Source: Amphibalanus amphitrite (lineage: Eukaryota > Arthropoda > Thecostraca > Balanomorpha > Balanidae). Taken from it: a DNA stretch of 64,000 nt. Positions 1 to 64,000 of this stretch are shown one piece after another. Position 1 is the stretch's first letter; each line of letters starts with the position of its first letter. The notes beneath the pieces were generated by a model that saw only the letters and a list, made by a program, of their open reading frames with translations, did not search any database and was not told where the DNA came from. Position numbers and translations under genes: made by a program. The DNA lies in contig NW_024882776.1 in the NCBI RefSeq assembly GCF_019059575.1, positions 1-64,000 of the forward strand, read 5' to 3'.

Positions 1-474
1 CTATAAACAGGGGTCACGGACACCATTTTCATGTTCAGTGTGTCTAAACACTTGTAATCAGTGTTTGGGAGTGTTTATAATGTCTTTCGTCCAAAAGAGG
101 CGCATTTCAATTTTCTCCCATTGACTTATAATGGGGAGGTCGCAAACTTGATGACCTTAGGTCATCGATATCAAAATTATGAGTACATTTTGTACATGCT
201 ATGCTCTTAGCAATCGCTGAAAGCTTTAAAGCGATCTGTCACTCGGTGTAGCTATGACAGACATTGAAATTTTATTAGGTGAGGTCACTTCAAGTGACCT
301 GTTGACCTGACCTTGAATGACCTTGGTCTGAAATTTTCACAACAAGTGTAGAATCGATGTATGATAAGGTGTACCAAAAACGGCGGCGCTCCACGCCGCC
401 GTTTTGGAGATATTCGCAAAAAAAAAAACACAAAGGGGGTGGGGTGTTCAAACACCCCCCCAGCAGGGCGCGGG
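1..474 (-). mobile_element. T1 TTAA-type element, 3' part (starts before window)
   Basis: The right end reads CAGCAGGGCGCGGG followed by taaa, the reverse complement of the left end of the element at 5218. Inside are a G-run/C-run hairpin (435-460), a GC-rich hairpin of the type CGGCGGCG..CGCCGCC (380-405) and AGGTCA half-sites. The flanking TTAA has decayed to taaa. It is an inverted relative of the 5214-7587 element and supplies the empty site (about 68-93) for the element nested in that copy. No coding capacity is evident. Confidence 0.75.
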
Positions 475-1170
475 TAAAAAAAAACATATTTTGCGTGTTG
501 TGTACCTCCCAAGTAGTTTTCGAAATGCTCATTTTATAATAGATACATGCTAATTACTGGCTCGTCCTGTTTCGATCGGCAGTACTTGCGTCAAAATTGG
601 TAAAAAAGGTGGCCGTGGTAAGCAGTCAAATAAGCATCTGTAATTTGTAGTTTTTACCTCCTGCTGCTCCCCCCCCCCCCAGTTATTATTTTAAGACTTT
701 TCTTTTTTAGAAATGTAGATCACGTTGAGTGGAATCGAATGACTTTGAGTTTTGAAAATCAGCCGATTAAATCTCGAATATCAAGGGAGGTTCGTATACA
801 GTCCCCCCCCCCCCCTTCCCCCTGCCACTAGTAGGGATAGCCAGGAGCCTGCCACTAATACGGTTAAATAGTTATTGCTCATTCTACGTTACGTTATTTA
901 GGAAATTCAGCGCTCGGTATAACGAAACAGGCATGCGCTGGCTCCCAACCTAATGTGCCCTGGCTTTACCTCTCATTAACTATAATTTTTCCGTGACGTC
1001 TATCACACTGATAGTTATGCACATGAGGATGGAATGGAGACACTTACATTGTCAGGGCGCGTCTGTCGTTGCCGGCGGACATTGAGACGGACGGTGAGCG
1101 TCCCCTCTTATCTCGGCCCCCGCCGGGCTTTATCAGGCAAGTGTACCGGGTATATCAGTAGGTATGCCAG
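475..1170. other. Intergenic, upstream of unit A
   Basis: No convincing gene. It holds homopolymer C runs (about 669-681 and 803-815) and ordinary AT-rich sequence. Unlike units B and C, whose roughly 200 bp upstream of the TATA box match each other, the sequence before unit A matches them only in the last 60-100 bp, so unit A has a different distal promoter. Confidence 0.5.
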
Positions 1171-1172
1171 GA

Positions 1173-1234
1173 TATATCTACAGCGACGTCGGCCGGCCTC
1201 AGTCAGTCCGGGAGAGTCAGAGCAGCCGGCAGCC
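1173..1234 (+). promoter_or_regulatory. Unit A core promoter and 5' UTR
   Basis: A degenerate TATA-like box (ATATATC, 1172-1178) lies about 28-30 bp before an initiator TCAGTC whose A is 1201. The 60 bp from here to the ATG are nearly identical in front of all three units. A start site at about 1201 leaves a short 5' UTR of about 34 nt and makes the ATG at 1235 the first AUG. The open frame further upstream (from 1034) would then be untranslated. Confidence 0.6.
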
Positions 1235-3389
1235 ATGTCACGAGCTGACTTGTTCGGTGTGGGGAAGGAGGAGCGGAAGAGGAGGCTGGAACGGTGCTTT
1301 GACTGGAGAGTAAGGAATCTGGTGCAGAAGTATGTATCGTGTGCACATCTCATCCCCGACACTCTGCTATTGGCAGCCGACATTCGGAACAACCACTCCA
1401 CCAGGTGGCAGGACTACTGTACCGAGGCTGAGGTAAGCCACGCTGTCACCGGGCTGCTAGATTATCCGCTAATGGCAGCCCTACAGGATATCAGTGACGC
1501 CACCGCCACCAGTTGTCGACACTGCCAACCCAACCACGCCCTCAGAGTTGCCTCCATCAATCCATCAGGCAGCAGTGCCGAGGGGCTAACGGACGGGATA
1601 GTGGGCGTTGGTGGAACGTCAGATTTTGATCTGATGTTCGAGTTCGACGCTCCATTCCAATGGGCGGCGCTCGGAACGAGAGAGGAGCCGGCCGTTATTA
1701 CTCCACAGTCTGCACCACAGATATGGGCTCGACCGACCAAAAACCCTGGCTTTGTGACACTGCACTGGGTCAAGACGACTAAATGCAGTCATGATAAGCC
1801 CCTGGAGGTCTTGCCGGCCGACTCTATCCGCCAGCTAATGGTGGCATTATGTCGGATTATGAAGAGCGGCAAAATCAGTACCGCCGGACCAGCTGTCAAC
1901 GTCAAGAGATCAAATGATGTTACAGACGGAGGCATGGACTTTGTGCCGTGCATTCTTGTGCGCGGGTGGTGGCCGGCAGAGGAACAGCTCGACAGCTGCC
2001 ACCTGGAGGTGGACTTCCCGCCAGCAGCGGCTAGGGCTGACATCCGACGATTCGGAGTTCACCTTGTGCCGACCGGCCGGCACGGCAGTGACACCGAGTT
2101 TATCGAGTTTCGGATTTCCTTCTCACGGGCGGAGGTGATCACGGTTCGCTACCTCGCTCCAGTCATACGAGCGGCTATTGTGGCAGTAAAAGACATGAAA
2201 AATACTTTTAAAAAGAACGAGGTCATGAGCGACGATGTACCGCTGAAGTCATACTTTATAAAAACGGCCGGGCTGTGGCTGGCTCAAACCACGCCAGCAG
2301 GAATGTGGAAAGGCGTCACAGACGGTGTCAACAAAATACTTGACTGGCTGGAGAACAAATTGAACGCCGGGAAAATGCCCTGTTTTTTCGATCATAACAT
2401 CGATGTGGCAGCTGAACTCAGCACCGTAGAGCGGCGGGCTATCATTGACGCAGTACGGCTGATGAGGGATCATGTCACGATCCTTCTGATGGCAAGCTGT
2501 GTGTATCGGTGGGATGTGGATCTGCTGCTGGAGGGCGGGCTAGAGCAACTCACAGAGCGCCAGCTGGAGTCCCAGCTGCGGCTCCGACTTGGAAGGACGC
2601 TCGTCCGACAGGCTGTGGTTGACGGTGTCCGTTTCCGCCACACAGCTCCGTGCTGGGAGTGCTGGTGGAAGGAAAACATCCCTCCACTGGTCCGCACAGC
2701 CCCACTTCTACTACAGTGGCGGCATTACACCGAATCAGGAGCATACCTGCAGCAGTGTCTCATATTTATGGCGTGGGTAGTGGTCGACTCGGCAGACCTC
2801 CTGGACGGGACGCCGATGACATCACAGGTCAATGACATCGTCACGCTGGACGTGGGCCCCCTGATACAACTCCTCACCAGATCTGACCTCGATCTCCTGC
2901 TGGGTGACCCGGACAAGGTTGCCACCTGGTGGCGTAAGCAGCTGCGGCGGCCGCTGGAGGAGCGGCCGGCCGGACTGACCGCCAAGCCGGACACGTCGCG
3001 GGGCCGTGCCGAGGTGCTGCTTCGGCCTGAGCTGCTGCTGCAGGCTGTGCGAGTGAACGTACCGGGTAAGATGGCCTGGTGGCGGGATATCGACCAGAGA
3101 GAGAAAAACAGATGGATGAAAAACTTCCGACCAATATATACCTACCAGGAGACTCGGGAGAAGTTGGAGCAGCACATCTACACTAACCTGCATAAGTTGC
3201 TTCATGACGATCTACCAGAGATGGACGCCGCGTCTGTGGACGCCACGGCCGGACTCTGGCGCCGCAGGCTGCAGCAGCTGCTGTCCGGTGACCGGCTGCG
3301 GACGATCTACAACGCAATCACCGGCTGGTGGCCGGACCGGTGGGAGATGACGTCGCACTACCTGGCGGTGCACGAGGCCGACTCAGAGG
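1235..3389 (+). CDS. Unit A exon 1: Mab-21/cGAS-like nucleotidyltransferase
   Basis: Encodes residues 1-718 plus the first base of codon 719. Seen in the sequence: GSSAEGL at residues 112-118, the metal-binding DFDLMFEF (D130, D132) and a third acid in LEVDFPPA (D260). These match the cGAS/Mab-21 pattern G-S..E/D-x-D..D, and human cGAS has the comparable EFDVMF. A helical C-terminal segment begins near KSYFIKTAGLWLAQ. Known for the family: proteins with this triad make cyclic or linear oligonucleotides after sensing nucleic acid, although many Mab-21 members have no demonstrated activity. The start MSRADLFG was chosen because it is conserved in all three paralogs and lies just after a TATA/initiator pair. 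Exon 1 ends at AGAGG|GTAAGA. Sensor function is inferred; fold assignment is fairly secure. Confidence 0.85.
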
Positions 3390-3652
3390 GTAAGACGATA
3401 GTGACGCCAACCAATGCTTTAATCCGTCGTTTCATTTGCTTTTAAGTTCCAGTGTCATTCAAGAAACGACTGAGAAATACCTACTATGTAGTGAAATGGA
3501 TGAAAATCGATATGCGTCCAATGTTGTGATCTTCCCGCGGTCAGATCCTGTTTATTCATTCTATCATTGAGTTTTAGTTGTTTAGTGCTAAGCAGTTCGT
3601 CGGTTCAACGATATTTATAGCTGATATTTTCTACCTAATTGGTATGTTTCAG
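3390..3652 (+). other. Unit A intron 1
   Basis: GT at 3390-3391 (GTAAGA) and AG at 3651-3652 (TATGTTTCAG). The same splice sites occur in units B and C. Splicing keeps the frame, with codon 719 split 1+2. Unit B carries a T2 element at the homologous intron; here the matching site reads ttgtttagtg and is empty. Confidence 0.75.
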
Positions 3653-4591
3653 ATTCGGAGCATGACGACGACGGTCAGGCCGGTGGCGAGGAGCTACGCA
3701 GCGCAGACGAGGACCAGACATCAGGGGGTCTGCCCAGCCATCAGCGAGAGAAATGGCAGCAGCTGGAGCGACAGCACCAGCAGCTGTGTCAGCAGCTGGA
3801 GCGGCGGGGTCACGGGGAAAGGAGGAGTCTCAACCAGCAGCATGATGAGGAGCGCCGGCGTCTGGAGCGGATTCATGACAGAAAGTGGCAGAGCATGGAA
3901 ATGCGGCACCATGACGAGCGGAAGAGGCTCCATCAGCGGCACGAGAGTGCTACCAGGTGCGTGGAGCTGCAGTATCAGGGACAGGCGCAGCAAGCGAGAC
4001 GTCAGAGGCAGTTGGAGCTGCTGGACCGGAGAAACCGAAGGCAGTTAGCAGTACTGGAGCGACAGCACCAAATAGAGTGGGGAGACCTGGAGCAGAAGGT
4101 CCAAACGCAGTGGAACAAACTGAAACAGAAACACCTCAGGGAGTCACAAGAGCTGGAGGAGAGATACCCGAACATGCAGTCCGGGGAGGAGCTGGATCAG
4201 CTGATGGAGGAGTGCAGCAGGAGGCGTCGGCAGCTGCGGAAGGAGCTGGAGAAGGAGCTGGAGAAGGAGCTGGGGAAGGAGCTGGAGAAGGAGAAGAAGA
4301 AGGAACTGGAGAAGGAGCTGGAGAAGGAGGAGGAGAAGGAGCTGGAGAAGGAGAAGAAGAAGGAGCTGGAGAAGGAGCTGGAGAAGGAGAAGGAGATGGA
4401 GAAGAAGAAAGAGCTGGAGAAGAAGAAAGAGCTGGAGAAGGAGAAGGAGAAGGGGAAGGAGCTGGAGAAGGAGAAGGAGATGGAGAAGAAGCTGGAGAAG
4501 GAGAAGGAGCTGGAGAATGAGAAGGAAAGCAGGAAGGTGCAGGAGAAGAACTTCAAAGTGAAGAAGGAGGATGATAAGCCAGTTGAGCGTG
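3653..4591 (+). CDS. Unit A exon 2: charged coiled-coil / Lys-Glu repeat domain
   Basis: 939 nt (313 codons), so the reading phase is the same at both ends. Translation begins with an acidic stretch (SEHDDDGQAGGEE), continues as a Q/R/E/H-rich amphipathic helix (KWQQLERQHQQL and RRQRQLELLDRRN), and ends in a long run of ELEKE/KKE units encoded by a GAG-AAG-GAG-CTG repeat (about 4234-4520). The Lys/Glu pattern could form a coiled coil or a single alpha-helix (ER/K type). No enzyme motif is visible. The exon ends at GAGCGTG|GTAAGG. It is clearly part of the same gene, because the frame passes through both splice junctions without a stop and the arrangement is repeated in the paralogs. Its role in oligomerisation or scaffold formation is inferred. 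Confidence 0.75.
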
Positions 4592-4777
4592 GTAAGGTTT
4601 AGTGTTAATAACATTGCCTGTCAACAATTTTGCAGCTGAATCATATGCGCAGTCACGTGCTTTACATATCCTATGTTAATTTTATAGCAGGAGACTATTT
4701 GAAAATGAATAAAAACACCCTACAACCCTTTCATTCAGAATCTGTATAGGTATTGACTATTGTCCTTCTGATTTCAG

Positions 4778-5136
4778 ACAAGCAAAAGCGACAACAACGA
4801 CGACGACAACAACAACAGCAACATCAACAACAACGACGACAACAACAACAACAACAAGAACAACAACAACAACAACAACAACAGCGACGACGACGTCGTC
4901 AACAACAACATGAACCAGAACCACGGCAGCAGGAGCGGCAGCCGAGCCGGCGCTGTCAACACCTGCGGAACCTGGTAGAGGTAACGCGAAGACACCGCCA
5001 GCAGCTCATCCAGCTCCAGGAGCGGCACAACCAGGAGCTGGAGGAGCAGAGCAGACGTCACCGGCAGGAGCGGCAGGATCTGGAGCGGCGCCTCAGCCGC
5101 CGGCGGCACGGCCAGGAGCGGCGCAACGGACAATGA
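4778..5136 (+). CDS. Unit A exon 3: poly-Gln/Arg tract and terminal helix with stop
   Basis: Acceptor TGATTTCAG at 4769-4777. The split codon (G + AC) gives Asp and then KQKRQQ, followed by a CAA/CGA-encoded Gln/Arg tract (about 4788-4905). The exon closes with an R/Q/E/L-rich helix (RRHRQQLIQLQERHNQELEEQ) and ends HGQERRNGQ at a TGA (5134-5136). Exons 1-3 together predict 1150 aa with no internal stop. The last helix resembles the exon 2 helix in composition and may have arisen from it. A donor GTGAG|GTAATT lies 10 nt past the stop (GT at 5147), so this exon probably runs to 5146 and the 3' UTR is spliced. Confidence 0.72.
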
Positions 5137-5213
5137 CCGGCGTGAGGTAATTTCGTAGTGGAAAATTATTCCAGTATTCTACGTTTTCATTACATGATAA
5201 CGAGAAAATACTG

Positions 5214-7587
5214 TTAACCCGCGCCCTGCTGGGGGGGGGGGGGTGTTTGAACATCCCCCTGTGGTTTTTCGCGGATATCTCAAAAACGGCGGCGCGGAGC
5301 GCCGCCGTTTTTGGTACACCTTATTATACATCAATTCTACACATGTTGTAAAAATTTCAGACCAAGGTCATTCATGGTCAGGTCACCAGGTCACTTGAAG
5401 TGACCTCACCTCATAAAAAGTTTCAATGTCTGCCATAGCTACACCGAGTGACCGATCGCTTTGAAACTTTCAGCGATTACTAAGAGCAATAGCATGTACA
5501 AAATTTATATCTCAGAATTTTGATATCGATGACCTAAGGTCAGGTCAATTTTGCGACCTCCCCATTATAAGTCAATGGGAGAAAATTGAAATGCGTCTCT
5601 TTTGGACGAAAGGCATTAACCCGCGCCCTGATGGGGGGGCCATTTTGGCCCCCCTGTGGTTTTTCTTAAATAGCGAGAAAACGGCGGCGCGCAGCGCCGC
5701 CAAATTTTGGGTACCTTACCGGGCATCAATTTGACACCTTCACACAAAATTTCAAGTCACAGGTCACCTCAGGTCAGGAGTTATTGAGGTCAAACTGAGG
5801 TCATGTTCGTGTAAAAATGAGCAAAAAACATGACATCTTGAAACGCTCACCAATTCTACAGTTACAAGCAATTTTAAAGTTCTTTATGTGGTTGTGTAGA
5901 AAAAAGACGGCGCTACAAAACTGCTATCTCGGATTTTTGAAATTTTGGGATTTTGACCCCCAAAAATCAAAAAAATTGATTTTTTTAGAAAAACTCAAAG
6001 AAATTCCAAAAAAATTTCGAATTTCGAAAAAAACCGGAATATATGTGATAGTCCCTGCGCTCTTCCATATACATACTAAATTTTAGATCGATACCTCTTT
6101 TTTTGGCCAAGTTATAGCGAAAAAACTGTTAAAAATTGATGACGTCAAATTTTTGAACTCAATTTTTAGCAATTCTAGACCTTGTAGCGCAAAACGGAGA
6201 CCACCATTGAACTCCCCGTGACGAGCTGCATCGAATCGATACCCATTTTATGCAAACATATCAACTTTGAAATTTGACCTAATTTGACCTGACCTTGACC
6301 TGACCTTGATCTGACCTTGACCAAAACGTGACCTAAGCTGGCCCTAAAGTCTGTCTGACCCACATAATCGCATTTGTCATGTAAAATGGACCATAAAACA
6401 TGTATCACATGACACTTTCATATTGTGACCCCCCCAGTGACCTGACCTCTGTGACCTGACCTGGTATCAGTGACCTCAAATAGCAAAATATGTGTTTGAA
6501 GAACATTTCCCCATCGATGATTTTCAATGAAATGCATTTTACACGATTTTACAGCGCATTTCTTGAAATGCCTGTAAACGGTGAAAATTCGACCTTTGAC
6601 CTGACCTGTGACGTCATCGGTTTGACCGAGGTCAATGAAATTGGGTCACAAGGTAGTTCCCCGTTGGGGCTATCCAACACCGTTTACCGCTTGTCGCTAT
6701 GTTGCGTGGTTCTCGAGATCTGAGGGGGGGGCCAAAATGGCCCCCCCCCCATCAGACCGCGTTGCTCTGCAGACCCCATCTGGGCGCGGGTTAAAAACAC
6801 TCCCAAACACTGAATTACAAGTGGTTTAGACACACTGAACATGAAAATGGTGTCCGTGACCCCTGGTTATGCCCCTGAGGTCATCTTAGGTCACGAATGG
6901 TATCTAACAGTTTTTCGCAAATAACTTTTGATAGAGGCATGCTAGAGCGATGAAAACGCCTTAGATGTGTTCAGCTCGACGATACGGATCGACTGATATG
7001 CAACATGACCCTTTCCGGTCAGGTCATGACCTTGACCTGAGGTCAAATTTTCAAGTTGACCTTTCAAGGTCAAGTTATAGTTCATTCGATGCGTCTTGAC
7101 GAGAGGAACACGATGCCGGTAAAAGTAAGCTCGTACAAGGTTTGGGTCAAAAGTTATTGCAGAAAAACTGTTTCCGAAAAAATCGGCTTTTTTGCAGTTT
7201 TTACCCCCTGCAGGCAAAACCGTTGACGCTAGGTCAAATCTGAGGGAATAACTCAGAAAGAGCGTTAATAGGGCTATCGAATGCGCTTTTCCGCAGCGCT
7301 GTAGCTCTATTGGTTCCCGAGTTATGCGTTAGCTTCTTGGAAATTGTCGACATTCGACCTGGAGATCGGCGAAATTTTGCCTTCAATGACCTCTGGTGAC
7401 CTGACCTTTGACCTGACCAAAAAATTGACTGAAATGATTTCGTCATTATTTTTTACGCTCTTTCGAACGCCGCCTTCTGCGTATCGCTACGTGGCCCAGG
7501 AGCCGAGTTAGAAGGTGGGGTGTTTGAACACCCCCCCCCCCCCAGCAGGGCGTGGCAATCCAGGACCCCCAGCCGGGCGCGGGTTAA
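5214..7587 (+). mobile_element. T1 TTAA element in the 3' UTR intron of unit A (host of a nested element)
   Basis: TTAA at 5214-5217 is followed by CCCGCGCCCTGCTGGGG, and the right end GGGCGCGGG is followed by TTAA at 7584-7587. Just inside are a G-run..C-run inverted pair (5228-5265) and a GC hairpin (5286-5310). The interior is rich in TGACCT/AGGTCA. Unit C shows the empty site (tgttgTTAAtaaatatg at about 24236). A second element (5620-6790) is inserted inside it. Low coding potential; presumably mobilised in trans by a piggyBac-type transposase, which is not present in the window. Confidence 0.8.
5616..6794 (+). mobile_element. Nested T1-like element with TTAA duplication
   Basis: Left TTAA 5616-5619 then CCCGCGCCCTGATGGGG. 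The right end CCCATCTGGGCGCGGG is followed by TTAA 6791-6794. Removing the element plus one TTAA joins ggcattaa to aaacactccc, which corresponds to the uninterrupted inverted copy at 68-93 with two substitutions. The interior holds the GC hairpin (5682-5702), tandem TGACCT (6270-6330, 6430-6475) and TGACGTCA sites. Confidence 0.85.
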
Positions 7588-7685
7588 TATGAACTAGTAA
7601 ATACGTGTATTGTATTTTTCATGTTGTTTCGGTTGTCAAAGGCCTCATATTTGATTTATACAAGCCTGTTCTGTTTGTGTTTCAG

Positions 7686-7793
7686 GATACCAGCGGAATC
7701 ACGGACAAACTCAGGGAGGCGCCACTACGGAGAACATGTCGAGAGCGAGATATTTGTAGCATCAGACATGGCGGAAATACGTCGCTAGTGTAG
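7686..7793 (+). other. Unit A exon 4 (putative 3' UTR exon)
   Basis: A pyrimidine-rich acceptor TGTTTCAG (ending 7685) precedes a block that is nearly identical in all three units. It lies downstream of the TGA, so it should be 3' UTR if exon 3 uses the GTGAG|GTAATT donor. One frame of the block is open for about 35 codons, ends in the same TAG in all three copies and differs by few residues, so use as an alternative coding exon cannot be excluded. The 3' end is not defined; no AATAAA is evident close by. Confidence 0.5.
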
Positions 7794-9340
7794 ATGCTGA
7801 GATTGATAAAACGAGACCAGGTGCATTTTTATTAATGCTTATCAGGTCAGTGCTCATGTGATGGCGATGTTAGCAATGCATATAGAGTTTGTTTAGTCAT
7901 GGTTGATATAAGTGACATATATGTTGTGTTTACGACTGAAAAATGTAGTTTGAGTAATGCTATAGATGGTGACATTGATGTTGGCTCTCCCAACACCGTA
8001 TGTTGGTTATGGGCTGTTTTTCATAACGCATGTATTGTGCATTGTTGTGAAGCTCTGTAAATACTATACAAACAGACGTTCCCATCCCCATCTTTCGATG
8101 ACCGGACATAAGGCCCGCTGTCGGCGTGGTGATGGGAATCTGTGTAACGAACCATTACATCGAAGCCATTGAATATGTTGGCTACTGGAAGCAATGTACA
8201 TAGTATCAGAACGAAATACGAGTAACCTATACAAAGGCGACGAGACACCGGGCTCCACCGATAGCGCTGCTCCGAACCGCCGCGTCTAACACAGGAAGGG
8301 TGACGGCCACTGCAGCCGCAGCTGGCCAGGAAGGACGTCAGATAGGATGGCTGGCACCGCCGTCTCCACTAGCCGCAGGCAGGATGGTGCGGTTGGCGTG
8401 GCGCCGGTCCGAGAGGGGGAAGGGGACGGTGACATCATCCAGTCTGGAAAACACTGCGCAAAATAGATGCGACGCGACTTGCTCGGTTGAGGTCACATGA
8501 TCATGACAGCCTGTGGCTTTTTGGTCAGGTTAGTGAAATTTGAGAATGTGAAACAGATCTTCGGTACATGTACATACACATTACACATTGCTAGTTGCAA
8601 ATGCAATCGTCAAAACTATTTCACTACTTTCATGACCTTCAGTGACCTAAGGGTCAGCAGTGACTTCACCCCGGCCGCCAGTCCACCGTGGCTGCAGCGG
8701 TCCTCGCCTCCATGACCATTGCCTCAGACATACGAGAGGATTGATAAAGTCTAGTGCCGAGTGTCCCAATAGGTACAGCCCACCGCTAAAGTAATGTAGG
8801 GTTTTACCAATCTCAACGGTTGGCTTTGACTGGCGATTGTTTAATGCGGAGTGATCGAAAAGAAGATGTCAATAGCTAAAGTTGCAGCTGCAAGGGTGAC
8901 GATACATATAAGCTACATTCAAAGTTTCATTGTAGTCTGGCTAATCGTTCCTAAGCTTCAGAAGCAGAACATACCCATGACTGAAACTCCACATTACTTT
9001 TGCTGTGGACTGTACTATTGAGCGCAGAATCCGCACTCATACCGGGACCGAAGCGGGGCAGGCCTGGTGTATCAGAGAGTGTACCGATTAGTGTGATGCG
9101 GAACCATATCCCATCTAGTCGGCTGCTGATCTCCCAGGTACTAGTGACAACTCAGATCTCTCAGTACTACAACTTAGATCTCTCAGTACTAGTGACAACA
9201 CAAGGACATGTGGATTTACATCAAACTATATCTCCAACAATAGCGCTGCCACCGACTTCACCACTGCATCGCGTCAGTCGCTGCCACTGGACGGACACGG
9301 GCACAGAGCGTTCCGTCTTATCTGTGTTCCTGTCGGGGTC
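7794..9340. other. Intergenic A-B with blocks conserved between units
   Basis: No additional gene recognised. Blocks at about 7833-8100, 8220-8360 and 8640-8740 recur after units B and C in the same order, so they belong to the duplicated unit. The TTAA at 7832-7835 (tttttaTTAAtgctta) is the empty counterpart of the double insertion in unit C. At 9120-9215 a short motif (actagtgacaa / agatctctcagtact) is repeated two or three times. Confidence 0.55.
8220..8360 (+). repeat. Conserved downstream block of the gene unit (copy A)
   Basis: The segment containing CACCGATAGCGCTGCTCC and CAGCCGCAGCTGGCC is found after unit A (here), after B (about 18180-18300), after C (about 26948-27250) and inverted at about 62757-63058. 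It holds palindromic pieces (AGCGCT, CAGCTG). The function is unknown; its retention in all copies may simply reflect recent duplication. Confidence 0.6.
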
Positions 9341-9342
9341 GG

Positions 9343-9406
9343 TATATATCTACAGCGACGTCGGCCGGCCTTCGTCAGTCCGGGAGAGTCAGAGCAGCCG
9401 GCAGCC
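9343..9406 (+). promoter_or_regulatory. Unit B core promoter and 5' UTR
   Basis: TATATAT at 9343-9349, initiator TCAGTC at 9375-9380 (A at 9377), ATG 30 nt later. In units A and C an extra TCAGT four bases upstream gives the ideal 30-bp spacing; here it is changed to ttcgt. The 140 bp upstream of the TATA box closely match unit C. Confidence 0.6.
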
Positions 9407-11549
9407 ATGTCACGAGCTGACTTGTTCGGTGCGGGGAAGGAGGAGCGGAAGAGGAGGTTGGAAAGGTGCTTTGACTGGAAAGTGAGGATGCTAGCGGACA
9501 AGTACCGATCGTGTGGACATCTGATCCCCGACACTCTGCTTTTGGCAAGCGGCATTCGGAACAATCACTCCACCAGGTGGCAGGCCTACTGTACCAAGAC
9601 TGAGATAAGACACACTGTCACCGGGCTGGTAGATTATCCATTCATGGCAGCCTTGCAGGATATCAATGACGCCGCCGCCGCCCGGTGTCGGCACTGCCAA
9701 CCAAGCCAGCCCCTCAGAATAGCTTCCATCAATAGATCGGGCAGCAGTGCCGAAGGTCTGGCGGACTTGGTAGTGGGCGTTGGTGGAACGTCAGATTTTG
9801 ATCTGATGTTCGAGTTCGACGCACCATTCCACTGCGCGGCGCCCGGAAAGAGAGAGGAGCCGGCCGTTATAAGTCCACAGTCTGCACCACAGCTGTGGGC
9901 TCGACCGACCAGAAACCAAGGCTTTGTGAAGCTGCAATGGGTCAAGACGACTAAGTGCAGTCATGATAAGCCGCTGGAAGCACTGCCGGCTGACTCCATC
10001 CGCCAGCTTATGCTGAAATTATGTCGGATTATGAAAGGCGGCAAAATCAGCACCGCCGGACCAGCTGTCAACGTAAAGTCGCCAGATGATCCTACAGACG
10101 GCGGCATTGACTTCGTGCCCTGCATCCTTGTGCGCGGTTGGTGGCCAGCTGAAGACCAGCTCGAAGACTGTCACCTGGAGGTGGACTTCCCACCAGCAGC
10201 AGCGAGCGCTGACATCCGACGATTCGGAGTTCACCTTGTGCCGACCGGCCGGCGCGGCAGCGACACCGAGTTAATCGAGTTTCGGATTTCATTCTCACGG
10301 GCGGAGGTGATCGCGATTCGACACCTCGCTCCAGTCATACGAGCGGCTATTGTGTCTGTAAAAGCCATGAAAAATACCTTGAAAAAGAATGAGGTAATAA
10401 CCGACGATGTGCCTTTGAAGTCATACTTTATAAAAACGGCAGGACTCTGGCTAGCGCAAATCATGCCAGCTGCAATGTGGAAAGGCGTCACCGACGGTGT
10501 CAACAAAATACTTGACTGGCTGGAAGAAAAATTGAACTCCGGAAAAATGCCTTGCTTTTTCGATCATAACATCGAAGTGGCGGCTGAACTCAGCACCGTA
10601 GAGCGACGGGCTATCATCGATACCATACAGCTGATGAGGGAGCATGTCACGCTCCTTCTGATGGCAAGCTGTGAGGATCAGTGGGACGTGGATCTGCTGC
10701 TGGATGGCGGAATAGAGCCGCTCACAGAGCGTGAGGTGCGGCTCAGACTGGGACGGACGCTAGTGCGACAGGCGGTACTTGACGGTGTTCGTTTCCGCCA
10801 CACAGCCCCGTGCTGGGAGAGCTGGTGGAAGAAGAACATCCCTCCGCTGGTCCGCACAGCCCCACTTCTACTACAATGGTGGCATTACACCGACTCAGGA
10901 GCATATGTGCAGCAGTGTCTCATGTTCATGGCATGGGTGGTGGTCGAACCGGCGGACCTGCTGGACGGGACGTCGATGACATCACAGGCCAGTGACATGG
11001 TCACGCTGGACGCGACCCCGCTGATACAACTCCTCACCAGATCTGACCTGGAGTATCTGTTGGGTGACCCGGACAAGGTGGCCACCTGGTGGCGTCAGCA
11101 GCCGCGGCGGCCGCTGGAGGAAAGGCCGGCCGGACTGATCGCCGAGCTGGACACGCCGCGGCGCCGTGCCGAGCTGCTGCTGCGGCCCGAGCTGCTACTG
11201 CAGGCGGTGCGCGAGAACGTACCGGGTAAAATGAACTGGTGGCGGGATGAAGACCGGGCAACGGAGAACATGTGGATGAAAAACTTTCTACCAATGTATA
11301 CCTACCAGGAGACCCGTAAGTGGATGGAGCGGCACATCAACGCTAACCTGCATGAGCGGCTCCGTGTCAAACTGCCTGAGATGAACGCCGCGTCCGTAGC
11401 CGCCACGGCCGGCCTCTGGCGCCGCCGGCTGCAACAGCTGCTGTCCGGTGACCGGCTGCAGACGGTCTACAACACTATCACCGGCTGGTGGCCGGACCGA
11501 TGGGAGATGACGCCGTACTACTTGGCTGTCGACGAGACCGACTCAGAGG
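9407..11549 (+). CDS. Unit B exon 1: Mab-21/cGAS-like nucleotidyltransferase
   Basis: An intact exon of 714 codons plus one base, paralogous to unit A along its whole length. GSSAEGL, DFDLMFEF (D130, D132) and LEVDFPPA (D260) are all kept, so the metal-binding triad is complete. Differences from unit A are scattered substitutions plus a short deletion near residue 440, where A has the longer ERQLESQLRLRL. It ends at CAGAGG|GTAAGA. The open frame also runs past the donor to 11674, but that tail is intronic by comparison with units A and C. A nucleotide-second-messenger synthase or sensor role is inferred from the family. Confidence 0.85.
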
Positions 11550-11725
11550 GTAAGACGATAGAGCCGCCAATCAATACTCAAATTTGTTGTTTCCTTTGCT
11601 CCCAGCCTCATTCCAGGAATGACTTAGAAATACTACTGCAACGGATGAAAATCGATACGAGTCAGACGTCGTGATCTTCCCGTGACCAGATCCTGTTTTT
11701 TTATTATATTGCTGACTTGTGGTTG

Positions 11726-12930
11726 TTAATCTGCGCTATGGTAGGAGGGGGGCTATTTTTTGCCCCCCCCCCCCTTTCCAGCCTTTTCGATATATCTCCA
11801 AAACTACTTCGCCAGTTGCCATCAAACATCTAGTATCCCTCTGGCATCAATTTTACACATTGTGACCAACAATGTTCCCAAAGGTTATGATTGGTTGACC
11901 GCAAATTACGTCATAATAATGTCATGTTCTGCCATTGTCGACCCCCAAATAAGGTTTTGTGGGAAGAGCCGTCAGGCCTGCAGCTATGACGAAACAAAAA
12001 ACGTTCAAGACATAAAAGTTGTAGAATTACCGGGGCTATAAAACTGTTATCTTGGATTTGTAAATTACCTATTGGATTTTGACTCCCCAAAACAAAAAAA
12101 AAGTTGTTTTGATATATTAGCAAAACATCCCAAATGTTTTTTTTTCCGAATTTCAAAAAAGGCAATAAATATGATTGTTCCGATCGTCTTCCATCCACAT
12201 ACCAAATTTGAAATCGATACCTCTTGTTTTAGACAAGTATAGGGAAAAGCACGTTTCAAATTGATGCAGACGTCAAATTTTCAAACTCAATTTTTACCAG
12301 TTAGAGACCACGTAACGTAAAATAAGGACCACCGTTAGACTCCCCGTGACAAGTTGCATCGAACCTATACCCATTTTATGCCAAAATATTAAATCAACTT
12401 TAAAATTTCACTTTTTTTTTACCTGACCTTCACCAGAAAGTAGCCTACCTTGCTCCTGATGGTCGTGTAACCAACACCATTGGGTTGAATATAATTAGTT
12501 GGCCATAAAACATGCATCACACAGCCCTAGTAAAATTGGGTTACTGTGCTGACCCTCGGTGACCTGACCTCTGGACCAGATCTCGTATCATGACCTCTAT
12601 TGGCAACATATTGGCAACATTCTCTAGGCAACTGACGCTCTATCGATGACTTTCGATATATTGCGTTTTACTCGATGTTATAGCGCATTCCATAGAAGAC
12701 ACGTGAACGGTGAAACACTTTATTTTTGACCTGACCTGTGACGTCATCGGTGACCACGAGGTCAATAAAATTACACTTCATTTGGAAGATTTGACAAGGC
12801 TATCGAAAGCTGTATGAAGTTTGCGAATCCGTCCAGTAGTTTCGGAGATACGACGGGGGGGGGCAAAAAATAGCCCCCTCCCCCCACCAGGTCGCGCTAT
12901 AAACAGGCCCCCCGTGGGGGCGCGGATGAT
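11726..12930 (+). mobile_element. T2 TTAA-type element in intron 1 of unit B (old, ends decayed)
   Basis: Starts at TTAA 11726-11729 and shows the T2 signature ggggggctattttttgcccccc at the left and ggggcaaaaaatagccccc at the right, with CACCAGGTCGCG at 12887. It is the inverted relative of the element at 25361-26557. The right TTAA has decayed (gcgcggatgat). Units A and C have ttgttTAGTG and ttgttGAGTG at this point, that is, no insertion. Many TGACCT sites and TGACGTCA (12740) lie inside. Confidence 0.7.
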
Positions 12931-12997
12931 CTGCTAAGTAGTTCGTCTGTTGAACGCCCACCCAGCTGATATTGTCTACCTAATTGGTATGTTTCAG

Positions 12998-13785
12998 AGT
13001 CGGAGCAGGATGATGACAACGGTCAGATCGGTGGCGAGGAGCGGCACAGCGCAGACGAGGACCAGACATCAGAGGGTCTGCCCAGCCCTCAGCGAGAGAA
13101 ATGGCAGCAGCTGGAGCGACAGCACCAGCAGCTGTGGCAGCAGCTGGAGCGGCGGGGATACGGGGAAAGGAGGAGTCTGAACCAGCAGCATGATGAGGAG
13201 CGCCGGCGTCTGGAGCGGATTCATGACAGAAAGTGGCAGATCATGGAAATACGGCACCATGACGAGCGGAAGAGGCTCCATCAGCGGCACGAGAGTGTTA
13301 ACAGGTGCGTGGAGCTGCAGTATCAGGGACAGGCGCAGCAAGAGAGACGTCAGAGACAGTTGGAGCTGCTGGACCGGAGAAACCGAAGGCAGTTAGCAGT
13401 ACTGGAGCGACAGCACCAAATAGAGTGGGGAGACCTGGAGCAGAAGGTCCAAACGCAGTGGAACAAACTGAAGCAGAAACACCTCAGGGAGTCACAAGAG
13501 CTGGAGGAGAGATACCCGAACATTTGGTCAGGTGAGGAGCTGGATCAGCTGATGGAGGAGTGCAGCAGGAGGCGTCGGCAGCTGCGGAAGGAGCTGGAGA
13601 AGGAGCTGGAGAAGGAGCTGGAGAAGGAGCTGGAGAAGGAGAAGGAGAAGGAGAAGAAGAAGGAGAAAGAGAAGGAGAAGAAGAAAGAGCTGTCAGCTGG
13701 AGAAGGAGCTGGAGAAGGAGAAAGAGAAGGAGAGGGAAAGCAGGAAGGTGAAGAGGAACCTGAAAGTGGAGAAGGAGGAGGATAA
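12998..13785 (+). CDS. Unit B exon 2: charged coiled coil, frameshifted
   Basis: The same acceptor (ATGTTTCAG, ending 12997) and the same frame as units A and C for most of its length: acidic start, then KWQQLERQHQQLWQQLERR, then the ELEKE repeat. At about 13693-13699 the sequence reads AGCTGTCAGCTGGAG. Relative to the repeat, this is a 7-nt insertion (TCAGCTG) that shifts the frame by +1. Translation then switches to a Gly/Glu stretch (GAGEGERE) and stops at TAA 13783-13785, giving a predicted 976-aa protein without the exon 3 domain. Past the lesion the old frame is still open up to the conserved donor GAGCGTG|GTAAGC (exon end 13799). This may be a recent null change, a real shortened isoform, or an assembly error in a repeat. 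Confidence 0.7.
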
Positions 13786-13979
13786 GTCAGTTGAGCGTGG
13801 TAAGCTTTACTGTTAAATAACATTGCTTGTCAACAATTTTGCAGCTAAATCATGTGCGCAGTCACGTGGTTTACATACCCTATGTTGATTTTATATCCGG
13901 AAACTATTTGAAAATAAATAGAAGCACCCTACAACCTTTTCATTCAGGATCTTTTTAAGTCTTGTCCTTCTTATTTCAG

Positions 13980-14320
13980 ACAAGCAAGAGCGACAACAAC
14001 AACGACGACAACAACAGCAACAACAAGAACAAGAACTAGAACAACAAAAACAACAACAACAACAACGACGACGACGACGTCAACAACAACAACATGAACC
14101 AGAACCACGGCAGCAGGAGCGGCAGCCGAGCCGGCGCTGTCAACACCTGCGGAACCTGATAGAGGTGACGCGAAGACACCGCCAGCAGCTCATCCAGCTC
14201 CAGGAGCGGCACAACCAGGAGCTGGGGGAGCAGAGGAGACGTCACCGGCAGGAGCGGGAGGATCTGGAGCGGCGCCTCAGCCGCCGGCGGCACGGCCAGG
14301 AGCGGCGACACCCACAGTGA
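13980..14320 (+). pseudogene. Unit B exon 3: poly-Gln/Arg tract (out of frame with exon 2)
   Basis: Acceptor TTATTTCAG ends at 13979. The block keeps an open frame matching units A and C (DKQERQQQ.., Gln/Arg tract at about 13990-14095, then RRHRQQLIQLQERHNQELGEQ) and ends RRHPQ at TGA 14318-14320. Because exon 2 is frameshifted, a standard splice would enter it in the wrong frame, and the exon 2 TAA comes first anyway. It looks intact in itself, which argues that the exon 2 lesion is young or not fixed. The donor GTGAG|GTGATT follows at 14331. Confidence 0.6.
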
Positions 14321-14529
14321 CCGGCGTGAGGTGATTTCGTAGTGGAAAATTATTCCAGTATTCTACGTTTTCATTACATAGTAACGAGAAAATACAAATC
14401 TAATCTAATGAAAAATCTAATGGGTTAAAAAATATGTACTGATAAATACGTGTGCTGCTTTTTCATGTTGTTTCGGTTGTCTAAGGCCTCATATTTGATT
14501 TATCCAAGACTGCTCTGTTTGTGTTTCAG

Positions 14530-14637
14530 GATACCAGCGGAGTCACGGACAAACTCAGGGAGGCGCCACTACGGAAAACATGTCGAGAGCGAGATATTTG
14601 TAGCATCAGAAATGGCGGAAATATGTCGCTAGTGTAG
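14530..14637 (+). other. Unit B exon 4 (putative 3' UTR exon)
   Basis: Acceptor TGTGTTTCAG ends at 14529. The block is nearly identical to 7686-7793 and 24346-24453, with the same short open frame ending in TAG. It is placed in the 3' UTR because the stop lies in exon 3 in units A and C. Confidence 0.5.
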
Positions 14638-14794
14638 ATGCTGAGATTGATAAAACGAGACCAGCTGCATTTTTCTTAATGCTTATAAGGTCAGTGCTCA
14701 TGTGATGGCGAAGAAGGCAATGCCCTATAGCGTTTGTATGGTCATGGTTGATAAAAGTTAGGTAGTGTTGTTTTTACGACTGCAAAATGTAGCT

Positions 14795-15389
14795 TTAACC
14801 CGGCGGCCGCTGGGCCTCCGCGCCACCCGCCGGCCGCTGGAGGGGGGGGCATAAAGTTGCCCCCCTTTACTTCTGCGACGATATCGTCGCAACGCGAAGA
14901 GCTAGAGAAGCGAAACTTTGCACACATCTTCCTGAATACCTAGCCAAGGTTGTGTCCAAATTTGGTGTCGATCCCATTTGCAATGACGTCACAGTGACGT
15001 CATAAGTGAAATTATAGATTTACGACTCTCATATTCCTCACGATGCATCACATATATGGGACCGAATATAAAGGGCCGATTATTGGTCAGAAACTAGATG
15101 GAAGTGTAGTAAGATGTTTTAGGATGACGGCAGGTGCTGTCTAGTTCATTTACAGTCGAGTTTCATGCTCAGCGTCATCAGAAACGGCCCATATCGGAAA
15201 ACGACAAAACTTTATGACGTCACTGTGACGTCATCTTAGGTGCTAAAACCACCAAACTTTCCTCAAACATTGCCTAGGTATTCATTTGAAGCTATGCCAA
15301 GTTTCACGCTCGTAGCTCATCAGGTTTCGGAGATATTTCACAAAACGTAAAGGGGGGCAACTTTATGCCCCCAGCGGCTCGTGGGTTAA
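14795..15389 (+). mobile_element. T6 TTAA element
   Basis: TTAA 14795-14798 then CCCGGCGGCCGCTGGGCC. The right end CCCCAGCGGCTCGTGGG is followed by TTAA 15386-15389. A subterminal GGGGGGGCATAAAGTTGCCCCCC pair near the left is mirrored at the right. It contains two TGACGTCA-type sites (about 14983-15003 and 15216-15233) but few AGGTCA sites, unlike the other families. It is the first of four abutting elements. Confidence 0.75.
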
Positions 15390-16566
15390 CCCGCGCGGGG
15401 CTGGGGGGGGGGGTAAATTTTACCCCCCCTCGCGAATTTTTGCAATATCTGAAAAACGGCGGCGCGCAGCGCCGCCAAACTTTTAGTACCTTTTCTTACA
15501 TCAATTTGACACGTTCCCTGAAAATTCGAGCGAAATCCGTCGGAAATTTTTTGAGATATTGACGTTTTAGTGACGTCATGTTCGCCATTTTCGCCTCAAA
15601 AACGGCAAAAGTTCAAACGCCGCTAACATCTTCATTTCTAAAGGAATCAAGACGTAACAAAAAAGGATATACGTAATTTTACTTTGTCTATCAAATGGCT
15701 ATCTCGGTTTTTTGAAAATTATGGATTTTGGCCCAATTTTTTCAAAAAACTGACCTTTTTGGGAAAATAGCTATAAAATCCAAAATTTTGAGTTTATCGA
15801 AAAAAACGGAATATATGTCAGAGAAGTGGTCTATGTGCACCTACAAACCAAGTTTTGGAAGAATCGGTTCAAAAATGTGGGAGTTATTCAAAATTGTATG
15901 ACGTCACGACACACAAAAATTTTGAAAAATGACTTTTTTGGAAGTTCTAGACCTCGTACGGAAACAAAAGTAGCACCATTCGATTCGCCGTGAAAAACTG
16001 CATCAGATAGACACCTTTTTAGGCCTTAACAACCAACTTCAAAATTTGACCTCACTTGACCTGACCTTGACCTGACCTCGACCTGAAATTCATCCAGAGG
16101 TGGTCCATATCACTTATTGAGTGTGCCTATTGAATTCTATGAGTAAAATGACCCATAAAACATGTGTCGCACATGCCCTTTTCTATATTTTGTTTTTGGT
16201 GACCTGACCTGACCTGACCTGACCTTGACCTTGACCTCTGAATGATATTGTATGCAACGAATATTGTCTTGGTAGCCTAAGAACACGTTTTGGGCGATCA
16301 GTCTCAGTCCATGACTCCATTCTTCGGCAACTACGGTGCAAGGCCGATACTGTAGGAACTTGCAATTTGTACCCTTGACCTGACCTTGACCTTGACCTCA
16401 AACTTAAAATTAAGTACATGTTTTTAGTTGTTCGTGATGAGATCTTTCGATTGGCGTTTGAATTTTTCAAATCGGACCATTAGTTCGGGAGATAACAGGG
16501 GGGTAAAATTTACCCCCCCCCCCAGCCCCGCGCGTTCGGCTGGAGACCCAGCCCCGCGCGGGTTAA
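15386..16566 (+). mobile_element. T5 TTAA element (copy 1)
   Basis: TTAA 15386-15389 then CCCGCGCGGGGCTGGGG. The right end CCCCGCGCGGG is followed by TTAA 16563-16566. Just inside the right end the terminal motif occurs twice (CAGCCCCGCGCG, spacer ttcggctggagac, CCAGCCCCGCGCGGG). A run of overlapping TGACC units lies at 16200-16232 and a GC hairpin at about 15455-15475. A second, closely matching copy is at 58099-59274. Confidence 0.85.
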
Positions 16567-16862
16567 CACGCGCAGTGGAAGGGTTGCGAGTACTACGCCC
16601 AGTGGAAGGGGGGCGGATGTCGCCCCCCTAAGATCTCAGCTCCCACTGGAGCTAGAAAGACGAAATTTGGGGGGGGGGTAGGTGGGGGCCATAAGGAACT
16701 CTGTTGTGTGTGAATTTCATGACCCTAGGTCAATAACTTCAAGGTCAAATGAGATCAAATGTGGTCAAATCTGCCATATTAGCGACTTTTTTGCGTTAAC
16801 ACGCCGATAACTCAAAAAGTTACCGGCCGAATTCGCCCCCCCCCTTCCACTGCGCGTGTTAA
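16563..16862 (+). mobile_element. T3 TTAA element, internally deleted (copy 1)
   Basis: TTAA 16563-16566 then CACGCGCAGTGGAAGG. The right end CCTTCCACTGCGCGTG runs into TTAA 16859-16862. Only about 292 bp, against about 861 bp for the copy at 24496-25356. The left about 230 bp match that copy and the middle is missing, which is typical of internal-deletion derivatives. Confidence 0.8.
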
Positions 16863-17890
16863 CCCTCGCCGGACCTATTGGTTTTCTACATACGCGCCGG
16901 CCGAGGGGGGGGGGTACGACCCCCCCTCGCCGTTTCGCCCCTGGTGGAGCTAGCGCGTCGCGGAAAAAACGAGCGTGTGCGCCGTTACGAGACGCAGAGA
17001 TTGGTACCCAATTTTAAGGTCCTAGGTCAACCGGTGACCTCTGAGGTCAGGTCAAGTGCCCCAGGGAACGGTTTAGTTTTTGGTGAATAACTTCGCAAAA
17101 AACGGCCGCAGAGCCGCGATTTTGGCAGCATCGTGTTCGCCTCGCTCAGGCGCGTCGAATGATATACTTTTTGTTCGGGTCAGGTCAACTTGGGGTGTTG
17201 ACCTCAGGTCAAGGTCAGGTCAGCACCCCCAGGTCACGAAGTTGGTCGAAAGAGGTCATGTTGCATATCATGCGATTCGGCAGGCCTTCCTGAGTCCATT
17301 GGTGGCTTTCCCGACTCGCTAGCTCAATTTGATCAAGAGTTATTGACGAAAAACTAATATGACCTTGATGACGTCATAAATGACGTCACGAAAGGTCAAC
17401 ATTGCAAAAGTGACGCATCTAACCTTGCAAGGAGTGCATCAAATCACGATTCTGTGTGCTTGAGATAGTTGGAGATCGTTCCCGGCGCCAGAATAGCAGT
17501 TTTCATTTTTCCCCGTTGACTTATAATGGTGAGGTCACGAAAATGACCTGACCTCATATAAACTTTAGGAAAAATCCGAGATATACAAGTTGTGGGACTC
17601 ATAATGGATACTAGATCCTGCAAGTTTCATTTCTCTGTGACATCTCCTCTGGCAGTGAGGGCGTTGCGAAGTTGCGACATCTGAAGACCGTGCAGAGGTT
17701 CACTTATGACGTCATAGGTCAGTGACCTGACCTGACCCAAAAAGGTGGTTGGTGTCAAAAGATCCGGCTTGGATCAAAGGTCAGGTATGCCAAGTTTCAG
17801 CTCTCTATCGCCATTGTGTTCGGAGCTATTGCGAAAAAACCCTATGGGGGGGCGGAACCCGCCCCCCCCCCCTCGGCCGGCGAGGGTTAA
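16859..17890 (+). mobile_element. T4 TTAA element (copy 1)
   Basis: TTAA 16859-16862 then CCCTCGCCGGACC. The right end CGGCCGGCGAGGG is followed by TTAA 17887-17890. Contains TGACGTCATAAATGACGTCA (17369-17388), the shared motif TTGACTTATAATGG (17517) and many AGGTCA sites. Nearly the same sequence is at 45330-46359. Confidence 0.85.
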
Positions 17891-18400
17891 TGACTAATGC
17901 TATACATAGAAGGTGACATTGATGTTGGCTCTCCGAACACCTTGTGTTGGTTATGGGCTGTTTTTCATGACACATGTATTGTGCAGTGTTGTGGCGCTCT
18001 GTTAATACTATACAAACAGCCGTCTCCATCCCCATCTTTCGATGACCGGACATAAGGCCAGTTGTCGGTGTGGTGATGGGAATCTGTGTAACGAACCGTT
18101 ACATCGAAGCCATTGAACATGTTGGCTACTGGAAGCAATGTACATAATATCAGAACGAAATACGAGTAACCTATACAAAGACTCCGGGCCGGCCGGACTT
18201 CACCGATAGCGCTGCTCCGAACCACCGCGTCTAACACAGGAAGGGTGACGGCCACTGCAGCCGCAGCTGGCCAGGAAGGACGTCAGATAGGCGGGATGAC
18301 ACTGCCGTCTCCTCCAGCCGCAGGCAGGATGGTGCGGTTGGCGTGGCGTCGGTCAGAGGGGGGGGGGGGCGGTGACATCATGCCAGTCTGGAAAGTACTG
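17891..18400 (+). repeat. Conserved downstream block of the gene unit (copy B)
   Basis: Resumes the unit downstream sequence exactly after the four-element insertion (tgactaatgctatacatag..). It matches 7950-8400 and 26677-27120, including CACCGATAGCGCTGCTCC and the GCAGCCGCAGCTGG segment. No gene recognised. Confidence 0.6.
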
Positions 18401-20255
18401 CACAACTTATAGAGCTGACGCGACTTGCCCGGGTAAGGCTACAGGAGGATAACAGCCCATGGCTCATTGTCAGGTTCGTAGGATTTGAGAAGTTGAAACA
18501 GGTCCCAGTCAGACAATCGTAACATACACTTTGCTGGTTGAAAGGGCATTTTGGCAACGATCTTTTATTTCCTTCCGAAGTTTGAACTTCGATGACCTTC
18601 AGTGACCTAAGGGTCAGCAGTGACGTCATCCCCGTCCGCCAGCTTACCGTGGCTGCAGCGGTCCTCTCCTCTCTGACCGTCACCTCAGACTACCAGAGGG
18701 TTCATAGAGAGAACAGAACTGAGTGTACCAACAGACTCTCCTAGTTTGGATTTGTGAGACCGTCCAGCATCGTCACGAAGCAGCCATTCTCGATATATTA
18801 TTTTGTCTTATATGTCTCACAAACTAGTTGGGACGTGCCGACCGGAGGTGCCGGCGGCCACTATATCGGTGACGTCACGCTCCATTCCCACCAGACACGA
18901 GGTGCGGCCCGCCACAGGCTGTGGATCACTGACCCACAAAACACCCGACCATCCACGGGCTGTGGGTGTATCACTGACCCACAGAACACCCGGCCCGCCA
19001 CGGGCTGTGGATCACTGACCACAGAACACCCGGCCAGCCACGTGCTGTGGATCACTGACCCACAGAACACCCGGCCAGCCACGTGCTGTGAATCACTGAC
19101 CCACAGAACACCCGGCCCGCCACGTGCTGTGAATCACTGACCCACAGAACACCCGGCCCGCCACGGGGTGGGGATCACTGACCCACAGACACCCGGACTC
19201 CGTAGCGTTTTGTACAGCACCGTGAGTGAATAGGACGGAGGTCACTGACTGACGTCAGCACGGGTGACACCCAGCTCAAAATACCTCCCAGTGGAGGATA
19301 GCCAGTGTCAGAGGTGTCCGAACAGTCCAGTTGTGACATTTGTACTTTTATTTACAGCATAGCACTGAGCAGGGAGATCCCCCTTTCGGATTTCCAAAAA
19401 TAGCTCATGTAATATAGCAGGAAGGTGACAAAACTTTGAGTGACCTCGTGGGGTTCGATTTTACAACTTATCGAGCTGAAAATCGATTGACCCTGATAGC
19501 AATAACAATTGATCAATCACATCTCTCGAGATCATGTCAGGTCAGAATGGTGATTGGACGTAACAGCAAACACAACATCTGCATATACGTTAAAAATTGT
19601 CTTGATGTGTGCGCACGACAACGGAAGGATCAATGCTTCGTTTAAACTTCTCAGAGGAGTAGGCAAAATTGTGATTTCCTTAGGGCTATGGGCATCAAGT
19701 CATTTTTTTCGTGAAACCTAGCGATTATTTCCGGGACTGGGGCTGAGTCCTTGTCACGTGACCATCATTCTGGGTCATACTTCAAAACGGGTGTCATCGT
19801 TAGCACTTAGCAGTATAACAACGGATATTCGGGTGTTGAAAAAGTCTCTGACGAAACGCGTCCACCCATGTGCTGTATGTTTTTCCTACTCAATATATAT
19901 CATAACAACGGATGTAACCGACAATCGACGGAAGCGGTGTAAAGGAACCGGTGTTTGGGTTTCAATTAACGCCTTACTGTGGTGTACACCCTAGGCCAGG
20001 GCCTAGACCCAGTCGATCCTATGTATAGTTGGAGATTTGAACGCTGGTTATGAACGGCATGCCCTAAATGCGAAAATATTACGTTATTAGACCTCTCAGT
20101 GCTAGTGACAACACAAAGGCATGTGGACTTACATCAAACTATATCCCCAACAACAGCGCTGCCACCGACTTCACCACTGCATCGCGTCAGTCGCTGCCAC
20201 TGGACGGACACGGCCACAGAGCGTTCCCTCTTATCTGTGTTCCTGTCGGGGTCGG
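18401..20255. other. Intergenic B-C
   Basis: Contains the conserved block GATGACCTTCAGTGACC (about 18590-18690, also at 8630-8730), a 41-bp minisatellite and, from about 20090, the distal promoter shared with unit B. No additional gene recognised. Confidence 0.5.
18903..19196 (+). repeat. 41-bp minisatellite, about 7 copies
   Basis: A tandem unit of about 41 bp built around CACCCGGCCCGCCACG, CTGTGGATCACTGACC and CACAGAA. The copies differ by single substitutions and small deletions (one unit lacks a C in gaccacag). The open reading frame across it follows from the repeat composition and is not a gene. Confidence 0.9.
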
Positions 20256-20319
20256 TATATATCTACAGCGACGTCGGCCGGCCTCAGTCAGTCTGGGAGA
20301 GTCAGAGCAGCCGGCAGCC
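20256..20319 (+). promoter_or_regulatory. Unit C core promoter and 5' UTR
   Basis: TATATAT at 20256-20262 and initiator TCAGT at 20284-20288 (A at 20286, exactly 30 bp from the first T). The ATG is at 20320. This is the best-formed of the three core promoters. Confidence 0.65.
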
Positions 20320-22458
20320 ATGTCACGAGCTGACTTGTTCGGTGTGGGGAAGGAGGAGCGGAAGAGGAGGTTGGAAAGGTGCTTTGATTGGGAGGTCAGG
20401 AATCTGGTGCAGAAGTACGGATCGTGTGCACATCTGATCCCCGACACTCTGCTGTTGGCACACGACATTCGGAGCAACCACTCCACCGGGTGGCAGGCCT
20501 ACTGTACCGCGGCAGAGGTAAGACACTCTGTCACCACGCTGGTAGATTATCCACTCATGGCAGCCCTGCTGGATGTTAATGACGCCGCCGCCGCCCGTTG
20601 TCGACACTGTCAGTCCGACCACCCCCTCAGAGTTGCCTCCATCAATAGATCAGGCAGCAGTGCCGAGGGACTGACGGACTTGGTAGTGGGCATTGGCGGA
20701 ACGTCAGATTTTGATCTGATGTTCGAGTTCGATGCTCCATTTCAATGGGCGGTACTCGGAAAGAGAGATGAGCCGGCCGTTATTACGCCGAAGTCGGCAC
20801 CACAAATGTGGGCTCGACCGACCAAAAACCCTGGATTTGTGACGCTGCACTGGGTCAAGACGACTAAATGCAGTCATGATAAGCCGCTGGAGGCCTTGCC
20901 GGCCGACTCCATCCGCCAGCTAATGGTGGCATCATGTCGGATTATGCAAGACGGCAAAATCAATACTGCCGGACCGGCTGTTAACGTCAAGTCGTCAGAT
21001 GATATCTCAGACGGAGGCATGGACTTTGTGCCGTGCATTCTTGTGCGCGGGTGGTGGCCGGCAGACCAGCTAGACAGCTGTCACCTGAAGGTGGACTTCC
21101 CGCCAGCAGCGGCCAGGGTTGACATCCGACGATTCGGAGTACACCTTGTGCCGACCGGCCGGCCCGGCAGCGACACCGAGTTTATTGAGTTTCGGATTTC
21201 CTACTCACGGGCGGAGGTGATCACAGTTCGATATCTCGCTCCAGTCATACGAGCAGCTATTGTTGCAGTAAAAGCCATGAAAAATTCTTTGAAAAAGAGC
21301 GAGGTGATAAGCGAAGATGTGCCATTAAAATCATACTTTATAAAAACGGCCGGGCTTTGGCTGGCTCAAACCATTCCAGCTTCAATGTGGAAGGGCGTCA
21401 CCGACGGTGTCAACAAAATACTTGACTGGCTGGAGGACAAATTGAACGCCGGGAAAATTCCGTGTTTTTTCGATCATAACATCGATGTGGCAGTTGAACT
21501 CAGCACCGTAGAGCGGCGGGCTATCATTGACATCATGCAGCTGATGAGGGAGTATGTCACGCATCTTCTGATGGGATGCTGTGAAAATCTGTGGAATGTG
21601 GATCTGCTGCTGGAGCCCCTCAAAGACCGCCAGCGAGAGCCCCAGCTGCGGCTCCGTCTCGGAAGGACGCTCGTCCGACAGGCTGTCTTTGAGGGTGTCT
21701 CTGTCCGCCACACAGCTCCGTGCTGGGAGTGGTGGTGGAAGGAGAACATCCCTCCACTGGTCCGCACAGCCCCACTTCTATTACAGTGGTGGCATTACAC
21801 CAAATCAGAAACATACCTGCAGCAGTGTCTCATGTTCATGGCATGGGTGGTGGTCGACTCAGCAGACATGCAGTTAGGGACACCGATGACGTCACAGGTC
21901 AGCGACATCGTCACGCTGGACGTGGGCCCCCTGATAAACTCCTCACCAGATCTGATCTCGATCTCCTGCTGGGTGACCCGGACAAAGTGGAGACCTGGTG
22001 TAGTCAGCAGCTGCGGCGGCCGCTGGAGGAACGGCCGGCCGGACTGACCGCCGAACTCGACACGACGCGGGGCCGTGCCGAGCTGCTGCTGCGGCCCGAG
22101 CTGCTGCTGCAGGCTGTGCGAGTGAATGCGCCGGGTAAAATGGCCTGGTGGCGGGATAATGACCGGGAGGTGGAGAACAGTTGGATGAAAAACTACCGAC
22201 CACTGGGTTCCTACCAGGAGACTCGGGAGAAGTTGGAGCATCTCTTCAACACTAACCTGCATAAGCGGCTCCGTGTCAAACTACCAGAGATGGACGCCGC
22301 GTCTGTGGACGCCACGGCCGGCCTCTGGCGCCGCCGACTGCAGCAGCTGCTGTCCGGTGACCGGCTGCGGACGATGTACAACGCTATCACCGGCTGGTGG
22401 CCGGACCGATGGGAGATGACGTCGCACTACCTGGCGGTGCACGAGGCCGACTCAGAGG
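20320..22458 (+). pseudogene. Unit C exon 1: Mab-21/cGAS-like nucleotidyltransferase with 1-nt deletion
   Basis: Paralog of units A and B, with GSSAEGL, DFDLMFEF (D130, D132) and the third acid in LKVDFPPA (D259). At 21931-21941 it reads CTGATAAACTCC where A and B read CTGATACAACTCC: one base is missing at about 21935. The frame is lost near residue 539, within the C-terminal helical part, and a stop follows at 22045-22047. Downstream of the lesion the correct frame continues open to the conserved donor (CTCAGAGG|GTAAGA). The nucleotidyltransferase core would still be made, but without its last about 175 residues and without the coiled-coil tail. It may be a pseudogene or a single-base sequencing or assembly error. 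Confidence 0.75.
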
Positions 22459-22715
22459 GTAAGACGATATTGACGCCAACCAATGCTCCAATCCGTCGTT
22501 TTATTTGCTTCCAAGTTCCAGTGTCATTCCAAAAACGACTGAGAAATACCTACCAGTGCAATGAATGAAAATCGACATGCGTGCAATGATGTGATCTTCC
22601 CGAGACGAGATCTGTTTATTCAATTTATCATTGAGTTGTGGTTGTTGAGTGCTAAGCAATTCGTCGATTCAACGACCACCCACCTAATATTTTCTACCTA
22701 ATTGGTATGTTTCAG

Positions 22716-23570
22716 ATTCGGAGCAGGATGACGACGACGGTCAGGCCGGTGGCGAGGAGCGGCGCAGCGCAGACGAGGACCAGACATCAGGGTGTCTGCC
22801 CAGCCCTCAGCGAGAGAAATGGCAGCAGCTGGAGCGACAGCGCCAGCAGCTGTGTCAGCAGCTGGAGCGGCGGGGTCACGGGGAAAGGAGGAGTCTCAAC
22901 CAGCAGCATGATGAGGAGCGCCGGCGTCTGGAGCGGATTCATGACAGAAAGTGGCGGAGCATGGAAATACTGCACCATGACGAGCGGAAAAGGCTCCATC
23001 AGCGTCACGAGAGTGTTACCAGATGCGTGGAGCTGCAGTATCAGGGACAGGCGCAGCAAGAGAGACGTCAGAGACAGTTGGAGCTGCTGGACCGGAGAAA
23101 CCGAAGGCAGTTAGCAGTACTGGAGTGGCAACACCAAATAGAGTGGGGAGACCTGGAGCAGAAGGTCCACACGCAGTGGAACAAACTGAAACAGAAACAC
23201 CTCAGGGAGTCACAAGAGCTGGAGGAGAGATACCCGAACATGCAGTCCGGGGAGGAGCTGGCTCGGCTGATGGAGGAGTGTAGCAGGAGGCGTCGGCAGC
23301 TGCGGAAGGAGCTGGAGAAGGAGCTGGAGAAGGAGAAGGAGAAGGAGAAGGAGAAGGAGAAGGAGAAGGAGAAGGAGAAGGTGCTGGAGAAGGAGAAGGA
23401 GAAGGAGAGGGAGAAGGAGCTGGAGAAGGGGAAGGAGAAGGAGAAAGGGGAGGAGCTGGAGAAGGTACTGGAGAAGAAGAAGAAGCTTGGGAAGAAGGAG
23501 AAGGAAAGCGGGAGGGTGCAGGAGAAGAACCTCATAGTCAAGAAGGAGGAGGATAAGCCAGTTGAGCGAG
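22716..23570 (+). CDS. Unit C exon 2: charged coiled-coil / Lys-Glu repeat domain
   Basis: 285 codons, phase-symmetric like unit A exon 2. Acceptor TATGTTTCAG ends at 22715; donor GAGCGAG|GTAAGG. Acidic start, Q/R/E helix, then a Lys-Glu repeat dominated by EKEKEK (GAGAAG repeats, about 23310-23420) where A has ELEKE. No stop in the expected frame. Its translation depends on the frameshift in exon 1 being absent. Confidence 0.65.
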
Positions 23571-23758
23571 GTAAGGTCTATTATTCATAGCGTTGCTTGT
23601 CAACCATTTTGCAGCTAGATCATGTGTACAGTCACCTGAGCTTTACATATTTTATGTTGATTTTATAGCCGGAGACTATTTGAAAATGAATAGAAACACC
23701 CTACAACCCTTTCATTCAGAATCTGTACAAGTATTGACTTTTGTCCTTCTGATTTCAG

Positions 23759-23830
23759 GCAAGCAAAAGCGGCAACGACGACAACAACAACAGCAACATG
23801 AACAACAACAACAGCAACAACTAGAACAAG

Positions 23831-23870
<40 letters not shown>

Positions 23871-24162
23871 GCAACAACAAGAACAAGAACAACAACTAGA
23901 ACAACAACGACGACGACGACGTCATCAACAACAACATGAACCAGAACCACAACAGCAGGAGCGGCTGCCGAGCCGGCGCTGCCAAAACCTGCGGAACCTG
24001 ATAGAGGTAACGCGAAGACACCGCCAGCAGCTCATCCAGCTCCAGGAGCGGCACAACCAGGAGCTGGAGGAGCAGAGGAGACGTCACCGGCAGGAGTGGC
24101 AGGATCTGGAGCGGCGCCTCAGCCGCCGGCGGCACGGCCAGGAGCGGCGACACCCACAGTGA
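23759..24162 (+). CDS. Unit C exon 3: long poly-Gln tract and terminal helix with stop
   Basis: Acceptor TGATTTCAG ends at 23758. The Gln tract (CAA/CAG, about 23775-23910) is the longest of the three, with interspersed Glu (QLEQEQQ), then RRRRHQQQHEPEPQQQERLPSRR and the conserved RRHRQQLIQLQERHNQELEEQ helix. It ends RRHPQ at TGA 24160-24162. Donor GTGAG|GTAATT (GT at 24173) as in unit A. Confidence 0.65.
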
Positions 24163-24345
24163 CCGGCGTGAGGTAATTTCTTTGTGGAAAATTATTTCAG
24201 TATTCTACGTTTTCATTACAAAATAACGAGAAAATGTTGTTAATAAATATGTACTGATAAATACGTGTGCTGCATTTTTCATGTTGTTTCGGTTGTCTAA
24301 GGCCTCATATTTGATTTATACAAGCCTGCTCTGTTTGTGTTTCAG

Positions 24346-24453
24346 GATACCAGCGGAATCACGGACAAACTCAGGGAGGCGCCACTACGGAGAACATGTC
24401 GAGAGCGAGATATTTGTAGCATCAGACATGGCGGAAATATGTCGCTAGTGTAG
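24346..24453 (+). other. Unit C exon 4 (putative 3' UTR exon)
   Basis: Acceptor TGTGTTTCAG ends at 24345; nearly identical to the unit A and unit B blocks. The intron before it contains the unoccupied TTAA (24238-24241) that is filled in unit A. Confidence 0.5.
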
Positions 24454-24491
24454 ATGCTGAGATTGATAAAACGAGACGAGGTGCATTTTTA

Positions 24492-25360
24492 TTAACACGC
24501 GCAGTGGAAGGGTTGCGAGTACTACGCCCAGTGGAAGGGGGGGGGGCGGATGTCGCCCCCCCCCCCCTAAGATCTCAGCTCCCACTGGAGCTAGAAAGAC
24601 AAAATTTGGAGGGTAGGTGGGAGCCATAGGGAACTCTGTTGTGTGTGAATTTCGTGACCCTAGGTCAATATCTTCAAGGTCAAATGAGGTCAAATGTGGT
24701 CAAATCTGCCATATTAGCGACTTTTTTGCGTTTACACGCCGATAACTCAAAAAGTTACCGGCCGATTTTTTTTAAATCTTTCACTATACGAAAGAGCAAA
24801 CATTTATGAGTATGTATGGTGAATTTATAGATAATCCAACAATAAATATGGCAGTTACATAGAAGCCTGCTAAGGGTAAGATGTCGCCGGCTGAAGCGGC
24901 ATCGGCCGACGCGGGAAACGCGGCAATCACAATTTTGTGTTTACACACTCATAACTCAAGTTGTTACCGGCCGATTTTCAAAATTCTTTAACCATATGAT
25001 TGCCTGTACATTTCTCAGTCTTCTCACCGAATTTGATGCGAATCTAATATAATCAGCGGTAAGGAGCGCGATGTAAAGACGGAACCGTCCCGCCCCGGCA
25101 CAGTCTACAATTCAGGCGGCGCGTAACGGCTAGCGCCGGCCGCCGCGCCGCCGCGGCGGCAGGATGTTTGACTTTACACCGCCATTACTAGAAAAGTTGT
25201 GAACCGATTTTCTTACTTTTTGCACGAGAAGATCCGCAATTCAATTCTGGACAGGTAGCCGAAATTTCACATTGATATTATGCTTGCGGCGCGAGTTATT
25301 GGCGAAAAACAGGAGGGGTGGGCGAAATCCGCCCCGCCCCCCTTCCACTGCGCGTGTTAA
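24492..25360 (+). mobile_element. T3 TTAA element (copy 2, longer)
   Basis: TTAA 24492-24495 then CACGCGCAGTGGAAGG. The right end CCTTCCACTGCGCGTG abuts TTAA 25357-25360, which also starts the next element. The terminal motif is doubled at the left (CACGCGCAGTGGAAGG, spacer, CGCCCAGTGGAAGG). Interior with ACTCAAAAAGTTACCGGCCG and related phrases. Units A and B have the empty site TTAATGCTTAT. Confidence 0.85.
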
Positions 25361-26561
25361 CCCGCGCCCTGGTGGGGTCTGTTTATAACGCGACCTGGTG
25401 GGGGGGGGCTATTTTTTGCCCCCTCGTATCTCCGAAACTACTGGACGGATCCGCAAAACTCAAACGGCGTTCGAAAGGCCTGTCAAATTTGTCGAAGGAA
25501 ACCAAATTTCATTGACCTCGGGGTCACCGATGACGTCACAGGTCAGGTCAAAGATGAAGTGTTTCACCGTTCACGGGTCTTCTAGGGAATGCGCTATAAC
25601 ACCGAGGAAAACGCATTTTGTCGAGAATCAGCGATAGGGCGTCAGTTGCCTAGTAGATATGTTGCTATTAGAGGTCACTGACAATACCAGGTCACGTCAC
25701 AGGTCAGGTCACCAAGGGTCACAGGTCAGGTCACATGAGCCCAACTTCACTAAGGTTGTGTGATGCATGTTTTATGGCCAATTTTTCATTTCCAACTCAA
25801 TGGTGTTGGTTATAAGACTATCAGGTACGGCTTAGGTCACTTTCTGGTGAAGTTCAGGTCAAGGTCAGGTCAAGGTCAGGCCAAAAAAGGTCAAATTTTA
25901 AAGTTGATAGTTTTGCATAAAATGGGTATTGATTCGATGCAGCTCGTCACGGGGAGTCTAATGGTGGTCTTTGTTTTGCGCTACGTGGTCTAGAATTGCT
26001 AAAAATTGAGTTTGAAAATTTGACGTCATCAATTTTGAACAGTTTTTTTCGCTATAACTTCGCCAAAAAAAGAGGTATCAATCTCAAATTTGGTATGTGG
26101 ATGTAAGGTGGTACGGACTATCACATATATTCCGGTTTTTGCGAAATTCATAAAACTTTTTGGATTTTTAGATCATTATATCCAAAAAATTGATTTTTTT
26201 GATTTTTGGGGGTCAAAATCCAAAAATTTCAAAAATCCGAGATAGCAGTTTTGTAGCCCTGTCAATTCTACAGCTTTTATGTCTTTATCATTTTTCTGTA
26301 TTTGCAAAGCTATAGGCCTGACAGCTCTTCCCGTGGAACCCTTTTTTGGGTCGAAAACGACAGAACATGACGTCACTCTGACGTCATTTCCGGCCAACCT
26401 ATCATAGCCTTTGGAAAAAATTTTTGGTCACCATATGTAAAATTGATGTCCGGGAGGGTACTGAAAGTTTGGTGACGATCGGCGCAGCGGTTCTGGAGAT
26501 ATATCGAAAAGTCTGGAGGGGGGGCAAAAAATAGCCCCCCCCCCACCAGGTCGCGGGTTAA
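25357..26561 (+). mobile_element. T2 TTAA element (copy 2)
   Basis: TTAA 25357-25360 then CCCGCGCCCTGGTGGGG. The right end CCACCAGGTCGCGGG is followed by TTAA 26558-26561 and then the interrupted unit sequence tgcttataagg. The terminus is doubled at the left (second copy CGCGACCTGGTGGGG at 25389). Tandem AGGTCA/AAGGTCAGG lies at 25690-25735 and 25855-25880. Confidence 0.88.
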
Positions 26562-27250
26562 TGCTTATAAGGTCAGTGCTCATGTGATGGCGATGTTAGC
26601 AATGCATATAGCGTTTGTATAGTCATGGTTTATATAAGTTATGTGTTGTTTTTACGACTGCAAAATGTAGTTATAATGACTAATGCTATACATAGATAGT
26701 GACATTGATGTTGGCTCTCTGAACACCTTGTGTTGGTTATGGGCTGTTTTTCATGACACATGTATTGTACAATGTTGAGAAGCTCTGTAAATACTATACA
26801 AACAGCCGTTCCCATCCCCATCTTTCGATGACCGGACATAAGGCCAGCTGCCGTTGTGGTGATGGGAATCTGTGTAACGAACCGTTACATCGAAGCCATT
26901 GAACATGTTGGCTACTGAAAGCAATATACATAATATCAGAACGAAATACGAGTAACCTATACAAAGGCGACGAGCCACATCGGGCTCCACCGATAGCGCT
27001 GCTCCGGATCACCACGTCTAACACAGGAAGGGTGACCGCCACTGCAGCCGCAGCTGGCCAGGAAGGACGTCAGATAGGAGGGCTGGCACCGCCGTCTCCA
27101 CTAGCCGCAGGCAGGGTGGTGCGGTTGGATGATGACGGCCGGTGGACTGAGGGCGGGACGGGCATCAATCAGGTGCTGACAGCAATCAGCAGTCAGTTGG
27201 TGACTTACCAGGGAAATAAGCTAAAATTAGAGCGCTCGTTTGTATGATCC
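26562..27250 (+). repeat. Conserved downstream block of the gene unit (copy C)
   Basis: Continues the gene-unit sequence. 26948-27250 is the part that also occurs inverted at about 62757-63058. Beyond about 27250 the similarity to the other units ends, and no fourth nucleotidyltransferase follows. Confidence 0.6.
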
Positions 27251-29430
27251 TGCCTGCCTTAAAATGACTCGCGGATACTCCAGGCAAATTATTTATACCA
27301 ACCTTGTTTATAAAGTGCAATGCTGCCCGTCGTCCCCGGATACCCCTCCCCAGTCCCCACCCCCTGCCGCCCGCTCCCCGGCCCGTCCGCCACGGCCGGG
27401 CCAGGCCGGCCCGTGGCCTCGGGATCCGCCGACCTTCAGTGTAGGTGGCGCTACTGCCAACTGCCGGACCGGGGCCTTACCAGCCGCCATGGCCACCGTT
27501 GGCAGGTCGAGAAATGCAGAACTGCAAGGGACTGATTTGGCTACTGGAATGAAGTCATGCATTGATAATGAAAACGTCATCTCGCATATCCCTACTATTT
27601 TAAAGCTATAATTACCTTTGAATAAATGCTTCCTCTGCCATGCAGAAATCTAAGGCATGGGAATAAGCCAATGAAAATAGCAGATTTGCATTGATATAAG
27701 CACCAATGAAGATTTGGATTGTTTTAAATCATTAGCCGCGTTTACATAGGGCTAGTTGCCAGATAGTGGAATTCCACTAACGAGACATTTTTTCCACTAA
27801 CGAGACATTTCAGGCACCTTCAGATAATTCTGACGACCTATCCGGCCAGAAGGACCAAACCGATTGACAAAAATAAATACATCGTGGCGGATGAATACTT
27901 CAGGCCTAGACATAGTATAGATGTCGCAACTCGCGGCCTTCCCGGCAGTAAGGGCGAGGTATAGATGACGCTACTGCAGCAGCCAGCAAGTCACTGGAAC
28001 GTGGGAGTCGTGGAATGGAACGGAAGATACGGAACGGGGGCTTCTTAACGGAAGCTTATTCGTTTTATTTTCATTTAAGAATTGATTTCGTGCGCTAGGG
28101 AAAGAACATTGTCTTCTTTTTTCTTACGTCTGCACCCCCCGTCCCTTCCATCCCTTGGATCAGCCAGTGTGCAGCAAGAGGGTTCATCGGAGAAAAACAA
28201 CAAAGAGCAATCCTCCCTGAGCCTGTCAGGTCAGAAATAACCTGAGCATAGGCGGCGGAACGGGGAGGGCACCGGGGCACCGTGCCCCCCTTTGATTTTG
28301 GCATTTTAACATTAGCCCTATGGGCGCTGCATGGAAAGAATGGGACCAAAAGTCGGCGGTGCCCCCCCCCCCCTTAATTGAAGGTGCTCCGCGGCTACTG
28401 AACCTGAGGACCGTTCGTTATGCCCTACTGCCCACGCTTCTTAAAATTTCAGTAGTAGTCAGTTATCTGGCCAATGTTTCCGTATACGGGTTGGCAAACA
28501 CAACTGAGCCTCGTGAGTGGGATGAGTACTGGACACAGAAGTGGACAATCTGTTGGCAAGGAGCCCGCAATGATAATATCTCGAAACTCAGGACTACGCA
28601 TACAAACACTTTAAAAGCATCTAAATCTACACTATAATCGAAAGCCGCATTGTTGTGAACTACCGGCACGTGCGTCCAATCACCATCAAGAACGGAAGTC
28701 CGACCTACAGCAAGCACGACAGTCCGATCATAGATGTATTGAAAAATAACTAGCAACTTTAAACATCGCCTTCCTCAGCCACGCTCTACACCGCATCACA
28801 TAAGAAAACCGCCAATATCGATTACAAAACACACATAAAGGAATTTCGTAGGTATAGATCAGAGGAATACTTCACCTCCTTTATCTGGCGCGTCAATAGG
28901 TATAAAGTAATCTTTGGCGTCTACGCACTAGCAACATCTATAATGCAAACAGCAGTTCAGAAGCCATCCACTAAAATTGTAACAAGGCAAGGGTTGGTCA
29001 AAATAAATTATAGTCACCGTGATAAATAGCAAACGAAATACAGAACAAGCACAACAAAGCATTCCACACTCGTTTAGACTGTACCTACAATATGCCTACA
29101 TAAGACATTGCAGCAGTGTACAAGGGAAACATTCTTTAAAGATGCTACCGTGAGGAGTTTTAAAAGTTTGGTGAACATAGTTACGAGTCACTGCACAAGA
29201 AATGTCGCGGTCGCCAGCCGGCCCAGGCGAAAGAGTCGGCGGAGACGGCGTCAAACAAACCCGAGAGGGAGAAGTTTCATCCGCATCAGCGGAGGCGCTC
29301 TCTCTACCAAGGTCGTCAGTTACCAGCCGCAGCACCCTGCTGGCGATTTGATAGCTGCTCTCATTCTCAGCTGGCTGAGCGCCATGTGCCGGGTCATCCG
29401 GCTCCATGATTTCCCCTTTCATTAGCAGCT
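27251..29430. other. Gene-poor stretch
   Basis: No supported gene. It contains a GC-rich patch (27340-27430), a short inverted-repeat end at 27735-27782 that pairs with 41795-41850, and C/G runs at 28285-28375. Small open frames here show no domain and no paralog. Confidence 0.4.
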
Positions 29431-29878
29431 GCTGTTGTAGTTATTGTTGTTGCGTTCCTTTCAGCCGCTGCCGCAGCATAGCCGTACGGTTCTGGATGGT
29501 TCTCACGGCGGCAGCCAGGGTCACCAAATCCGTCTCCCCGTAGCCACACCAGACTCGGGAAAATGTACCGAGATGTACCGAGCCAATGTTGCAGCACTCG
29601 CGGCATTCATCGGTAGGACTCCGCCCAACCCAATGTCGGCACTGGCAGGAGCCCGACCAGTGGTCCAAACGAAACTGATGAAAATCGACAGCTGATGAGC
29701 GGTCCTCCACTGACGCCGGACGGGTGGCGACGGCGCGGCCGGTCCTGGAGCTGGAACAGCAGAATGGACCGGCCGGGACACGCGGCTCATCAGTCCATTC
29801 GTCCTGCTACTCCCCGTAGACCCCAGCTCCTTCACTGCAGGTTCTCGCGTCTGCCGACCCGTCCGTCCACACCCACGC

Positions 29879-30890
29879 GGCTCGATAGGGGAGGGGAGGG
29901 CAGATATCGTTACGTCGCTTGAAGCAGTTCAGCTGCCGAGGCTCTTTGTCGCAACGCCGCCAGCGCCGGGCATCGCAGCAGCACATACCGTGGAGTGCCA
30001 GCCTCTTCGCGGCGGACGCGGCATCGGGCAGCAGGGCACTCCACGTCGTTGCATTGTGGGCATCCGGCCTCGGGAGGCGGCCGATGCAGAGCAGGTACTG
30101 GCGGATGTAGATAACGACTGCACGGTCGGCCTCCAGGACGGAGCCGGGACAGCGGTCGACCCATATCGACCGGTACCATCCGTCCGGCCAGCTCCGCCGC
30201 CAGGCGCGCGCAGCGTTGCGCGCGCCTGCCTTGCAGATAGAGCCGACGTCGATCGGCGGACGGCGCTACCGTTGGGATAGGGCGCCAGCCTCGCGCGCGA
30301 GGGCGTCCGTCCGCTCGTTGCCCGGAAGCCCGCAGTGTGCAGGAACCCACTGCATTATCACTGGCTAGCCCCCTCGGTGAGCGCGGCCAGCAGCCCCCAT
30401 ATGTCTGCGGCCAGAGGGGCTCTCTGGGCCGCCGCGCCGCTCCGCAGGAGGGCCAGCGCCGCCATCGAGTCGGTGCAGACGATAATTATCGGAAGAGAGG
30501 TGTCGCGACCAGTCTTGGTCAACAGCTCCTCCAACAACGCTCTTAGGGCGAATAGCTCGCCGCGCGTGCTAGAGCAAAGGGCGCCTGCCGCGACACGCAC
30601 CTCTCGGATGTCGCGGTTCGGGGGGGGGATGGCCCCTCCTCCATCTAGCACACCATCGGTGGCGAAGCTGTCTGACCAGATCAAGCTCGCCTCAAACGGG
30701 AGCTCCGCCAGACGACTTTCCGCCGCCTTGGCTCGCCAGCCGTCGCGCCCAAACTCGCTTCAGGCCGTGAGTCTATAGCCGGCGCGGTGGCGTGGCTTCG
30801 CCATGCTGGCCTTGGGCGGGTTGTCCTCAGAGAACGCGTTCGCATTGGCGAGAAGGCGAGCAGCGCCACGAGTCCTGAAATGACCAAACA
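29879..30890 (-). pseudogene. Decayed LINE fragment: RNase H and C-terminal zinc knuckle
   Basis: Reading the minus strand, 30684-30358 encodes an RNase H-like segment with TRGELFALRALLEELL and VCTDSMAALALL. In another frame just downstream comes WVPAHCGLPGNERTDALA, the typical RNase H C-terminal motif of I/R1/Jockey-type LINEs. After that, near 30060-29930, is a Cys-rich CPQC..YVLLRCPAL segment. Stops and frame changes separate these parts, so it is dead. Reverse transcriptase was not found, so the fragment is 5'-truncated. Clade assignment is tentative. Confidence 0.7.
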
Positions 30891-32320
<1,430 letters not shown>

Positions 32321-32630
32321 CCCAGTAAACATGACGACGTCGGCCCGACGTCGGGCCGAGGCTCGGCCCGACGTCGGCCCAACGTCGGTTCAACCTCGGC
32401 CCGACATCGGCTGGACGTCGGATATGCCCGCATGTTCCGACGTCCAGCCGAAGTCCAGCCGACGTCGAGCCGACGTCGGGCCGAGATCGTTTGCCGAGGT
32501 TGACGAGATCGTTTGTCGTTGGACCCGCGACGGGGCCCACGTCGGCATGTTTATTGGGACAACGCGCCAAAAATATCAACCGGCGGCGGGATTCGAGCCC
32601 CCAGTCGCCGACGTCGGCATGTTTACTGGG
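32321..32630 (+). mobile_element. GACGTCGG-rich palindromic element with CCCAGTAAACATG ends (copy 1)
   Basis: Starts CCCAGTAAACATG (32321) and ends CATGTTTACTGGG (32618-32630), perfect 13-bp inverted ends. The body is a mosaic of GACGTCGGCC, GCCGACGTC and GCTGGACGTCGG units that are largely self-complementary. An internal near-terminus CATGTTTATTGGG at 32546-32558 suggests two copies or an internal duplication around a tRNA-like fragment. Confidence 0.75.
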
Positions 32631-32650
32631 ACAACACGCCAAAAGCATCA

Positions 32651-32723
32651 GCCGGCGATGGGACTCGAACCCCGTGTCATTCGAACGCGAGGTTAGTGCG
32701 CTAACCACTACGCCACGCAGCCA
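32651..32723 (-). repeat. tRNA-derived SINE or tRNA pseudogene
   Basis: On the minus strand: GGCTGCGTGGCGTAGTGG (A-box region with TAGTGGTTAGCGC) and GGGGTTCGAGTCCC (B box and T arm). The acceptor and anticodon stems do not pair well, so it is more likely a SINE head or pseudogene than a working tRNA. A second B-box-like piece is at 32590-32602. Confidence 0.55.
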
Positions 32724-33275
32724 GCTAATGAATATGGTTTGTTTTGTTGGGTTATGCCCTTTCGGTCTGACAAGACCATTTCAGAGCCGGAAGGATCATA
32801 GGATGGAGACATTGGTCTTCTTGGCGAGCACCCTGGGTCCAGTTCATATAGAGTCCCTGGTTCCATTGCTGTTACGTGACACTTATTGGAAAGGGCGACC
32901 CCACAATGGATTCATATAGCCACTCTTACACACCTGCACCAACGTTTCCCAAAGTGTCCCTTTGATAAGTGGCACTTTGGCAAAGTGACACTTGCTGACT
33001 GGCCTTTCTATATGAACTGGGCCCGGCCCTGGTGAGTTGCCGGGGCTGAGCCTGACCAAAGGATAGGCCGAGCAGCCCCAAGCACTCACCGCACCCGGCT
33101 ACGGGCGAGCTCGGCTTACGGGCAATCCCAAATGGGATAAAGTTTCCCTTCCAGTCCGGATCAGGGGGTTGCGGCGTGGAGGAAGATTTGAGTTTCCTGA
33201 GGATATTTTGAACACAGAAGCTCTTTATGAAACATGAAACATGTATTTTATATTATTTTAACGGTCAAAACAGCG
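32724..33275. other. No gene seen
   Basis: Unremarkable sequence between the two GACGTCGG elements. A GC-rich patch with short inverted repeats (33030-33120) has no recognisable identity. Confidence 0.35.
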
Positions 33276-33518
33276 GCCGATGTCGGTCCGACGTCACCCC
33301 GACGTCGGCTGGACCTCAGCAATTGATCTCGGTCCGACGTCGGCCCGACGTCGGCTGGACCTCGGCTGGACGTCGGAACATGCGGGCATATCCGACATCC
33401 AGCCGACGTCGTGCCGAGGTTGGACCGACGTCGGGCCGACGTCGGCATGCCGATGCCGAGTTGCCGACGTCACCCCGACGTCGGCCGACGTCGGGCCGAC
33501 GTCGGCATGTTTACTGGG
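33276..33518 (+). mobile_element. GACGTCGG-rich palindromic element (copy 2, left end missing)
   Basis: Same mosaic of GACGTCGG/CCGACGTC units as copy 1 and the same right end CATGTTTACTGGG (33506-33518). The left CCCAGTAAACATG is absent, so it is 5'-truncated or decayed. Confidence 0.7.
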
Positions 33519-35535
33519 TTGCTTACATGCCTATCGCGTTTACCCTCTGTATGTTGTACCTACGTGGAATGGATATATGAGGAGAAAAATTCCAGGCAGC
33601 TATTTTTGTTGGTAAATCGGGTAAAGTAAAACTGGCCTCTGAACGAAAATTTGGACTGAGTGAGATATGTCGGCTCTTTGGTGGTTTGGATAGGAGTTGA
33701 TGATTTTAATTGAAAGATTAAAAGGAAAGGGTTTCAAGACAATCGGCATGACAAACCAACACCTTACCTGCAGTTCAAGTTTGTCGATTTCTTCATCAAA
33801 ATCTAGTCTTGTCTAGTCCAAAAATCAAGATAAAATTACTGGATAGGTACAACTTCTTCTTCTGCACCTCACCTGCCACCCCCTACACTTCTGCCTTATT
33901 CTGATAAGTATCTTTACATAATTTTCACAAGAATGCCACTCAACGGGGTAGATCTAAAAGAGTGCAGGGCTTAAGTTTTGAGCTATAGAGTTCTCAGTGA
34001 TTTTGAGACACCCAATATGTCTTTGACACGCCGTATTTGTCTCTCACCGCCTGCGAATTCGGCGATATGATTGGTCGAAGGCCGAGGCTATGGGTCCAAG
34101 AAAAGGCCAAGATTCCTGCCAAGATTCTTACAGATAGCCAAGGCCGATGACTGACGTGACTGACGGCATGTTATTGCCCTTGGCATATTGCCAATGCACT
34201 GCTCCGTCATATCGGCAGTAATGTCAACAGTCATATCGGAAGTAATATGGTAGCTATACGCAAAAACCATTTGGTGTATGGCTACCATACTTTTCCGATA
34301 ACGAGACATTCTAGATCAATCTCTCTACTGTTGGCGACATCTGCTGAGAAATCCCAAGACCGAACGCAAGCACATAAAAGTAATGCACTCTAAGGATGCG
34401 TTCGAAATCTGGGAAGTGACGGATTTCATTCCTCAATGCGTGTCCCATGGCCTTCCCCATGCTGTTCGTTCCGCCATCTATTGTCATGTTTCGCATTCGC
34501 ACTTCATGAATTCACCACCCCGCCAAGTAGGTTGGTATCAAGTTGGTATAGGTGTCGCATTGTTCTGGTCGATCAGGCTGAGCCAGCTGTCTGGAGAGTG
34601 GAGCCGATCAAAAAAAAAAAAAAAACGCAGAAATTCAAAACACCGACTCCAAAGCAATGGCAGCATGCATATCAATAGAGCGTAATTCTGTCATGATTGC
34701 GTCAGAAGCAAACATAATGGAAAGAGTTTCTTGTGTGTCGGTAGGCGCGTGTGGAGTCGCTGGACCGACCGGGGACGTACCCAAGGGGGGACGGACGGGG
34801 TGCGCCTCCCCCTAGGGGTTTTCAGGGCCCATGCTGGCAGAAGGCCCACGCTGGCCAAAATCACGTCGGAGACGAACGAAATTCATGGGAATCCCCAAAA
34901 AATCACGTCAGGACTCAGGACAATCAAGGCTCTCCGACTCGCCTGCCACCTAGGGTCCTTCAATTTACTGCATGGGGCCTCCTGTGAATAACCGCTAGTG
35001 TCTGTGTCTGACCACTAGGACCCCTCTGACTCCTCGGGTAGAGGGCCCTCTGTAGGTAGGAGGCTCTCTCTACGGGATTCCTCCGCTCCCCCCCCCCCCC
35101 CCTCGGCCAAATTCTAGGTTATACGTGCCTGCGCTAAGCCGGGGTCGGAGAGAGGAGTTGACGAGTACGACCGAATGACAAGGAGTCACACTCGTCCTGA
35201 AAGTAAACATTTGGAATATAAACAATCCAAAGCTGTTCAGTATTTATATCATTCGAGAGCAGTGCCTTCAATTTGGATACACTTAGCATTCATTTCCCAC
35301 ACCCGTGTACACTCCACGAAGGCTTCTCCGCTGCGGACTCCCGCTTCCGCCGAATGCCGATGCGTCAGTTCTGTTATGGTCGGTAGTTGCGATTAACACG
35401 GCGATATCCCTGGAGCGACACAGGACGACCGAAACACGATGGCGGCGACCATGGAACTGTTTATTTTTTATGTGCTTCCATATGACCGGGGGGTGAGACC
35501 AAATGAAGGGAAAGGAAAACGTGCCCCATCACAAC
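33519..35535. other. Gene-poor stretch; distal part probably retroelement LTR
   Basis: No supported gene. From about 35536 downward (minus strand) the sequence likely belongs to the 3' LTR of the gypsy element. C-run at 35089-35102. Confidence 0.35.
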
Positions 35536-35550
35536 ACCCCCCCCCCCTCA
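35130..35550 (-). repeat. Candidate polypurine tract and 3' LTR start of the gypsy element
   Basis: On the minus strand, after pol, a purine tract TGAGGGGGGGGGGG (35550-35537) is followed at once by TGTTGTGATGGGG (from 35536), the usual PPT-then-TG start of an LTR. A TATA-like GATATAAATAC lies further down (about 35245). The other end of the LTR was not identified and no 5' LTR was found, so the extent is a guess. Confidence 0.4.
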
Positions 35551-35633
35551 AGACGCATGCGTCGGTACAAGATACGCATTGCGTCTAACACATAAACAAA
35601 AATGTACACCACACACAGTGTGGACGCACAAAC

Positions 35634-38600
35634 TCAGTCGTACGTCTGGTCCGCCCAGCGCACGGTCAGTCGGGGCGGACGGCGACGGCGGCGCGTCCCA
35701 CGGCGCACTGAGCTGGGGTCGTCGGCGCTGTTCCGCAGCACCGGAGGTGCCGGCTGTCCGCCCGCCGGCGCAGCGGCGGCGGTCTCATCCGTGCCGTCGG
35801 GTGCCGAGCTCGGAGCGAGCTGCTGCCGGCGCCCGGGTGCAGGTGTGGCGGCGCCCTCCGAGATGAGAGATCTCTGGGGTCGCAGATAGCGCTGGTTCCG
35901 CCAGTAGACTCGGCCACTGGGCAGCCGGACCAGGTAGTCGCGCCGCTGTCCGACCGCCGTGATGACGCCGACGCGGTCCCACAGCCCCGACCGCGGGTCT
36001 TGGACGAGCACACCTGACCCCTGGTGAGCGCGCTGTGCTGGCGGGCTGTCGTGTCGTACCGCTCGGCTGTTTTCTGTTGCTGCGCGGCGGCCCTGGCGTC
36101 ACAGTCGTCCGCCGCCCGCTGCCAGCAGTCGGCGAAGGCCCGGTGGTGCGCCGGCACTGCCGAGCTCAGCGGGTGGCCGAGCAGGACCTGAGCCGGAGAG
36201 CGGCCGTCGGCGCGCGGCGTGTTGCGCAGCTCCAGCAGCCCCTGCGCGTAGGCGTCCGTGTCGAGCTCACCGCTGCTGGTCGCCTTCTGGATGAGCCGTT
36301 TGGCGGCCTTGACCGCCGACTCGGCGTGCCCATTAGACTGAGGGTAGTGCGGTGTGGAGATCTGGTGCTCCACTCCCCAGCGGCGCAGAAACTCTCGGGT
36401 GAGCCGGGCGGTGAACTGAGGTCCACCGTCTGTCCGGAGGGTGGTAGGCACGCCGGTGGCCGCGAACATCTGGCGCAGGCCGCAGACCAGGTCTCTGGCA
36501 GTCGCCTCGCCGGCCACGTGCGACACAAACGGCCACCCCGACAGCCGGTCCGCGTATACCAGGAACGTGCGGCCGGCCCAGGCGAAGTAGTCAGCGGAGA
36601 CAGCCTCAAACACTCGTGATGGCGTCTTTTCCGGCATCAGCTGCTCCTTCTGCTGACTGGGCAGGTACCGCTGGCAGGCCGGGCACGCTCCGACATGGTT
36701 CGCAATGTCACTGTCCAGGAACGGCCAGTAGACTACCTGCCGCGCGCGGCGTTTGGTGCGCTCGACGCCCTGGTGACTGGCGTGCAAGCGCTCGAGCGTG
36801 GCGCGCCGCAGACTGGGCGGTATCACGAGCCGCTGGCCGCACACCACCAGGCCGTCGTCCACGGCCAGCCGGTCCCGAACTCCCCAGTACGGTCGGAGGC
36901 GCGGGTCCAGCTGTGACCGGTGCTCTGGAAACCCATTCAGGATCAGGTCAGTGAGTGCGATGAGCTCCGGATCGGCGGCGGCGGCGGCGCGCACCTCTGT
37001 CAGCGCCGCGTCTTTGAACGGGCTGGGACCGTCGTCCGCCCCGTCGGTGGCCAGCCGTGAGAGCACGCTGGCGAGCTGATGGCTGGCGTCCCTCTCGTCT
37101 TCCTCGTCCTCAGGCGCCGGGTCATCCACCGGCGCGCGCGACAGCGCGTCCGGAATGGCGTGCAGCTTGCCTTGCCGCCAGATGGCGAGCAGGTTGAACG
37201 GCGCCAGCCGTTCTCGTAGCCGCTGGAGCCGCGGATTTTCGATCTCCGCGAGGCTCTTACTGTTGAGGATCGGGATGAGCGGCCGGTGATCGGTCAGGAC
37301 TTCAAACCGCTGCACCCCGCTGAGATAGATGCTGCATTTCTTGCAGGCCCAGGCCAGGGCCAGCAACTCCAACTCGATCACGGCGTACCGCGACTCGGCG
37401 TCCGATAGGAAGCGTGAGCCGCACTGGATCAGTCGCCACCGGCCTGCGGCGTCTTGCTGCAGGCCGCTCGCTCCGGCCCAGGCCGCCGGAGCGAGCGGCG
37501 TCAGTCTCAAGGACTGTGCGGCGGCGAGGGTCGAAGAAGTCGAGCACGGGAGGCGATGTGAGTGCCATCTTCACCGCGCTGAACGCCTGCTCGTGCGCTG
37601 GCGTCCACAGCCACGCGTTCCGCGGCCGCAGCAGCTGTCTCAGCGGCTAGGCGGCGGCGGCGACCTCTGGGGAGAAGGCGCCGAGCTGGGTCACCAGGCC
37701 GAGGAACGACCGTAGGTCGGTGATGTTGCCCGGCCTGGGGAAGGCCTGGATGGCACGGACTTTCTTGCCGTCGGCGGTATAGCCAGCCGAATTGATGCGA
37801 AAGCCGCAGAATTCGACCTCGTCTTCCGCGAACTGACATTTGTCCGGGTTGAGTGTGATACCGTGCTGGTCACACCTCAGCAGAATCTGCCGCACGTGCT
37901 GCAGGTGGGCGGCGTAGTCAGCGTCATAGGCCAGGACGTCGTCCACGACCTTACACGTGCGCGGGATGTCGCCGAGCGCGGCGTCACCGCGCTGGTTATA
38001 CACGTCGCCAGAGCTGACGATTCCCATTGGAGCCCTCAGGTACCGGTAGCGGCCCCACGGCGTGATAAAACACGTCAGGTCTCTGTCTTCTGGCCGGATG
38101 GGGACCTGGTGGTACCCCGCCTTGCTGTCCAGCTTGGTGAAGTACGCAGCGCCGGGTGAGACGAAGGCGACTGCGTCTTGAGGCGAGCGGACCGGGTACG
38201 TCGGTCGCTTCACGAACCGGTTCAGTTTCGTGAAGTCCACGGTCAGCCGACAGCCGGACACTGTGCCGTCTGATGACCCCTTGGCCACAGGAACGATCGG
38301 ATGACACCAGTCTGTGGGGTGCTCCACCGGCTCGATGATGTCCTTTTCCATCAGCTCGTCGAGTTGCAGTCGCACGTCCTCTCGCCAACAGAACGGGATA
38401 TTCCGGGCGGTGGTCACAGCGTGAGGGACGGCGTCGTCCGTCAGCTCGATCTTCATCGGCTCCCCCGTCATCTTCCGCAGGGTCGACTTCGTATCGAAGA
38501 CCCTCGGGAACTCGGCTTTCAATTTGTCGAAATCTGCCCGCCGCTGCCGTGCGGAAGGGGTGCCACCGGCGGCCGGGCCGTGCGCGCGGCCGGGCGGCGG

Positions 38601-39335
38601 CGCGCGCGTAGGGCCGGGCGGCGGCGCCCGCCCGGTCGGGTCGGCGCCGGCCGAGCTGGCGGCCGGCCGGTCGGCGGCAGAGACGCGGCTTAGGTCCCGG
38701 GTCTCCTCAGGTGCCGCCGTCGTGCCGCTGCAGCGCCGTAGTGCGGGCTGGCTGCCGGCGGCGGGGGCCTCAGGCGGCTCGCCGGGCGGCGGCGGCTCCG
38801 GTGCCCCACCGTCCGTCCCAGTCTCGGCTGCCGAGCCGCGCTGGCAAATCTGCCGGGGAAAGCTCGCCGGTAGAATTCCCAGGCCGATACAATAGTGCCA
38901 CGACAGCAGTGGTGAGTGCAGTGCTCGCAGAACGGACACCTGCACGGTCTGTATGACGTCACCGAGCTGCAGGGTGAGGGCGCACGTGCCCACACAGTCC
39001 AGCCGGCGGCTGTCGGCGGCCCACAGCACAGCCGTGGAGGGCGTGAGGTCCGCTCTGCTCACTCCCATGGACTCGGCTTGTTGCAGTGAGAGGGCTGATA
39101 TCTCGGCGCCGGTGTCGGGCGTCCATACGGTCGACCGACCGCCTGACTCCCTTTGGCAGGTGAAGCTGACCTGCGGCGATCGGTGGGCCGTCACACTGTT
39201 GAGGCGCGCGCGCCGGCGTCCGGGCTGCCGGCGGCGCTGACTGCTGCCGGTTCCCCGTGTCTCTAGGGTTGTAGAGCCTGCTGCGTCCGGCCCCAGCTCG
39301 TCTGTTTCCATTAACACTCTGAAATGACAAAACAA
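35634..39335 (-). pseudogene. Ty3/gypsy-type retrotransposon pol, broken
   Basis: Domain order on the minus strand is retropepsin (DTGAE at about 39110), reverse transcriptase (LTVDFTKLN, FTKLDSKAGYHQ and VVDDVLAY in the YxDD position), Ty3-type RNase H (SRYAVIELELLALAWA, LTDHRPL) and integrase (HASHQGVERT zinc region, CPAC, SADYFAW, TDGGPQF, NGHAESAVKA), with a short C-terminal segment (LPSGRVYWRN). Protease-RT-RNase H-integrase order is that of Ty3/gypsy elements. Lesions: a TAG at 37647-37649 after the RT, a frameshift near 37470 within RNase H, and another near 36012. No gag frame and no 5' LTR were seen, so it is 5'-truncated or rearranged. Not functional as it stands. Confidence 0.88.
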
Positions 39336-41933
39336 TTAGCAATTAAAATCCAAGTTCAGCACTGACCAAGTTTAACCAAACTTGCCATTTACACATAACA
39401 CAGTGAGCTGTCAGAATGCTGTTCTTTTGTGCTTTGACCCAGTTGCAAAATAGGTACCTTCATACGTATATCATAGAAGTAATTACTGGTTATTATTATT
39501 GCAGGAATTTTTGCAGCATTCTCGTCAAGTAAAATACATTATCTTCTTTAAAAGGACCATAGTTTTGTACATCCTAACATCTTCAAGAAGCAGTGGTGGT
39601 ATATGCTGCTTTGCGCGCAACATCGGTCCCACTTTTGAAATACCAAATAACTGTTTCCCAATGACTTCGTATGAACAGCGTAGGCCCCGGGAAATAAATA
39701 ATAAGTGTAATATCTATAAAAAACAGTGAATATTTTTCGATGGAAACTAATGTACGCTAGTAGATATTCCTTTTTGCTCACTCTCATCCATTGGACAATG
39801 GACATCACTTTTATGCCAATTCATTAACTTTTTTGAAGGTGGGAGGGTCTCTTTAGGCGTTCAGGCTGCTCACCACCGAGAATTTATGCGGTACGCTGGT
39901 CAATCTAGCAGCAGATTCGCCCCGTGGGCAGCTCTGGAGAGGTTGTGGGGCGAGACGTCCCCGCCCCGGTCGTCGCGTGCTCGAACTGGCGAGCCGCCCT
40001 GAGTCTACTCAGCGGAGGAACGGCCGCCCAGGTGAGACCTCAACCTTCGGCGTAGAGATAGGCATGGAAAACCTTGTTGAACGTCGCCAAGCGTCGTTAA
40101 GCAATAGCAGTGGGCACCTAATTTTTGGCGCAAATCACTCAGGAATTTCGGCGCAAAATCGCTTGCACCGAATTTCGGCGCAAGATGGTCTCACCGGCGT
40201 CCGGCGTAGTGTACGGATGTTTTCCAGTCTGGCCCGGCCCGTGAGGAGTCTCATAAACAAGATATATTAAATATTAATTTTAATTCTGAAATAACTCCCA
40301 TGCCTGCATGAGAGGAGTGTGGTGAATTCAAAAAATGCAACTAGGTAATGCAGCCACTCGGGCGGAATTCAGCCATTCATCGTGCTGTTGGTTTTGTAGG
40401 TATTCGGAGCACTGCAGTGTACCAAAATCATATTTTTGCTTGGGTGTCAGAGGGGAAAATTGCTGACCAAAAAAAAAAAAAAACGATGAGAGTGAAAAAT
40501 TGTCGGTCAGGTAAGGCCCAAAAATAGTGGGAAAATGATCAAAGACATTACCTAATCTATCTACAATTGTGACAGATGTAAAACAACCATTCCCGCAACT
40601 GCTCCTTCTTGGTGGAATTGGGAGTGGAAAATTGGGCTTGAAAACTGGAGGTGAGAGTGGAAAATGCTTTTTGCATTTCAATGTTGTTTCCCACCCACAT
40701 CTACAAATTTTGGGACACTGCGCAGCAGTCAATGCTCATTATGGTTCAGTCGCAAGCCTTGCTTTAATCAACGACAGAAAATTATTTTTTCTATCATGCA
40801 TCATGAATTAACAAAAATTTTGTTCATATTTTTGTTTTTTACCTTTTCTCATTATTTCATGCACACCTTAAAATCATGAAACTGTAGGGAGCAACTGATT
40901 TGAAGATAGGAAGGTCCTTGCTACATTTCTCAATCAAAACATCTTTTTCCAAGCATACCTATCAACATCCTGGAAATATGACTAAGCAATATATTGAGGT
41001 TCCATACCCTTGACAAGGCAAATGCACCAACTTTTAAACCAAAACAACTTTACCAACTTTTAAATAAATGTGTGACTTCCACTGATACCTACTCCCTTAC
41101 AAAAAATCATTGCTGTTGCCTGCTGGATCGAAAAGCGAAAGAGCGCTCTCGCCCCTTCCGTGAGACCTTCACAAACTTACCAGGAGTCTGCAGTCAGAAC
41201 ACGGCATCGTATTCATATTGAAAAAGGGTATAACGTATAGAAGAGTAGCGACTAGCGTCTCACAGACCTTAGGCCAAAATATTTCTCTTGATGACATCCA
41301 CACAAGGCCAATGCAATGTAGATAGGCATATCCACAGTGTATATAGGCATATCAATATAGAAATGATATGTCCAAATATGTCTTTGCCGCGTCATAGTTG
41401 TAACGCACTGCGGGGAACTCCAGAGATCTGATTGGCTAATATTAGCCAATCAGTAGCATATGTTACTGGAAACTGTCATAGTGGAAGTAAATTGGTAGCT
41501 GTTTCAGCTACCAAACTGATGAAGGAAAAAGGTAAAATTGCTTATTTCACACGAACACCTGTCATACGCAAATCAAAGTAGAGCTAATGAAAATGGCATT
41601 ATCCCACAAAGGAAAGCCAATTTGCCACGTAAGCCACCATGAATAGATTTGCTGAGCTTGTCATCACGTGTTTTTAACAAAAAAAGTCAATGAAATAATG
41701 TAATTTACGAATTTCTAGCACTCACATGCATATTTTCGTCTGCACACCGAATTGCGTCCAGGATATTGGCCATGGCGTATTTCTCGGGAACCCTCTGTTA
41801 GTGGAAATTCCACTATCTGGCAACTAGCCCTATGTAAACGCGGCTATTGAGATGCATGCACATATTTAGACTGATCTCTGTCCTTACCTGATAGTGTCAG
41901 CAAGATAGGTGCTTTGATATAGACCACAAAGAT
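39336..41933. other. Gene-poor stretch
   Basis: No supported gene. Contains A/T runs, short phrases such as AATTTCGGCGCA repeated at 40143-40185 (also 31083), and near its end (41795-41850) an inverted copy of 27735-27782. Confidence 0.4.
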
Positions 41934-42971
41934 TTAACACGCGCACTGCAGGGGGGGGTTGTTTTCAACCCCCCCCCCCCCTGTGGTTTTTCGCAAATTG
42001 CGAGAAAACGGCGGCGCGTAGCGCCGCCAAATTTTGCATACCTGTTCTCACAACTTTTGCACACCTTGAGTAAAAATTTTGACCCCAGGTGACCTATGGT
42101 CAGGTCACCAGGTCAGGTCAAGTGACCCTACCTCGAAACGTAAATTTCGAAGTTTGCAATCCCACCAAGCCCACAGTTGTTGAGATATGATCTTGAAACC
42201 CACAGGAAATAGTAAAGTCATCACGAGCTACAACTTGTATATCTCGGAATTTTTATATCGATGACCTAAGGTCAGGTCATTTTTGCGACCGGCCCATTAT
42301 AAGTCAATGGGAGAAATTTCAACTTTCTCTGAATGCCATCCTATGACTTCAATACGCTCAGGATCATAGTATTACAGGTCCCTGTTGGTGATTTCACCGA
42401 AACATATCACTTATGACCTTTGGAAGGTGATCTCCAGGTCATCTTAGGTCACCTGAGGTCACCAGCGGTTTTTCTTCAATAACTTGAGATTGAGTAGAGA
42501 TAGAGACTCCGTTCGACGTTTATCGTGTTTTTCTCGTCAATGCGGATCGAATGATATGCAACATGACCTATTTCGGTCAGGTCATGACCTTGACCTGAGG
42601 TCAAATTTTCAACTTGACCTTTCGAGGTCATATTATATATCATTCGATGCGCCTTGACGAGCTAAGAACGATGGCGTTCGAATCGATCCTCTGTCTTGTG
42701 TGCAAGACAAGTTATTCAAGAAAAACTACCGCGAAATTCCTGTTGTGAAAATCGTAACATTTTGTCTTCGGTGACCTCTGGTGACCTCGTTTTTGACCTG
42801 ACCCAAAAATGATCTTAGTATTTCTTGTCGATCTCATCTTAACCTATCCAACGCCGTTTACCGCTTGTCGCTACGTTGCGCCGTTTTCGAGATCTCAGGG
42901 GGGGTTGTTTTCAACCCCCCCCCCCCCTGCAGTTCGTGTTCGGCTCAGACCCGCTGCAGTGCGCGTGTTAA
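41934..42971 (+). mobile_element. T7 TTAA element
   Basis: TTAA 41934-41937 then CACGCGCACTGCAGGGG. The right end CTGCAGTGCGCGTG is followed by TTAA 42968-42971. Doubled terminal motif at the right (CCCTGCAGTTCGTG, spacer, CGCTGCAGTGCGCGTG). GC hairpin at 42010-42030. A long imperfect internal palindrome (42533-42662) is centred on dense AGGTCA/TGACCT. Confidence 0.85.
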
Positions 42972-44590
42972 TATTTGTAAAATCAAAATGATGACTTTGG
43001 AGTATTTGCCCTTCACTTCCAACGGGAAGTCCAGAAATGGTTCAATAATATAGGTAAATGCTTGTTGCAAAATGCAAATGCTTGCATTGAGGCTGTGCAC
43101 CTCAATCTGCAAATATCAAACCATGTGGTTTGTATAATGGGTACATAGAAACAAGTTTTACACATCATGGGCTGATGCTAGGACCAGCTAGGATAAGAAA
43201 CAACATCAAGCTTAAATAAAACTTTTAATGAATACTTAATCTAAAATTCTTGAAATTCACAGAAGTGCAATCAGCAACAGAAACTTCAGGTTTGTCTTTT
43301 CCTTTTGAAGTATTTGTAGAATAAAATGCAATCAATGTATTGTACCACCTTCACATGCATTCCTAAATCAGTCAATTAGAACTGAACTTTGAACTGAAAT
43401 ATAAAACAAATGAAAGGAAAACGACTGTTTCTGCATCAACTATATAATAAAAATCATCCACAAGGGAATTTGTACAATATATGTTACTTTTGTTTGAAAA
43501 GTTCGATATTTCCTCAGTAGGTACCTATTGATTCCTCAACTTCGATAATTATTCCCCAACCTCAACCATTGTCTTATTTTATTCTTACCTAGGTAGATCC
43601 AACTAAGATCCAACCACTCTCTTCCGTCACTTCAAGTACACTTCACTGTCGCGCTACTATCCCAACGGTATTTTCAGAAGCTGCGCCGCGTTGTCACAAA
43701 TGCGCAGGGTTTGTGCTAGCGTTTTCGCTACTGAAATTTTTTCGTGTCTCCGGAGACAGCCGTAAGGTCTAGTTTCGCGGCAAGCGTCACAGAGAATCGT
43801 CTTTATGGATTCCGCCCGGCTCTAGGAGTCATCACCTTCTCACCACCTTCTGTCTCCGGTGTCTCCGGGGCAGCCTATGTATACTGTATAGTGTATAGTG
43901 TATATAGTGCTCTGTGCTGTGGAGTATGAAGTTCTCGTAATGAACTAAGACTCAATATGATTGATTTTTTTGCGTGCATCAAATAAAACTAGAAGAATTT
44001 GACACGTTAGGCGGCACGGGCGGACATCGATAGCAGCGCCTCTATCGGTCACTAGGGAAAGCTGGGCTGTAGGCGACGAAATACCGGCTGAGTTGTCACA
44101 AGTTAAATAGGTTTATAGACATCCGTCTTGTGAACAACTTGAACTTTTGTCCTCAATATTTATACAGGCATTTTTAGAAGTGCCTTCACATAGATTACAA
44201 ACCGTTTAAATTATTTTATTCACTTCAAGCCTTCCCTATTGTTCTTGATGATGCGGGAACTATTTCTAATTAGTGTTTCTAGCTTAGTAAAAGAACATAT
44301 TGTGCAAACGATGAAAAAAGCATAAATGGAAGATTTTAAATGCAATTTTCTGTAACAAATAATGGTAAATTCTCTACACATCAAGGAAAAGGTGCATGCT
44401 AACTGATAATTTAAAGTTCTTGGGGCCAGTTGGTTTCTTCTTTTCTTACGTCGCCCCAATGGCCGCGAATACACTTGTGATAACGCCTATCGAACAATGA
44501 AACGAGATTGTCAGATATCAAAGTGGTTGTGTCTCCGACGACCTTCCTTTATTGGATTGACTCTGTCTCCAACACCGGTTGGAGAGTTGA
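42972..44590. other. Gene-poor stretch
   Basis: No supported gene. It is AT-rich, with short direct repeats (gtatagtgtatagtgtatatag at about 43884). Confidence 0.4.
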
Positions 44591-44594
44591 CACC

Positions 44595-45329
44595 TTTTTT
44601 CACCTCTGGCCTTGCTCAGGCGCGTCGAATGGTATACTTTTTGTTCGGGTGAGGTCAACTTGAGGTGTTGACCTCGGGTCAAGGTCAGGTCAGAGACCCC
44701 TAGGTCGCGAAATTGGTCAAAGGAGGTCATGTTGCAATTATTCGATTCGGCACGTCTTCCTCAGTCCATTGGTGGCTTGACCGACTCGCTAGCTCCGTTT
44801 GATCGGGAGTTATTGACGAAAAGCTCGTATGACCCTAGTGACGTCATAAATGACGTCACGTAACGTCAACTATGCAAAATTGAAGCATCTAACCTTGCAA
44901 GGAGTGCATGAAATCACAATCCGTGTACTTGAGTTAGATAGTTTGAGATCGTTCCCGGCGCCAGAATAGCAGTTTTCATTTTTCTCAATTGACTTATAGT
45001 GTTGAGGTCACGTGACCGACCTGACCTCATGTGATCTTTAGAAAAAATCCTAGAGGTACAAGTTGTGAGACTTCTAGAAGATGCACGTACTGTAAGTTTC
45101 ATCCACCTGTAAAAGCTCCTCTGGGACTGAGGGCGTTGCGAAGTTGCGGCATCTGAGGACCGTCCACTTATTGACGTCATAGGTCAGTAACCTGACCTGA
45201 GAACATCTGGTTGGTGTCACAAGATTCGGCTTGAATCAAAGGTCAGGTATCCTAGTTTCAGCTCTCTGTTGCTGGCGTGTTCGGATCTATCGCGAAAAAA
45301 AAAACTAGGGGGGGGGCGGCGAGGATTAA
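44595..45329 (+). mobile_element. T4 TTAA element, 5'-truncated
   Basis: Matches positions 17135-17890 of the T4 copy in unit B (tgctcaggcgcgtcgaatg through to the G-rich right end). It ends GGCGGCGAGGA before TTAA 45326-45329. More diverged than the next copy and lacking its left end. Confidence 0.75.
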
Positions 45330-46363
45330 CCCTCGCCGGACCTATTGGTTTTCTACATACGCGCCGGCCGAGGAGGGGGGCGGGTACGACCCCCCCCCTC
45401 GCCGTTTCGCCCCTGATGGAGCTAGCGCGTCGCGGAAAAAACGAACGTGTGCGCCGTTACGAGACGCAGAGATTGGTACCCGATTTTAAGGTCCTAGGTC
45501 AACCGGTGACCTCTGAGGTCAGGTCAAGTGCCCCAGGGTACGGTTCAGTTTTTGGTGAATAACTTCGCAAAAAAACGGCCGCAGAGCGGCGATTTTGGCA
45601 GCATCGTGTTCGCTTCGCTCAGGCGCGTCAAATGATATACTTTTTGTCCGGGTCAGGTCAACTTGGGGTGTTGACCTCAGGTCAAGGTAAGGTCAGCACC
45701 CCAAGGTCACGAAGTTGGTTGAAAGAGGTCATGTAGCATATCATTCGATTCGGCAGGTCTTCCTGAGTCCATTGGTGGCTTTCTCGACTCGCTAGCTCAA
45801 TTTGATCAAGAGTTATTGACGAAAAACTAATATGACCTTGATGACGTCATAAATGACGTCACGCAAGGTCAACATTGCAAACGTGACGCATCTAACCTTG
45901 CAAGGAGTGCATCAAATCACGATTCCGTGTGCTTGAGATAGTTGGAGATCGTTCCCGGCGCCAGAATAGCAGTTTTTATTTTCCCCCATTGACTTATAAT
46001 GGTGAGGTCACGAAAATGACCTGACCTCATATGACCTTTAGGAAAAATCCGAGATATACAAGTTGTGAGACTCATAATGGATACTAGATCCTGCAAGTTT
46101 CATTTCCCTGTGACATCTCCTCTGGCAGTGAGGGCGTTGCGAAGTTGCGACATCTGAAGACCGTGCAGAGGTTCACTTATGACGTCATAAGTCAGTGACC
46201 TGACCTGACCCAAAAATGCGGTTGGTGTCAAAAGATGCGGCTTGGATCAAAGGTCAGGTATGCTAAGTTTCAGCTCTCTATCGCCAGCGTGTTCGGAGCT
46301 ATCGCGAAAAACCCTATGGGGGGGGCGGCACCCGCCCACACCCCCTCGGCCGGCGAGGGTTAA
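45326..46363 (+). mobile_element. T4 TTAA element (copy 2, full length)
   Basis: TTAA 45326-45329 then CCCTCGCCGGACC. The right end CGGCCGGCGAGGG abuts TTAA 46360-46363. Near-identical by eye to 16863-17886, including TGACGTCATAAATGACGTCA (45841-45860). Confidence 0.9.
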
Positions 46364-47540
46364 CCCTCGCCCCGTTGGGGGGGGGCATTTTGCCCCCCCC
46401 CCTGTGGTTTTTCCTGAATAGCAAGAAAACGGCGGCGCGCAGCGCCGCCAAATTTTCAGTACCTTCCCGGGCATCAATTTGACACCTTCACACCAAATTT
46501 CAAGTCTTAGGTCACCTTAGGTCAGGAGTTATTGAGGTCAAACTGAGGTCATGTTCGAGCAAAAATGAGCAAAAGACATGCAATCTTTAAACGCTCACCA
46601 AATCTACAGTTATCAAGCGATTTCAAAGTTCTTTATATGGTCTAGTAGACAAAAAGCGGCGCTACAAAACTGCTATCTCGGATTTTCGAAATTTTGGGTT
46701 TTTGACCCAAAAAAATTCAAAAAATTGATTTTTTTTAGAAAAACTAAAAAAAATCCAAAAATTTTCCGAATTTCGAAAAACCGGAATAAATGTGATAGTC
46801 CCTGCGCTCTTCTATATACATACCAAATTTCAGATCGATATCTTGTTTTTTGGCCAAGGTATAGCGAAAAAACTGTTCAAAAATGATGACGTCAAATTTT
46901 TGAACTCAATTTTTAGCGATTCTAGACCTTGTACGGCAAAACAAAGACCACCATTGAACTCCCCGTGATGAGCTGCGTCGATTCGATACCCATTTTATGC
47001 AAAAATATCAACTTTGAAATTTGACCTAATTTGACCTGACCTTGACCTGACCTTGACCTGACCTTGACCAAAACGTTACCTAAGCTGGCCCCAAAGGCTG
47101 CCTGACCCACATAATCGCATTTGTCATGTAAAATGGACCATAAAACACGTATCACACGACACTTTCATATTGTGACCCCCCAGTGACCTGACCTCTGTGA
47201 CCTGACCTGGTATCAGTGACCTCAACTAGCAAAATATGTGTTTGAAGAACATTTCCCCATCGATGATTTTCAATGAAATGCATTTTACTCGATTTTACAA
47301 CGCATTTCTTGAAATGCCTGTAAACGGTGAAAATTGGACCTTTGACCTGACCTGTGACGTCATCGGTTTGACCTAGGTCAATAAAGTTGGGTCACAAGGT
47401 AGTTCCCTGATAGGGCTATCCAACACCGTTTGCCGCTTGTCGATAGGTTGCGTGGTTCTCGAGATCTTAGGGGGGGGGGCAAAATGCCCCCCCCCCAACG
47501 GGGCGCATTGCTCGGCAGAGCCCAACGGGGCGCGGGTTAA
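46360..47540 (+). mobile_element. T1-like TTAA element (CCCCGTTG end)
   Basis: TTAA 46360-46363 then CCCTCGCCCCGTTGGGG. The right end CCCAACGGGGCGCGGG is followed by TTAA 47537-47540. The interior closely matches the nested element at 5620-6790 (same GC hairpin, same AAAATTGATTTTTTTAG region, same TGACCT clusters), but the outer ends differ: GTTGGGG here and GATGGGG there. Confidence 0.88.
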
Positions 47541-48140
47541 GCTAGGCTGGGTTGGGTAAGTTTGGATCAAGTAGTAGGGGTCCCACCCGCACCACCTGTT
47601 CATAGCAGGTGTACCTAAACCACCAGCGACAGCTTCGTAGCAAGTTGCATTGGCACCACAACTATACGTACTTCTCAAATGTCTCAGCGAATGCTGGATT
47701 CGAAATAAGCTAAAAAAAAAATCCCTTAAAATCGTAAAATTTGAAACAGTCACCCGAAGTCACCAAACGTCAATGACCTTGACCTGGCCGACAACTGACA
47801 AGTCAACTTGAAACCCATCATGCAGATGCATAGGACAACCATCAGTTCACATGTTGGCACGTTTATATGTAATCACAATAGAAGTCTTGAAACGCAATTT
47901 TATGTGCACTAACATAAACGGCAAATCATTTCGGTCTGCCATGGTCTCAGAAATCAGATCAAAGGTCAAAGATCATTGGTTTCAGGATCATGAACTGTAC
48001 AGAGAATGTGTAACCAGTAACGTAGATAAGTTCGAGGACACTCAAAGTTGCGTCACGATCGGCAGCTTCTAGCGCGAGATAATCGCGAAAAAACGAGGGG
48101 TTTTATCGGACCCGCACCCCTAAAAGTGTGAGGGATAACC
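47541..48140. other. Diverged TTAA-type element or host sequence
   Basis: Shows element-like phrases (gaccttgacctgg, atcgcgaaaaaacgagggg) and ends near gtgtgagggataac, which may be a decayed GAGGG-TTAA end. No gene seen. Confidence 0.35.
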
Positions 48141-49479
48141 CGCACACGGATAGCGACGGATATCCATCACACCTACCCCAGTAACTATATTTCACACATG
48201 TAAGCATATACTGGCGATATAACGCAGCCAAAATTATCACAGTTACGTGCTTTGTCCCGGGCACCACATATGCTCCTGAGCTGCATGTTCAAATTTTGTT
48301 TTCTTTTAAACTGAACTATATTGAACAAGATTTTCATTGGACAATATTGTTGACGGCCCTCCTGTGAAACGAGACTCGATGAATTCTAAAACTCCCTAGT
48401 TATTTTGTAACAACCCTAGGGTCGTTGCAAACAAACTGATCGTTCAGGGAGGTTACAACCACCCTAGTGTCGCTGCAAACTAACTGAAATCGCATACTCC
48501 CTGTAACAGCTATAAAACTATAAAACAAACTATACCATAACTAACAAACTATACTTTAACTATAAAACTATAAAACAAACTATAAAACTATAAATTGCAA
48601 ACTATTCCTAGATCTAGGATTTTTCGAACACAAAATTTAGATTTCTTGATATATTTCTGAAATTTGGATAATGTTCAAAGAACCGGAATATATGTCAGAG
48701 AACCCCTAAGGTGCCTTACCCATGCCGAAAATTAACAAAATATCTCTAAAACTGCCAAAGATATAGCCATTTCAATGACTGAAAAAGTAGCGACTGTTCT
48801 TATGACGTCACAATATTTTTGGTATTTGCTCTTGAAATCAGTCAGGAATAATATTTATGATACTAATCAACCTCTTTCTGACTGAATATGATCCTTTACG
48901 TCGAAAGGTCACTTTTCGAAAAAAAAAAATGTTTTTCGTTGTAAACCGGTACAATTTGACCTTGTTTGACCTTCCTTTGACGTCATAGGTCCAAGAAAAA
49001 TGACAATGTAGGTTTCTGTGGATGCATATATATGACATGTCTTCATAAAGTCTCGAATATTCACAATTTAACATGCTTTTACTTACGATTCAAGAAAATG
49101 TTCCCTGATTGGTTGAGACTGACCTCTGTTGTGACGTCACAGGTCATCATCAACTCAGGTGACTATCCACATGCCAGATCTATGATATACATCATGTCCA
49201 GACTCATTTTGGAAACTTAAATTTCATTTTTATAGCTGACTTCTCGTCATTGTAAATGGGACTGATTTAACCTTGTTTGACCCCCCTGTTACGTCACAGG
49301 TCAAAAATCAAGGTCATCGATATGCTATCTTGTGCATCTCGATGAGCTCTTTCGAATGCCGTTTGAATTTTTCTGATCCGGCTTTTGGTTCCGGAGATAC
49401 GACGGGAGCCCCTTTGCCCCCCCCCCCCCCCCCGCAACAGGACGTGGAACCTGCCAGACCTCAACGGGGCGCGGGTTAA
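48141..49479 (+). mobile_element. TTAA element with only the right end preserved
   Basis: The right end TCAACGGGGCGCGGG is followed by TTAA 49476-49479, with a C-run/G-run remnant (49416-49434). Internal phrases (ccggaatatatgtcagagaa, tgacgtcacaggtca) match T5 and T1 interiors. The left end could not be placed; 48480-48600 holds a short repeat of actataaaactataaa. Confidence 0.5.
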
Positions 49480-49807
49480 TCTGAAGGCACGCTGACCAGG
49501 AACGTTTGATCTATCTGGTCCAAGATCAGTGGCCACAGAAGCTGGATATGTTGATATCTGATGTCACGGACCGTATGGTTGCCCTCATCAGGGAGAAGGC
49601 GGGATGCATGTGTAAGAAAAGCGAACCTCTCATGGTTGTCGTTTTCATGCCTTTGACGCTGGAAGGGTGTGACATTGTTTTTGGGACACCCTGTACTACA
49701 TGCGTTGAGAAGAGTGCATTTTTCCCGATATATTCCCAAATCACCACATGACCTCTGTAGTTCGTACTTACGACCGTAAGCCGCCGCCAGTGGCGCACAG
49801 GACCACG

Positions 49808-50398
49808 GGTTACGGACAAAAGTACGTATCGCTAAAGTACGTAGGACAAAAGTACGTAAGCAAAAGTACGTAGGATTAAAGTACGTATCGCAGAAGTACG
49901 TACAGTATAAAGTACGTACGGACAAAAGTACGTCAGGGACAAAAGTACGTATCGCAGAAGTACGTACAATATAAAGTACGTATGGACAAAAGTACGTCAA
50001 GGACAAAAGTACGTGTCGCAGAAGTACGTACAGTATAAAGTACGTATGGACAAAAGTACGTCAGGGACAAAAGTACGTATCGCAGAAGTACGTACTGTAT
50101 AAAGTACGTATGGACAAAAGTACGTCAGGGACAAAAGTACGTATCGCAGAAGTACGTAGGGTATAAAGTACGTATGGACAAAAGTACGTCACGGACAAAA
50201 GTACGTATAGCTAATGTACGTAGGGTAAAAAGTGCGTATGGACAAAAGTACGTCACGGACAACAAAAGTACGTATCGCAGAAGTACGTACGTAGGGTATA
50301 AAGTACGCATGGGCAAAAGTACGTCACGTACAAAAGCCTACGCATAGCAAATGTACGTAGGGTATAAAGTACGGTATAAAGTACGTAGGGTATAAAGC
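49808..50398 (+). repeat. TACGT satellite array 1 (about 64-bp unit)
   Basis: Tandem array built from GTACGTATCGCAGAAGTACG, TACAGTATAAAGTACGTATG and GACAAAAGTACGTCAGG pieces, with period about 64 bp in the regular part. TACGTA palindromes recur every about 15-20 bp. The inverted counterpart is at 55930-56548. Confidence 0.9.
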
Positions 50399-50653
50399 CT
50401 TGGGCAAGACGCCCCAGATAATTTATTTTGCTACATAGGTACCTTTTTTTGTCTCACATCACCTGGAATGCCATGTTTGTGCTCAATGTGTTCTTTGGAC
50501 ATTTTATTTTAAATTCCACCCCTCAAATTCATTCACCTATGATCGAACTCCCAGCTAGGAAGTGATTTGTGAAGCAACTGCAAATGGGCCATTTTGCCCC
50601 AACCCCAGGGCAAAACGCCCCACGGCCTGAGGCAAGAAGCCCCATACACTAGA
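50399..50653. other. No gene seen
   Basis: Short host-like sequence with repeated gccccag/ggcaagacgcccc phrases, which recur at 52868-52915 and 53935-53970. Confidence 0.35.
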
Positions 50654-51556
50654 TTAACCCTCGCATGTGTAGGGGGGGGGGTCGGATGGACCCCCCCCCC
50701 ATGGTTTTTCGCGAATAACTCGCGTAAAAAGCGGCCGATCGCGACGAAACTTTCAGTACCCTCGCATTGATCAACTTTACACCTACCCTGAAAATTTCAT
50801 GACCCTGACCCAAATGACCTTTGACCTGTGACCTCTTTTCCGAGACCATGTTTGGCCGGAATCGCGATTTCGCGTATGTCGGCTCGCACTAGCCGCGCGT
50901 TTGCAAGCTTTTCGTGGTTTCAAACGTTCAAACATGTAATTTGATGTTACTCCCGTGGGTGTCAAGGTCACCTGAAGGTCAGGTCAGGTCATTGACCTTT
51001 GGTGACCTCGGGTGACCTCGGTTCACTTTTTCGAGTTTTACATGTTTCTAGGCTAGTTTTTGGAGCTGAATTCGAATTTAGCAACCATTTGAACATTTAC
51101 GAAGTAGTTTTGGTGACTTCGTAACATGTTACGAAGCTGTCAGAGGCGGTTGACACGTACTACGAATACCCGTCACGACGCCTACTGGTTGACCTGACCT
51201 GACCTGACCCGACCTGGTCTAAATGCTTCAAGACATCATCTGTGATCAAAACTAACACGATATTCGTGATCAGCACCCCGAAAAACCCCTTAGCAGCCAC
51301 ACTTTACGACTTTCTAACAGGTCCCGATTTTCCCGACTTTGGGTCATTGACCTGACCTGGAAGGTCACCCGATGACCTAGGACCTTAAAATTGGGTATCA
51401 TCGGCTTCCTCTCGTCACGGGCAACACGCTCGTTTTTTTCCGCGAAGCTCTAGCTCGATCAGGGGCCAAACGGCAAAGGGGGGGGGGGGGTCCAACCGAT
51501 CCCCCCCCCCCCTACACATTAGAAGCTGGCAAACGCCGCACACATGCGAGGGTTAA
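50654..51556 (+). mobile_element. T8 TTAA element
   Basis: TTAA 50654-50657 then CCCTCGCATGTGTAGGGG. The right end CACACATGCGAGGG is followed by TTAA 51553-51556, with G-run/C-run pairs at both ends (50671-50701, 51478-51512). AGGTCA/TGACCT clusters lie at 50808-50832, 50964-51030 and 51190-51215. Confidence 0.85.
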
Positions 51557-51852
51557 AGATTGAACATGGTAGTTGGCTAAATCTTATATTAGAGGTCCGT
51601 TAGACCGCTGGAGGCACGGCACTGAAGGTAACACCTTCCATCCTATCAAGTGTTCAGCTATGACACTATTGTATGACCAGGTTTTTCACCTGCCTCATAA
51701 GGCCAAATAATAAATTATTGCAATGCAAATCAGTTAACAATATACTTCCTTTGCCATACAGTTGCTGAGAAAAATACATATAAATGCATAGAAACTTGTT
51801 GTTCGCCAGCTACCGAACATTAGGAAGTGGGTAGTCCGAACAACACATGAGG

Positions 51853-52867
51853 TTAACCCGCGCACCGACGGGGGTCTGCGCCAACTTCGCACCGACGGGG
51901 GGGGGGGCGGATGACCGCCCCCCCCCCCCTGAGATCTCGAGAACGAAGCAAGATAGCGACAAACGGTAAACGGCATCGGATACGCACGGCCAAGATCTAC
52001 AATTTTTACAAAGGTCATTTTCAGGTCAGGTCAAAGATGACGTCACAGGGGTCGAAAAAGTCAAAAGGGCGGCGCTAGATATGGAGAGTTTTTCTCGAAT
52101 AACTTTCGAATTAGTCAAGATAGAAACAACCTAAGGGCATCATCGTGATCCTCTCGTCAATCCGCATCGAATGATATATATGTTGACCTCGAAAGGTCAA
52201 GGTCAAAGGTTGACCTCAGGTCACGTGACCTCGAGGTCATCATGTATATCATTCGATGCGTCTTGACGAGCTGAACACAATGAGACCATCCGCGTGGCTG
52301 TATCTTGTTCCTGTACGGAGTTATTGGCCAAAAACCTTTGGTGACCTTTGATTACGTCACATGACCTCACAGCTGCCCAACAGCAAAACAGACCTCAAGG
52401 TAGTGAAGGTTGATCGTATATGAAGTCATGTATGGTATATGGGGCCATTCCGACCCGTTTTAGTGGTAAAAACAGGGAGTTGATTTTTCCCCCATTGACT
52501 TATAATGGGGAGGTCGCGAAATTGACCTGACCTTAGGTCACCGATATCAAAATTCCGAGATATACAAATTGTAGCTACTAATGACCTAATAATATCCTGC
52601 GACTTTCAAAGGCCTCCGACATCTACTGTAGCTCTGGCACGGTGACAAAGTTGCAAAAAAGTGACTTGAGGTTGGGTCATTCAAAGTGACCTGGTGACCT
52701 GACCTTAAAAGGTAGGAGGTTCAAACTTGCACACCATGTGTAAAATTGATGAGGGTATAGTCATACCAAATTTCGCGGCGCTACGCGCCGCGGTTTTCCC
52801 GCTATTCGCGAAAAACCTCAGGGGGGGCGGATATCCGCCCCCCCCCCCCCGTCGGTGCGCGGGTTAA
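51853..52867 (+). mobile_element. T9 TTAA element
   Basis: TTAA 51853-51856 then CCCGCGCACCGACGGGGG. The right end CCCGTCGGTGCGCGGG is followed by TTAA 52864-52867. The doubled left terminus (GCGCACCGACGG, spacer tctgcgccaact, TCGCACCGACGG) is clear. It has the internal palindrome (52155-52270), the CCATTGACTTATAATGG motif (52493) and a GC hairpin (52775-52795). Confidence 0.88.
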
Positions 52868-53058
52868 ACGCCCCATGGGGCTTTTTGCCCCGCGACCTAC
52901 TGGGGCGTTTTACCCCATCACGTAGTTCGGTCAGCGAACAACGCCTTGCGCTCCAGCAAGACATAATTTAACACGAACCAACCCGGCATCATAAGCGTTA
53001 GACAACAGTTGTTCAAAATACATAAAAGTTGTTAACCTGATGTGGACCACAAAAGAAC

Positions 53059-53775
53059 GCGATTATGTATAACCAGTATAGCGCCTTTTGGGGCGACTAA
53101 CGGAGCGAGCGAGGGGGTGAGTCTTGCACGTGCGAAATTTCGAGGGGTACCTCCAACTGACTTGTGCACGGCACCCTACTGACCGGTTTCTAGCGATGTG
53201 CCAAATTTGAGCACAATCGGCCCAGCCGTTCTCGAGATCTGGGAGCGGCACCCTGCACGTGCGCACGTGCAAAATGGGTCCCAACTGACTTGTGCACGGC
53301 ACCCTACTAACTGGTGCCTAACCGTGTACCAAATTTGAGCGCCATCGGTCCAGCCGTTCTCGAGATCTGGAAACGACCCCTGCACGTGCGCACGTGCAGC
53401 AGCACCCCAACTCTGGCACATGGATATGCAGTGCCTAGTGGGTGCCTACCTACATGCCAACTTTGAGCGCAATCGGCCAAGTAGTTACCGAGATATTGCA
53501 ACAATTACAAAACTGACACCTCTTCGTTTTGCACGTGGCACGTGCATAAGGGGTCACCCACATGCATCGGGAATAGTTCAATACTTGGTAGAAGGAATGA
53601 AGCTACCCTACAAAAATTACCGCATGTAAATCGGTCAAGTGGTTGCTGAGATATAAGCCTCGCAAAAGCGTCCGCACGGCCGGCCGGCCGGCCGGCCGGC
53701 CGGCCGCTCATACTCAGAAATTTCCGTTAATCTAAGGAAAGACTACGCTCGCTTCGCTCGCTCCGTAATCAGACA
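53059..53775 (-). mobile_element. CACGTG-palindrome element (copy 1, diverged)
   Basis: Begins ataaccagtatagcgcctttt..gagcgagcgag and ends gctcgcttcgctcgctccg. It contains repeated modules of about 125 bp: ACCAAATTTGAGC, ATCGGTCCAGCCGTTCTCG, then GCACGTGCGCACGTGC. Near one end is a GGCC microsatellite (53680-53706). Open frames across it (DLENGWADCAQIW and similar) repeat with the modules and look like by-products. Confidence 0.7.
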
Positions 53776-53984
53776 ACCAAACATAAATATCACTCAACAA
53801 ACACATTTTTGGCTATATCTCCCTAGAGAATTATCACAATTTCTTTCCAGTCTGCCCATATAATTATTATATAGTGCACATTTAACAGAAGAGAGGATCT
53901 TTCCCCAGAACCCTGCCAGTTCCGAGAAACATCGGTGAGGCGTTTTACCTCGGCGGGGCGACTTGCCCCGGTCTACCCTACGTG

Positions 53985-54035
53985 TGGACAAAAGTACGTC
54001 GCGGACAAAAGTACGTATAGCAAATGCACGTAGGG
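53985..54035 (+). repeat. TACGT satellite remnant, left of hAT-like element
   Basis: ggacaaaagtacgt units like those of array 1, ending in ACGTAGGG (54028-54035). The array continues at 55707 after the inserted element. Confidence 0.8.
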
Positions 54036-54221
54036 CATGGGCGTCGAAACCGGGGGGGACGGGGGGGACGCGTCCCCCCCAGTCGAGGAATCCGGGGGGG
54101 ACGTCCCCCGCAAAAATATCCCCATGAATGATTTAAAAAGTGACCTACGACATTGGTGTATTGTCGTTTTGGGATAAAATTGCGGATACCTACTCGTATA
54201 CAAATTGAATCTGCGAATTGC

Positions 54222-54576
54222 CGGTCCCGTAGCTCAGTTGGTTAGAGCGTTGGACTTCGCGTGGTGAGAGCACCCGATCCCGGTTATGACAGTCCGGGTT
54301 TGAATCGCGACGGGCGCTCGACATTTATGGGCCTCCTGACAGGTATGGTTGCGGTTGGTGGCAGGCCGTAGCCAGGCGAAGTCAGCGAGGGGACCGGCCG
54401 TGCGCGGCTTTGTGCGCACGTTGAACTTTGGACTCCAAATTCTGCCATAGAATCGGGATTGCGCGATCGGAGGGTAGAGGGCAGGGTCATCGCAGCAAGC
54501 TTCGCTTAGCGGTGGCTCTGTCCTTGTGAATCCTTCCAATCAAAAGGTTCGGGCTAAATTTATTTAAAAAAAAAAA
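54222..54576 (+). repeat. tRNA-derived SINE
   Basis: Head GGTCCCGTAGCTCAGTTGG with A box TAGCTCAGTTGGTTAGAGCG (54230-54249) and B box GGGTTTGAATC (54296-54306). The spacing exceeds that of a normal tRNA and the anticodon arm does not fold well. A GC-rich body follows, then an A-rich tail (54566-54576). Pol III transcription is expected from the boxes; no clear target duplication was seen. Confidence 0.7.
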
Positions 54577-54597
54577 TGCTCACTGTACCCTTGCTTA

Positions 54598-55305
54598 CAG
54601 GGCTGCGGAGTAGATGATTTTGGTAACTCCGACTCCGGCTTAAAAAAAAAAAAAACGCTCGGAGACCCCACTCCATCTCCGACCACGGCATCCCTCGGCC
54701 CGCATCGGAGTGAAAAAAACATGTGATGTGATGCTTTTGTCTCTTTGAACGTTTCTTGGCACATTATAAGATAACATTGCCTACGAGGTGCAGCTCTGGA
54801 CTGTCCGTCCCAGGTCCTCGATAGGGAGCCAAAGCTCCAGTTGTAGGGGCGACCATGTCCAACAAGGGCTGAAGATCTGTCCCAAAGTCTCAGAGTGCAG
54901 TAGGACAACAGCTTGCAGAGACCACACATTTTACATAGGATATTCGTAATAGTCAAGACCTTCAGCTCACTCTCAAACGGCCCTCTTCCCGTTCGAGGCC
55001 ATCCGACAGCAGAAGGTCTCACCATGGCCTTTGCACGCTTGATGCTTGAGGGAGAGAGGACCTCGTCCTGGTCTGAGAGAGCCTGCAGGAGGACGTAATG
55101 CTCAGTATGCCCCTACATTGGTCTTACCATGACCCCTACAATCACCACAGCCAACAGAATCTCCAGCTCTTATCCGACCCATCCTCGGGGATGACGTTGA
55201 CTCTGACTTCAGAGTTGAAGTCTGTTACGATTTTGGTGACTCCAACTCCGTATCCGACCAAAACCGTCGACTACGACCGAAGTCGACTCCGACCCCGCAG
55301 TCCTG
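54598..55305 (+). mobile_element. Possible small inverted-terminal-repeat element (CAGGGCTGCGGAGT ends)
   Basis: Left end CAGGGCTGCGGAGT, right end GACCCCGCAGTCCTG, similar when inverted. Both inner flanks carry ACTCCGACTCC or GACTCCGACC. No convincing target duplication, so its boundaries are uncertain. Confidence 0.45.
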
Positions 55306-55706
55306 CAGCTACACTGCACAGAAGTTGGAAAAAAGCTGTACCTATGGTTGACAGCGGTTTACAGAGGACCACACGATTTTTTAGAGGCAGGGCTGCTGGA
55401 CTTGGTGACCAGACCCTAACTGTCCTGGTATCAAACTTATTACGCGGGATGCAAAATTTATGCGTTTTGGGACTGTTTTGCCAAGAGTTTTTGCCAATTT
55501 TCGCGGCGCTTCGCGCCGCCAATGCATGCACAGGCAGAAAAGAGTGTGACTAATAACGCCTCCACGCGAGAACATGAGAACATGTGTATTGTGTATGCGT
55601 TACAAGTAGTGCATACGCCTGAAATTGTACGGTAAACTAGCTAACTTTTGGGTTTTTAGTCAGCCAATCCGTCCCCCCCAGTTAAAAATCCGTGGCGACG
55701 CCCCTG

Positions 55707-55930
55707 ACGTAGGGTATCAAGTACGTACCCCACCCTTGGGTTAAGTTGATCAACGTGTAATACCTTTCTTATTCTTTATTTAGTGAGCATTTGTTACAAG
55801 GCATAGCAAAATTTCTCGATGAGTAAATGGGCGAAATGGACAAAGCTATATTATTTGGTATATGAATTTATCATGAGTTCCCTGTTAGTATGGCAACAGA
55901 GCAGCAATACCTACAGAAAAAGTGGCTCAA
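55707..55930 (+). repeat. TACGT satellite remnant and short spacer
   Basis: The second copy of the 8-bp duplication is followed by tatcaagtacgtacc, the continuation of the interrupted satellite. After that comes about 190 bp without recognisable content. Confidence 0.55.
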
Positions 55931-56548
55931 CTTACACTACTATACCCTACTTCTAGCATACGTACTTTATACACTACGTACTTTGGCATACGAACCGTAC
56001 GTACTTTTGGCATACGTACTTTTTACACTACGTACTTTTGCATACGAACTTTTGCATACGAACATTTGCGTACGTACTTTTGGCATACGTACTTTATACA
56101 CTACGTGCTTTTGCATACGTACTGTTGCGTACGAACATTTGCGTACGTACTTTTGGCATACGTACTTTATACACTACGTACTTTTGCATACGAACTTTTG
56201 CGTACGAACATTTGCGTACGTACTTTTGGCATACGTACATTTTACACTACGTACTTTTGCATGCGTACTTTTGCGTACGAACATTTGCGTACGTACTTTT
56301 GGCATACGTACTTTATGCACTACGTACTTTTTCATACGTACTTTTGCGTACGAACATTTGCGTACGTACTTTTGACTTACGTACTTTATGCACTACGTAC
56401 TTTTGCATACGTACTTTTGCGTACGAACATTTGCGTACGTACTTTTGGCATACGAACTTTATCGCCTACGTATATTTGCGTACGAACATTTGCATACGTA
56501 CTTTTGTCCTACGTACTTTAGCGATACGTACTTTAGTCCTAAAATCCA
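55930..56548 (-). repeat. TACGT satellite array 2 (73-bp unit), inverted relative to array 1
   Basis: Unit made of GGCATACGTACTTTATACAC, TACGTACTTTTGCATACG and ACTTTTGCGTACGAACATTT pieces; the spacing of ggcata at 56155, 56228 and 56301 is 73 bp. The right end (tcctacgtactttagcgatacg) is the reverse complement of the start of array 1. Its long open frames exist because the unit lacks stop codons in several frames. Confidence 0.92.
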
Positions 56549-56550
56549 GG

Positions 56551-56785
56551 ACCACACGACCTGTGCGCCACCTGTCCCCACGACCTGTGCGCCACCTGTC
56601 CAGTGTCCCCACGACATGTGCGCCACCTGTATACACGACCTGTGCGCCCCCTGTCCCCACGACCTGTACGCCACCTGTATACACGACCTGTGCGCCACCT
56701 GTCCACACGACCTGTGCGCCACCTGTCCCCAAGACCTGTGCGCCACCTGTATACACGACCTGTGCGCCACCTGTCCACACCAGAT
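56551..56785 (+). repeat. Minisatellite, about 24-bp unit CACGACCTGTGCGCCACCTG
   Basis: About ten copies of CACGACCTGTGCGCCACCTG separated by TCCC or TATA, with isolated substitutions. No gene. Confidence 0.9.
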
Positions 56786-57490
56786 ACAGCTATCACAGTA
56801 GCAGCATGTCAGCGCAGGACAGTGCTGCCATCTGCAGCCTGCGCGCCTCACCACGAGCGCTCGGAGCTGGGACTCTCGGTCGGTGGGCGCTGGGCCGGGG
56901 ATGGGAGCCAGCGCCAGCAAACAATCACTCACTAGCATCATCACTATTTCAAGTCCATCACCATTCACCAGGTCTCATCATCACTAGTACTCTAAGCAGA
57001 AACAGCAACGCATGCGGGGAGAGTCCGCGCGCCAGGGACACTCCGTCCACGCGCCAGGGGCACTCCGTCCGACCGGCCATGGGCACTCCTTCCGACCGGA
57101 CAGGGGCACTCCGTCCGACCGGACAGGGGCACTCCGTCCGACCGGCAGTCGTCCAGTCAGGCCCCGCCACTCGCGGAGTAGAGGGTGCGATACCACCCGC
57201 CGCTTATCGTTCGCCTCGCGACTCGGTCCAGCCGGACTCGCCGCTCCCAGGGCCTCGGAGGACTCTCGGCGTCCTCTGAGGACCCTCGGCGGCCTCGGAG
57301 GACCCCCGGCGTTCTCGGAGGACTGCAGCGGCGCGCCGATCCGACCCCGCAGAGCCGGCGGCAGCGATGCAGCACTCTGCCCGGCACTCAGCACTCAGCA
57401 CTCAGCACTCAGCACTCAGCACTCTGTCCCACACCGTGTCCTCCCGCTCGAGGGTCGAGGCGTCGGCGTCGGCAGCGACTTTTACCGCGC
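56786..57490. other. GC-rich stretch with short tandem repeats
   Basis: A 24-bp repeat (CAGGGGCACTCCGTCCGACC core) starts at 57051, 57075, 57099 and 57123. CTCGGAGGAC/CTCGGCG repeats lie at 57255-57330 and an 8-bp CAGCACTC repeat at 57385-57425. No supported gene. Confidence 0.6.
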
Positions 57491-57499
57491 ACCGATTGC

Positions 57500-57800
57500 T
57501 TTTAGCAAAATAATTTTAGCCTATGGGGGAGAGGCCCCCCATTGGTTTTTTCGTGATAGCTTCGAACACGCCGGCGATAGAGAGCTGAAACAAGGCATAC
57601 CTGACCTTTGATTCAAGCCAGATCGTTTAACACCAATCGTATTTTCGGGTCAGGTCAGGTCACTGACCTATGACGTCATAAGTGAACCTCTGCACGGTCT
57701 TCAGATGTCGCAACTTCGCAACACCCTCACTGCAGTGCCAGTGGACCTATCACGGGGAAATGAAACTTGCAGGACCTAGTATCCGGAGTCCTGTATAGAG
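57500..57800 (-). mobile_element. T4 TTAA element fragment (inverted)
   Basis: Matches the right end of the T4 copies read on the minus strand (CGGCGATAGAGAGCTGAAAC, CTGACCTTTGATTCAAGCC, CTTCAGATGTCGCAACTTCG). The terminus and the left half are missing. Confidence 0.7.
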
Positions 57801-58094
57801 GACCTAAAAATGACGCCGTTTTTGGTACCCTTCTCACGAAAACCACTTGAACCGCCTAAAAACTATTTGTTTCACTCTGAAAATGTTATGATTGATATTT
57901 GATGGACAAATGAACAAGGAAAAGATATAGGTCCTGAAAAAATGCTCAACTCCTTATTTAAATATGACTCCAAACAATGAGGATATGGAAATCAACAGAC
58001 AATACAAATACACTTACATTGATAAATAACTTTTTACATAAAACTCCTCTATGTAAACAACAAATCAGCCTATTTTTTAAATACAACCTTTTGT
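57801..58094. other. No gene seen
   Basis: AT-rich sequence between two element copies. Confidence 0.35.
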
Positions 58095-59278
58095 TTAACC
58101 CGCGCGGGGCTGGGGGTAAATTTTACCCCCCTTCGCGAATTTTTGCAATATCTCAAAAACGGCGGCGCGCAGCGCCGCCAAATTATCAGTACCTATTTTT
58201 ACATCAATTTGACACGTTCTCTGAAAATTTGAGGGAAATCCGTCAGAAAATGTTTGAGAAATTGACGTTTTAGTGACGTCATGTTCGCCATTTTAGCCTC
58301 AAAAACGGCAAAATTTCAAACGCCGCTAACATCTTCATTTTTAAAGGAATCAAGACGTAACAAAAAAGGTTATACGTAATTCTTTTTTGTCTATCAAATG
58401 GTTATCTCAGTTTTTTTGTAAATGTTGGATTTTGACCCATTTTTTTTTTCTTAAAAAAACTGACTTTTTTGGGAAAATAATTATAAAATCCAAAATTTTG
58501 ACTTTATCGAAGAAACCGGAATATATGTCAGAGAAGTGGTCTATGTACACCTACATACCAATTTTTAGAAGCATCGGTTCAAAAATGTGGGAGTTATTTA
58601 AAATTGTATGACGTCACGACACACAATAATATTTAAAAAATGATTTTTTTGGGAAGTTCTAGATATCGTACGGAAACAAAAATAGCACCATTCGATTTGC
58701 CGTGAAAAACTGCATCAGATAGACACCTTTTTAGGCCTTAACAACCAACTTCAAAATTTGACCTCACTTGACCTGACCTTGACCTGACCTCGACCTAAAA
58801 TTCATCCAGAGGTGGTCCATATCACTTATTGAGTGTGCCTATTGAATTCTATGAGTAAAATGACCCATAAAACATGTTTCGCACATGCCCTTTTCTATAT
58901 TTTTTTTTTGGTGACCTGACCTGACCTGACCTTGACCTTGACATCTGAATGATATTGTATGCAACGAATATTGTCATGGTAGCCTAAGAACACGTTTTTT
59001 GGCAATCAGTCTCAGTCCATGACTCCATTCTTCGGCAACTACGGTGCAAGGCCGATACTGTAGACACGTGCAATTTGTACCCTTGTCCTGACCTTGACCT
59101 TGACCTCAAAATTTAAATTTAGTACATGTTTTTAGTTGTTCGTGATGAGATCTTTCGATTGGCGTTTGAATTTTCCAAATCGGACCATTAGTTCGGGAGA
59201 TAACAGGGGGGGGGGTAAAATTTACCCCCCCCCCAGCCCCGCGCGTTCGGCTGGAGACCCCAGCCCCGCGCGGGTTAA
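58095..59278 (+). mobile_element. T5 TTAA element (copy 2)
   Basis: TTAA 58095-58098 then CCCGCGCGGGGCTGGGGG. The right end CCCCGCGCGGG is followed by TTAA 59275-59278. Close match to 15390-16562 throughout, with the same doubled right terminus and the TGACC run at 58913-58942. Confidence 0.9.
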
Positions 59279-59509
59279 TAAATAATTACAAAATTCAATT
59301 GTGGGGAAAATATTTCTGCCTGAGTAGCAGGATCAGCGATGTTTTTAGCTTATCATGGGATTGGGAGATGTACTTTTAACGCTGGCAGGGGCGGAGCTTC
59401 CTATACAGTTGGTGGGGCGGTTGCCCCACAAACTTTGTATTTTGCCCCAACAATAAGCGTTTTGCCCCACCAACTTTAGCTGATTTCTAAGACTTTGTTG
59501 CTTTGCAAT
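59279..59509. other. Host spacer
   Basis: About 230 bp without a gene. It includes repeated ttgccccac/ttttgcccca phrases that recur at 60808-60820. Confidence 0.35.
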
Positions 59510-60682
59510 TTAACCCGCGCCCCAGTGGCGGTCTCCGCCAACTTCGCCCTAGTGGGGGGGGGGGGGGCATATGTTACCACCCACCTCTAACTCAAAAACT
59601 AAGAGGGCTAGAAAGACGCGGTAAAAAGCAGTCGATAGCACTTGATGCGTACGTTTGAAAGTATTTCGGTCATTTTTCATCTTAGAACAATATGGGGTCA
59701 CCAGAGGTCATCAAAGGTCAAAATTTGCGAATTGTCATCATATTTTTCAGAAAACATGCCATTATCTCAGGAACTATGATAGCTAGAAAAACGCTGGGAA
59801 AAGCAATCGATAGCTTTTGAACTCTTCTTTTGTTAAGGTAATCATCAAAAATGACCTCAGGTCAACGGTTTAGCCTCCAGAGGGCAAAAACTCCAAAAAT
59901 AGCTGTTTTTAAGAAAAGTGTTTTTCGACAATAACTTTTGACTAAAAAAAGCTAGGTCATTTCTAATGCCAGAATCGTGTTCCTCTCGCCGAGACGCGTC
60001 GAATGAACTATAATTTGACCTTGAAAGGTCAATTTCAAAATTTGACCTCAGGTGAAGGTCATGACCTGACCGGAAAAGGTCATGTTGCATATCAGTCGAT
60101 GCGTCTCGGCAAGACAAACACAATGAGGCCAACCCCAGCGTTCTATCTCTTTCCAATCGAGAGTTATTGACAAAAACTGTTTGTAGCCTCAAATGACCTC
60201 GGATGACCTTTCAAGAGGCTATCAGCAAAAAAGACACCTTGGTCGTCACGGGTGGTCCAAATCATTGTTATCCTGAAATATTTGGACTGTTCCTATGCGT
60301 ACACACGGATCTAGAGGCATTTTCGTTTTTCTCCATTGACTTATAATGGAAAGGTCACGCCACTGACCTGACCTTAGGTCACGCATATAAAAAATCCGAG
60401 ATATACAAATTGTAGGCACCCATAACATCATGTAATCCACCAAGTTTGAAACCTCTCTGACAAACACTGCAGGCTGGACATGATTGCAAACTTTTTTTTT
60501 AGTCTTGGTCAGTTAACTTGACCTAGTGACCTGACCTGACATGACCTGGGGTCAAAAGTTTCACACATTGTCCAAAATTGATGTCCGCTACGGCGCTACG
60601 CGCCGCGGTTTTTTATTTATACGGAAAAAACGCGACCGGGTGGTAACATATGCCCCCCCCCCCCCACTGGGGCGAAGGTTAA
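59510..60682 (+). mobile_element. T10 TTAA element
   Basis: TTAA 59510-59513 then CCCGCGCCCCAGTGGCGG. The right end CCACTGGGGCGAAGG is followed by TTAA 60679-60682. Doubled left terminus with the spacer tctccgccaact, very like T9. Contains the internal palindrome (about 59980-60110), the CCATTGACTTATAATGG motif (60333) and a GC hairpin (60592-60608). Confidence 0.85.
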
Positions 60683-60760
60683 TCTTTTTCGCAGTGAAGA
60701 GCTTTGGAATGTCTGTTTAATGCAAACTAATGTGTCTGTAATGATAGGAATTGATTAATT

Positions 60761-61677
60761 GTGGCATTTTATTCAACTTTATAATCGGACATTGTGGGTT
60801 TGACGGCTTTTTACCCCACCAACTTCCCTGGAAAAGCTCCACATATGAACGCTGGTGGCAAATAATATAACCAGTAAAACGCCTTTTGGGCGAAGAACGA
60901 GCGAGCGAGATAGTGAGCCCTGCACGTGCAGAAGGGCGAGAGGGTACTTCCAACGGGCTTGTGCAAAGCACCCTTCTAGCCGGTCGCTAGCGTTGTGCCA
61001 AATTTGAACGCAATCGGCCCAGCCGTTCCTGAGATCTGGAAGCGGCATTCTGCACGTGCGCACGTGCAAACGGGGTCCAAAATGACTTTTGCACGGCACC
61101 CTACTAACCGGTCCCCAACCGTGCACCAAATTTGAGCGCAATCGGCCCAGCCGTTCTCGAGATCTGGAAACGCCCCCTGCACGTGCGCACGTGCAGTAGC
61201 ACCCTAATTGCAACACATGGGAATGCATTGCCTGGTGGGTGCCTACCTGCATGCCAAGTTTCAGCGAAATCGCCCCAGTAATTACCGAGTTACTGAAATG
61301 GGAACAAATTTGGCACCTCTTATTGTTGTATTTTGCACGTGCAGTGGGGGTCACTCACATAGATGAAGAATATCCGACCTTTGGTAGAAGGGATGCAGCT
61401 ACCCTATAAAAATGACCGCAAGACAATCGCTCAAGCCGCTGCTGAGATATGGGCCTCTCAAAATCATTACTTTTGCAAAACTGCTTGAACACCCTTGACT
61501 TTTCACGTGGCACGTGCCACGGCGGTCACTGAGATGTATCAAAAGTAGTCAATTACGGGGTAGAAGGGATGGGGCTACCCAGCAAAAAAGACCGCAGGCC
61601 AATCGGTCCAGCGGTTGCTGAAATATAAGCCTCTCAAAAGCGTTACAGGCCGGGCCGGGCCGGGCCGGGCCGGGCCG
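60761..61677 (-). repeat. Left arm of a large inverted repeat (contains CACGTG-palindrome element copy 2)
   Basis: Reads as the reverse complement of 63085-64000 over its whole length by eye. Because the window ends inside the right arm, the repeat extends further. The arm starts with a short unique-looking leader (60761-60865) and then the element (aaccagtaaaacgcctttt..gagcgagcgag). The perfect 18-bp palindrome TGCACGTGCGCACGTGCA occurs twice, near 61050 and 61178. Confidence 0.88.
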
Positions 61678-61745
61678 CTCATACTGAGATTTTTCCGTTA
61701 TATTGAAAAGATTCGCTTCGCTCGCTGCGCTCGCTCGCTCGTAAT

Positions 61746-62640
61746 AATAACCAGTAAAACGCCTTTTGGGCGAAGAACGAGCGAGCGAGATAGTGAGCCC
61801 TGCACGTGCGGAAGGGCGAGAGGGTACTTCCAACGGGCTTGCGCAAAGCACCCTTCTAACCGGTCGCTAGCGGTGTACCAAATTTGAACGCAATCGGCCC
61901 AGCCGTTCCTGAGATCTGGAAGCGGCATTCTGCACGTGCGCACGTGCAAACGGGGTCCAAACTGACTTTTGTACGGCACCCTACTAACCGGTCTCCAACC
62001 GTGTACCAAATTTGAGCGCAATCGGCCCAGCCGTTCTCGAGATCTGGAAGCGCCCCTTGCACGTGCGCACGTGCAGTAGCACCTTAACCGAAACACATGG
62101 GAATGCATTGCCTGGTGGGTGCCTACCTGTATGCCAAGTTTCAGCGAAATCGCCCCAGTAATTACCGAGTTATTAAAATGGGAACAAATTTGACACCTCT
62201 TATTGTTGTATTTTGCACGTGCACTGGGGGTGACCCACATGCATGGAGAGTATCCTATTTTTGGTAGAAAGGATGCAGCTACCCTATAAAAATTACCGCA
62301 AGTCAATCGCCCAAGCGGCTGCTGAGATTTGAGCCTCTCAAAATCACTACTTTTGTAAAACAGCTTGAACACCCTTGACTTTTCACGTGGCACGTGCCAC
62401 GACGGTCACTGAGATGTATCAAAAGTAGTCAATTACGGGGTAGAAGGAATGGGGCTACCCAGCAAAAAAGACTGCAGGCCAATCGGTCCAGCGGTTGCTG
62501 AGATATAAGCCTCTCAAAAGCGTTACAGGCCGGGCCGGGCCGGGCCGGGCCGGGCCGGGCCGGGCCGGGCCGCTCATACTGAGATTTTTCCGTTATATTG
62601 AAAAGACTCGCTTCGCTCGCTGCGCTCGCTCGCTCGTAAT
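61746..62640 (-). mobile_element. CACGTG-palindrome element (copy 3), direct repeat of copy 2
   Basis: Begins aaccagtaaaacgccttttggg right after the end of copy 2 and ends CTTCGCTCGCTGCGCTCGC. The (GGGCC)n microsatellite near its end (62529-62570) is longer than in copy 2 (61648-61677). The modules are as in the other copies. Confidence 0.88.
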
Positions 62641-62756
62641 AATTGGCTTATGTTTAGAACTGATTTCTTCGCTTGAGAACCATTTTGAGTTTGTTGCCTT
62701 GCTGCGTAAGGGCCGATAAAATATCACACTTTTAGGGGCATCTCTTCAACATGGAG

Positions 62757-63058
62757 CAGGATCATACAAACGAGCGCTCTAATTTTAGCTTATTTCCCTG
62801 GTAAGTCACCAACTGACTGCTGATTGCTGTCAGCACCTGATTGATGCCCGTCCCGCCCTCAGTCCGCCGGCCGTCATCAGCCAACCGCACCACCCTGCCT
62901 GCGGCTAGTGGAGACGGCGGTACCATCCCTCCTATCTGACGTCCTTCCTGGCCAGCTGCGGCTGCAGTGGCCGTCACCCTTCCTGTGTTGGACGCGGTGG
63001 TTTGGAGCAGCGCTATCGGTGAAGCCCGGTATCTCGTCGCTTTTGTATAGGTTACTCT
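62757..63058 (-). repeat. Inverted copy of the unit C downstream block
   Basis: The reverse complement matches 26948-27250 (CACCGATAGCGCTGCTCC, CAGCCGCAGCTGGCC, CAGTCAGTTGGTGACTTACC, GCGCTCGTTTGTATGATCC). No nucleotidyltransferase exon accompanies it in the window. It lies between the arms of the inverted repeat. Confidence 0.85.
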
Positions 63059-63084
63059 AGCCTGTAACGCTTTACTCTTGCAAA

Positions 63085-64000
63085 AGCGTTACAGGCCCGG
63101 CCCGGCCCGGCCTGCAACGCTTTTGAGAGGCTTATATCTCAGCAACCGCTGGACCGATTGGCCTGCGGTCTTTTTTGCTGGGTAGCCCCATCCCTTCTAC
63201 CCCGTAATTGACTACTTTTGATACATCTCAGTGACCGCCGTGGCACGTGCCACGTGAAAAGTCAAGGGTGTTCAAGCAGTTTTGCAAAAGTAATGATTTT
63301 GAGAGGCCCATATCTCAGCAGCGGCTTGAGCGATTGTCTTGCGGTCATTTTTATAGGGTAGCTGCATCCCTTCTACCAAAGGTCGGATACTCTTCATCTA
63401 TGTGAGTGACCCCCACTGCACGTGCAAAATACAACAATAAGAGGTGCCAAATTTGTTCCCATTTCAGTAACTCGGTAATTACTGGGGCGATTTCGCTGAA
63501 ACTTGGCATGCAGGTAGGCACCCACCAGGCAATGCATTCCCATGTGTTGCGATTAGGGTGCTACTGCACGTGCGCACGTGCAGGGGGCGTTTCCAGATCT
63601 CGAGAACGGCTGGGCCGATTGCGCTCAAATTTGGTGCACGGTTGGGGACCGGTTAGTAGGGTGCCGTGCAAAAGTCATTTTGGACCCCGTTTGCACGTGC
63701 GCACGTGCAGAATGCCGCTTCCAGATCTCAGGAACGGCTGGGCCGATTGCGTTCAAATTTGGCACAACGCTAGCGACCGGCTAGAAGGGTGCTTTGCACA
63801 AGCCCGTTGGAAGTACCCTCTCGCCCTTCTGCACGTGCAGGGCTCACTATCTCGCTCGCTCGTTCTTCGCCCAAAAGGCGTTTTACTGGTTATATTATTT
63901 GCCACCAGCGTTCATATGTGGAGCTTTTCCATGGAAGTTGGTGGGGTAAAAAGCCGTCAAACCCACAATGTCCGATTATAAAGTTGAATAAAATGCCACA
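63085..64000 (+). repeat. Right arm of the large inverted repeat (CACGTG-palindrome element copy 4)
   Basis: Reverse complement of 60761-61677 with few differences by eye. The element runs from the GGCCC microsatellite (63092-63112) to gccttttgggc..actggttat (63865-63890), followed by the same leader as in the left arm. The palindrome TGCACGTGCGCACGTGCA lies near 63566 and 63693. Confidence 0.88.

Follow-up and report, generated by a model that had tools for sequence, protein, structure and literature searches.

Three gene copies in the window

The window analysed here was a stretch of 64,000 nucleotides of the barnacle Amphibalanus amphitrite (contig NW_024882776.1, positions 1 to 64,000). 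It contained three copies of a predicted cGAS/Mab-21-fold gene, arranged head-to-tail on the + strand. This arrangement had been described in the initial annotation and was borne out by an exon-by-exon reading of copies 1-3. The following features were located:

1235..3389, + strand: copy 1 exon 1, residues 1-718, assigned by Pfam Mab-21 and Mab-21_C, the AF2 model and the fold search; NTase core and helix bundle at about residues 38-424, extra helical module at 425-718
1568..1630, + strand: copy 1 active-site motif 1, G112-S113-x2-E116-G117 followed by D130-F-D132, invariant in 22/22 paralogs
1937..1939, + strand: copy 1 third catalytic Asp, D235 (GGMDFVPC), invariant in 22/22 rows of A1 and 24/24 rows of A2
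3390, + strand: copy 1 exon-1 donor, GG/GTAAG
3653..4591, + strand: copy 1 exon 2, with phase-1 acceptor and donor
4778..5136, + strand: copy 1 exon 3, a Gln/Arg-rich run followed by a conserved basic C-terminus and the stop codon
9407..11549, + strand: copy 2 exon 1, intact, 714 residues, donor at 11,550
12998..13799, + strand: copy 2 exon 2, Lys/Glu repeat frameshifted; an in-frame stop at 13,783-13,785 precedes the donor, and no donor is in frame
13980..14320, + strand: copy 2 exon 3, as assembled out of frame with copy 2 exon 2
20320..22458, + strand: copy 3 exon 1, frameshift near 21,930, two overlapping tblastn pieces
22716..23570, + strand: copy 3 exon 2, intact
23759..24162, + strand: copy 3 exon 3, intact and longer than its counterparts in copies 1 and 2

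The exons of copy 1 were joined in phases 1/1 into a single frame of 1,150 residues. Its exon 2 comprised an acidic linker and a conserved charged helical core, together about 195 residues, followed by a Lys/Glu repeat of 117 residues, and exon 3 had a net charge of +20. Conserved, phase-correct joins had been claimed for all three copies; this held for the frame of copy 1, and the same splice sites were found in its relatives, but copies 2 and 3 were frameshifted. The frame of copy 2 ended at a stop after residue 976, ahead of the exon-2 donor. The frameshifts of both copies may be assembly errors. The final stop codon of copy 3 occupied 24,160-24,162, and the end of 24,453 originally given to the array was therefore placed beyond the coding part.

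Inverted 154-nt arms were observed on both sides of copy 1, and retroelement genes were located nearby.

Predicted enzyme core

The sequence and modeled structure of exon 1 show a nucleotidyltransferase of the cGAS/Mab-21 fold whose active site is complete. Pfam domains Mab-21_C and Mab-21 (PF20266, PF03281) scored above curated cut-offs in exon 1 of copies 1 and 2, and at E <= 0.01 they were detected in 24/24 and 19/24 rows of A2, respectively. The best PDB profile match was 8gjy, cGAS-like receptor 1 (E 3.3e-18). The comparison with cGAS/cGLR structures that had been suggested earlier was carried out using an AF2 model and a fold search, and exon 1 was found to be structurally homologous to cGLR/CD-NTase proteins, which is one of the criteria of Li et al. 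2023. All these approaches agreed with the original assignment to cGAS/Mab-21-like enzymes. The catalytic pattern noted at that time was also present as GSSAEGL, D130-F-D132 and D235, and residues G112, S113, E116, D130, D132 and D235 were unchanged in 22/22 paralogs. Residues S295, S297, S339, Y340 and K343 were kept in all 22 as well, and R293 in 21 of them. Conservation covered both catalytic and nucleotide-pocket residues.

The cGLR motif as given by Li et al. 2023 (PMC9980059), h[QT]GS[X8-20][DE]h[DE]h[X50-90]h[DE]h, was matched by none of the 24 rows when h was taken as AILMFVWYC, although the catalytic residues were present. The mismatch occurred because S rather than [QT] preceded GS and because the DxD-to-D spacing was 99-119 where measured. 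These two features also distinguished the family from Cv-cGLR1 of Crassostrea virginica (8gjw) and cGAS-like receptor 1 (8gjy), to whose layout it adds a helical module of ~300 residues and a charged tail of ~430 residues after the core. The zinc-thumb Cys cluster of human and mouse cGAS was not seen between the core and the SY-x-x-KT helix in the 24 A2 rows when the alignment was read by eye. In those enzymes the extra charged part is N-terminal, whereas here it is C-terminal and spliced on.

The Pfam domains are shared with MAB21L1/2. However, two pairs of other loci in the same genome scored ~141 bits to PF03281 against ~31 bits for the window copies, which argues against MAB21L orthology of the latter.

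The helical module at residues 425-718 of copy 1 had been overlooked previously. It gave no PDB match at E <= 0.001.

The charged tail and its gene family

The tail was initially regarded as made only of coiled-coil and low-complexity helix. The coiled-coil part of this description was too strong. The hydrophobic residues of the exon-2 core showed no significant heptad rhythm in a shuffle test: the best period was 3.75, equalled by 26/300 shuffles, and the value at 3.5 was only 0.17. The first half of the core gave a period of 3.66 (14/300 shuffles), and the second half was equalled by 60/300 shuffles. Hydrophobic positions of the core were not better conserved than the remaining ones. An SAH check of i+3/i+4 pairs counted 68 opposite-charge and 61 like-charge pairs, a difference as large being found in 660/2000 shuffles. 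The Lys/Glu run was a slippage-type repeat, 16-117 residues long across 30 copies. No Pfam match above cut-off was obtained for the exon-2 pieces of copies 1 and 2.

The expanding array proposed for the window was found to be part of a much wider set. Judged from the genomic matches, the cGAS/Mab-21-fold family is a large, lineage-specific, tandemly duplicating expansion in this arthropod genome, with dozens of gene copies, the majority of which share the helical module and the long charged tail. The arthropod origin was reflected in at least 150 cuticle chitin-binding matches, all 150 scored out of 705 candidates. Pairing was performed with 62 exon-1 loci (from 63 rows, of which two belonged to a single locus and were merged), 74 of 101 exon-2 rows (the others were read as further pieces of exons already counted) and 48/48 exon-3 rows. 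All genome counts are to be read as "at least", since only the best candidates were scored; at the same time both haplotypes were probably counted, because several loci paired with equal scores, and the gene number is thus uncertain.

The exon order was kept at 59/62 loci. For the 74 exon-2 places, the nearest exon 1 was upstream on the same strand in 61 cases, downstream on the same strand in four and on the opposite strand in one, while eight were on contigs without exon 1. The exon-1 donor was at the same place in 25/25 relatives (25 of 30 exon-1 loci were checked, the other five being partial or ending elsewhere). The exon-2 acceptor and donor were at the same place and in the same phase in 30/30 and 28/30 relatives, respectively. 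Among the five loci of the ~57% subfamily, donor 1 was GTAAG in three, GTACG in one and not found in one. The stop codon position was identical in ten translated exon-3 copies. Most exon-3 matches of more distant copies showed 1-2 stops; in six such copies that were translated, the stops were only terminal or after the terminal stop.

Among the fetched loci, a sample that leans to intact copies since the best matches were taken, 21/30 exon-1 loci were full length without a stop and nine were partial, split or stop-bearing; 26/30 exon-2 loci were open from acceptor to donor and four were interrupted. Both exons were open at 16/20 paired loci. One copy, C684 (L048), had a stop immediately past the exon-1/exon-2 junction.

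The distances between copies in exon 1 and exon 2 agreed (r 0.89, 20 paired copies, 0/999 permutations), also within a second subfamily (r 0.92, 10 copies, 0/999 permutations). Such agreement was lost among ten near copies (r 0.18, 171/999 permutations), and therefore recombination or gene conversion may have occurred among them.

Purifying selection was detected on the tested frame of every exon, and out-of-frame controls were weaker or reversed; by this measure the exon pattern is more than chance. The dN/dS values (ratios of sums) were lowest in the NTase core (0.25) and the helix bundle (0.26), the most constrained parts tested, and the helical module (0.53) and the N-terminus (0.49) evolved faster than the core. 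The exon-2 core gave 0.45 in frame vs 1.1 out of frame, and the C-terminal end of exon 3 gave 0.40-0.41 in frame. The sets contained 24, 29 and 18 sequences after removal of short sequences and those with stops; in exons 2 and 3 the values refer to the exon-2 core and the exon-3 end, excluding the Lys/Glu and Gln/Arg runs. As far as sequence can tell, the tail belongs to the gene family.

Proposed function and alternative explanations

The STING ligand-binding domain gave 21 matches over the cut-off in the same genome, and this expanded set included a two-domain form. The presence and multiplication of STING make a signaling role of the enzymes plausible. We proposed, with slightly more confidence than doubt, that the duplicating family with its tail consists of ligand-triggered nucleotide synthases which are clustered by the tail and whose products are read by STING.

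The enzyme, on meeting its ligand, would join nucleoside triphosphates to form a dinucleotide, cyclic (or linear), which STING-type receptors would read. The tail would raise the local enzyme concentration: the exon-2 helix may self-associate, and the polybasic end of exon 3 may attach to polyanions such as nucleic acid, in much the same way as the basic, disordered N-terminal region of cGAS. The enzyme would thereby switch on in clusters, and the faster-evolving helical module and N-terminus could give the copies different ligands or partners.

A non-standard cGLR layout had been suspected from the beginning, and section 5 of Li et al. indeed names no fusion of this kind; there, 87% of cGLRs are stand-alone and the others carry TPR, ankyrin or several cGLR units (PMC9980059). 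Like the present family, the fusions listed there have an interaction part added to a catalytic core. They differ in that their parts are named repeat or cGLR domains, whereas neither Pfam (exon-2 pieces of copies 1 and 2) nor the PDB (exon-1 module, E <= 0.001) offered a match here. Sequence comparison covered the same genome, the PDB and Pfam. Among the papers listed in the literature searches, no title or abstract opening reported such a tail, and there was no match for Mab-21 in barnacle.

A likeness among crustaceans, made by description rather than by sequence, was shrimp LvMab21-1, likewise a large Mab-21 protein (1,042 aa), which is reported as non-catalytic and whose Mab21 domain lies at residues 373-716 (PMC12928593), so that extra sequence stands on both sides of it, unlike in the family described here. 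According to the same report, shrimp Mab21 proteins neither sense nucleic acid nor make cGAMP, and three of them bind IKK-epsilon, not STING. By analogy, the barnacle proteins would be scaffolds without catalysis, with the pocket binding nucleotide structurally and the tail and module recruiting a kinase such as IKK-epsilon. Signal-making by Mab21L1-type proteins is also described by Li et al. as not understood despite a complete putative site (PMC9980059). We consider a scaffold doubtful, given that the six active-site residues were invariant and the NTase core and helix bundle were the most constrained parts tested; moreover, the shrimp proteins are said to lack canonical ligand-recognition residues (PMC12928593). 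An active synthase with a role other than immunity, perhaps in development or larval settlement, would also suit the multiplied STING domains, and mussel STING is reported to mediate c-di-GMP-induced metamorphosis (PMC11190208). Nevertheless, that cue is bacterial, not animal-made, nothing in the sequence pointed to settlement, and recurrent duplication combined with weaker constraint outside the core would fit immunity better, which makes such a role distinctly improbable. The family may represent an unusual, still expanding branch of nucleotide-signaling proteins, with a probable role in immunity.

Two further explanations concern the genes themselves. The tail exons could be separate genes or untranslated DNA merely lying downstream, as might be suggested by an in-frame stop shortly past exon 1, which would yield a tail-less isoform if intron 1 were kept, and by the stop at the junction in C684. 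The conserved exon order, the common phase of the exon-2 acceptor and donor, selection on the joined frame and the co-located stop codon of ten exon-3 copies make this very improbable. It is just as hard to believe in a selfish element or dying array, in which mobile DNA copied an old gene and left mostly pseudogenes, even though copies 2 and 3 are frameshifted, some fetched loci are interrupted, and retroelement genes and inverted arms occur by copy 1. Most fetched loci were open in a sample leaning to intact copies, dN/dS was well under 1, and a search of predicted viral protein structures gave no match at E <= 0.001.

An extended form of the tail-clustered synthase proposal, improbable as a whole, would place the family in an undescribed branch of animal cGAS-like synthases. 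Activation would depend on the built-in charged tail, its slippage-set length would tune the clustering threshold, a module of possibly new fold would pick the trigger, and dozens of copies would feed the expanded STING set.

SGS and the longer loop fall outside the motif of Li et al., which would thus pass over an entire expanded family even though its active site is complete; therefore, arthropod cGLR counts may be too low. If the synthase proposal is true, the barnacle genes form a large arthropod group of second-messenger synthases, with an appended part that section 5 of that work does not mention, and one could test directly whether a tail built into the enzyme takes the place of clustering driven by a ligand. 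Since STING domains are multiplied in the same genome, the signaling question could be addressed in one animal.

Gene structure and integrity of the copies

The genome-wide searches covered the 807.55-Mb assembly of 2,644 contigs, the window included. The initial annotation had proposed a tandem triplet of genes; three copies were indeed present, but only copy 1 was whole in the present assembly, with both junctions in phase 1:

1235-3389, plus strand, copy 1 exon 1
3653-4591, plus strand, copy 1 exon 2
4778-5136, plus strand, copy 1 exon 3

Translation of the joined exons gave a product of 1,150 residues, 718 from exon 1 and about 430 from the tail. Copy 2 retained an open exon 1, and a frame shift in its exon-2 repeat led to a stop after residue 976, while copy 3 had exon 1 frameshifted near 21,930 and exons 2 and 3 intact. 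Inverted 154-nt repeat arms (270-423 and 5265-5418, 93% complementary) bracketed copy 1; they held many GGTCA-type repeats recurring elsewhere in the window and are possibly a dispersed repeat. A 41-nt tandem repeat (about 7 copies, 18905-19196) was located between copies 2 and 3.

At least 63 family matches were recorded in the genome by protein search and at least 54 by Pfam search, both numbers being lower bounds for an assembly that probably includes both haplotypes. Seven exon-1 matches on contig C684 were 84-88% identical to copy 1; the contig also had an eighth exon 2 (locus L044), accompanied by no more than a remnant of exon 1. A second subfamily, about 57% identical, was found on contigs C155, C176, C236, C474, C573 and others; its copies were tens to hundreds of kb apart, exons 1 and 2 were separated by roughly 12-64 kb, and the exon-2 cores looked internally duplicated. 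Among the fetched loci, exon 1 was full length without a stop in 21 of 30, exon 2 was open from the acceptor through an in-phase donor in 26 of 30, and 16 of 20 pairs were open across both exons; intact copies were over-represented in this sample, because the best matches had been fetched. The four non-open pairs included window copy 2 and locus L048, with a stop directly past the exon-1/exon-2 junction.

Affiliation and composition of the tail

Genome-wide, 59 of the 62 exon-1 loci were followed on their own strand by an exon-2 match at most 70 kb downstream, with no intervening exon 1, and 42 of the 62 had exon 3. The exon 1-to-exon 2 distance ranged from 0.3 to 64 kb, hence the pairing persisted despite large intron differences. 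The phase-correct joining of exon 1 to the tail exons, as initially annotated, was borne out by constant splice position and phase at the exon-1 donor (25/25), exon-2 acceptor (30/30) and exon-2 donor (28/30, where window copy 2 and a C684 copy were the exceptions). The dN/dS ratios, which for the tail cover the non-repeat parts, were 0.37 for exon 1, 0.45 for the exon-2 core and 0.41 for the exon-3 end in frame; out of frame, the same alignments gave 1.22 and 1.48, 1.12 and 1.09, and 0.69 and 1.88, respectively. The terminal stop codon occupied an identical position in the ten exon-3 copies compared. Judged from the sequence, the tail is very probably a genuine part of the gene, on which pairing, splice sites, dN/dS and stop position all agreed.

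In exon 2 an acidic linker preceded a charged core, the two spanning about 195 residues, and a Lys/Glu-rich run came next. The linker and core were conserved (45-49% identity in the best seven matches among the more distant copies), and the run varied from 16 to 117 residues in 30 copies, with the maximum in window copy 1, a spread which fits the expectation for repeat slippage. The Gln/Arg run of exon 3 was variable, its basic end was conserved, and the whole exon had a net charge of +20. The coiled-coil label given to the tail earlier was not borne out by a simple periodicity test: the best hydrophobic period of the exon-2 core was 3.75, with 26 of 300 shuffles doing as well, and the signal at 3.5 was weak. 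Hydrophobic positions of the core were conserved no better than other positions, and charge pairs in the Lys/Glu run showed no excess over shuffles. The tail is best described as long, charged and predicted to be helix-prone; it may self-associate.

Other features of the window and genome

The remainder of the window contained the following:

35669-39335, minus strand, LTR-retroelement-like pol (reverse transcriptase, RNase H, integrase zinc-binding and integrase core domains)
49814-50373 and 55959-56535, opposite orientations, satellite-like arrays of TACGTACTTTTG-type units, periods 64 and 73
60779-61354, 61698-62405 and 63406-63981, two minus and one plus, three open frames that closely resemble one another (191-235 residues)

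The first and last of these open frames were near-identical, a Pfam search of the frame 61701-62405 returned no match, and the three are probably a repeated element. The assembly is that of an arthropod, as shown by at least 150 cuticle-type chitin-binding matches, scored out of 705 candidates.

Relation to cGAS-like receptors and possible roles

According to Li et al. 2023 (PMC9980059), cGAS-like receptors (cGLRs) mostly number 1-5 per genome, with more than 200 in some bivalves; 87% are stand-alone, and TPR, ankyrin or several cGLR domains occur in others. The tailed layout was absent from those named in section 5 of that survey, in keeping with the initial view of a non-standard layout. The published active-site pattern matched none of 24 family rows because a Ser precedes GS and the spacing from DxD to the third Asp was 99-119 where measured; the family was therefore not filed as cGLR under that definition. 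It was placed instead among the cGAS/Mab-21-superfamily enzymes, and its mode of action probably resembles that of a cGLR.

The STING ligand-binding domain gave 21 genome matches, all over the cut-off. Locus L074 (G000:C298:316500-318050) held a 434-residue open frame (122-1426) with two tandem STING ligand-binding domains, an arrangement which would be unusual; similar pairs, some probably allelic, occurred on contigs C912, C517 and C172. A nucleotide-STING pathway is thus plausible in this genome, although these matches prove nothing on the tailed family. Shrimp Mab21 proteins reportedly bind IKK-epsilon rather than STING and produce no cGAMP (PMC12928593), and a non-catalytic Mab-21 scaffold is thus the main rival to a catalytic role, a reading weakened by the invariant active site of the tailed family. 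The family might also act in development or settlement; in a mussel, STING reportedly mediates the metamorphosis triggered by c-di-GMP (PMC11190208).

Our confidence is moderate in the proposed mechanism and high in the architecture. With these corrections the finding is real: the cGAS-like enzymes form an expanded family that bears a tail and contains a module having no PDB match at E <= 0.001.
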